From: Streptomyces coryli
GTDB taxonomy: Bacteria; Actinomycetota; Actinomycetes; Streptomycetales; Streptomycetaceae
Assembly: GCF_011044975.1 (NCBI RefSeq)
Contig: NZ_JAAKZV010000054.1
Span: 1-37,956, forward strand
Direction of reading: 5' to 3'
DNA length: 37,956 bases
Shown: one piece after another, positions 1 to 37,956 of the stretch
How the letters are laid out: each line of letters opens with the position of its first letter
Numbering within the stretch: position 1 is the stretch's first letter
Notes under the pieces: model-generated
The model's input: only the letters and a program-made list of their open reading frames with translations
Database searches by the model: none
Told to the model about the DNA's origin: nothing
Program-made: the position numbers and the translations under genes

Positions 1-1109
1 TCGCCGACGTCCTCGCCGACCGCTACACCGCCGACGTCATCCGCCTCCCCTCCCCACCCGACGGCGTCACCCGCCTCCACACCCGCGCGGTCCGCATCGA
101 CCGCGGCACCGGCACCGTCCAGTGCGACGACGGCAGCACCGTCCCGTACGACCGCCTCGTCCTGGCCACCGGCTCCAACCCCGTACTCCCCCCGCTCCGC
201 GGCCTCTTCGAGCCCGACGACCGCGACCTGCCCGCCGGCGTGCACCCCTTCCGTACGCTCGCCGACTGCGAGGCACTCCGCACCGCCGCGGCCCCCGGCA
301 CCAAGGCCGTCGTCATCGGCGGCGGTCTCCTCGGCGTCTCCGCCGCCCGCGCCCTCGCGCTGCGCGGCGCCCACGTCGTCCTCGCCCACCAGGGCGAGCA
401 CCTCATGGAGCGGCACCTCGACGTCCACGCCGCGGCACTCCTCCACAGCCACCTGGAGGAACTGGGCGTCGAGGTGCACACCGAGTGCCGGGTACGCGGC
501 CTGCGCAAAGCCGCCGGCACCGTCACCGCCGTAGAACTCGCCGACGGCTACGCCCTCGAGTCCGACCTCGTCGTCCTCGCCTGCGGCGTCCGTCCCCGCA
601 CCGGCCTCGCCCAGGCGGCAGGGCTCACCGTCCGCAAGGGCATCGTGGTCGACGACCACCTCCGCACCTCCGACCCGCGCATCCACGCCATCGGCGACTG
701 CGCCGAACACGACGGCACCACCTACGGCCTCGCCGGCGCCGCCGTGGAGCAGGCCGAGGTCACCGCCCAGGTCATCGCCGCCGATCTCAACGGCACCACG
801 GCCCCCCGCTACACCGGCACCCGCGCCCTCACCCGCCTCACCCTCGGCACCGAAGTCGCGGACAGCGCCTTCGACCTGGCCGCGTTCGGCGAGACCACGC
901 CCCGGGACCCCGACGACGACGTCGTGCACCTCACCGACGCGACCCGCCGCACGTACCGCAAGGTCGTGGTCCGCGGCGACCGCCTCGTCGGCGGCATCCT
1001 CCTCGGCGACCTCGCCACCGTAGGAAATCTCGCACTCACCTGGGAGACCGACGAAGCCCTCCCCGACGCTCCCCTGCTCCACCTGATCACCGACAACGGA
1101 GGCTCCTGA
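1..1109 (+). CDS. FAD/NAD(P)-dependent oxidoreductase, nitrite-reductase associated (5' truncated)
   Basis: The reading frame is open from the window edge (first whole codon at 3), so the N-terminus and first FAD-binding motif are missing. What remains is the pyridine-nucleotide-disulfide oxidoreductase fold: an ATGSNP strand-turn, an NAD-binding GGGLLG motif, GVRPRTGLAQ, and the C-terminal FAD motif IGDCAEHDG. It resembles the flavin half of NirB, encoded immediately downstream, and has no visible siroheme or Fe-S cysteines. It ends 2 bases before nirB, so the two are almost certainly cotranscribed. Inference: it supplies electrons to nitrate or nitrite reduction, like the small FAD proteins found in actinobacterial nas/nir clusters. 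The fold is certain; the exact partner is not. Confidence 0.85.
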   Translation, partial: ADVLADRYTADVIRLPSPPDGVTRLHTRAVRIDRGTGTVQCDDGSTVPYDRLVLATGSNPVLPPLRGLFEPDDRDLPAGVHPFRTLADCEALRTAAAPGTKAVVIGGGLLGVSAARALALRGAHVVLAHQGEHLMERHLDVHAAALLHSHLEELGVEVHTECRVRGLRKAAGTVTAVELADGYALESDLVVLACGVRPRTGLAQAAGLTVRKGIVVDDHLRTSDPRIHAIGDCAEHDGTTYGLAGAAVEQAEVTAQVIAADLNGTTAPRYTGTRALTRLTLGTEVADSAFDLAAFGETTPRDPDDDVVHLTDATRRTYRKVVVRGDRLVGGILLGDLATVGNLALTWETDEALPDAPLLHLITDNGGS

Positions 1110-1111
1110 CG

Positions 1112-3739
1112 ATGACCGGCAACGCACAGCGGATCGTCCTCATCGGCCACGGCATGGTCGGCCAGCGCTTCCTCGAAGCGCTCGCCGAGCGCGGGCTGAC
1201 CCGCACCCATCGCGTCACCGTCCTCGCCGAGGAGCCACGCCCGGCGTACGACCGCGTCCAGCTCACCTCGTACTTCTCGGGCACCAGCCCCGACGAACTC
1301 TCCGTCACCCCCGAGGGCTTCCTCGATGAGCACGGCATCGAGCTGCACCTGAACGACCCGGTCGTCGCCATCGACCGCGAGACCCGCCGGGTCACCACCG
1401 AGTCCGGGGTCACGCACCCGTACGACACCCTGGTCCTGGCCACCGGCTCGTACCCCTTCGTCCCGCCGGTCCCCGGCAAGGACGCCGACGGCTGCTTCGT
1501 CTACCGCACCATCGAGGACCTGCTGGCCATCGAGGAGTACGCGAAGAAGCACGCCACCACCGGCACCGTCGTCGGCGGCGGCCTCCTCGGCCTGGAAGCC
1601 GCGGGCGCCCTCCAGGGACTCGGACTCGACACCCACATCGTCGAGTTCGCGCCGCGCCTGATGCCCGTCCAGGTGGATGAGGGCGGCGGCAGCGCGCTGC
1701 GCCGCACCATCACCGGCATGGGCCTGGAGGTGCACACCGGCGTCGGCGGCAAGGAGATCAAGACCGACGCCGACGGTGCCGTCCGCGCCATGGCGCTCTC
1801 CGACGACTCCGAGATCGCCACCGACCTCGTCGTCTTCTCCGCGGGCGTACGGCCCCGCGACCAGCTCGCCCGCGACGCGGGCCTCGACGTCGGCGAGCGC
1901 GGCGGGGTCGCCGTCGACGAGCAGTGCCGCACCACCAACGACCCCGCCGTCTTCGCCATCGGGGAGTGCGCCCAAGCAGCCGACGGTCGGGTGTACGGCC
2001 TTGTGGCGCCCGGGTACGAGATGGCGGAGACGGCGGCCAAGGCGATCGCCGCCGAAGACGGGGAAGCCTGCGACGGCTTCAGCGGCGCCGACCTCTCCAC
2101 CAAGCTCAAGCTCCTCGGCGTCGGCGTGGCCTCCTTCGGCGACGCCCACGGCGCGGCCGACGACTGCCTCGACGTCGTCTACTCCGACTCCCGCGCCGGC
2201 ATCTACAAGAAGCTGGTCGTCGCCCCCGACGGCACCCTGCTGGGCGGCGTCCTGGTCGGGGACACCGACTCCTACGGGCTGCTCCGCCCGCTCACCGGGT
2301 CCGTTCCCCCGGTGTCACCCGAGCAGCTCGTGCTCCCCGCCGGAGCCGGTGCCCCGGCCGCCCTGGGCCCGTCCGCGCTCCCGGACGAGGCGGTCATCTG
2401 CAACTGCCACAACGTCACGAAGGGCAGCATCCGCGGCGCCGTCACCGACCACGAGTGCACCACCGTCCCCGAGGTGAAGAAGTGCACCAAGGCGGGCTCC
2501 GGCTGCGGCAGTTGCGTGAAGGTCCTCACCACGCTCGTCAATGACGAGCTCGAGGCGCAGGGCGTCACCATCGACAAGGGCCTGTGCGGCTGCTTCACCT
2601 ACACCCGCGCCGAGCTCTACGAGATCGTCCGCACGCTCCGTATCACCTCTTACGCCGCCCTCCTCGACAGCCACGGCCGCGAGGAGGCCAAGCGCAGCGA
2701 CGGCTGCGAGGTCTGCAAGCCGACGGTGGCCTCGATCATCGCCTCGCTCGCGCCGACGATCGGCGCGGAGGGTTACGTCCTGGACGGCGAGCAGGCCGCG
2801 CTGCAGGACACCAACGACCACTTCCTCGCCAACATGCAGAAGAACGGCTCGTACTCGATCGTGCCGCGCATCCCCGGGGGCGAGATCACCCCCGAGAAGC
2901 TGATCGTCATCGGCGAGGTGGCGCGGGACTTCGGGCTGTACACAAAGATCACCGGCGGGCAGCGGATCGACCTCTTCGGCGCCCGGGTGGACCAGCTGCC
3001 GCAGATCTGGGGGCGGCTGGTGGACGCGGGCTTCGAGTCCGGCCACGCGTACGGAAAGGCGCTGCGCACCGTCAAGTCCTGCGTCGGCTGGACCTGGTGC
3101 CGCTACGGCGTCCAGGACTCGGTGAAGATGGCGATCCAGCTGGAGCTGCGCTATCGCGGCCTGCGCTCGCCGCACAAGCTCAAGTCGGCGGTGTCCGGGT
3201 GCGCCCGCGAGTGCGCGGAGGCGCAGTCGAAGGACTTCGGGGTGATCGCGACGGCGGGCGGCTGGAATCTGTACGTCGGCGGCAATGGCGGCGCGACGCC
3301 GCGGCACGCGGATCTGCTGGCGCAGGACTTGTCGGACGCCGAGCTGGTCCGCCTGATCGACCGCTTCCTGATGTTCTACATCCGCACCGCCGACCGCCTG
3401 GAGCGCACCTCGGTGTGGCTGGAGCGGATCGAGGGCGGCCTGGACCACGTACGCGACGTGGTCGTGCACGACTCCCTCGGCCTCTGCGACGAGCTGGAGG
3501 CGCTGATGGCCGACCACGTCGCCAACTACCGCGACGAGTGGGCGGAAACCCTCGCCGACCCGGACCGCCTGCGCCGCTTCGTCTCCTTCGTCAACGCCCC
3601 CGGCACCCCCGACCCGACGGTGCAGTTCGTCCCCGAGCGCGACCAGGTGAAGCCCGACCTGAACCTGCTGCAGATCCGCCCCCTGGACGCCTCCGAAGCC
3701 GCCCTCGACAACGCCCTGGAAGGAGCCTCGGCCCGATGA
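1112..3739 (+). CDS. nirB: Assimilatory nitrite reductase [NAD(P)H] large subunit NirB
   Basis: 875 aa. Cytosolic enzyme that reduces nitrite to ammonium with NAD(P)H. Domain order: an FAD/NAD(P) module (LIGHGMVG near residue 8, GGGLLG near 153), a BFD-type [2Fe-2S] site with C430-x-C432 and C465-x2-C468, a second short Cys-rich stretch, then the sulfite/nitrite reductase half. The siroheme/[4Fe-4S] ligands are present as C657-x5-C663 and C697-x3-C701, so the enzyme looks intact. The ATG at 1112 is chosen because a GGAGG lies at 1098-1102; the same frame stays open far upstream but that part reads as low-complexity Arg/Pro shadow of the previous gene. The stop overlaps the nirD start (ATGA). 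Confidence 0.97.
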   Translation: MTGNAQRIVLIGHGMVGQRFLEALAERGLTRTHRVTVLAEEPRPAYDRVQLTSYFSGTSPDELSVTPEGFLDEHGIELHLNDPVVAIDRETRRVTTESGVTHPYDTLVLATGSYPFVPPVPGKDADGCFVYRTIEDLLAIEEYAKKHATTGTVVGGGLLGLEAAGALQGLGLDTHIVEFAPRLMPVQVDEGGGSALRRTITGMGLEVHTGVGGKEIKTDADGAVRAMALSDDSEIATDLVVFSAGVRPRDQLARDAGLDVGERGGVAVDEQCRTTNDPAVFAIGECAQAADGRVYGLVAPGYEMAETAAKAIAAEDGEACDGFSGADLSTKLKLLGVGVASFGDAHGAADDCLDVVYSDSRAGIYKKLVVAPDGTLLGGVLVGDTDSYGLLRPLTGSVPPVSPEQLVLPAGAGAPAALGPSALPDEAVICNCHNVTKGSIRGAVTDHECTTVPEVKKCTKAGSGCGSCVKVLTTLVNDELEAQGVTIDKGLCGCFTYTRAELYEIVRTLRITSYAALLDSHGREEAKRSDGCEVCKPTVASIIASLAPTIGAEGYVLDGEQAALQDTNDHFLANMQKNGSYSIVPRIPGGEITPEKLIVIGEVARDFGLYTKITGGQRIDLFGARVDQLPQIWGRLVDAGFESGHAYGKALRTVKSCVGWTWCRYGVQDSVKMAIQLELRYRGLRSPHKLKSAVSGCARECAEAQSKDFGVIATAGGWNLYVGGNGGATPRHADLLAQDLSDAELVRLIDRFLMFYIRTADRLERTSVWLERIEGGLDHVRDVVVHDSLGLCDELEALMADHVANYRDEWAETLADPDRLRRFVSFVNAPGTPDPTVQFVPERDQVKPDLNLLQIRPLDASEAALDNALEGASAR

Positions 3740-4086
3740 CCCTGGCACCGGAACGCATCACCCTCCGCGTCGAACTCCGCCTCGACCGCGGCTGGCATAG
3801 CATCTGCGAACTCTCCGACCTCACCCCGGGCCGCGGCGCCGCCGCCCTGCTCCCGAACGGCGAACAGGTCGCACTGTTCCTCGACCGCGCGGGCCGCACG
3901 TACGCGATCGCCAACCGCGACCCGTTCACCGGCGCGTACGTCCTCTCCCGCGGCCTGCTGGGATCAGCCGCCGGCCGCCCGTTCGTAGCCTCCCCGCTCC
4001 TGAAGCAGCGCTTCGACCTGGAGACAGGCCGCTGCCTGGACGACGACGAGGTGACAATCCGGGCCTACACGACCCGCACCCTGTGA
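3736..4086 (+). CDS. nirD: Nitrite reductase small subunit NirD
   Basis: 116 aa, the usual length. NirD has the Rieske ISP-like beta fold but lacks the Rieske Cys/His iron ligands; here too no CxH/CxxH pair is seen. Typical features are W-H-S-I-C-E near residue 24, the DRAGRTYAIANRDPFTGA segment and the final LETGRCLDDDEV strand. It partners NirB in NAD(P)H nitrite reduction. Its ATG overlaps the nirB stop by four bases (ATGA) and a GGAAGGAG sits at 3718-3725, so translation is coupled. It is the last gene of the nir operon. Confidence 0.95.
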   Translation: MTLAPERITLRVELRLDRGWHSICELSDLTPGRGAAALLPNGEQVALFLDRAGRTYAIANRDPFTGAYVLSRGLLGSAAGRPFVASPLLKQRFDLETGRCLDDDEVTIRAYTTRTL

Positions 4087-4103
4087 GGCCGGCCGGCCTC
4101 GGG

Positions 4104-4109
4104 TAGCGT
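4104..4109 (+). promoter_or_regulatory. Candidate -10 box of a leaderless promoter
   Basis: TAGCGT fits TAnnnT and ends 8 bases before the GTG at 4118, with no Shine-Dalgarno in between. This is the spacing expected for a leaderless transcript, which is common in Streptomyces. The -35 region (CTGTGA at 4081-4086) is a poor match. Confidence 0.35.
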
Positions 4110-4117
4110 CCCGGGGC

Positions 4118-4744
4118 GTGACGACGACCGCGACCGCCGACTGCCATGCCGGCCAGGGACGTTACGCCGCCACGGCCGCACTCGCGGCTGCCGCGCTGAG
4201 CGTCGTGGCCTTGGTGGTGGTGCCTGCCGTCCTCGTCCGGGCGGCGGGCGCCTTGGACGATGTGTGCTTCATCGCCATCCTCAGCCCCATCGTCGCCTTC
4301 GCGGTGTACCTGCCGGCCAACGCGTCCTTCGGGCTCGAGCAGCGCGGCCGGATGCTCACCGCCCGCACGCTCTTCGGCCGCCGCACGGTGGACCTGGGCC
4401 GGCTCGTCGGGGTCAGGCTGCTCGAGATCCCCGTCCAGCCGGGGCCGCTCCGGTGGCTGCTGCTCACCGACGAGCACGGGGTGCAACTGGCCGTACCGGA
4501 AGCGCGGATCGACCACGGCCGGCTTGCGCACGAGATAGTGACGGCCGTCCGGCGCGCGCGTTCCGGTCGCGTCCGCGTCTCCCGCGCGGCCCGGGAGCGG
4601 CTGGACCTGGAAGGGCGGCAGGAGCCCGGGTGGCTGCGCGGAGAGCTCGCCTCTCTGCTGTGGGCGGTGGCGGTGCTTGCCGTGCTGGGCGGGACGGGCA
4701 TGGGGACGCTCGCCCTCTCGCTCACGCTGGCCGGCGCGACCTGA
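4118..4744 (+). CDS. PH-like domain membrane protein
   Basis: 208 aa. Two hydrophobic segments at about 17-40 and 47-66, then a soluble part (about 70-170) with the look of a bacterial PH-like domain: RGRMLTARTLFGRRTVDLGRLVGVRL, a conserved Leu/Gly beta pattern, followed by a C-terminal membrane segment at about 181-205. Function of such actinobacterial proteins is not known. The start is GTG; a TAnnnT box 8 bases upstream suggests leaderless transcription. It runs tail to tail with the secreted-protein gene at one base spacing and is distantly similar in layout to the protein at 9412-9918. Confidence 0.75.
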   Translation: MTTTATADCHAGQGRYAATAALAAAALSVVALVVVPAVLVRAAGALDDVCFIAILSPIVAFAVYLPANASFGLEQRGRMLTARTLFGRRTVDLGRLVGVRLLEIPVQPGPLRWLLLTDEHGVQLAVPEARIDHGRLAHEIVTAVRRARSGRVRVSRAARERLDLEGRQEPGWLRGELASLLWAVAVLAVLGGTGMGTLALSLTLAGAT

Positions 4745-4745
4745 C

Positions 4746-6020
4746 TCACGGCTTGATCCAGAACACCACCCGGATCCCGTTGGTGGAGTTGATCCGCTCG
4801 TTGATGCCGTACAAGCGCCCGTCGGCGGGGCCGTAGCCGAGGTTCTGGGTCAGGACCGGGGACGTCGTCAGTACGTGCGGCTCCACTCCCGGGCGGGCGT
4901 AGTGGATGCAGGAGTACTTGAGGGCGTCGCCCGACCCGTCGCCGACGCCGCTTGGGCAGTCCCCCGCCATGAACCAGCGGTCGCCGTCCGTCGCCGCTCC
5001 CTGCATCGCCCAGACCGGGGAGGAGTAGGCCGCCGTGGCGGTGCCCTTCGGCAGGCCCGTCGTCTCGTCCAGGGCCCAGCGGACGACGCGGCCGCCCGCC
5101 GCGCCCGCCTTGAACTCGGCCGAGACCAGGGCATCCGCCCCAGTCCGGTCCAGGCTCAGGGAGTTGAGGCAGGGAGTCGTGCCGGAGACCACCGCGCAGG
5201 CCGCCGTGCCCGTCGTGGTCCGGTATTCGCCGATCATCGGCAGCGCGTAGTTGCTCCAGCGGGCGGACGACGCCGAGCCGGAGATGCCGACCGCCTCCGT
5301 GCTGGAGTTGACCTTCCAGATGTGGGCGAGGTCGTAGACCTGCAGATAACGGCCGTTGGCGACGAAGAGCTTCGTGCCGTACCAGACGACCCCGTCCGCG
5401 TGCGTCCACTTGGCGGCGGTGAAGTTGCCGTTGCCGGCAGCGTCCAGCGTCGGCCGCACCAGCAGCAGATGGTTGTAGCGGATGCCGCCGCCCTCGGCAT
5501 TCACCAGACTCACCCGGGCGAACTCGTTCGCCACCGCCCCCGGCGTCCCCATCCCCCGGCTGAAGTGCCAGGAGGCGACGAATGTCCGGCGCCCGTCCCA
5601 GAGGCCGTCGGCCTTCGCGTCGTACGAGCCGCTGAGCCCCTGCGGCGTCCATCCGCCCGCCGTGGTGTACGAGTTGGAGGTGTCGTCCGCCTTGTCCCAG
5701 CAGAAGCCGCCGGGGCTGAGCGACCCGCTCAGCCCGGTGCCGTGGCACAGCCCGGCGGATCCCGTGCGCCCGCCGGAGGTGAGCACCTCAGTGGCGTTAC
5801 GGACCGCCACGGCCGGGTTCTTCTCGACCGCCGTCAGCGCCTTCCCGTAATCGGCGAAGGTGGAACCGGCGTCGAGCCTGAACTGCCCCACCGTCCCCGC
5901 ATCGACCGGAGCGAAGGGCAGCGCGGCCGGGGCCGCCTGCGCCGCCGGGAGCCAGGCCGCCACCGCGGCGGAAGCGGCGGCCAGTGCCGTACCGAACGTA
6001 AGTCGCCATGAACGCGTCAC
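4746..6020 (-). CDS. Secreted protein of unknown function
   Basis: 424 aa from the GTG at 6020. The N-terminus is a clear Sec signal peptide: MTRSWR, an Ala/Leu-rich core, and cleavage near AQA-AP. An ATG at 6056 would add 12 residues before the basic region and is less natural; however that ATG lies only 13 bases after the stop of the upstream gene, so it cannot be excluded. The mature protein is rich in Gly, Ser, Trp and Tyr with six Cys (GLCHG, GFCWD, AACAV, TPCLN, DCPSG, YSCIH), probably three disulfides, and repeated short beta-type segments such as WYGTKLFVANG and GDRWFMAGD that suggest a propeller-like fold. No catalytic motif was recognised. Confidence 0.8.
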   Translation of the reverse strand: MTRSWRLTFGTALAAASAAVAAWLPAAQAAPAALPFAPVDAGTVGQFRLDAGSTFADYGKALTAVEKNPAVAVRNATEVLTSGGRTGSAGLCHGTGLSGSLSPGGFCWDKADDTSNSYTTAGGWTPQGLSGSYDAKADGLWDGRRTFVASWHFSRGMGTPGAVANEFARVSLVNAEGGGIRYNHLLLVRPTLDAAGNGNFTAAKWTHADGVVWYGTKLFVANGRYLQVYDLAHIWKVNSSTEAVGISGSASSARWSNYALPMIGEYRTTTGTAACAVVSGTTPCLNSLSLDRTGADALVSAEFKAGAAGGRVVRWALDETTGLPKGTATAAYSSPVWAMQGAATDGDRWFMAGDCPSGVGDGSGDALKYSCIHYARPGVEPHVLTTSPVLTQNLGYGPADGRLYGINERINSTNGIRVVFWIKP

Positions 6021-6028
6021 GTCGGCAG

Positions 6029-6034
6029 AGCGTA
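6029..6034 (-). promoter_or_regulatory. Candidate -10 box upstream of the secreted-protein gene
   Basis: On the minus strand TACGCT (TAnnnT) ends 8 bases before the GTG at 6020, the same geometry as at 4104. It supports the GTG start and a leaderless message, but no good -35 box was found and the gene may instead be read through from the upstream HbpS-like gene. Confidence 0.25.
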
Positions 6035-6069
6035 CCGGCCGCCGCCCTCCTGCCATAGGGATCAGCGGC

Positions 6070-6615
6070 TCACTTCCCGCCGCCGCCCATCTCCGCCAGC
6101 CCGGCCCGCGCGTACTGCTCGTCCGTGTCGCCGCTCGGCGCCCCGCCCACGCCGATGCCGGCGAGGCAGACGGGGGTGCCCGGCACCGGCACGCCGCCGG
6201 CGAGGAAGAGCGAGCCCGGGATGTCGGCGAGGCGCGGGTTGCCCTCGACCACGCCCGCCATCTCCGATGTCGGGCGGCAGAAGTGGGCCGCCGTCTTGGC
6301 CTTGGCGATGGCCGAGTCGACGCTCAGCGGACCGGCGCCGTCGCCGCGCACCTTGGCGATGATGGTGCCGTTGCGGTCCACGATGGCGGCGCTCACCCGG
6401 TCGGTGCCCTCCGCGGCGGCGAGGACGGCCGCCAGCATCTTGGTGGCGGTGGCGGCCGAGACGTGGGTGTCGCGGTACACCGAACCCTGGGCGCCGGCCT
6501 TGCTCCCCGGGGTGGCACCCGTGGGCGGGCCGTCGACGGCGGCGGCCGGCGCCGCGGCGAGGACCGCGGCGGTCGCGGCCGCCAGCAGGGCGCCGGCGAG
6601 GGATTTCGTGGACAT
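6070..6615 (-). CDS. Secreted HbpS/GlcG-family (DUF336) haem-binding-type protein
   Basis: 181 aa. Signal peptide at 1-26 (MSTKSL, Ala-rich core, AAAVDG). The mature part matches the GlcG/HbpS family: the helix AATKMLAAVLAAAEG, then VSAAIVDRNGTIIAKVRGDGAG, SAIAKAKTAA, and the C-terminal PGSLFLAGGVPV ... GIGVGGAPSGDTDEQYARAG, all characteristic blocks. In Streptomyces HbpS binds haem outside the cell and works with SenS/SenR; no two-component genes are beside this copy, so the partner is unknown. An AGGAG lies about 4 bases before the ATG. It may be cotranscribed with the secreted protein that follows. Confidence 0.85.
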   Translation of the reverse strand: MSTKSLAGALLAAATAAVLAAAPAAAVDGPPTGATPGSKAGAQGSVYRDTHVSAATATKMLAAVLAAAEGTDRVSAAIVDRNGTIIAKVRGDGAGPLSVDSAIAKAKTAAHFCRPTSEMAGVVEGNPRLADIPGSLFLAGGVPVPGTPVCLAGIGVGGAPSGDTDEQYARAGLAEMGGGGK

Positions 6616-6791
6616 GGGGACTCCTAGCTCATCCGGCGGCGATCCATTCGCTCCGGTTCGCAGGCATATTCACCGAGCCCGGGGCGGAACGGGCCCGCAC
6701 CGGGCGGTTCTTGCCTGCACACCACTCAATAAGATCAACGGCGCTCCGCTCCCGTCCCAGCGCGCTCCTTCTCCTCTACCGCACCCGCTCG

Positions 6792-6797
6792 TACTCT
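6792..6797 (+). promoter_or_regulatory. Candidate -10 box of a leaderless promoter
   Basis: TACTCT ends 6 bases before the ATG at 6804 and there is no ribosome binding site between them. Upstream TTCTCC at 6769-6774 is a weak -35 at 17-base spacing. Confidence 0.3.
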
Positions 6798-6803
6798 GTG
6801 CGC

Positions 6804-7736
6804 ATGTCTGCCTGGAGCGCACGCGACATCCCTGACCAGAGCGGCCGTACGGCCGTCGTCACCGGGGCGAACAGCGGCATCGGATACGCCGCCGCCCGGG
6901 AGCTGGCCCGCGCCGGAGCGCGCGTCGTCCTCGCCTGCCGGAGCGAACATCGCGGCGGCGAGGCGCTGGCCCGGCTGCGCGCCGAGGTCCCGGGGGCCGA
7001 GGCCGAGCTGCGGCCGCTCGACCTCGGGGATCTGAAGTCCGTACGGGACTTCGCCGACGGCCTCCCGGGCTCATCGGACGGGAGCCTCGATCTGCTCATC
7101 AACAACGCCGGCGTGATGGCGATCCCGTACGGCGAGACGGCCGACGGCTTCGAGACCCAGATCGGGGTGAACCACCTCGGGCACTTCGCGCTCACCGGGC
7201 TGCTGCTGCCGCGGCTGACCGCCGCCGAGCGGGCCCGGGTGGTGAGCGTCTCCAGCCTCTTCCACTTCACGAGCCAGGTGGACCTGAACGATCTGCACAT
7301 GCGGCGGCGCTACCGCCGCTGGGTGCAGTACGGCCGCTCCAAGTCGGCCGACCTGCTCTTCGTCCACGAGCTGGCCCGCCGCCTCGCCCGCGCGGGCTCC
7401 GACGTCGTCGCGGCCGCCGCCCACCCCGGCTACGCGGCCACCAACCTGCAGGCCGCGAGCGTCCAGTCGGAGCACCGCCCCCTCGCCGAACGGATCTTCG
7501 CCATCGGCAACCGCCTGATCGCCCAGTCCGCGGACGACGGCGCCCTGCCGACCCTCTTCGCCGCCACCGCCCCCGGCGTGCACCCGGACACCTTCATCGG
7601 CCCGCGCGTCCTGGGCTGGCGCGGCGCCCCGAGCACGTCCACGCGAGCGAAGTGGACCCTCAACGACGCGGCCTCGCAGCGCCTGTGGGAGGAGTCGGAG
7701 CGGCTGACGGGGGTGACGTACGAGGGGCTGGGCTGA
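6804..7736 (+). CDS. Short-chain dehydrogenase/reductase (SDR)
   Basis: 310 aa. Rossmann-fold oxidoreductase with the cofactor motif TGANSGIG at residues 20-27, an NNAG motif near residue 101, and the catalytic Y176-x3-K180 (YGRSK). The ACRSEH after strand 2 suggests NADP(H) preference. The overall shape (PLDLGDLKSVRDFA, NHLGHFALT, a long C-terminal part) is that of the retinol-dehydrogenase/protochlorophyllide-reductase-like SDR subgroup common in actinobacteria; the substrate cannot be read. The ATG at 6804 is preferred over an in-frame ATG at 6711 because the extension is low-complexity and a -10-like box sits just upstream. Confidence 0.92.
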   Translation: MSAWSARDIPDQSGRTAVVTGANSGIGYAAARELARAGARVVLACRSEHRGGEALARLRAEVPGAEAELRPLDLGDLKSVRDFADGLPGSSDGSLDLLINNAGVMAIPYGETADGFETQIGVNHLGHFALTGLLLPRLTAAERARVVSVSSLFHFTSQVDLNDLHMRRRYRRWVQYGRSKSADLLFVHELARRLARAGSDVVAAAAHPGYAATNLQAASVQSEHRPLAERIFAIGNRLIAQSADDGALPTLFAATAPGVHPDTFIGPRVLGWRGAPSTSTRAKWTLNDAASQRLWEESERLTGVTYEGLG

Positions 7737-7745
7737 CGGCCCGGT

Positions 7746-9302
7746 TCACCCCATCTCGATCCGGACCGCATGGTGCCCGTCCAACGCCGCCGGTATCCGG
7801 GCGGGGGCGGGCCTGCCGTCGAGCGTGCACGAGACGATGCGCTGCCCCGCGCCCTCGACCGTGAGGTCCAGCGTCGCGCCGCGGTAGGCCAGCCCGGACA
7901 GCGTGACCGGACCCCACCCCGGCGGCAGGCTCGGCGCGAAGGACAGCCCGCCGTGCCCGGCGCGCAGGCCGAAGAGCCCCTGGTGGATCAGGCGCAGATA
8001 GCCGGTCGCCGACCAGGTCTGATCCGGCTGCGAGTCCCACTGCCTGCCGACCTGCCGGCCGCCGTCTACCGCGCCGGTACGGGCGTGGTAGATCTCCCAG
8101 AAGTGGCCGTCCCCGTGCCACAGTTCCGCGATGTCCGTCACCGTCCGCGCGAAGAGGTCGGCACGGCCGCCGCGCGCGGCCGCGTGGCCCCACATGGCGG
8201 TCGTCATCGGCCACACGATCACGTTGTGCCGCCCCGGGTGCGCGTCGTCGAAGCGGTCGAAGTGCGGCCAGACGTTGACCACGCCGTACGGCTCCTGGTG
8301 GATGCCGTCGAGCAGCGTGCGCACCTGGCGCGGCGACGCGACGCCGCACAGCACCGCGAAGGCGAGCCCGTTCGTCTCCTGGTGCGGCTCCAGCCGGCCG
8401 GCCTTCGGGCCCGCGCCGTGGATGAACGAGCCGTAGGTCCCGGCCTCCGGCCGCCACAGGTGCCGGTTGACGGCCGTACGCAGCCGTCCCGCGGATGCCC
8501 GCCACCGCCTCGCCGCATCCCGCTCTCCCACCAGGGCCGCCATGTCGGCGCAGGCCAGATAGGCCGCGTGGTAGAGGCAGTTGGTGGACAGCGAGAGCAT
8601 TCTGTCGGTGTGCGGGTGGTCCAGCACGAAGGACGAGTCGTTGGCCGGGTCGTAGGGCGGGCTCGGGTAGCCGGCGATGCCGTCCTGCATGAAGGCCGGG
8701 CCCTCGAAGAGGCCGTACTCGGCGTTGAAGTGCTCGTCGCGGTTATGGCGCAGGGTGTTCGCGGTGGCCTCGTACGCGTCGGCGAGGAAGGGCCGGTCAC
8801 CGGTGAGCAGGTAGTGCTCGCGGGCGGCGATCGCCCAGATCACCTGGTCCCACCACTGGTTGTCCTGCTGCACGATCAGGGTGCCGTCGTCCTGCCGCCG
8901 GCAGACCGACCACAGCGTGTTCCGCGCGACGGCGGGTGACAGCAGGCTGGCGGCGTTCCAGGAGTTCACCGACGCGTCGCGGGTCCACGGCTGCTCGTAG
9001 CCGCCGCCGGCCCGGATGAAGGTGCCGGGCGGGTCGGTCAGGAGGCCGGTCTGGTTGTACTCGGCGGGGTCGTACGGGACGGTGTTGATCTCCAGCAGAT
9101 TCCGCAGGGCGGAGCGGTAGGCGCCGCCGAGCAGGGCGTCGCGCCCGCCGCCGAACTCGATGACGGGCGGGGCGCCGGAGGGAGCCGCGGCCGAGGCGGA
9201 GGCCGGCATCGCGCCCGCGCCCGCGGCGGTGAGACCTGCGACGGCGGAGCCGCGGAGCAGGGTGCGGCGGGAGAGGGGGCGGCGGTTCGCGGGCGAGGTC
9301 AT
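7746..9302 (-). CDS. Tat-exported six-hairpin glycosidase
   Basis: 518 aa. N-terminal Tat signal SRRTLLRGS followed by an Ala/Gly-rich core and an ASASAAA cleavage region, so it is exported folded. The body is an (alpha/alpha)6 barrel as in rhamnosidase-type and MGH1-like glycoside hydrolases: EQPWTRDASVNSW, NQWWDQVIWAIAAREH, EGPAFMQDG, ETNGLAFAVL, VWPMTTAMWGHAA, GRQWDSQPDQTWSATG, then a C-terminal beta-sandwich. The acidic residues of WTRD, WWD and QPDQ are candidate catalytic or binding residues. ATG 9302 is preceded by GGAGGA at 7-base spacing. Inference: it trims a glycan outside the cell; the ABC importer at 10136-13156 could take up the product. Confidence 0.85.
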   Translation of the reverse strand: MTSPANRRPLSRRTLLRGSAVAGLTAAGAGAMPASASAAAPSGAPPVIEFGGGRDALLGGAYRSALRNLLEINTVPYDPAEYNQTGLLTDPPGTFIRAGGGYEQPWTRDASVNSWNAASLLSPAVARNTLWSVCRRQDDGTLIVQQDNQWWDQVIWAIAAREHYLLTGDRPFLADAYEATANTLRHNRDEHFNAEYGLFEGPAFMQDGIAGYPSPPYDPANDSSFVLDHPHTDRMLSLSTNCLYHAAYLACADMAALVGERDAARRWRASAGRLRTAVNRHLWRPEAGTYGSFIHGAGPKAGRLEPHQETNGLAFAVLCGVASPRQVRTLLDGIHQEPYGVVNVWPHFDRFDDAHPGRHNVIVWPMTTAMWGHAAARGGRADLFARTVTDIAELWHGDGHFWEIYHARTGAVDGGRQVGRQWDSQPDQTWSATGYLRLIHQGLFGLRAGHGGLSFAPSLPPGWGPVTLSGLAYRGATLDLTVEGAGQRIVSCTLDGRPAPARIPAALDGHHAVRIEMG

Positions 9303-9411
9303 GGGCGGTCCTCCGCTCGACAACGATGTCAGCCATGCCCTTCCGGAGGCTTCCACGCCACCACACCGGTGTCAACGCGTCGCACGCGCCACGGAGTTCA
9401 GGACCTGCGCG

Positions 9412-9918
9412 CTACGTAAGCCCCGACGCCTCGAAGACCTTCCGCGCCCCGCCCCCGTCGATGTGATCCGCGAGCGCCTGCAGCTCCCGCGTACCGCCGC
9501 GCAGGAAGCCGCGCTCGCGGGAGCGCCGGACGCCCGAGTCGAGGTGGTGCCAGAGGAGCGGGGAGGCGGCGAGCTGGCGCGGATCCAGTTGCACGCGGCC
9601 GCCCATCAGGTCCTCCAGGACCAGCCGCGAGCCCATGCCGCCGCGGCAGCGGATGGTGATCAGCTGGTCGGTGCGCACGCTCTGCTCGCGCAGCAGCCCG
9701 CGGACCGTCAGCCGGCCGCCCTCGGCGGCGATCCTCGGCGGCCGCACCAGCACGTACACGACCATCGCCAGCACCGCCCACCCGGCGGCACGCGGCAGCG
9801 CGAGCGCGCCCGTGGCGAGGTCGCAGGCGATGAGGGCAGCGAGGAGCGCGGCCGCGGCGTAGCCGCCGGTGCGCAGCTCACGGCAGCGGTGGGGGTCCGG
9901 TGCGCCGTGGTCGTTCAT
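9412..9918 (-). CDS. PH-like domain membrane protein
   Basis: 168 aa. Two hydrophobic segments at about 18-40 and 44-58, then a soluble region with the beta pattern of a PH-like domain (IAAEGGRLTVRGLLREQSVRTDQLITI, RLVLEDLMGGRVQLD). Layout resembles the protein at 4118-4744 but lacks its C-terminal membrane segment. No function is known for such proteins. It lies 109 bases upstream of the glycosidase gene on the same strand and divergent from the ABC operon; cotranscription with the glycosidase is possible but not shown. Confidence 0.75.
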   Translation of the reverse strand: MNDHGAPDPHRCRELRTGGYAAAALLAALIACDLATGALALPRAAGWAVLAMVVYVLVRPPRIAAEGGRLTVRGLLREQSVRTDQLITIRCRGGMGSRLVLEDLMGGRVQLDPRQLAASPLLWHHLDSGVRRSRERGFLRGGTRELQALADHIDGGGARKVFEASGLT

Positions 9919-10135
9919 GGCGGGAGGCTAGGCGGACTGATCGCCGTTCGTCACCACTCTGCCAGCGGTTTTTGCCCGGTCGTGACTTCTCTGTGAACAA
10001 GGGCACAAGCGACGATCACTCCTGGAAGCCGACACACCGCCGCAATCCCTCTGTCGTAATCCCCCCTCAGGGTTGATCGTTGAGTGGTACGCCGATGACC
10101 CTCCACCGACCCAACGGCATCCGGGAGTACGGGAC

Positions 10136-11401
10136 ATGACGATCAGCCGCAGAACTCTGCTCGGGACCACATCGGGCCTCGCCCTCACCGGCGCGCTGGC
10201 CGCCTGCGGCTCGAACACCGGCCGCGGCGGCGGGGGCGGGGGTGGCGGCCCGGAGCTCGAGCACTGGTACCACCAGTACGGCGAGCAGGGCGTCGAGCAG
10301 GCGGTGAAGAAGTACGCCGACGCGTACGACAAAGCGGACGTATCCATCCAGTGGCGCCCCGGCGACTACATGCAGCAGCTCTCCGCCGCCCTCCTCACCA
10401 AGGACGGCCCGGACGTCTTCGAGACCGAGGGCCCGGAGCTCGACCAGATCCGCGGCAAGCGGGTCGCCGACCTCACCGACCTGATCAAGGACGTCAAGGA
10501 CGACTACAACCCGGCCGTCCTCGCCACCAAGACGTACGAGGGCAAGGTCTACGGCATCCCGCAGGTCGTGGACATGCAGCTGCTCTACTACCGGAAGAGC
10601 CTCCTCGACGACGCCGGCGTCGAGCCGCCGCGGACCCTCGACGCGCTGGTGGACGCCGCGAAGAAGCTCACCACGAAGAAGACCAAGGGCCTCTTCCTCG
10701 GCAACGACGGCGGCGCGGCGGTGCTCGGCGCCACCCCGCTGCAGGCGGCGGGCCTGAGCTTCGTATCGGATGACGGCACGGTCGGCTTCGACGACCCGGC
10801 GGCGGCGAAGGCGCTCGGCAAGCTGCGGGCGTTGTACGCGGACAAGTCGCTGCTGCTCGGGGCGCCGTCGGACTGGTCGGACCCGGCGGCCTTCACGCAG
10901 GGTCTGACGGCGATGCAGTGGAGCGGTCTGTGGGCGCTGCCCGCCGTGAAGAAGGCGCTGGGCGACGACTTCGGGGTGCTGCCGTTCCCGAAGGACGGCG
11001 CGGCCGGCAAGCCGACGGTCCCGGTGGGCGCCTTCGCCGCCGCGGTGAACGCGAAGGGCAAGCACGTAGCGGCGGGCAAGGCGTATCTGAAGTGGCTGTG
11101 GGTGGAAAAGGAGGACTACCAGGAGGACTTCGCGCTCTCCTACGGCTTCCACATCCCGGCCCGCATCTCGCTGGCCAAGAAGGCGAAGAAGCTGCAGGAG
11201 GGCGCGGCGGCCGAGGCCGTGAAGCTGGCGACGGAGAACGGCTTCTCGAACCCGCTGATCTGGACGACGGCCGCCAACAACGCGTACAACGACGCCCTCA
11301 GCCGCATCATCAAGGACGGCAAGGATCCGGATGCCGAGCTGCGGAAGGTGGTCCGCAAGGCGCAGTCCGAGCTGGCGCGGGTGCAGGGAAAGCCCTCCTG
11401 A
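10136..11401 (+). CDS. Sugar ABC transporter substrate-binding lipoprotein
   Basis: 421 aa. Binding protein of a CUT1-type sugar importer. The leader combines a twin-arginine motif (SRRTLLG) with a lipobox ending LAAC at C24, followed by a Gly-rich linker, so it is likely a Tat-exported lipoprotein. Family blocks include KKYADAYDKADVSIQWRPGDYM, LLTKDGPDVFETEGP, VYGIPQVVDMQLLYYRKSL and the Trp-rich sugar-site segment MQWSGLWALPAVK. ATG 10136 is used because the signal starts there. It heads an operon with two permeases. The 217-base gap upstream holds the promoter, but I could not settle on its boxes. Confidence 0.93.
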   Translation: MTISRRTLLGTTSGLALTGALAACGSNTGRGGGGGGGGPELEHWYHQYGEQGVEQAVKKYADAYDKADVSIQWRPGDYMQQLSAALLTKDGPDVFETEGPELDQIRGKRVADLTDLIKDVKDDYNPAVLATKTYEGKVYGIPQVVDMQLLYYRKSLLDDAGVEPPRTLDALVDAAKKLTTKKTKGLFLGNDGGAAVLGATPLQAAGLSFVSDDGTVGFDDPAAAKALGKLRALYADKSLLLGAPSDWSDPAAFTQGLTAMQWSGLWALPAVKKALGDDFGVLPFPKDGAAGKPTVPVGAFAAAVNAKGKHVAAGKAYLKWLWVEKEDYQEDFALSYGFHIPARISLAKKAKKLQEGAAAEAVKLATENGFSNPLIWTTAANNAYNDALSRIIKDGKDPDAELRKVVRKAQSELARVQGKPS

Positions 11402-11402
11402 C

Positions 11403-12320
11403 GTGCTGCTCCGGAAGCTGCTCGGCCCGCAGAACCGCAACCTCTGGTTCTGGGTCTTCGTGGGCCCCTTCGCGATCGGCCTGGCGCTCTTCACGTACGT
11501 GCCGCTGGCCTGGAGCCTCTATCTGAGCTTCTTCGACGCGCACAACACGGTGACGCCGGAGGACTTCGTCGGCCTGGCCAACTACCGGACGATGCTGACG
11601 GATTCCGCCTTCCAGGACAGCCTGCTGACCTTCGTCGTCTTCACGGCCGTCATCGTGCCGGCGACCTTCGCGCTGTCGCTGGCGCTGGCGCTGATGGTGA
11701 ACCGGCTGCGCTGGATGCAGGCCTTCTTCAGGTCGGTGTTCTTCCTGCCGGTGGCGTGTTCGTACGTGGTCGCGGCCCTGGTGTGGAAGCTGTCGATCTT
11801 CAACGGGGTCCGCTTCGGGCTGGCGAACACGGTGCTGGGGTGGTTCGGTTCGGACCAGATCGCCTGGCTGTCCACGACGGACCCGCCCTGGTACTGGCTG
11901 GTGATCGTCACCGTCCGCCTCTGGCTCCAGGCCGGCTTCTACATGATCCTCTTCCTGGCGGGCCTGCAGCGGATCCCGAAGACGCTGTACGAGGCGGCGG
12001 CGGTGGACGGCGCGCGGGAGGGCTGGCAGGTCTTCCGGCACATCACCTTCCCGCAACTGCGCGCGACATCGGTGGCGGTGGTGCTGCTGCTGGTCATCAA
12101 CTCCTTCCAGGCCTTCGACGAGTTCTACAACCTGCTGTCCTCGGCCAAGGGCTACCCGCCGTACGCCCGCCCGCCCCTGGTCCACCTCTACATCCTCGCC
12201 CTGGGCAAGGAACAGAACCTCGGCCTCGGCTCGGCGGGCGCGGTGATCCTGGCACTGATCATCGGCGTGGCGACGGTGGCGCAGGCGCGCTTCTTCGGCC
12301 TGGGCAGGAGGGAGGACTGA
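11403..12320 (+). CDS. Sugar ABC transporter permease (MalF type)
   Basis: 305 aa from GTG 11403, one base after the stop of the binding protein. About six membrane segments. The cytoplasmic EAA loop that docks the ATPase is present: EAAAVDGAREGWQVFRHITF. Typical start of a MalF-like permease: LWFWVFVGPFAIGLALFTYVPL. It forms the membrane channel with the next gene product. No ATPase is encoded nearby; in Streptomyces the shared ATPase MsiK usually energises such importers. Confidence 0.93.
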   Translation: MLLRKLLGPQNRNLWFWVFVGPFAIGLALFTYVPLAWSLYLSFFDAHNTVTPEDFVGLANYRTMLTDSAFQDSLLTFVVFTAVIVPATFALSLALALMVNRLRWMQAFFRSVFFLPVACSYVVAALVWKLSIFNGVRFGLANTVLGWFGSDQIAWLSTTDPPWYWLVIVTVRLWLQAGFYMILFLAGLQRIPKTLYEAAAVDGAREGWQVFRHITFPQLRATSVAVVLLLVINSFQAFDEFYNLLSSAKGYPPYARPPLVHLYILALGKEQNLGLGSAGAVILALIIGVATVAQARFFGLGRRED

Positions 12321-13156
12321 TGCACGACGCTCTGGTACGGGCGGGGCGGGCGCTGCGCGTGGCGCTGCTGATCGCGCTGGCCGCGCTCTTCCTGATCCCC
12401 TTCTACCTGCTGCTGCGCAACGGCCTGGCGAGGGAGGAGGACATCACCGCGCCCGACTGGACGCTCTTCCCGACCGACCTGCAGTGGGGCAATGTAAGCG
12501 AACTCTTCGCCGACACGAGCGTCCCGATGGCCCGCGCCCTGCTCAACTCCTCGCTGATCGCGGTGGCGACGACGCTCGGCACGCTGCTCCTGGCGTCGCT
12601 GGCCGGCTACGGCCTGGCGCGCATCCCGTACCGCTACGCGAACGCGGTCTTCTACGCGATCCTCGGCACGATGATGGTCCCGGCGGCGGTGACGTTCGTC
12701 CCGACGTTCGTCCTGGTCTCGACGCTGGGCTGGATCTCAACCCTCCGCGGCCTGATCATCCCCACCCTCTTCTCCGCCTTCGCCTGCTTCATCTTCCGCC
12801 AGTACTTCCTGGGCTTCCCGAAGGAGCTGGAGGACGCGGCAAGGGTCGACGGCCTCGGCTACTGGCGTACGTACTGGCGCATCGTGGTGCCGAACTCCCG
12901 CCCGGTCTTCGCGGCGGTGGGCACGATCATCTTCATCGGCGCCTGGAACGCCTTCCTCTGGCCCCTGGTCATCGGCCAGGACCGGGACGCCTGGACAGTC
13001 CAGGTCGCACTATCAACCTTCACCACAGCCCAAACCATCAACCTCCACCAGCTCTTCATCGCCGCAGTGGTCTCGATCCTCCCGCTGCTGGTCGTCTTCC
13101 TCCTCCTGCAGCGCTACATCGTGGCGGGGGTGGAACGCTCAGGCATCGACGAGTAA
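12320..13156 (+). CDS. Sugar ABC transporter permease (MalG type)
   Basis: 278 aa; its ATG shares one base with the preceding stop (TGATG) and GGAGGGAGG lies just before it. Six predicted membrane segments; MalG-type features are the N-terminal LIPFYLLLRNGL segment, the LLNSSLIAVATT helix and the EAA loop EDAARVDGLGYWRTYWRIVV followed by a P and the W-N-A-F-L-W-P helix. Second half of the channel encoded with 11403-12320. Last gene of the operon. Confidence 0.93.
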   Translation: MHDALVRAGRALRVALLIALAALFLIPFYLLLRNGLAREEDITAPDWTLFPTDLQWGNVSELFADTSVPMARALLNSSLIAVATTLGTLLLASLAGYGLARIPYRYANAVFYAILGTMMVPAAVTFVPTFVLVSTLGWISTLRGLIIPTLFSAFACFIFRQYFLGFPKELEDAARVDGLGYWRTYWRIVVPNSRPVFAAVGTIIFIGAWNAFLWPLVIGQDRDAWTVQVALSTFTTAQTINLHQLFIAAVVSILPLLVVFLLLQRYIVAGVERSGIDE

Positions 13157-13216
13157 GCATCACCCGATCCGGTGATTGATCATCTAGAGAAACGGTCATG
13201 CTCTCGAACCCCGCCA

Positions 13217-13222
13217 TAGCGT
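13217..13222 (+). promoter_or_regulatory. Candidate -10 box of a leaderless promoter
   Basis: TAGCGT ends 7 bases before the ATG at 13230, with no ribosome binding site in between. The -35 position holds no clear match. Confidence 0.35.
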
Positions 13223-13229
13223 CCGCCAC

Positions 13230-14099
13230 ATGGTCAGCTCAAACCACGAGGCGATGCACCGGATCTTCCAGGAGGATCCCGGGGTGTTCGCCCGCACGTT
13301 CCGGGCGTTGGGGATGCCTCTGGCAGACCCGGTGGCCGTGTCCGTCTTCACGCCGGATCTGACAGAGATCAGGCCGATGGAGCGGCGGCTCGACACACTG
13401 CTGCACTTCGAGACCTCGGACGGCGAAGGCTTCCTGCTCGCCGTCGAGGCGCAGGGCAAAAGGGATGCGGACAAGGCGGCGAGTTGGGCGTACTACCTGG
13501 CGTTTCTGAACGCCAAGTACGAGCTTCCCACCGTCCTGCTGGTCGTGAGCCAAGACGCGCACACCGCCCGCTGGGCAGCGGGGCCGTTCCACTTCGGCAT
13601 CCATGAGTGGACCAGCATGATCGTCCGCCCGTTCGTCCTGGGCCCGCACAACGTACCGGTCATCACGGACGTGGCTCTGGCGGCCGAGGACATCCCTCTC
13701 GCCACGCTTTCGGCGATTACTCATAGTAAGGACGAGAACGCCGGTGCCATACTGAGGGTGCTGTTCTCCGCCCTGAAGAAGATCGACAAGACGACGGCGC
13801 ACATCTTCGCCGAACTCACGGAACTCGGCCTGGGGTCTACCCCGGCACTAGACCTCTGGAGGGACCTGATGGCGGCAGACCTTTCCTTCTTCCGCTCCGA
13901 GACGTCCATGCGGCTGCGGGCCCAAAGCCGGGCTGAGGACATCGTGCGCCTCTTGGAGCTCCGCGGCATCGAAGTCTCGGACGACGCACGCGAGCGGATC
14001 TTGAGCTGCAGCGACCTCGACATCCTCACCGGCTGGTTCGACCGCGCCGCCACCGCCTCCTCCGCCGACGACGTCTTCTCGGAAGACCGGCAGGACTGA
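13230..14099 (+). CDS. Rpn-like PD-(D/E)XK nuclease-fold protein
   Basis: 289 aa. The N-terminal half fits the Rpn/transposase_31 type of PD-(D/E)XK fold: RRLDTLLHFE with D55, then LLAVEAQGKRD with E73-x-Q75 as the second part of the active site, followed by the ASWAYYLAFLNAKYELPTVLLVV helix-strand seen in such proteins. The C-terminal half (helical, RAEDIVRLLELRGIEVSDDARERIL) is also typical of the many Streptomyces copies. Nuclease activity is inferred from family only; Rpn proteins promote recombination in E. coli. The gene stands alone, with no transposon ends or partner genes beside it. Confidence 0.75.
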   Translation: MVSSNHEAMHRIFQEDPGVFARTFRALGMPLADPVAVSVFTPDLTEIRPMERRLDTLLHFETSDGEGFLLAVEAQGKRDADKAASWAYYLAFLNAKYELPTVLLVVSQDAHTARWAAGPFHFGIHEWTSMIVRPFVLGPHNVPVITDVALAAEDIPLATLSAITHSKDENAGAILRVLFSALKKIDKTTAHIFAELTELGLGSTPALDLWRDLMAADLSFFRSETSMRLRAQSRAEDIVRLLELRGIEVSDDARERILSCSDLDILTGWFDRAATASSADDVFSEDRQD

Positions 14100-14113
14100 C
14101 GCCCACGAAAAGC

Positions 14114-14145
14114 GGGGCGGGCGCCTCCGCACAGGCGCCCGCCCC
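14114..14145. terminator. Strong bidirectional hairpin between convergent genes
   Basis: A perfect 13-bp stem: GGGGCGGGCGCCT at 14114-14126 and its complement at 14133-14145, with a 6-base loop CCGCAC. It lies 15 bases after the Rpn-like gene and 52 bases before the ppdK stop. There is no T tract, as is usual for actinobacterial terminators. It can act on both strands. Confidence 0.85.
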
Positions 14146-14196
14146 GGGGTCCGGAGCGCGAGGGTCAGGGGTGCTCCGGGGGATGAGGGGTCTCGG

Positions 14197-16908
<2,712 letters not shown>

Positions 16909-17178
16909 GGGACACCTCACGGGTCTTGCCTGCGCTTCTGCCCTGACGGCGAGGAACATACCCAGATCGAAGGTGACCGGGTACCCGCCACATTCCGATC
17001 ATGGCGGCTTTCGGCCCCTGCACCTGCGATCCAATGGGCCCGGAGGCCGACGACCTATGCGTTCACTTCTCGAAGACTGTCCTTACAGGGGATCCGGGTT
17101 TGTCGGTCCACGGCAACTCAGACCGGCCGGACGTGTCACGCAGCGCAGCATGGGCTTCAGCTGATGAAGACACATGCA

Positions 17179-17193
17179 TGGCACTGAGTGCCA
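17179..17193. promoter_or_regulatory. 15-base palindrome, operator-like
   Basis: TGGCACT-G-AGTGCCA, a perfect 7-bp inverted repeat around one base. Arm length and 1-base centre are typical of a dimeric repressor site (for example TetR-type). No regulator gene adjoins it; the nearest start codon on the minus strand is ppdK, about 270 bases away. Confidence 0.4.
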
Positions 17194-17223
17194 CGCCTTG
17201 GAGAGGTGTGCGCAGTCAGTACC

Positions 17224-17237
17224 TGCTCATCTGAGCA
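17224..17237. promoter_or_regulatory. 14-base palindrome
   Basis: TGCTCA-TC-TGAGCA, a perfect 6-bp inverted repeat around two bases, 31 bases to the right of the TGGCACT palindrome. It overlaps a minus-strand TATGCT (17239-17234) that could be a -10 box, although no good -35 is present. Confidence 0.3.
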
Positions 17238-17336
17238 TACCCTCAATCAAACGTGGCGAGTATCACGCGGCGTGTCTCACTTCGCGGACCCGGACGGCCG
17301 CCATGCAGGCGCGGTACCGCGGGGTTCAAGCGCAGT

Positions 17337-18533
17337 TCACCGGGCGGCCAGCCGCCGATCGGCCGCTTCGGGCGCGTAGAGCTCCTCCACGACCATCTGC
17401 GCGGCCCCCAGCAACCCCGCTCGGGCACCCAGTGCCGCGGTGACCACGCTCAGATGAGCTGTGATCCGGGGCATCGCCCGGCGGTAGAGCTCCTCGCGCA
17501 CGCCGGCCAGATACGCCATGCCGACCAGATCGCCGGAGAGCATCAGCACGCCGGGGTTGAGCAGCGTGACGACCGTGCCCAGCACCTCGCCGAGCCGCCG
17601 CCCGGCCTCCTGCGCCAGCCGTACGGCCTCCGGCTCCCCGGCGGCGAGGAGCGCGCGCACATCCGAGCCGGACGCGGCCGGGACGCCGACGGCGGTCAGG
17701 TCGCGGGCCACGGCGCCGCCGCTCGCCACCGCGGCGAGGCAGCCGCGGGAGCCGCAGCGGCAGAGCGCGGCGGGGTCCGGCTCGGTGGAGTGCAGCCGCA
17801 CGTGGCCGATGTCGCCGGCGCCGCCGTCGATGCCGCGGTAGATCCGGCCGTCGACGACCATCCCGGCGCCGATCCCGGTCGCGGCCTTGACCAGCAGGAA
17901 GGCCGAGCAGTCCGGATAGCCGGCGCGCTGCTCCGCGTACGCCATCAGGTTGGCGTCGTTGTCGACGAACACGGGGAGCCGCACGGTGCCATCGGGAAGC
18001 CGCGCCGCCAGCGCGCGCCGCATCCCGTCGGGCACGTCGACGCCGTCCCACCCCGGCATGATCGGCGGCTGCACCACCCGCCCCGTCGCGACATCCACCG
18101 GACCCGGCACGCACAGCCCCACCCCGCACACCGCGCGATACGCCACCCCCGCCTCCGCCAGCAGCTCCGCGAACCACTCCCCCAGCCGGTCCAGCACCTT
18201 CTCAGGACCGTCCGCCACCACCAGCGGTCCGGTGTGCTCGGCGAGCACCCGCCCGGCCAGGTCCGTCACCGCCGCGTGGGCATGCCGGGTCCCGAGGTCG
18301 GCGACGAGCACCGCCGCATGCCCGGGGTCGAACTCCAGCCGCGCCGACGGCCGGCCACCGGCGGGCCCGCCGCCTGGCACCCCGCCGCCCTCGCGGATCC
18401 AGCCGGCCCCGAAGAGCGCCTCGAGCCGCTGCCCGACGGTCGACCGCGAAAGACCGGTGAGCAGCTGCAGCTCACCGCGGGTGGTCGCGCGGCCGGCCCG
18501 TATCAACGCCAGGATGCGACCTGCACTCGTCAT
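17337..18533 (-). CDS. ROK-family transcriptional regulator (module A)
   Basis: 398 aa. N-terminal winged HTH (about 1-65; RGELQLLTGLSRSTVGQRLEAL) as in XylR/NagC-type ROK repressors, then the ROK sugar-kinase-like domain with VADLGTRHAHAAVTDLAG, PGWDGVDVP, DNDANLMAYAEQ, GTGIGAGM-type phosphate loop (ATGIGAGMVVDGRIYRG) and the zinc motif C258-R-C260-G-x3-G-C265. The DNDAN Asp is kept. ATG 18533 has GAGGG 8 bases upstream. Divergent from the glycosidase pair at 18708, which it probably represses, its ligand being a sugar. It is clearly a paralogue of the ROK gene at 22849-24069. Confidence 0.93.
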   Translation of the reverse strand: MTSAGRILALIRAGRATTRGELQLLTGLSRSTVGQRLEALFGAGWIREGGGVPGGGPAGGRPSARLEFDPGHAAVLVADLGTRHAHAAVTDLAGRVLAEHTGPLVVADGPEKVLDRLGEWFAELLAEAGVAYRAVCGVGLCVPGPVDVATGRVVQPPIMPGWDGVDVPDGMRRALAARLPDGTVRLPVFVDNDANLMAYAEQRAGYPDCSAFLLVKAATGIGAGMVVDGRIYRGIDGGAGDIGHVRLHSTEPDPAALCRCGSRGCLAAVASGGAVARDLTAVGVPAASGSDVRALLAAGEPEAVRLAQEAGRRLGEVLGTVVTLLNPGVLMLSGDLVGMAYLAGVREELYRRAMPRITAHLSVVTAALGARAGLLGAAQMVVEELYAPEAADRRLAAR

Positions 18534-18577
18534 GTCTCGGCCCTCGCGTTCCTCGGCATGCTCCCTGCCCACGGGGT

Positions 18578-18596
18578 CTGGGGGCGGAGCCCCCAG
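18578..18596. repeat. GC hairpin of the common Streptomyces intergenic type
   Basis: CTGGGGGC-GGA-GCCCCCAG: perfect 8-bp stem with a 3-base loop, embedded in GGGGTCTGGGGGCGGAGC. From memory this sequence type recurs between genes in many Streptomyces genomes. Here it would lie in the leader of the ROK message, where it is not a normal end-of-gene terminator. Confidence 0.6.
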
Positions 18597-18660
18597 GTTC
18601 CTTCACCGCCGCACCGCAGCGGAGCTGCTTTCGCCCCGTCAGTTCGACTGCCAGAGAGTG

Positions 18661-18673
18661 TAGTTCTGCTTGT
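18661..18673 (+). promoter_or_regulatory. Candidate ROK operator, copy 1 (module A)
   Basis: TAGTTCTGCTTGT. It is one of two 13-base direct repeats differing at one position, with starts 32 bases apart. It runs into the -35 box of the rightward promoter, and the flanking bases form the inverted repeat TCTGCT-N5-AGCAGA (18665-18681). The resemblance to XylR-type sites (TTAGTTTGTT) supports a ROK protein as the binder. Confidence 0.6.
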
Positions 18674-18698
18674 CCAGCAGACTACTCGGCGCTAGTTT
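18670..18698 (+). promoter_or_regulatory. Promoter of the module A glycosidase operon
   Basis: -35 TTGTCC at 18670-18675, 17-base spacer, -10 TAGTTT at 18693-18698. Transcription would begin about 18705-18708, at the ATG itself, so the message is probably leaderless; no ribosome binding site exists upstream of 18708. Both boxes are overlapped by the TAGTTYTGCTTGT repeats. Confidence 0.55.
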
Positions 18699-18708
18699 TG
18701 CTTGTTAA
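18679..18708 (-). promoter_or_regulatory. Promoter of the module A ROK gene
   Basis: Read leftward: -35 TTAACA (18708-18703), 18-base spacer, -10 TAGTCT (18684-18679). It faces and physically overlaps the rightward promoter, so one bound repressor could block both. The ROK message would have a leader of roughly 135-140 bases that includes the hairpin at 18578-18596. Confidence 0.5.
18693..18705 (+). promoter_or_regulatory. Candidate ROK operator, copy 2 (module A)
   Basis: TAGTTTTGCTTGT, continuing TAATG into the start codon at 18708. It contains the rightward -10 box and the leftward -35 box. The 11-base core TTTTGCTTGTT occurs again at 27457-27467 in the module B promoter region. Confidence 0.65.
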
Positions 18709-20072
18709 TGCTACGTAACTCCTCGGTGTCTTCCTCGCTTCCCGTCGCCGCCGCGGCGGCCAAAGTGCTGGAGGCGAACTGGACCGGCACCGCCACCGTC
18801 CCCTCCCGCGGCCTGTATCCGCACCAGTGGAGCTGGGACTCCGCCTTCATCGCGATCGGATTGCGGCATATCTCGGCGTTACGGGCCCGCCGGGAGCTCG
18901 AGACGCTGCTGGCCGCGCAGTGGGGGGACGGGCGGGTGCCGCACATCGTCTTCAACCCCGGTGTGCCCGCCGGTGCTTACTTCCCCGGGCCCGCCTTCTG
19001 GCGCTCCTCGACCGCGGGCGCCACGGCCGGGGCGCCGGGCGGCGCCGAGACCTCCGGCATCGTGCAGCCGCCGGTGCACGCGCTCGCCGCCTGGCTGGTG
19101 CACCGGGCGGATCCGGTCGGCTCGTGGCGGGCCGGGTTCCTGCCGCGGATCTATCCGCGGCTGCTCGCCTGGCACCGCTATCTGCGCGAGGAGCGCGACC
19201 TGGGCGGGCACGGTCTCGCGGCGTCGCTGCATCCCTGGGAGCCGGGGATGGACAACAGCCCCTGCTGGGACGCCCCGCTCGCCCGCGTCATCCCAGCCCC
19301 TGCCGACTCCTTCCGCCGCGCCGACCTGAGCCACGGCGCCGGGGCCGACCGGCCGACCGACCTCGACTACGGCCGCTACGTGGCGCTGGCCACCGCCTAC
19401 CGCGACCGCGGCTACGCCGACACCCCCAGCCTGAAGAGCCCCGCCCACCCCTTCGCGGTCGAAGACCCGGGCAGCAACGCGCTGTTCGCCGCCTCCGAGC
19501 ACGCGCTCGCCGAGATCGCCCTCGCGCTCGGCGCCGACCCGCAGCCGCATTTACGCCGCGCCGCCCGCATCACCAGGGCCCTCGCCGGGCGGCTGTGGTC
19601 GGCGGCGGACGGCCTCTTCCTCGTACGCGACCTGCGCGCCGACGCCCTCGTCCCGCAGCTGAGCGCGGCCGGGCTGCTGCCGCTGGCCGTGCCCGGGCTG
19701 CAGCCCGCTCTCGCCGCCGCCCTGGCCCGTACGGCCACGGGGCCGCACTTCGCCGCCGGGTCAGGGCTGATCCCGAGCTACGACCTCACCTCGCCCGCCT
19801 TTTCGCCGACCCGGTACTGGCGCGGACCCGCCTGGTTCAACGTCAACTGGCTGCTGGAGCGCGGCCTGCGGCTGCACGGCTACGCCGACCGCGCCGACGC
19901 CCTGCGCGCGGCGGCGGTCAGGACCGCGTACGCCACCGGCTTCGCGGAATACGCCGACCCGCACACCGGCGATCCGCGCGGCAGCCGCGACTTCTCCTGG
20001 ACGGCGGCGCTCACCCTCGACCTGCTCACGCCCCCCGACGACCGCGAACCACCTGGAGGCCCTCGCTCATGA
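18708..20072 (+). CDS. GH63-like (MGH1-like) glycoside hydrolase, module A
   Basis: 454 aa, no signal peptide, so cytosolic. (alpha/alpha)6-barrel glycosidase related to GH63 mannosylglycerate/glucosylglycerate hydrolases. Blocks: WSWDSAF (D44), GDGRVPHIVFNP, ETSGIVQPPVHALAAW, WEPGMDNSPCWD (W177-D182; the Asp is the family's likely general acid), YWRGPAWFNVNWL, and GFAEYADPHTG with E414 as likely base, then DFSWTAAL. Two leucines, codons 58 (18879-18881) and 282 (19551-19553), are TTA, the bldA-dependent codon; I found no other in-frame TTA in this window. ATG 18708 is likely leaderless. The stop overlaps the next gene (ATGA). Close paralogue of 29418-30761. Confidence 0.88.
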   Translation: MLRNSSVSSSLPVAAAAAKVLEANWTGTATVPSRGLYPHQWSWDSAFIAIGLRHISALRARRELETLLAAQWGDGRVPHIVFNPGVPAGAYFPGPAFWRSSTAGATAGAPGGAETSGIVQPPVHALAAWLVHRADPVGSWRAGFLPRIYPRLLAWHRYLREERDLGGHGLAASLHPWEPGMDNSPCWDAPLARVIPAPADSFRRADLSHGAGADRPTDLDYGRYVALATAYRDRGYADTPSLKSPAHPFAVEDPGSNALFAASEHALAEIALALGADPQPHLRRAARITRALAGRLWSAADGLFLVRDLRADALVPQLSAAGLLPLAVPGLQPALAAALARTATGPHFAAGSGLIPSYDLTSPAFSPTRYWRGPAWFNVNWLLERGLRLHGYADRADALRAAAVRTAYATGFAEYADPHTGDPRGSRDFSWTAALTLDLLTPPDDREPPGGPRS

Positions 20073-21973
20073 CCAGCGCGGAGCACCGGCACCTCTTCCA
20101 CGGCGGCACCTTCGCCGCGATCGGCCCGGCGGGCGACATCACGGGGGCCAGAGCGGCGCTGCCGGACGGCCTGTTCATCAGGGACGCCCGGCATCTGAGC
20201 CGCTGGCAGCTGACGGTGGACGGGGCGACGCCGGAGGTGCTGGTGCCGGCGGGCCCCGGCACCGCCCCGGCCGCGGAGTCGGTCCTGACCCCCGCGAGCA
20301 GCCGCACCGACCCGCCCGCGCACACCCTCTTCCGCGAGCTGCGGGTGACCGCGGGCGCGCTGCTCGACCGCATCCGCGTGGTCAGCAATCGCCCCGACGC
20401 CGAGACCGTGCGGCTCGCGCTGACGGTCGACGCCGACTTCGCCGACCAGTTCGAGCTGCGCGGCGACCATCGCTTGTACGAGAAGCCGGCGGCGGTGCGC
20501 GGGCGCGAAGTCCTGCCGGACGGCGTGGAGTTCCGCTACCGCCGCCGCGACTGGCACGCCCGTACCGTCATCACCGCCGACCCGCCGCCCGCCGCGGTCG
20601 AGGAGACCGGCAGCGGCGCCCGCCGGCTGGTCTGGGAGCTGGACCTGGAGCCGCACGGCTCCACCGAGCTCAACCTCCGCGCCGAGGCGCACCCCCACGA
20701 CGCCCCCGACCCGGCCCTGCTCCCGGAGTCCGGCTCCGCGCCTCCCGAGCTGCACGCCGCCGGCGCGCCGCCGCGGCTGGCCCGCGCCTGCCGCCAGGGC
20801 CTGGCGGACCTCTCCGGGCTGCTCATCCCGGCCCGCGGCCCGGACGACGAGGTGGTACGGGTCCCCGCCGCCGGAGTCCCCTGGTTCCTCGCGCTGTTCG
20901 GCCGGCACGCCCTGCTGACCTCGCTCTTCGCGCTGCCGCACTGGCCGGCCCCGGCGACCGCCACGCTGCTCGCGCTGGCCGCGACCCAGGCCACCGAGCA
21001 CGACCCGGCGCGCAGCGCCCAGCCCGGCAAGATCGTGCACGAGGTGCGGCACGGCGAGCTGGCGCACTTCGGCCAGGTCCCGTACGGCAGGTACTACGGC
21101 TCGGTGGACGCGACGCCGCTGTTCCTGGTGCTGCTCGGCGAGGTCACGGCCCGTACCGGCGACGACAAGCCGGCCCGGCGTCTTGAGCGGCACGCGCGGG
21201 CGGCGGTCGACTGGATGCTGCGGGACGGCGGTCTTGAGGACCGCGGCTACCTGTACTACCGCGCCGACGAGGGCGGGTTGGCCAACCAGAGCTGGAAGGA
21301 CTCCCCCGGAGCGATCTGCTACGCGAACGGCGAGCGGGCCCGCGGCGCGGTCGCCGCGGCGGCGCCGCAGGGGTACGCGTACGCGGCGCTGCGGCACGCG
21401 GCGCGGCTGGCGCGGACGATCTGGGACGACGAGGCGTGGGCGGACCGGCTGACGACGACCGCGGCGGCCCTCCGGGCCCGCTTCGTACGGGACTTCTGGC
21501 TGCCGGACGCGGACTTCCCGGCGCTGGCTCTCGACGGGGACGGGACGCCTGTCGACGCGCTCGGCTCGGACGCCGGGCATCTGCTGTGGTCGGGGCTGCT
21601 GGAGGCCGAGCAGGCGCGGCGGGTCGGACGGCGGCTGCTGGAGCCGGACTTCTTCTCGGGCTGGGGCGTGCGGACGCTGGCCGCGGGGCAGGCGGCGTAT
21701 CACCCGCTGTCGTACCACCGCGGAAGCGTGTGGCCGCACGACAACGCGATGCTCGCGCTGGGGCTCGCGCAGTACGGGATGGAGGAGGAGGCGCGGGTGG
21801 TCGCGAACGCCGTGGCGGACCTGGCGGCGGCATCGGACAACTACCGCCTCCCGGAGGTCATCGCGGGCTATCCGCGCACGGACGACGCGGGCCCGGTCCC
21901 GTATCCGCACGCCTGCTCACCGCAGTCGTGGTCGGCGGCGGCGCCGCTGGCGCTGCTCACGGCGGTGGCGTGA
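20069..21973 (+). CDS. Amylo-alpha-1,6-glucosidase-like glycosidase, module A
   Basis: 634 aa, cytosolic. N-terminal beta-sandwich of the glycogen-debranching type (about 8-200; LPDGLFIRDARHLSRWQLTVDG, LTVDADFADQFELRGD) and a C-terminal (alpha/alpha)6 barrel (PWFLALFGR, GKIVHEVRHGELAHFGQVPYGRYYGSVDATPLF, NQSWKDSPGAICYANG, YHRGSVWPHDNAM). GGAGG at 20055-20059 and an ATGA overlap couple it to the gene before. The paralogue in module B reads FGRD where this one reads FGRH280; that Asp is well kept in the family as I know it, so activity or specificity may be changed. True glycogen debranching is uncertain; a sugar-operon glycosidase role fits better. Confidence 0.87.
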   Translation: MTSAEHRHLFHGGTFAAIGPAGDITGARAALPDGLFIRDARHLSRWQLTVDGATPEVLVPAGPGTAPAAESVLTPASSRTDPPAHTLFRELRVTAGALLDRIRVVSNRPDAETVRLALTVDADFADQFELRGDHRLYEKPAAVRGREVLPDGVEFRYRRRDWHARTVITADPPPAAVEETGSGARRLVWELDLEPHGSTELNLRAEAHPHDAPDPALLPESGSAPPELHAAGAPPRLARACRQGLADLSGLLIPARGPDDEVVRVPAAGVPWFLALFGRHALLTSLFALPHWPAPATATLLALAATQATEHDPARSAQPGKIVHEVRHGELAHFGQVPYGRYYGSVDATPLFLVLLGEVTARTGDDKPARRLERHARAAVDWMLRDGGLEDRGYLYYRADEGGLANQSWKDSPGAICYANGERARGAVAAAAPQGYAYAALRHAARLARTIWDDEAWADRLTTTAAALRARFVRDFWLPDADFPALALDGDGTPVDALGSDAGHLLWSGLLEAEQARRVGRRLLEPDFFSGWGVRTLAAGQAAYHPLSYHRGSVWPHDNAMLALGLAQYGMEEEARVVANAVADLAAASDNYRLPEVIAGYPRTDDAGPVPYPHACSPQSWSAAAPLALLTAVA

Positions 21974-21982
21974 GGGCGACGC

Positions 21983-22852
21983 TCACCGGGCGGCGGCCTG
22001 CTCCAGCAGCTGCTGGATCCGCAGGCCGCGGCGGGCGTCCAGCTCCGTCGGGCGCCCGGAGCGCACCGCCGCGGCGAACTCGCGGCGCAGCACCGGCCAG
22101 CACTCCTCGTGGTCGAGATCCTCGGCGTTGTAGACCAGTTCGCCGCCGGGGCCGATGAGTTCGATGCGGTTACGGGCCCGGGGCAGCCGGACCGAGCCGG
22201 ACAGCGACGCCTGGCTGACGACGCCGTTCTCGTGCTCGCAGGTGAGCTCCACCCAGCGGCGCGGGTCGCCGGTGGCCCGTACCGTCGCGATCGGTCCGAC
22301 GGCGGCGTCGAGGAGGTCGAGCAGGTGCGGGCCGAGGTCGAGCAGCGCGCCGTGTTCGAGGCGCCAGGCGGTGGCCATCTCGCCGCCGAGGAAGGCGCCG
22401 TGGAGGTAGCAGGAGCGGGCGCCGGTCACCTCGAATCCGGCGGCCCTGGCGAGGAAGGTGCGGGTGGCCGGGTGGTAGCGCTTGGTCAGCACCAGCTGGG
22501 AGACGACGCCGTGTTCCGCCACCGCGTCCGCGACGGCGCGGGCGGCGGCCAGGTCGGGGCCGAGCGGCTTCTCCAGCAGCAGCGCCTTGCCCGCCTTGGC
22601 GGCGCGCGGCGCGAGCTCGGCCTGGACGGCCGGTGGCACGGCGAAGTCGACGGCCTCGCAGGTGTCGAGCAGCTCCTCGAAGGAGCCGGCGGCCGGGACG
22701 CCGTAGGGCGCGGCGACCTCGGCCGCGGCCTCGGGGCGGCGGGCCCAGACGGCGGCCAGCTCGGTCTCGGGGCCCGCGGCCAGCATGCGGGCGTGCATCG
22801 TACGGGCCCAGGGTCCGGCACCGATCAGGCCGACGCGTACCGGTGCGCTCAC
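21983..22852 (-). CDS. Gfo/Idh/MocA-family oxidoreductase
   Basis: 289 aa, short for the family (usually 330-380) but with both halves recognisable. Rossmann motif GLIGAGPWARTMH at 8-20, the LLLEKPLG signature with E94-K95-P96, and the C-terminal open-sheet domain (GGEMATAWRLEHGALLDLGPHLLDLLDAAVG). It probably oxidises or reduces a sugar hydroxyl with NAD(P). GTG 22852 overlaps the upstream ROK stop by four bases (GTGA) and has GAGGAG 6 bases upstream. It is the last gene of the leftward ABC operon, so it acts on the imported sugar or its product. Confidence 0.9.
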   Translation of the reverse strand: MSAPVRVGLIGAGPWARTMHARMLAAGPETELAAVWARRPEAAAEVAAPYGVPAAGSFEELLDTCEAVDFAVPPAVQAELAPRAAKAGKALLLEKPLGPDLAAARAVADAVAEHGVVSQLVLTKRYHPATRTFLARAAGFEVTGARSCYLHGAFLGGEMATAWRLEHGALLDLGPHLLDLLDAAVGPIATVRATGDPRRWVELTCEHENGVVSQASLSGSVRLPRARNRIELIGPGGELVYNAEDLDHEECWPVLRREFAAAVRSGRPTELDARRGLRIQQLLEQAAAR

Positions 22853-24069
22853 TGTGCTCTCCTCGCAGTTGCTCTGCTCGTCCCGCCGGCGGCGGTCAGC
22901 CGGGTGTCCGCCATGTCCGGGGCGTACAGGTGCTCCACGACCATGGCCGCCGCCCCGCTGAGCCCGGCGCGCTCGCCGAGACGGGCGGTGACAACCTCGA
23001 GGTTGGCGGTCGTGCGCGGCATCGCCCGCTGGTAGAGCACCTCGCGCAGGCCGGTGACGAAGTGCGAGCCGGCCAGGTCGCCCGCGATCATCAGCACGCC
23101 CGGATTGAGCAACGTGACGACGGTGGCGAGCACTTCGCCCACCCGCGAGCCGCCCTCGCGCGCGAGCCGCACCGCGTCCGGCTGGCCCGCGGCGAGGTGG
23201 GCGCTGACGTCGGACCCCGACGCGGTCGGCACACCGAGCTCGGTGAGCCGGCGGGCGATGGCGCGGCCGCTGGCCACGGCGGCGAGGCAGCCGTGCGAGC
23301 CGCAGGCGCAGAGCGCGTCCGCGCCGTCGTGCAGCCGGATGTGGCCGATGTCGCCGGCGCCGCCGTCGATGCCGCGGTAGATCTGTCCGTCGACCACCAC
23401 CCCGGCGCCGATGCCGGTGGAGGCCTTGATCAGGGCGAACGCCGAGCAGCCCGGATAGCCGGCGCGCTGCTCGGCGAAGGCCATCAGATTCGCGTCGTTG
23501 TCGACCAGGACCGGCACGTCCTCGGCGCCGCCGGCCTGCCGGGCGAAGGCCTGCTGCATCCGCTCGGGGATCGGGTAGCCGTCCCAGCCGGGCATGATCG
23601 GCGGCTGCACCACCCGCCCGGACGAGACCTCCACCGGGCCCGGCACCGAGAGGCCGATGCCGCACACCTCGCCGGCCTTGCGCCCGGCCTCGTCGAGCAA
23701 CGCGGCGAACCAGCCGCCCAGTTCGTCGAGCACCGCCTCGGGTCCTTCGCCGATACGCAGCGGGCCCAGCCGCTCCGCCAGCACCTCGCCCGCGAGGTCC
23801 AGGACGGCGGCGCGGGCGTGCCGGGTCTCCAGGTCGGCGGCGAGCACGACGGCGTGCCGGTCGTCGAACTCCAGCCGTACGGAGGGCCGCCCGCCCGTGG
23901 ACGTACCGGCGGCGTCGCGGATCCAGCCCGCGGCGTAGAGCGCGTCGAGACGGTGGCCGACGGTCGACCGGGACAGGCCGGTGGCCTGCTGCAGCTCACC
24001 GCGGGTGACCGCGGCCCCGGAACGGATGAGCGCGAGCAGATGCCCCGCACTCGCCTGATTGCCTGCCAC
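22849..24069 (-). CDS. ROK-family transcriptional regulator (module B)
   Basis: 406 aa. Winged HTH (RGELQQATGLSRSTVGHRLDAL), then the ROK domain with AADLETRHARAAVLDLAG, PGWDGYPIPE, DNDANLMAFAEQRAGYPGCS, STGIGAGVVVDGQIYRG and the zinc motif C254-x-C256-G-x3-G-C261. Long runs match the module A regulator, so the two are recent paralogues. GTG 24069 is preferred: GGGGAG just upstream and the HTH follows directly. It sits inside the ABC operon, 13 bases after the permease stop, an arrangement suited to autoregulation through the operator at 27457. Confidence 0.93.
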   Translation of the reverse strand: MAGNQASAGHLLALIRSGAAVTRGELQQATGLSRSTVGHRLDALYAAGWIRDAAGTSTGGRPSVRLEFDDRHAVVLAADLETRHARAAVLDLAGEVLAERLGPLRIGEGPEAVLDELGGWFAALLDEAGRKAGEVCGIGLSVPGPVEVSSGRVVQPPIMPGWDGYPIPERMQQAFARQAGGAEDVPVLVDNDANLMAFAEQRAGYPGCSAFALIKASTGIGAGVVVDGQIYRGIDGGAGDIGHIRLHDGADALCACGSHGCLAAVASGRAIARRLTELGVPTASGSDVSAHLAAGQPDAVRLAREGGSRVGEVLATVVTLLNPGVLMIAGDLAGSHFVTGLREVLYQRAMPRTTANLEVVTARLGERAGLSGAAAMVVEHLYAPDMADTRLTAAGGTSRATARRAQ

Positions 24070-24082
24070 GTGTCTCCCCGTT

Positions 24083-24949
24083 CTAGCCCTTGTCCGCGCC
24101 GCTGGTGAGGCCCTCGGTGAGGAGGCGCTCGGCGGCAAAGAACAGCAGTACCACGGGAATCGTCAGAATGACGGAACCGGCCATCAGCACCGTCTTGGAG
24201 ACCTCGATGCCGTTCGACAGCTGGGCGAGGCCGAGGGAGACCGTCCACTTGTCGGGGTCGGCGACCAGGAACAGCAGCGCGAAGAGGAACTCATTCCACG
24301 CGATCATGAAGACGTACAGGCCGGTCGCCATCAGCGACGGCAGCGCGAGCGGCAGCACGACCCTGCGCACGGTCTGCAGCCGGCCGCAGCCGTCCAGCGC
24401 GGCCGCCTCCTCGATCGATTGCGGGATCGTGACCAGGTAGTTCTTCAGCATGTAGATCGATACGGGCAGGGTCTGGGCCACGTAGACGATCGCCAGGCCC
24501 ACCAGGCTCTTCGACAGGCCGGCCCTGGCGAACATCACGAACAGCGGCACGGCCAGCAGCGTCGCCGGGAACAGGTACACCGCCAGGAACATCGCGCTGA
24601 CCTGCCGCCCGCCGAAGAACTTCAGCCGGCTGATGGCGTACGAACCGGGCACCGCCGCGGCGAGGGTCAGCGCGACCGTGCCGAGGGAGACCAGCGCCGA
24701 GTTGAGCATGAACTGAAGGAAGCCCTGGCCGCCCTCGGAGGTGGGCTTGAGCACGTCCCGGTACGTCTGCGTGGTGAGGTCCTTCGCTCCCACCCAGATC
24801 GAGCCGGGGTCGACCAGCAGGGAGTCGATCGGCTTCAGGGACAGCACGATCATGTAGTAGAAGGGCACCAGCGTGATCAGCGCCAGGAAGGCGATGACCA
24901 CCCAGCGGGCGGCTCCGAAGAACCGCTCCTCGAACTGTGCGCGCGTCAT
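24083..24949 (-). CDS. Sugar ABC transporter permease (MalG type), module B
   Basis: 288 aa. Six predicted membrane segments; ITLVPFYYMIVLSLKP at the start and the EAA loop EEAAALDGCGRLQTVRRVVL followed by WNEFLFALLFL. The ATG shares one base with the stop of the previous permease (TGATG), with AGGAGG upstream. Forms the importer with 24949-25965 and the binding protein 25995-27404. No ATPase gene accompanies it. Confidence 0.94.
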   Translation of the reverse strand: MTRAQFEERFFGAARWVVIAFLALITLVPFYYMIVLSLKPIDSLLVDPGSIWVGAKDLTTQTYRDVLKPTSEGGQGFLQFMLNSALVSLGTVALTLAAAVPGSYAISRLKFFGGRQVSAMFLAVYLFPATLLAVPLFVMFARAGLSKSLVGLAIVYVAQTLPVSIYMLKNYLVTIPQSIEEAAALDGCGRLQTVRRVVLPLALPSLMATGLYVFMIAWNEFLFALLFLVADPDKWTVSLGLAQLSNGIEVSKTVLMAGSVILTIPVVLLFFAAERLLTEGLTSGADKG

Positions 24950-25965
24950 CAGGACTCCTCCTGCACCCTCTTGGCGAAGAACTTGAAGTAGAGGCCCAGC
25001 AGCACCATGAGGATCACGGCGAGCACCAGGGCCTGGGCGGCGGCCGCGCCCACGTCGTACCGCGAGGTGAGGAAGTCGTAGACCCGTACCGCCGCGACGT
25101 CGGTGCCGGAGCCGCCGCCGGTGAGCAGGTAGACGTCGTCGAACTTGTTGAACGACATGATGAACCGCAGCACGCACAGCAGCGCGATCACCGGCATCAG
25201 CTGCGGCAGCAGGATGTGCCGGAAGCGCTGGCTGATGGTGGCGCCGTCCACCGTGGCCGCCTCCTCCAGGCCGTCCGGCACAGCCTGCAGCCGGGCCAGC
25301 AGGAAGAGGAAGGCGAACGGGAAGTAGCGCCAGATCTCGAAGGCGATGACGGTAAGCAGCGCGAGCGGGATGTCGAAGTGCCAACCGAGCAGGCTGACTT
25401 CGTAGTCGCGGGTGGACAGGAAGGCGATCGGGTCGTCCCAGCCGAAGAGGCTCTTCCCCCACTCGTTGACGACGCCGTACTGCGGGCTGAGCGCCACTTC
25501 CCACACGAAGGCCATCGCGACGACCGGGGCCACGTACGGCAGCAGCATCGAGCCGCGCAGCAGCCCGCGGCCGCGGAAGGGGCGGCGCAGCGCGAGCGCC
25601 GCGACCAGGCCGAGCAGCACCGAGCCGACGGTCGAGCCGGCGGTGTAGATGAGCGTGGTGACCAGGCTGGACCAGAAGCCGGCCGAGCCGAAGACATCGG
25701 CGAAGTTCTCCAGCGTCCAGTTGCCGAAGACGCCCATGCCCTGGATGTCGACGAGCTTGGCGTCCTGGAACGCCAGCAGCACCGTCCACATGATGGGGAT
25801 CAGCACGACGACGAGGACCACCAGGAAGGTGGGCGTCACGAAGGCGAGTCCGGCGCGGTTCTCCCGCCGGCTCGCGGTCATGGGGCGGCGCTCGGGCCTG
25901 CCGCCGTCCGGGGGCTCGGTTCCGGGCGCCGGCTTACCGGCGGTCCGGCTGTGCGTTGTGGTCAT
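24949..25965 (-). CDS. Sugar ABC transporter permease (MalF type), module B
   Basis: 338 aa. A charged, Pro-rich cytoplasmic tail of about 38 residues, then MalF-type segments (AGLAFVTPTFLVVLVVVLIP, LLPYVAPVVAMAFVWEVAL) and the EAA loop EEAATVDGATISQRFRHILL. ATG 25965 has GAGG about 10 bases upstream; an in-frame ATG lies 28 codons downstream (MTASRRENRAG), which would also give a complete permease, so the tail is not certain. Confidence 0.92.
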   Translation of the reverse strand: MTTTHSRTAGKPAPGTEPPDGGRPERRPMTASRRENRAGLAFVTPTFLVVLVVVLIPIMWTVLLAFQDAKLVDIQGMGVFGNWTLENFADVFGSAGFWSSLVTTLIYTAGSTVGSVLLGLVAALALRRPFRGRGLLRGSMLLPYVAPVVAMAFVWEVALSPQYGVVNEWGKSLFGWDDPIAFLSTRDYEVSLLGWHFDIPLALLTVIAFEIWRYFPFAFLFLLARLQAVPDGLEEAATVDGATISQRFRHILLPQLMPVIALLCVLRFIMSFNKFDDVYLLTGGGSGTDVAAVRVYDFLTSRYDVGAAAAQALVLAVILMVLLGLYFKFFAKRVQEES

Positions 25966-25994
25966 GGGATGCGTACCTCGGTGGAAGGGCCCGG

Positions 25995-27404
25995 CTACTG
26001 CAGGGACTGCTGGAGGGCGGCGACTTCTTCCTGGGCGTCGCGCGCGGCCTGCCGCGGCGGGATCTGGCCGCTCGTCATGGCGCTGATGGCCTTGGGGACG
26101 GGGAGTTCGCCGGTGGTGGCGCCGACGAGGGCGCCCTCGCCCTGGGCGATGCCCCAGCGCTTCATGTGCGTGACGCCGTCGGCGAGTTGGTCGAGCAGCC
26201 CGGGAGAGAAGATCTCGTCCATGGGCTTGAGCTGGTCGACGCCCATCTTGCTGGCGCGCCAGGCGTCGAGGTAGCGCTCCGGCTCCCGGGCCGTGCCGGG
26301 ACGGACCGGGATCTTGCCCTCCGGGGCCATGCCGAACCAGTCCTCGTAGCCGGAGCTCATCATGTACTGGATGAACTGCTTGGAGGCGTCGGTCTCGGCG
26401 GTCCTGGTGGTCAGCCACGAGGTGACCTCGCCGTACTGGACGGGCTTCTTGCCGTCCGGGCCCTTCATGGCCGTCACGATGCCGCTGTTCTTCGCCAGGA
26501 ACTCGCCCTTGCCCTCCTTGCACTGCGGGCAGCTGGGCAGCGCGTCCTTCCGCAGCCCGGCGAGCTCGTCGAGGATGAACGAGGACCAGATGATCATCGA
26601 GGAGCGGCCGGAGAAGTAGGTGGCGCGGGTGGAGTCCACGTTCTGGGTGCCGGGGGCGCCGTGCTTGCGGGCGAGGGTGTCGTACGCGGTGAAGGCGGTG
26701 CGGCAGGCCTTGGAGTCGAGGTCCACCTCCTTCTTGGCGTTGACCAGCTCGCAGCCGTTGGCCAGGGCCACGTTCTCGAAGCTCTGCTGGGTGAAGGGGT
26801 CGGCGGGGTCGGTGGCGGCCGAAATGCCGTCCCGGCCCTTGGTGTCCAGCTCGTCGGCCGCCTTCAGCAGCCGGTCGTACGTATCAGGGGCGGGCAGTCC
26901 CGCTTTGTCCAGCATGTCCTTGCGGTAGACGAGCAGCTGCAGCCAGGCGTCCGAGGGGACGCCGAGGCGGGTGCCGCCGTCGGTGGCGAGGTCGAGGGCG
27001 TTCTTGGTGAAGGTGTCCTCGCCGAGGCCGCGGATCACCTGCTCGGGCACCTCGGTGTTGAGCAGCCCGTTGCTGTGCATCTGCCAGGCCTGGCTGAGCG
27101 GGACGGCGCCGATGACGTCGGGGAGGTCCCCGGACGCGGCGGCCGACATGATCAGCTGCGGCAGCTGGGCCTCGTCCACGCCGACCAGTTCGACCTCGAT
27201 CCCGGTCTTCGCCTCGAAGCGGCTGATGACCTTCTTGGTGGCGGCGATGCGCGGAGGCAGGCTCTCCTCCGACCACACCGTGATCTTCCTGTCCGGCTTG
27301 GCAGGCCCGGTCTGTGCCGTCCCGCAGCCGGCCAGCACGGTCATGCCGAGGGCGGCCGCGAGGAAGGCCGCGGTCCTCGTCGACCGCAGATACCGCTTGC
27401 GCAT
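25995..27404 (-). CDS. Sugar ABC transporter substrate-binding lipoprotein, module B
   Basis: 469 aa. Sec lipoprotein signal MRKRYLRSTR with lipobox LAGC, lipidated at C27. CUT1-type family 1 binding protein: KITVWSEESLPPRI, FEAKTGIEVELVGV, SGDLPDVIGAVPLSQAW, RLGVPSDAWLQLLVYRKDML, and the Trp-rich C-terminal sugar site. A CPQC pair (SCPQCKEGKG) might form a disulfide, and a further Cys pair lies near residues 225-240. ATG 27404 has AAAGGA upstream. First gene of a five-gene leftward operon: binding protein, two permeases, ROK regulator, Gfo/Idh oxidoreductase. Confidence 0.94.
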   Translation of the reverse strand: MRKRYLRSTRTAAFLAAALGMTVLAGCGTAQTGPAKPDRKITVWSEESLPPRIAATKKVISRFEAKTGIEVELVGVDEAQLPQLIMSAAASGDLPDVIGAVPLSQAWQMHSNGLLNTEVPEQVIRGLGEDTFTKNALDLATDGGTRLGVPSDAWLQLLVYRKDMLDKAGLPAPDTYDRLLKAADELDTKGRDGISAATDPADPFTQQSFENVALANGCELVNAKKEVDLDSKACRTAFTAYDTLARKHGAPGTQNVDSTRATYFSGRSSMIIWSSFILDELAGLRKDALPSCPQCKEGKGEFLAKNSGIVTAMKGPDGKKPVQYGEVTSWLTTRTAETDASKQFIQYMMSSGYEDWFGMAPEGKIPVRPGTAREPERYLDAWRASKMGVDQLKPMDEIFSPGLLDQLADGVTHMKRWGIAQGEGALVGATTGELPVPKAISAMTSGQIPPRQAARDAQEEVAALQQSLQ

Positions 27405-27456
27405 CTCTTGATCCTTTGCCGCGCTTGGACCTTGTCGTGCTGCATCACACCACCGC

Positions 27457-27473
27457 TTTTGCTTGTTGACAAG
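27457..27473. promoter_or_regulatory. Candidate ROK operator (module B)
   Basis: TTTTGCTTGTTGACAAG. The first 11 bases equal the core of the module A operator; CTTGT-TG-ACAAG (27462-27473) is a 5-bp inverted repeat. It overlaps the -35 box of the rightward promoter and lies in the single gap between the two divergent operons, so it could control both. CCGCTT at 27453-27458 and AAGCGG at 27500-27505 form a further outer inverted repeat. Confidence 0.65.
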
Positions 27474-27493
27474 ACATAAGTCTGAGATACCTT
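27466..27493 (+). promoter_or_regulatory. Promoter of the rightward module B operon
   Basis: -35 TTGACA (27466-27471, perfect consensus), 16-base spacer, -10 TACCTT (27488-27493). The start of transcription would be near 27500, giving a leader of about 39 bases with CGGAG before the GTG at 27539. Confidence 0.65.
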
Positions 27494-27538
27494 CAACACA
27501 AGCGGTTTACCTGCACCCACTTCTCCCGGAGTCACCAC

Positions 27539-28585
27539 GTGGAACGCGTCGTCCAGTTCACCGGCCCCCGCCAGGTCGAAGTCGCCGAGCACGAGAGCAG
27601 CGCGCTGCCCCCGGGACACCTGCGCGTACGCACCCGCTACTCCGGCATCTCGGCGGGCACCGAGCTCACCGCCTACCGCGGCACGAACCCGTATCTGACC
27701 CGCACCTGGGATGCGGACGCGCGGCTGTTCCGCGAGGGTGCGGCGGGCATGGAGTACCCGGTCGCGGGCTGGGGTTACTCCGAGGTCGGCGAGGTGCTCG
27801 AGGTCTCCCCCGAGCTCGCGGACACCCCCGGCATGCCCAAGGCGGGCGACCTGGTCTGGGGCATCTGGGGCCACCGCAGCGAGGGCATCGTCCCGGCGGA
27901 GCGCATGCTCGGCCACACCCTCCCGGAGGGCCTGGAGCCGCTCGCCGGCGCCTTCGCCCGGGTCGGCGCGATCGCATACAACGCCGTGCTCGCCGCGGGC
28001 ATCAATCTGGGCGAGGACGTCGCCGTCTTCGGCCAGGGCGTCATCGGCCTGCTCACCACCCGCCTCGCCCAGCTCAGCGGCGCCACCGTGACCGCCGTCG
28101 ACGCGCTCGACGGCCGGCTGGAGTGGGCCCGCAAGTACGGCGCCGAGCACACCCTCAACGCCCGTACCGACGCGGTCGCCGAGCGGATACGGGAAGCCAC
28201 CGGCGGCCGCGGCGCCGACACCGCCATCGAGATCAGCGGCGTCTATCCCGCCCTGCACGAGGCGCTGCGCTCGGTCACGGCCGACGGCCGCGTGGTCGCC
28301 TCCGGCTTCTACCAGGGCGACGCGACGGGCCTGCGGCTCGGCGACGAGTTCCACCACAACCGGGTGCAGCTCATCTGCTCCCAGATCGGCGGCGTGCCAC
28401 CGCACTTGGCGGGCCGCTGGACCGTCGAGCGGCTGCAGCGCACCTTCCTCGCGCTCGCCGCCGCCGGAAAGGTCGACGTCACATCGCTGGTCAGCCACGT
28501 GGTGCCGGTGGAAGAGGCGGCGGACGCCTACGTACTGCTGGACGAGCGGCCCGCGGACGCGCTGCAGATCGTCCTGGAATTCTGA
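27539..28585 (+). CDS. MDR-family (zinc-type) sugar dehydrogenase-like protein
   Basis: 348 aa. Medium-chain dehydrogenase/reductase with a GroES-like N-terminal half and a Rossmann half (FGQGVIGLLTTRLAQLSGATVTAVD near 163-190). The usual catalytic zinc Cys (GICGTD-type) is replaced: the block reads GISAGTE at 36-42. The GHE motif and the four-Cys structural zinc loop are also absent. It may therefore work without zinc, or bind it in another way, as in some BchC/sorbitol-dehydrogenase-like relatives. GTG 27539 follows CGGAG. First gene of the rightward operon with isomerase and glycosidases, so the substrate is probably a sugar or keto-sugar. Confidence 0.88.
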   Translation: MERVVQFTGPRQVEVAEHESSALPPGHLRVRTRYSGISAGTELTAYRGTNPYLTRTWDADARLFREGAAGMEYPVAGWGYSEVGEVLEVSPELADTPGMPKAGDLVWGIWGHRSEGIVPAERMLGHTLPEGLEPLAGAFARVGAIAYNAVLAAGINLGEDVAVFGQGVIGLLTTRLAQLSGATVTAVDALDGRLEWARKYGAEHTLNARTDAVAERIREATGGRGADTAIEISGVYPALHEALRSVTADGRVVASGFYQGDATGLRLGDEFHHNRVQLICSQIGGVPPHLAGRWTVERLQRTFLALAAAGKVDVTSLVSHVVPVEEAADAYVLLDERPADALQIVLEF

Positions 28586-28620
28586 CCACGCACCCAACGG
28601 GAAAGGCGTTCCGTACCACC

Positions 28621-29421
28621 ATGCTCAAGACCGCTGCCCAGGAACAGCTGCTGCCCGGCGAGACCCTCCAGCAGAGGTGGGAGTTCGCGCAGGCCGCCGG
28701 CTATGACGGCATCGAGCTGCGCGCCAAGGGCGACTTCCACTTCCGCGGCCGGCTGCCGGAGCTGAAGCAGGCGCTCGCGGACGGCGTCGTGATGCCGACC
28801 GTATGCGTCGAGATGCTGCACTTCTTCGGCGCCTTCGACGACGAGCTGCGGCGCGACGCGATCGAGCAGCTGAAGTCGCAGCTGTCGGTGATCGCCGAGA
28901 TCGGCGGACTCGGCGCCCAGACCCCGGCGTCGTACGGGATGTTCTCCCGCCGGCTGCCGCCGTTCGAGCCGCCCCGCGGCGAGGCCGAGGACCGCGAGGT
29001 GCTCCTCGCCGGGCTGACCGAACTCGGCGAGCACGCGAAGCGCGAGGGCGTGACGCTGTACCTGGAGCCGCTGAACCGCTACGAGGACCACATGGTCAAC
29101 CGCCTCGACCAGGCAGCCGACTTGATCCGCACCGTCGGCCTGGACTCGGTGAAGATCGGCATCGACAGCTACCACATGAACATCGAGGAGGCGGACCCGG
29201 CGGCGGCGATCCTGGCGCAGGCGCCCTGGATCGGCCACGCCCAGGTCTCCGACTCCAACCGCTTCCAGCCCGGCGCCGGCCACCTCGACTGGCAGGCCTG
29301 GATCGGCGCCCTCAAGGCCGCGGGCTACGACGGCTGGCTCGCCGCCGAATGCCGGCTGACCGGCGACCCGGCAGACGCCGTCCGCTCGGTCCCGGCGTTC
29401 CTGCGGAGGATGGGCGCGTGA
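28621..29421 (+). CDS. TIM-barrel sugar isomerase/epimerase
   Basis: 266 aa, the normal size of the xylose-isomerase-like TIM-barrel family (IolE/IolI, tagatose epimerase, hydroxypyruvate isomerase). The metal site is visible: E149 (YLEPLNRYEDH), D182 and H185 (GIDSYHMN), H206 (GHAQVSD) and E243 (AAECRL). It likely isomerises or epimerises a keto-sugar, next to an MDR and a Gfo/Idh oxidoreductase of the same cluster. ATG 28621 is the first plausible start; a purine-rich GGGAAAGG lies rather far upstream. The next gene starts within its stop (GTGA). Confidence 0.92.
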   Translation: MLKTAAQEQLLPGETLQQRWEFAQAAGYDGIELRAKGDFHFRGRLPELKQALADGVVMPTVCVEMLHFFGAFDDELRRDAIEQLKSQLSVIAEIGGLGAQTPASYGMFSRRLPPFEPPRGEAEDREVLLAGLTELGEHAKREGVTLYLEPLNRYEDHMVNRLDQAADLIRTVGLDSVKIGIDSYHMNIEEADPAAAILAQAPWIGHAQVSDSNRFQPGAGHLDWQAWIGALKAAGYDGWLAAECRLTGDPADAVRSVPAFLRRMGA

Positions 29422-30761
29422 CGGCACTCCTGCACTCCCTGGCCCTCCCGCTCACCCCCGCGGAGACCGACCGGCTGCGCCGCCACGCCGCGGCGGTGCT
29501 GCTGGGGAACTGGACGGGCGCGGCCACGGTCCCCTCCCGCACCCTCTACCCGCACCAGTGGAGCTGGGACTCGGCCTTCATCGCCATCGGCCTGCGGCAC
29601 CTGTCGGTACGCCGGGCGCAGCGCGAACTGGAGACGCTGCTGGGCGCGCAGTGGGGCGACGGCCGCCTCCCGCACATCGTCTTCAACCCGGCGGTGCCGC
29701 GCGACGCGTACTTCCCCAGCACCGACTTCTGGCGCTCCTCGACCGCGGGCGCCGCGGCCGGCGCACCGGCGCGGACGGAGACCTCCGGCATCGTCCAGCC
29801 GCCGGTGCACGCGCTCGCCGCCTGGCTGGTGCACCAGGCGGACCCGGCGGCCTCCGAACGCCGCGGCTTCCTGCGCCGCGCCTACCCGCGGCTCGCGGCC
29901 TGGCACGACTACCTCACCGGCAGCCGCGACCTCGGCGGCGCGGGCCTGACGGCGAACGTCCATCCGTGGGAGCCCGGCATGGACAACAGCCCCTGCTGGG
30001 ACGGCCCGCTGGCCCGCGTAGAGCCCGCCCCGCCGGATTCGTTCCGGCGCGCCGACCTGGTCCACGGCGACCCCGCCGACCGCCCGACGGACCTCGATTA
30101 CGGCCGCTACGTGAAGCTCGCCGCCGACTACCGCGACCGCGGCTACGCCGACACCGGCCACGCCTTCGCGGTCGAGGACCCGGCCGCGAACGCGCTGCTG
30201 ATCGCCTCCGAGTACGCCCTCGCCGAGATCGCGGCGGCGGCCGGCGCCGACCCGGCACCGCACTGGCACCGGGCCGACCGGCTGACGTCCGCGCTGGTCG
30301 ACCGCCTGTGGGACGCGGAGGGCGGCATCTTCCGCTGCCGCGACCTGATCTCCGGTGAACTGATCGACGAACGCAGCGTGTCGGGCCTGCTCCCGCTGAT
30401 CGTCCCCGGCCTCCCGGGCCGGGTGGTGGAGGGCCTGCTGGCGACGCTGTCCGGCGACCACTTCCGGCTCGGCGAGCTGCCGCTGGTCGCCTCGTACGAC
30501 CTGAAGGGCCGATCCTTCGACCCGGCGCGCTACTGGCGCGGCCCGGCGTGGTTCAACACGGCGTGGCTGATCGAGCGGGGCCTGCGGCTGCACGGTGCGG
30601 AGGACCGGGCGGACGCGCTGCGCGCGGCGGTGCTGGCGTGGGCGGGGCGGTCGGGCTTCGCGGAGTATGTGGACCCGTTCACCGGGAAGGCGCGCGGGAC
30701 GCGGGACTTCAGCTGGACGGCGGCGCTGGCGCTGGATCTGGCGGCGGAGACTTCCCGATGA
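29418..30761 (+). CDS. GH63-like (MGH1-like) glycoside hydrolase, module B
   Basis: 447 aa, cytosolic. Same blocks as the copy at 18708: WSWDSAF (D51), WEPGMDNSPCWD (W184-D189), YWRGPAWFNTAWL, GFAEYVDPFTG (E416) and DFSWTAAL, so the likely catalytic pair D189/E416 is intact. Nucleotide identity to the other copy is very high in places, for example around the WSWDSAF codons. No TTA codon is present; the leucines that are TTA in module A are CTG or differ here. GTG 29418 overlaps the isomerase stop (GTGA) with GGAGG at 29405-29409. Related enzymes hydrolyse mannosyl- or glucosyl-glycerate, but the substrate here is open. Confidence 0.88.
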   Translation: MTALLHSLALPLTPAETDRLRRHAAAVLLGNWTGAATVPSRTLYPHQWSWDSAFIAIGLRHLSVRRAQRELETLLGAQWGDGRLPHIVFNPAVPRDAYFPSTDFWRSSTAGAAAGAPARTETSGIVQPPVHALAAWLVHQADPAASERRGFLRRAYPRLAAWHDYLTGSRDLGGAGLTANVHPWEPGMDNSPCWDGPLARVEPAPPDSFRRADLVHGDPADRPTDLDYGRYVKLAADYRDRGYADTGHAFAVEDPAANALLIASEYALAEIAAAAGADPAPHWHRADRLTSALVDRLWDAEGGIFRCRDLISGELIDERSVSGLLPLIVPGLPGRVVEGLLATLSGDHFRLGELPLVASYDLKGRSFDPARYWRGPAWFNTAWLIERGLRLHGAEDRADALRAAVLAWAGRSGFAEYVDPFTGKARGTRDFSWTAALALDLAAETSR

Positions 30762-32797
30762 CGGCCGCCGACCGCGTACTCCTGGTGCGGGACGGCACGT
30801 TCGCCGCGCTGACGGCGGGCGGCGGCATCACCGGCCGCCGGGGCACGTCCCCCGACGGCCTTTTCGTGCGCGACGCCAGGCACCTGAGCCGGTGGGAGCT
30901 GACGGTAGACGGCGCGGAGCCCGCAGTGCTGGTGCCGGCGGGCTCCGCGACTCCAGCGACCTGCGTGCTGACACCGGAGGGCGTACGAGACCAGCCGGCG
31001 GGCTACGCCGTCTTCCGCGAACAGGCGGTCGCCTCGGGCTTGTTGCTGGAACGGCTGCGGCTGGTCAGCAACCGCCCGGGCGGGATCACGGCGCGGCTGG
31101 AGCTGACAGTGGACGCGGATTTTGCGGACCAGTTCGAGCTGCGGGCGGATGGGCGTACATACGGCAAGGGGGACGCGGTCCGGACGGCGGAAGTCCGGGC
31201 GGATGGAGTCGAGTTCAGCTATCGGCGGGGCGAGTGGTACTCCCGTACGAACATGACCGCCGCACCGGCACCGGATGAGGTGACGACGGAGGGCACGGCC
31301 CACCGCCTGGTCTGGGAACTGGCGCTACCCGCACACGGCAGCACGGAGCTGGCGCTACGGGTGGAGGCCCGCCCGGACGGCGGCGGGGAGCCGTCGAAGG
31401 CGGCCACTCCGGGTGAGGCGGCAGCCGAACTGTCCGCTGACACCATGGCGTTCACGGGGAGAGCGGGGCAAGCCACGCCAAACCCAGCCCGACCGGCCGA
31501 TCCAGGCCAAGCCACGCCAAACCCAGCCCGGCCGGCGCTTGAGGCCATCCGCGCGGAGCGCGGATTCGGCGACGCACAGCGCAACGCGCTATCGCACGCC
31601 TGCGCGCAAGGACTCACCGACCTGGCGACCCTCCGTATACCCGCCACCGGCCCCAAGGGCGAACCCCTCAAACCCCCCGCCGCCGGCATCCCCTGGTTCC
31701 TCACCCTCTTCGGCCGCGACTCCCTCCTGTCCTCCCTCTTCGCCCTCCCGTACCGCCCCGAACTGGCCGAACACACCCTCCTCACCCTCGCCGCCACCCA
31801 AGGCACCACCTACGACCCCTTCCGCGGCGAACAGCCAGGCCGCATCGTGCACGAGATCCGGCACGGCGAGCTCGCCCGCTTCCGCCAGGTCCCATACGGC
31901 CGTTACTACGGCTCCGTTGACGCGACGCCGCTCTTCCTGGTGCTGCTGCACGAGCACCGGGACCTCGCCAAGCGGCTGGAGCCGCAGGCCCGCGCCGCCA
32001 TCGACTGGATGTTCAAGGACGGTGGCCTGGCCGAACACGGCTGGCTCGTCTACGACCCCGACCCGAACGGCCTGGTCAACCAGAACTGGAAGGACTCCGA
32101 AGGCGCCATCTGCTTCGCCGACGGCACCCAGGCAGCCGGCCCGATCGCCGTGGCCGAGGCACAGGGATACGCATACGACGCCCTCGCCCGCACGGCCCAA
32201 CTGGCCCGCGAGGTCTGGCAGGACACGGCATGCGCCGACCGCCTCGACACCGCGGCGGCGGACCTGCGCACCCGCTTCGTACGGGACTTCTGGCTGCCGG
32301 AAGCGGACTTCCCCGCACTGGCCCTGGACGGTACGGGCCGCAAAGCCGACGCCCTGGCCTCGGACGCGGGCCATCTGCTGTGGTCCGGCATCCTCGACCA
32401 GGCGCGCGGCGAGCGCGTCGGCCGCCGCCTCCTGCGGGACGACTTCTTCACCGGCTGGGCCATCCGCACGCTGGCGGCGGAACAGACCCCGTACCACCCG
32501 CTGTCGTACCACCGGGGCAGCTGCTGGCCGCACGACAATGCGGTGATCGCGCTCGGCCTGGCCCGCTACGGGCTGTACGACGAGCTGCTCACGCTGACCC
32601 GCGGCCTGCTCGACACGGCCGCACACCACGACTGGCGACTGCCGGAGGTCCTCGCCGGCTACAGCCGTACCGACCATCCGGCCCCGGTCCCGTACCCGCA
32701 CGCCTGCTCCCCCCAGGCGTGGGCGGCGGCGACGCCACTGGCGCTGCTCACCGCGCTCACCGGGCGGCCCGCAGACTCCGGGGGCGGCGGGGCCTGA
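30758..32797 (+). CDS. Amylo-alpha-1,6-glucosidase-like glycosidase, module B
   Basis: 679 aa, cytosolic. Debranching-type N-terminal domain (SPDGLFVRDARHLSRWELTVDG, VDADFADQFELRADG) and (alpha/alpha)6 catalytic barrel (PWFLTLFGRD with D321, GRIVHEIRHGELARFRQVPYG, NQNWKDSEGAICF, YHRGSCWPHDNAV). It is 45 residues longer than the module A copy; the extra part is a linker between the domains that holds a 13-residue direct repeat (GQATPNPARP...) from an inserted DNA repeat. Start ATG overlaps the previous stop (ATGA). Last gene of the rightward operon. Confidence 0.88.
   Translation: MTAADRVLLVRDGTFAALTAGGGITGRRGTSPDGLFVRDARHLSRWELTVDGAEPAVLVPAGSATPATCVLTPEGVRDQPAGYAVFREQAVASGLLLERLRLVSNRPGGITARLELTVDADFADQFELRADGRTYGKGDAVRTAEVRADGVEFSYRRGEWYSRTNMTAAPAPDEVTTEGTAHRLVWELALPAHGSTELALRVEARPDGGGEPSKAATPGEAAAELSADTMAFTGRAGQATPNPARPADPGQATPNPARPALEAIRAERGFGDAQRNALSHACAQGLTDLATLRIPATGPKGEPLKPPAAGIPWFLTLFGRDSLLSSLFALPYRPELAEHTLLTLAATQGTTYDPFRGEQPGRIVHEIRHGELARFRQVPYGRYYGSVDATPLFLVLLHEHRDLAKRLEPQARAAIDWMFKDGGLAEHGWLVYDPDPNGLVNQNWKDSEGAICFADGTQAAGPIAVAEAQGYAYDALARTAQLAREVWQDTACADRLDTAAADLRTRFVRDFWLPEADFPALALDGTGRKADALASDAGHLLWSGILDQARGERVGRRLLRDDFFTGWAIRTLAAEQTPYHPLSYHRGSCWPHDNAVIALGLARYGLYDELLTLTRGLLDTAAHHDWRLPEVLAGYSRTDHPAPVPYPHACSPQAWAAATPLALLTALTGRPADSGGGGA
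31469..31550 (+). repeat. Streptomyces-type repeat inserted in a coding region, partly doubled
   Basis: Two copies of a 23-base unit starting CAAGCCACGCCAAACC at 31469-31491 and 31508-31530, exactly 39 bases (13 codons) apart, so the frame is kept. The second copy runs on into GGCCGGCGCTTGAGGCC. From memory, AAACCCAGCCCG...GGCGCTTGAGG is the start of a repeat usually found between Streptomyces genes. The module A paralogue lacks it. Confidence 0.7.
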
Positions 32798-32822
32798 CAC
32801 CCGCCGTCCCCGGTGCGAACCG

Positions 32823-33953
32823 TCAGCCGCCGGAGGTGTCCAGCTCCGCGTCCGCGCCCACCGAGGCGCATTCGTACGGGTCGTTGAGCCAGCCGTCCGG
32901 GAGGACGACGCGGCCGCGGCCCGCGGCCGTGCGCCCGCGCGGGCCGTCCGCGTCGTCGGGCCAGGGCTGGTCCAGGTCGAGCTCGCCGAGGAGGTCGTCC
33001 ATCTCAGCCAGGGAGCCCGCCATCGCCAGGCGGTGGCGGATCTCCTTCCCCACCGAGAAGCCCTTGGTGTACCAGGGCACGTGCTTGCGGAAGTCGATGA
33101 CGCCGCGGGTCTCGTCGCCGATCCACTCGCCGAGGAGTTCGGCGTGCCGGCGCATGACGACGGCGACCTCCTTCATCGTCGGCCGCGCATAGGTACCCGT
33201 GCCCTCGAAGGCGGCCACCAGGTCGGCGAAAAGCCAGGGCCGGCCCAGGCAGCCGCGGCCGACGACGATGCCGTCGCAGCCGGTGCGGCGGACCATCTCC
33301 AGCGCGTCGTCGGCCGACCAGATGTCACCGTTGCCGAGCACCGGGATCTCCGGGACGTGCTCCTTGAGCCGCGCGATCGCGTCCCAGTCGGCCGTACCGC
33401 CGTAATGCTCGGCTGCTGTGCGGCCGTGCAGGGCGATCGCGGTCACGCCCTCCTCGACGGCGATCCGGCCGGCGTCGAGGTAGGTGATGTGATCGTCGTC
33501 GATGCCCTTGCGCATCTTCATCGTGACCGGGAGGTCGCCGGCGTTGCGCACGGCCTCACGCAGGATGCTTCGCAGCAGATTGCGCTTGTACGGGAGGGCC
33601 GAGCCGCCGCCCTTCCGCGTCACCTTCGGGACCGGGCAGCCGAAGTTCAGGTCGATGTGGTCGGCCAGGTCCTCTTCCGCGATCATGCGGGCGGCGCGGC
33701 CCGTATACACCGGGTCCACTCCGTAAAGCTGGATCGAGCGCGGCTTCTCCGAGCCGTCGAAGTGGACGAGCCGCATCGTCTTCGGGTCCCGCTCCACCAG
33801 CGCCCGGGTGGTGATCATCTCGCTGACGAAGAGGCCCTTGCCGCCGCTGAACTCCCGGCACAGGGTCCGGAAGGGCGCATTGGTGATGCCCGCCATGGGC
33901 GCGAGGACGACGGGCGGCTGCACGGCGTGCGGGCCGATCTGGAGCGACGACAT
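32823..33953 (-). CDS. dusB: tRNA-dihydrouridine synthase DusB
   Basis: 376 aa. FMN-dependent TIM-barrel enzyme that reduces uridines in the tRNA D-loop. Motifs: LAPMAGITNAPFR at 17-29, IQLYG, LNFGCPVPKV with catalytic C106, MKMRKGIDD, ALHGRTAAEHYGG and GNGDIWSADDA, VGRGCLGRPW. ATG 33953 gives the usual DusB N-terminus (MSSLQIGPHAV). A GTG at 33971 would add six residues and overlaps the upstream regulator's stop by four bases (GTGA), so it is a real alternative. Convergent with the glycosidase operon at 25 bases. Confidence 0.95.
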   Translation of the reverse strand: MSSLQIGPHAVQPPVVLAPMAGITNAPFRTLCREFSGGKGLFVSEMITTRALVERDPKTMRLVHFDGSEKPRSIQLYGVDPVYTGRAARMIAEEDLADHIDLNFGCPVPKVTRKGGGSALPYKRNLLRSILREAVRNAGDLPVTMKMRKGIDDDHITYLDAGRIAVEEGVTAIALHGRTAAEHYGGTADWDAIARLKEHVPEIPVLGNGDIWSADDALEMVRRTGCDGIVVGRGCLGRPWLFADLVAAFEGTGTYARPTMKEVAVVMRRHAELLGEWIGDETRGVIDFRKHVPWYTKGFSVGKEIRHRLAMAGSLAEMDDLLGELDLDQPWPDDADGPRGRTAAGRGRVVLPDGWLNDPYECASVGADAELDTSGG

Positions 33954-33967
33954 CAGACCATTGTCGC

Positions 33968-34819
33968 TCACGCCGCCACCAGATCCGCAGTCGCGATCTT
34001 GTGCAGCTCCCGCAGCCGGCCTTCGGTGGCCTCGTCGGCGGGGGTGTACGTGGTGAGCTTCGGGCCCTGGCGCGGGCCCAGCCACAGCTGGGTGAAGTCC
34101 ATCGTCAGCAGGCCCACCCGCGGGTTGAGGTAGCGCTTCGTGTGGTTCTCCGGCTGCAGCACGTCATGCCGCTCCCAGAACTCGCAGAACTCGGGCGAGG
34201 CCTCCTGCAGCCGCTTGACCAGCGCCTTCCACGGGGCCTCCGCCAGATGCTCGGCCATGGTGGCGCGGAATTTCGCCGCCATCAGCGGCAGCACCTGCTC
34301 GCGGTCGACGACCGCCTCCCGCCATGCCGGGTCGGTGAAGACGAGCCACAGGATGTTGCGGTCCTCCTCCGGCAGCGCGTCCAGGTCGCCGACCAGGCGG
34401 CCGTAGGTGCTGTTGTACGCGAGGACGTCGTACCGGCTGTTGTGCACCGCCGCCGGATACGGCTCCAGCTGCGCCAGCATCGTGGTGAGCGCCGGCGAGA
34501 TCGCCGGGCAGTCGGCGCGCGGGCTCGGGTCGGGGACGCCCGCGAGGACGAAGAGGTGGGCCCGCTCGGGACGGTCCAGCATCAGCGCGCGGGCGATGGA
34601 GTCGGCGACCTGCGCGGAGATCTGGATGTCGCGGGCCTGCTCCAGCCACGTGTACCAGGTCACCCCGACCGCGGCGAGCGCCGCGACCTCCTCGCGGCGC
34701 AGGCCAGGGGTGCGGCGCCGGCGGCCCGGCGGGAGCCCCACCTGCTCGGGCGTGATGCGCTCGCGGCGGGTGCGGAGGAAGTCGGCGAGCTCGCGGCGGG
34801 CGACGGCACTCGTGGTCAT
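33968..34819 (-). CDS. MmyB-like XRE-family transcriptional regulator
   Basis: 283 aa from ATG 34819. N-terminal HTH (about 5-75; ELADFLRTRRERITP, RRTPGLRREEVAALAAVGVTWYTWLEQAR) and C-terminal MmyB-type ligand-binding domain (SRYDVLAYNSTYGRLVGD, NILWLVFTDPAWREAV, WERHDV, KRYLNPRVGLLTMDFTQLWL). Such proteins usually sit next to, and control, a divergent exporter or reductase; here that is the MFS gene at 34909. An ATG six codons upstream (34837) is also possible. Its stop overlaps the possible GTG start of dusB. Confidence 0.92.
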   Translation of the reverse strand: MTTSAVARRELADFLRTRRERITPEQVGLPPGRRRRTPGLRREEVAALAAVGVTWYTWLEQARDIQISAQVADSIARALMLDRPERAHLFVLAGVPDPSPRADCPAISPALTTMLAQLEPYPAAVHNSRYDVLAYNSTYGRLVGDLDALPEEDRNILWLVFTDPAWREAVVDREQVLPLMAAKFRATMAEHLAEAPWKALVKRLQEASPEFCEFWERHDVLQPENHTKRYLNPRVGLLTMDFTQLWLGPRQGPKLTTYTPADEATEGRLRELHKIATADLVAA

Positions 34820-34848
34820 GCTCCCAGGCTGCCGCATGGCGCATCCGA

Positions 34849-34877
34849 TTGCCAGGTGGTTCTGATACCTGGATAAA
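34849..34877 (+). promoter_or_regulatory. Promoter with operator for the MFS exporter
   Basis: -35 TTGCCA (34849-34854), 17-base spacer, -10 GATAAA (34872-34877). A perfect inverted repeat CCAGGT-N9-ACCTGG (34852-34872) spans the spacer. Inference: it is bound by the divergent MmyB-like regulator, whose start lies 30 bases away, and it could also control that gene. Confidence 0.6.
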
Positions 34878-34908
34878 CGGTCTCTGGTACCCCTCTGAGA
34901 AGCGGCGC

Positions 34909-36438
34909 ATGGTTGCCCTCGTGACTGATTCAGCGAAGACCCTCACCGGCCGCGAGCCGTCCCGGGCCACCGTCGTGCCGCGGATCCGGCACGTGGCGCC
35001 TGCCGGGATCCCGGACACCCCGGATACGCCGGCGAGCCCGGCCACCCCGCGGAAGGCGCCCGTCCTCGGCCCGCTCGGGCTGCTCACCGTCCTGCTCGGC
35101 GCCGCCCTCCCGTTGATCGACTTCTTCATCGTCAACGTCGCCCTCCCCACCATCGAGCGCGACCTGAACGCCGGCGAGTCCGTCCTCGAGATGGTGGTCG
35201 CCGGCTACGGCGTCTCGTACGCCGTCCTGCTCGTCCTCGGCGGCCGCCTCGGCGACACGTACGGCCGCCGCCGGCTCTTCCTCTGGGGCCTGGCCCTCTT
35301 CGGCCTCACCTCCCTCGCCTGCGGCCTCGCCCCCGACGCCTGGACGCTGGTCGCCGCCCGCGTCGCGCAGGGCGCGGCCTCCGCGCTGATGCTGCCGCAG
35401 GTCCTCGCCACCATCCACGCCGCCACCAGCGGCGACCGCCGCGGCAAGGCGCTCGGCCTGTACGGCGCCACCGGCGGCATCTCGTCGGTCGCCGGGCAAC
35501 TGCTCGGCGGGCTCCTGGTCAGCGCGAACCTGCTCGGCACCGGCTGGCGCGCGATCTTCCTCGTGAACGTGCCCGTGGCCGCCGTCGCGCTGCTGCTGGC
35601 GCTGCGTACCGTCCCCGACAGCCGCTCGGAACAGCGCGCCCGCAGCGACATCGCGGGCACGGTGCTGCTCGCCGCGTCGCTGATCGCGCTGCTGCTGCCG
35701 CTGACCGAGGGCCGGGCGGCGGGCTGGCCGGTCTGGTCGTGGGCCCTGCTGATCGCGGCCCCCTTCCTGGCCTGGGCCTTCTACGCGGTGGAGCGCCGCG
35801 GCGAGGCGACAGGCGGTTCCCCGCTGCTGCCCCCGTCGCTGCTGCGTGAGCCGGCTCTCCGCACCGGCCTGGCCATCGGCCTGCCGCTCTTCCTCGGCTT
35901 CGGCGGCTTCATGTTCGTGGTCGCGGTGGCGCTGCAGCAGGGCCTGTCCCTCGGCCCGGTCGCGGCGGGGATGGCGCTGGTCCCGATGTGCGCGGCCTTC
36001 TTCGCCGCGTCGCTGACCGGCCCGCGGCTGATCCCGAAGCACGGCCGCCGCGTGATGACCTGGGGCGCCCTGATCCAGGGCGCGGGCCTGGCGCTGCTCG
36101 GCGCGACGGTGCTGTGGCGGTGGCCGGACCTCGGGCCGCTGGGCATGGCGCCCGGCATGGCGGTGCTCGGCTTCGGCCAGGGCCTGCAGCTGCCGACGTA
36201 CTTCCGGGTGGTGCTCGGCAGCGTCCCGGCGGAACGGGCCGGCGCGGGCAGCGGCCTCGCGGTGACGAACCAGCAGAGCTGCCTCGCCCTGGGTGTCGCG
36301 ATCCTCGGCTCGCTCTTCCTGACGCTGGCGCCGTCCATCGGCGTACGGGACGCGCTGCTGACGGCCTTCGGCGTGCAGCTGGCCGGAATCGCCGCCACCG
36401 CCCTGCTCAGCCTCCGCCTCCCGCGATCGGTGGCATGA
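34909..36438 (+). CDS. DHA2-family MFS drug-type exporter
   Basis: 509 aa. A 14-segment major facilitator of the drug:H+ antiporter type. After a Pro-rich cytoplasmic tail of about 50 residues come the first helix with DFFIVNVALPTIERDL (the DHA2 D/N-V-A-L-P signature), the loop GGRLGDTYGRRRLFLWG (motif A) and the helix with RVAQGAASALMLPQ. ATG 34909 is preceded by GAGAAG; GTG 34921 is an alternative. Likely exports a toxic compound sensed by the divergent regulator. The stop overlaps the start of the next exporter gene. Confidence 0.9.
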   Translation: MVALVTDSAKTLTGREPSRATVVPRIRHVAPAGIPDTPDTPASPATPRKAPVLGPLGLLTVLLGAALPLIDFFIVNVALPTIERDLNAGESVLEMVVAGYGVSYAVLLVLGGRLGDTYGRRRLFLWGLALFGLTSLACGLAPDAWTLVAARVAQGAASALMLPQVLATIHAATSGDRRGKALGLYGATGGISSVAGQLLGGLLVSANLLGTGWRAIFLVNVPVAAVALLLALRTVPDSRSEQRARSDIAGTVLLAASLIALLLPLTEGRAAGWPVWSWALLIAAPFLAWAFYAVERRGEATGGSPLLPPSLLREPALRTGLAIGLPLFLGFGGFMFVVAVALQQGLSLGPVAAGMALVPMCAAFFAASLTGPRLIPKHGRRVMTWGALIQGAGLALLGATVLWRWPDLGPLGMAPGMAVLGFGQGLQLPTYFRVVLGSVPAERAGAGSGLAVTNQQSCLALGVAILGSLFLTLAPSIGVRDALLTAFGVQLAGIAATALLSLRLPRSVA

Positions 36439-37949
36439 GCACACATCGCATTACGGTGGGACGTATGCCCACCACGCTGACGTACCGGCGCCGCATGCTG
36501 ATCCTCGCGATCTGCTGCATGAGCCTGCTGATCGTCAGCCTCGACAACACCGTCCTGAACGTCGCCCTCCCCGCCCTCGGCAAGGACTTCGACGCCCCCG
36601 TCTCGGGCCTGCAGTGGGCCATCGACGCGTACACCGTCGTGATCGCCTCCCTGCTGATGCTGGCCGGCTCCACCGCCGACCGGCTCGGCAGGAGGCGGGT
36701 CTTCCAGACCGGCCTCGCGGTCTTCACCCTCGCGTCGGTGCTGTGCAGCCTGGCGCCCTCGCTCGAGTGGCTGATCGCCTTCCGCGCGCTGCAGGCGGTC
36801 GGCGGCTCGATGCTCAACCCGGTCGCCATGTCGATCATCACGAACACCTTCACGGAACCGCGTGAGCGCGCCCGCGCGATCGGCGTCTGGGGCGGGGTCG
36901 TCGGCATCAGCATGGCGGCGGGCCCGCTGGTCGGCGGCCTGCTGGTGGAGACGGTCGGCTGGCGCTCGATCTTCTGGATCAACCTGCCGGTGGGCCTGGC
37001 GGCGATCCTCCTCACCGCCCGTTACGTCCCCGAGTCCAAGGCCCCGCACCCGCGCCGCCCGGATCCGGTGGGCCAGCTGCTGGTGATGGCGCTGCTGGGG
37101 TCGCTCACCTTCGCGATCATCGAGGCGCGCGGGCATGGGGTCACGTCACCGCTGATCATTACGTGCGTGGGCGTCGCGCTCGCCGCGCTGGTGCTGCTCC
37201 TCTGGTACGAGCCGCGTCGAGCCGAGCCGCTCATCGAACTGCGCTTCTTCCGCAGCGCACCCTTCAGCGGGGCGACGCTGGTGGCGGTGTCGGCCTTTGC
37301 GGCGCTGGCCGGATTCCTGTTCCTGGGGAGCCTGTTCCTGCAGGACGCGAAGGGCTTGTCGCCGATGGAGGCGGGCCTGTGGCTGCTGCCGATGGCGGCG
37401 ATGACGGCGGTCTTCGCCCCGCTGTCGGGGCGGCTGGTGGGGAGTCGGGGGCCGCGGCTGCCGCTGCTGTTGGCGGGCCCACTGATCGCCGCGAGCGCGC
37501 TGCTCTTCGCGGCCTTCGACGCGGAGCTGTCCACGGGACGGATGCTCACCGCGTATGTCCTCTTCGGGATGGGCTTCGGCCTGGTGAACGCCCCGATCAC
37601 GAACACGGCAGTCTCGGGAATGCCCCGCGCCCAGGCAGGCGTCGCGGCGGCGGTCGCCTCGACCAGCCGGCAGGTGGGTACGGCGCTGGGGGTGGCGGTG
37701 CTGGGGGCGGTGCTGGCGCATGGCTGGACGGGGAAGGGCAGTCCGGCGGACTTCGCGGCGGCGGCCAGTCCCGCGTGGTGGATCATCACGGGGTGCGGGG
37801 TGGCGATCCTGCTGGTGGGAGCCCTGACGACGGGTGCGTGGGGGCGCCGGAGTGCGGCGCGGGTGGCGGAGCAGTTGGGCTCGGCGGACTCGGCAGCGAC
37901 GGCGACTCCGCCGCGTCGTCCGTCGGCTGAGGGGCCGGTGCGGCCCTGA
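36435..37949 (+). CDS. DHA2-family MFS drug-type exporter
   Basis: 504 aa from the ATG at 36435, which overlaps the previous stop (ATGA). About 14 membrane segments: SLDNTVLNVALPALGKDF in helix 1, GSTADRLGRRRVFQTG (motif A), RALQAVGGSMLNPVAM, and LVGGLLVETVGWRSIFWINL. A second ATG at 36465 is possible: TACGGT (36452-36457) ends 7 bases before it, as in leaderless promoters. The two exporters are similar in type but not close copies. The window ends 7 bases after the stop. Confidence 0.9.
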   Translation: MSTHRITVGRMPTTLTYRRRMLILAICCMSLLIVSLDNTVLNVALPALGKDFDAPVSGLQWAIDAYTVVIASLLMLAGSTADRLGRRRVFQTGLAVFTLASVLCSLAPSLEWLIAFRALQAVGGSMLNPVAMSIITNTFTEPRERARAIGVWGGVVGISMAAGPLVGGLLVETVGWRSIFWINLPVGLAAILLTARYVPESKAPHPRRPDPVGQLLVMALLGSLTFAIIEARGHGVTSPLIITCVGVALAALVLLLWYEPRRAEPLIELRFFRSAPFSGATLVAVSAFAALAGFLFLGSLFLQDAKGLSPMEAGLWLLPMAAMTAVFAPLSGRLVGSRGPRLPLLLAGPLIAASALLFAAFDAELSTGRMLTAYVLFGMGFGLVNAPITNTAVSGMPRAQAGVAAAVASTSRQVGTALGVAVLGAVLAHGWTGKGSPADFAAAASPAWWIITGCGVAILLVGALTTGAWGRRSAARVAEQLGSADSAATATPPRRPSAEGPVRP

Positions 37950-37956
37950 GTGGGGG

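Follow-up and report, generated by a model that had tools for sequence, protein, structure and literature searches.

The window, a stretch of 37,956 nucleotides from Streptomyces coryli, contains two glycosidase modules, A and B, between the genes for PPDK (14197..16959, minus strand) and DusB (32823..33965, minus strand). Both genes adjoin slot-type modules at other loci; the slot in which module A usually resides is bordered by PPDK on the left and by DusB on the right. Module A consists of the ROK-family regulator gene ROKA (17337..18533, minus strand; Pfam ROK 8.9e-45) and, on the plus strand, the genes for the GH63-type (MGH1-like) glycosidase GHA (18708..20072; PF22422, 3.5e-114) and the debranching-type glycosidase GDEA (20069..21973; PF14742 and PF22422), which are joined by an ATGA overlap. 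An exact match to the operator-like motif TTTTGCNTGTTNANNNNACRTAA is located upstream of GHA (18696..18718, plus strand), and GTG 18726 is the likelier start of this gene because ATG 18708 falls inside the motif. Module B is arranged as two divergent gene sets. The minus strand carries a Gfo/Idh/MocA protein (21983..22852; PF01408), the regulator ROKB (22849..24069, start approximate; Pfam ROK 3.8e-47), the importer permeases PermB (24083..24949) and PermA (24949..25962, start approximate) and the substrate-binding protein SBP (25995..27404). The plus strand carries a zinc-type dehydrogenase (ZnDH; 27539..28585), a predicted TIM-barrel epimerase (28621..29421), the GH63-type (MGH1-like) glycosidase GHB (29418..30761; 2z07, 2e-75; 6g3n, 1e-70) and the debranching-type glycosidase GDEB (30758..32797; PF14742 and PF22422; 7vma, 2e-78). 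A second exact match to the operator-like motif lies between the two sets (27457..27479, plus strand) and overlaps a TTGACA box.

Pairwise protein alignments bear out the pairing of the two modules recognised in the first-pass annotation, each with a ROK regulator, a GH63-type and a debranching-type glycosidase: amino acid identity is 69% for GHA and GHB (417 columns), 58% for GDEA and GDEB (677 columns) and 69% for ROKA and ROKB (395 columns), and the identical blocks named for the GH63-like and ROK pairs were found in the alignments. Self-BLASTN of the window (E 1e-6) yielded five matches, three of which correspond to the ROK, GH and GDE gene pairs. The two others are short and lie outside both modules (143-784 versus 1417-2055). 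Importer, both dehydrogenases and the “isomerase” are indeed confined to module B, but the latter is closest to YcjR, a 3-keto-glycoside 4-epimerase. PF00480 is present in ROKA and ROKB; HTH_24 scores slightly above cut-off in ROKB, and no HTH model matched ROKA, whose aligned N-terminus is similar to that of ROKB.

The GH63-like family of GHA and GHB can be identified by sequence as the mannosyl/glucosylglycerate-hydrolase branch. Both proteins are homologous over their full length to the glucosylglycerate hydrolase of Mycolicibacterium hassiacum (MhGgH) and the mannosylglycerate hydrolase of Thermus. The catalytic residues Asp182 and Glu419 (MhGgH numbering) are kept in all 98 rows of the alignment, including the two of the window, and the same is true for the glycerate-contacting Y36, W40, Y88, R216 and Y375 and for W42, D43, Q115, G180, Y222 and W376. 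According to the available text of PMC6608630, the substrate and catalytic residues of MhGgH are common to all characterised MgHs. Among 40 wider rows, Y222 is lost in seven genes at 45-49% identity and R216 also in four, thus indicating that these sites can drift. The exception among the checked positions is the glucose-contacting Gln434, which is replaced by Phe in 98 of 98 rows; Gln is found in nine of ten rows at 38-42% identity. Residue 434 is Gln in wild-type MhGgH (5ohc) and Phe in the Thermus protein (2z07) and in 6g3n, which looks like a Q434F variant of MhGgH. The presence of Phe in GHA and GHB suggests that their preferred hexose may not be glucose. Both remain below the curated cut-off of 550 bits for glucosylglycerate hydrolase (GluglyHdase, NF047898; GHA 357.3, GHB 354.6), which is passed in none of 101 Streptomyces genomes. 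In contrast to the mycobacterial and Thermus hydrolases, GHB is set among genes for import and epimerisation. No assigned substrate for these Streptomyces enzymes was found in the literature covered, which included few subscription papers.

The closest characterised relative of module B is the ycjMNOPQRSTU(V) cluster of Escherichia coli (D-guloside/D-glucoside 3-keto pathway), whose YcjM, YcjQ, YcjR, YcjS, YcjT and YcjU functions are described in PMC11543891. SBP, PermA and PermB are reciprocal best matches, among the proteins compared, of YcjN (29%, E 5e-36), YcjO (39%, E 2e-44) and YcjP (36%, E 1e-50), and ZnDH and the TIM-barrel protein match YcjQ (27%, E 1e-34) and YcjR (37%, E 2e-55) over their full length; the best solved relatives of SBP and the TIM-barrel protein are YcjN itself (8vqk) and 6wn6, respectively. 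The Gfo/Idh/MocA protein belongs to the same superfamily as YcjS with a weak match (25%, E 1.6e-9). Judged by these similarities, module B corresponds to ycjNOPQRS in diverged form, with five clear genes and a weak YcjS. The likeness extends to the missing ATPase: none is found among the module B genes, and ycjV is annotated as a pseudogene. The phosphorylases YcjM and YcjT have no counterpart among the module genes and are replaced by the hydrolases of the GH63 and GDE types, a ROK protein takes the place of the YcjW repressor, and module B has the divergent two-set layout. The E. coli cluster also contains a glucosylglycerate phosphorylase; a ligand of YcjN was not found in the available part of PMC11543891. 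A set of GH, importer, ZnDH and TIM genes is moreover present at three distant loci (L169, L173, L174), which belong to a series (L169-L186) taken as outside Streptomyces on distance alone. The earlier statement that no characterised system has this make-up accordingly holds for the exact gene set, but ycjNOPQRS is a clear relative.

At least one GH63-type enzyme of this kind was detected in 103 of 199 sampled Streptomyces genomes, a survey that scored eight candidates per genome and may miss second copies. The YcjR-type gene of module B has no match in 83 of these 103 genomes, and no module-B-type importer was found in the fetched flanks of three-gene loci. The proposal that module A is fed by the importer of module B is thus possible in the window, but it is not general. 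This distribution speaks for a competing interpretation, in which module A turns over the cell's own glucosylglycerate without the importer, and module B serves uptake separately and has its ancestry and operator in common with module A. A glucosyl-3-phosphoglycerate synthase (GpgS)-type gene exceeds the cut-off in 197 of the 199 Streptomyces genomes versus one of 14 control genomes, and turnover of own glucosylglycerate by the mycobacterial GgH after nitrogen starvation provides a precedent (available text of PMC6608630). However, the GpgS-type gene likewise occurs where no GH match exists, in at least 94 of 96 such genomes, module A has a ROK regulator with the same operator as module B, which suggests a response to one sugar, and module A could be fed by SBP2, the second importer of the window, which is unrelated to that of module B and lies beyond PPDK in some three-gene loci. 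We consider this interpretation possible but doubtful.

The debranching-type enzymes allow for a further interpretation, namely a general alpha-glucan system with GDE acting on maltodextrin-type oligosaccharides. Their nearest relative is the archaeal-type glycogen debranching enzyme of Thermococcus (7vma), with which they share sequence homology and a 6-hairpin catalytic domain, preceded in the GDEs by GDE_N_bis, and 7vma is also the nearest fold of the GDEA AlphaFold model (mean pLDDT 78, pTM 0.64; used for fold assignment only). The values of this match (TM 0.56, rmsd 14) leave the domain packing unsure. The Asp and Glu of the NWKDS and LPE motifs are kept in the GDE rows, whereas the FGRD motif of 7vma and GDEB is FGRH in GDEA and in total in 10 of 81 GDE rows. 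A profile-profile alignment of GDE with GH covers the C-terminal part only (prob 39), so the Asp of FGRD may be equated with Asp43 of MhGgH by analogy. Unlike 7vma, the GDE genes are coupled to that of a GH63-type enzyme; two slot modules (L199, L200) consist of ROK and GDE with no GH match, and GDE may therefore not depend on GH. The variant with an inositol or cyclitol glycoside as substrate, in which the dehydrogenases and the TIM-barrel protein would work on an inositol moiety, draws on IolM, IolO and IolG as best-scoring NCBIfam names, but the scores are far under the cut-offs (78.6/450, 124.5/300 and 58.1/355, respectively), on which ground a Thermotoga-type inositol pathway was rejected, and the TIM-barrel protein fits YcjR (E 3e-46) better than TM0416 (7e-21). 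The conserved glycerate pocket of the GH enzymes also speaks against the alpha-glucan or inositol interpretation, which we regard as improbable.

The origin of the two modules was inferred from a concatenated tree of 40 loci picked from 98, with L052 dropped for lack of a GDE and with L124 and L131 excluded from the trees, as they were taken to be the same records as L018 and L011. Module A groups with L120 (100/99) within the PPDK-dusB slot group, for which the presence of one flank, PPDK or dusB, was sufficient, and shares with it a short operator-to-gene spacer. Module B branches with full modules from other locations (99/97), and its importer, ZnDH and TIM genes are also found in this “elsewhere” lineage (100/99). 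Sisterhood of A and B is rejected by the GDE tree (p-AU 4.7e-7); the single-gene tests of GH (p-AU 0.108) and ROK (p-AU 0.278) leave the relationship of the two copies undecided. The sequences thus assign module A to the three-gene type found in many Streptomyces next to PPDK and dusB, and module B to a lineage normally located elsewhere. A local duplication of part of B in this lineage (or the reverse), as put forward in the first-pass annotation, would agree with the adjacency, equal order and 58-69% identity of the modules, with the undecided GH and ROK tests and with the fourfold-site agreement discussed below, but it is very unlikely in view of their separation in the concatenated tree, the GDE test, the equivalence of A to the common slot module and the affiliation of the additional B genes. 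Agreement at fourfold sites equals the shuffled level for GDE (0.45 each) and exceeds it for GH (0.61 versus 0.51) and ROK (0.57 versus 0.48), so limited exchange between the A and B copies may have occurred. A scan for gene conversion between GHA and GHB (p 0.0013) does not set this pair apart, since control pairs from different genomes gave equally low values (GDEA with L006, 0/1500; with L001, 0.0013). A tandem A-B arrangement was present in none of the six two-module genomes compared. Double operator-like sites of other genomes, among the matches listed, lie either on separate contigs or at megabase distances; the exception is G075, with two sites 2.4 kb apart, one of them within the GDE region, and a single module.

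With up to two mismatches allowed, the 23-bp operator-like motif is found twice in the window, once per module, and not once in 100 shuffles. It is present in 90 of 102 GH-bearing Streptomyces genomes, absent from the other 12, and found in none of 96 GH-free genomes. A usable intergenic stretch was obtained from 94 of 104 loci, and the motif core is absent from 14 of 33 full-type stretches. Sites exceed the GH genes in G032 (three sites, two GH genes) and in G144, G423 and G593 (two sites, one GH match each); the surplus is located at GH-less slot modules (L199, L200), at contig-cut full modules such as the two of G593 (L201, L202), or at a module remnant, as which we read the extra site of G032 (L197), followed by a short ZnDH-like start. 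The presence of one identical site in both modules makes their shared induction likely, in agreement with the first-pass expectation. ROKA and ROKB belong to the same regulator family as Streptomyces RokB, but their candidate site, which is associated with these modules, differs in sequence from the RokB site at PnovH (TTTGTTC-N11-GAACAAA; available text of PMC4856308).

Taken together, the slightly favoured explanation is that two old paralogous modules, the slot-type A and the complete-type B, form one ROK-controlled regulon for hexosyl-glycerate-type glycosides. The GpgS-type gene of nearly all sampled genomes, the glucosylglycerate phosphorylase of the E. coli cluster and the secretion of glucosylglycerate by Streptomyces caelestis, given in a title cited in PMC11009771, count in its favour. 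From gene content, lineages, motif distribution and residues, all read from the sequence, we infer its substrate, the order and direction of its steps and repression by ROK. The YcjNOP-like importer of module B would bring the glycoside into the cell, powered by an ATPase that would be encoded elsewhere, and the YcjQ-, YcjR- and YcjS-like proteins would rework the hexose at C3/C4 by oxidation, 4-epimerisation and reduction. The enzymes of module B would then cleave the reworked glycoside intracellularly: GDEB would trim off peripheral glucosyl units (1,6-type), and GHB, by an inverting mechanism, would convert hexosyl-glycerate to hexose and glycerate. Module A, with its variant enzymes, may represent a second cleavage set that could also use glucosylglycerate made by the cell. 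The presence of the sugar would release a ROK repressor from the 23-bp site common to both modules.

A more specific and clearly tentative proposal is that the regulon contains an undescribed route, in which a non-gluco hexosyl-glycerate (e.g. gulosyl-) would be imported, epimerised at C4 via a 3-keto intermediate and hydrolysed by the GH63-type enzyme, together with a paralogous hydrolase module under the same operator, whose debranching-type enzyme has a changed pocket residue (FGRH). The intact glycoside would thereby be converted to the gluco form prior to glycerate-specific cleavage; other C3/C4-epimeric glycerate glycosides are possible. The link between hexosyl-glycerate and 3-keto epimerisation provides a specific and cheap test for enzymes found in roughly every second Streptomyces genome sampled, and it could help to identify the natural substrate of the E. 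coli ycj system, left open in the available text of PMC11543891. The candidate operator-like site is a ready reporter for an inducer search.

Two paralogous modules are present in the window, in line with the first-pass annotation. In pairwise protein alignments, module A (17337-21973) and module B (21983-32797) have 69% (GHA/GHB), 58% (GDEA/GDEB) and 69% (ROKA/ROKB) of residues in common, and an ATGA overlap joins GHA and GDEA. Module A consists by Pfam of ROK, MGH1-like_GH and GDE_N_bis + MGH1-like_GH, i.e. a regulator, a GH63-type glycosidase (GH) and a debranching-type glycosidase (GDE). Module B contains ROK, GFO_IDH_MocA, two BPD_transp_1, a substrate-binding protein (SBP), a zinc-type dehydrogenase (ZnDH), an AP_endonuc_2 TIM barrel and GDE_N_bis + MGH1-like_GH; GHB was assigned via the GluglyHdase profile and its solved-structure relatives. 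Its genes form two divergent sets, SBP-PermA-PermB-ROKB-GFO leftward and ZnDH-TIM-GHB-GDEB rightward.

The best solved relative of the TIM protein is E. coli YcjR, named 3-keto-D-glucoside 4-epimerase (E 3e-46), and that of the module B SBP is YcjN. Aligned directly to the proteins of the E. coli cluster, those of module B show 29% identity to YcjN, 39% to YcjO, 36% to YcjP, 27% over the full length to YcjQ and 37% to YcjR, and a weak match to YcjS (25%, E 1.6e-9). Passages of PMC11543891 describe YcjM as a glucosyl-glycerate phosphorylase, YcjT as a kojibiose phosphorylase, YcjQ and YcjS as dehydrogenases and YcjR as a 3-keto-glucoside isomerase. Where E. coli has the phosphorylases YcjM and YcjT, module B has hydrolases instead. 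A distant cluster (L174, 2212-12904) comprises ROK, importer, ZnDH, TIM and GH genes together with a second ZnDH-type and a YcjS-like gene; the ORF at 6662-7549 looks TIM-type.

On sequence grounds, GHA and GHB belong to the mannosyl/glucosylglycerate hydrolase branch. Their GluglyHdase scores are 357 and 355 bits, below the cut-off of 550, and the relatives of GHB among solved structures are Thermus 2z07 (2e-75) and 6g3n (1e-70). PMC6608630 lists residues conserved in the Mycolicibacterium hassiacum glucosylglycerate hydrolase (MhGgH) and characterised MgHs; all 98 aligned rows, the window copies among them, retain these residues as well as the catalytic Asp182 and Glu419. Such conservation is not automatic: a wider sample of 40 rows represents about 30 genes, some of them present twice, and Tyr222 is missing from seven of these genes (45-49% identity), Arg216 also from four of the seven. 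The ten rows at 38-42% identity keep both residues, and nine of these Gln434. Position 434 is Phe in the Streptomyces enzymes, 2z07 and 6g3n, the last differing here from wild-type 5ohc. The pocket points to a hexosyl-glycerate as substrate, the hexose preference not being readable from sequence. In loci L166/L176, L180, L182 and L183, GH63-type relatives at 45-48% identity have neither of the glycerate-binding residues Arg216 (gapped in L180) and Tyr222, and probably differ in specificity.

The nearest solved chain of GDEB is the archaeal amylo-1,6-glucosidase 7vma (2e-78), also the first match of the predicted GDEA model. All 81 GDE rows have the NWKDS Asp; the LPE Glu is found in 80 of them, with a gap in the other. 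FGRD, whose Asp we take to resemble the -1 subsite aspartates of the clan, is replaced by FGRH in ten rows, GDEA among them. FGRH is absent from L120, the nearest relative of GDEA, and thus arose twice or reverted; by analogy, GDEA may act on a different sugar. No GDE was found beside GH in the distant importer-bearing loci L169, L173, L174, L175 and L186, which suggests that it is a later addition to the module.

Deduced step by step from the named protein families, the route would start with glycoside import, followed by C3 oxidation, C4 epimerisation and reduction; outer glucosyl units would next be taken off, and inverting hydrolysis would finally release hexose and glycerate, all under ROK repression. 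Among 199 sampled Streptomyces genomes, 103 have a GH match and 20 a YcjR-type gene, all 20 within the 103. For module A alone, turnover of endogenous glucosylglycerate has to be taken seriously as an alternative, because 83 of the 103 GH-bearing genomes lack a YcjR-type match and GpgS-type genes are near universal (over the cut-off in 197 of 199 genomes), although GpgS also occurs in GH-free genomes. Streptomyces caelestis is reported as a glucosylglycerate secretor by a title in the reference list of PMC11009771. Module A might be fed by the second importer of the window, as the binding protein of that importer, SBP2, is also close to PPDK in five loci (L048, L067, L121, L132, L134). Near this importer, which is unrelated to that of module B, lies a 6-hairpin glycosidase (MGH1-like_GH, 68.7 bits, and a GH65 C-terminal piece); the stretches concerned are 7746-9356 (minus strand) and 10073-13156 (plus strand). 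The window also encodes an HbpS-like haem-degrading family protein (6070-6615, minus strand) and, according to ARAGORN, a tRNA-Val(cac) (13490-13580, minus strand) inside an ORF without Pfam match (13230-14099); one of the latter two is probably spurious.

The scan of species genomes confirmed at least 573 relatives of the GH pair, and the 80 loci listed among them are all from Streptomyces or Streptomycetaceae. These 80 and 18 fetched loci were classed (n=98, a few representing one genome counted twice). Three-gene ROK-GH-GDE modules adjoining PPDK and/or dusB, the borders of the chromosomal slot, account for 51 loci; full modules are located elsewhere in 28 and in the slot in three, importer types in the slot in three, partial types in the slot in seven and outside it in four, and two three-gene modules lie on contigs of ~5 kb. 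Module A thus occupies its common home, and module B is the odd one there. At least six genomes (G032, G073, G099, G123, G163, G206) harbor one module of each kind, always on separate contigs.

The concatenated ROK+GH+GDE tree (41 rows, midpoint root) pairs module A with L120 (100/99) within the slot group and places module B among full modules from elsewhere (99/97). With five distant loci as root, a tree of importer+ZnDH+TIM again places module B in the 'elsewhere' group (100/99), separate from the in-slot full modules. The agreement at fourfold sites equals that of shuffled sequences for GDEA-GDEB (0.45 vs 0.45) and is slightly higher for GHA-GHB (0.61 vs 0.51) and ROKA-ROKB (0.57 vs 0.48); in a gene-conversion scan of the module copies, control pairs score alike. 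The proposal that module A is a local duplicate of part of module B, or the reverse, conflicts with both the separation in the trees and the single-gene GDE test, which rejects sisterhood (p-AU 4.7e-7), although GH (0.108) and ROK (0.278) alone do not. Trees, sister tests and fourfold sites thus indicate that the copies are most likely old rather than locally duplicated, with possible limited exchange; module A is of the common slot type and module B of the 'elsewhere' lineage.

Both modules carry an operator-like site. One copy of TTTTGCNTGTTNANNNNACRTAA precedes GHA (18696-18718), and a second, which overlaps a TTGACA box, separates the divergent gene sets of module B (27457-27479); no further copy with up to two mismatches was found in the window, and none in 100 shuffles. 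In other loci, a shorter motif core is present in 49/57 three-gene, 19/33 full and 0/4 importer-type intergenic stretches, compared with 4/9400 mononucleotide shuffles. Nine of ten genomes searched as a whole have the site (twice in each of five two-module genomes, once in four others); it was not found in G004. It was detected in 179 of 392 Streptomyces genomes, the reversed control giving zero among the matches listed. For the 198 genomes in both searches, GH and site coincide in 90, GH occurs without site in 12, the site without GH in none and neither in 96. Closer inspection covered eight genomes carrying the site two or three times (G594, G600 and G687 were judged from coordinates only): sites belong to GH-less slot modules in G144 and G423 and to two contig-cut full modules in G593, and, apart from the third site of G032 and one of G075 (both described below), the remaining ones have a GH match nearby. 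This distribution is as expected of a dedicated operator, to which we infer that ROK binds.

The slot modules of G144 (L199) and G423 (L200) contain ROK and GDE without a GH match. Three slot loci (L019, L039, L187) have ROK, importer and GH, no match to dehydrogenases, epimerase or GDE, and no motif core. The third site of G032 (L197, 7784) is perfect and followed by apparent first ZnDH codons and no more module genes, probably a module remnant. G075 (L198) has two sites at a single module, at 5525 (+) and 7944 (-), separated by ~2.4 kb; the latter falls within the GDE region.

The two modules are most likely old and have one likely control site in common. Their predicted function is a pathway divergently related to that of E. 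coli ycj but built on hydrolases, in combination with GH63-type enzymes that have a putative glycerate pocket, and the novelty would lie in this variant of a known pathway.
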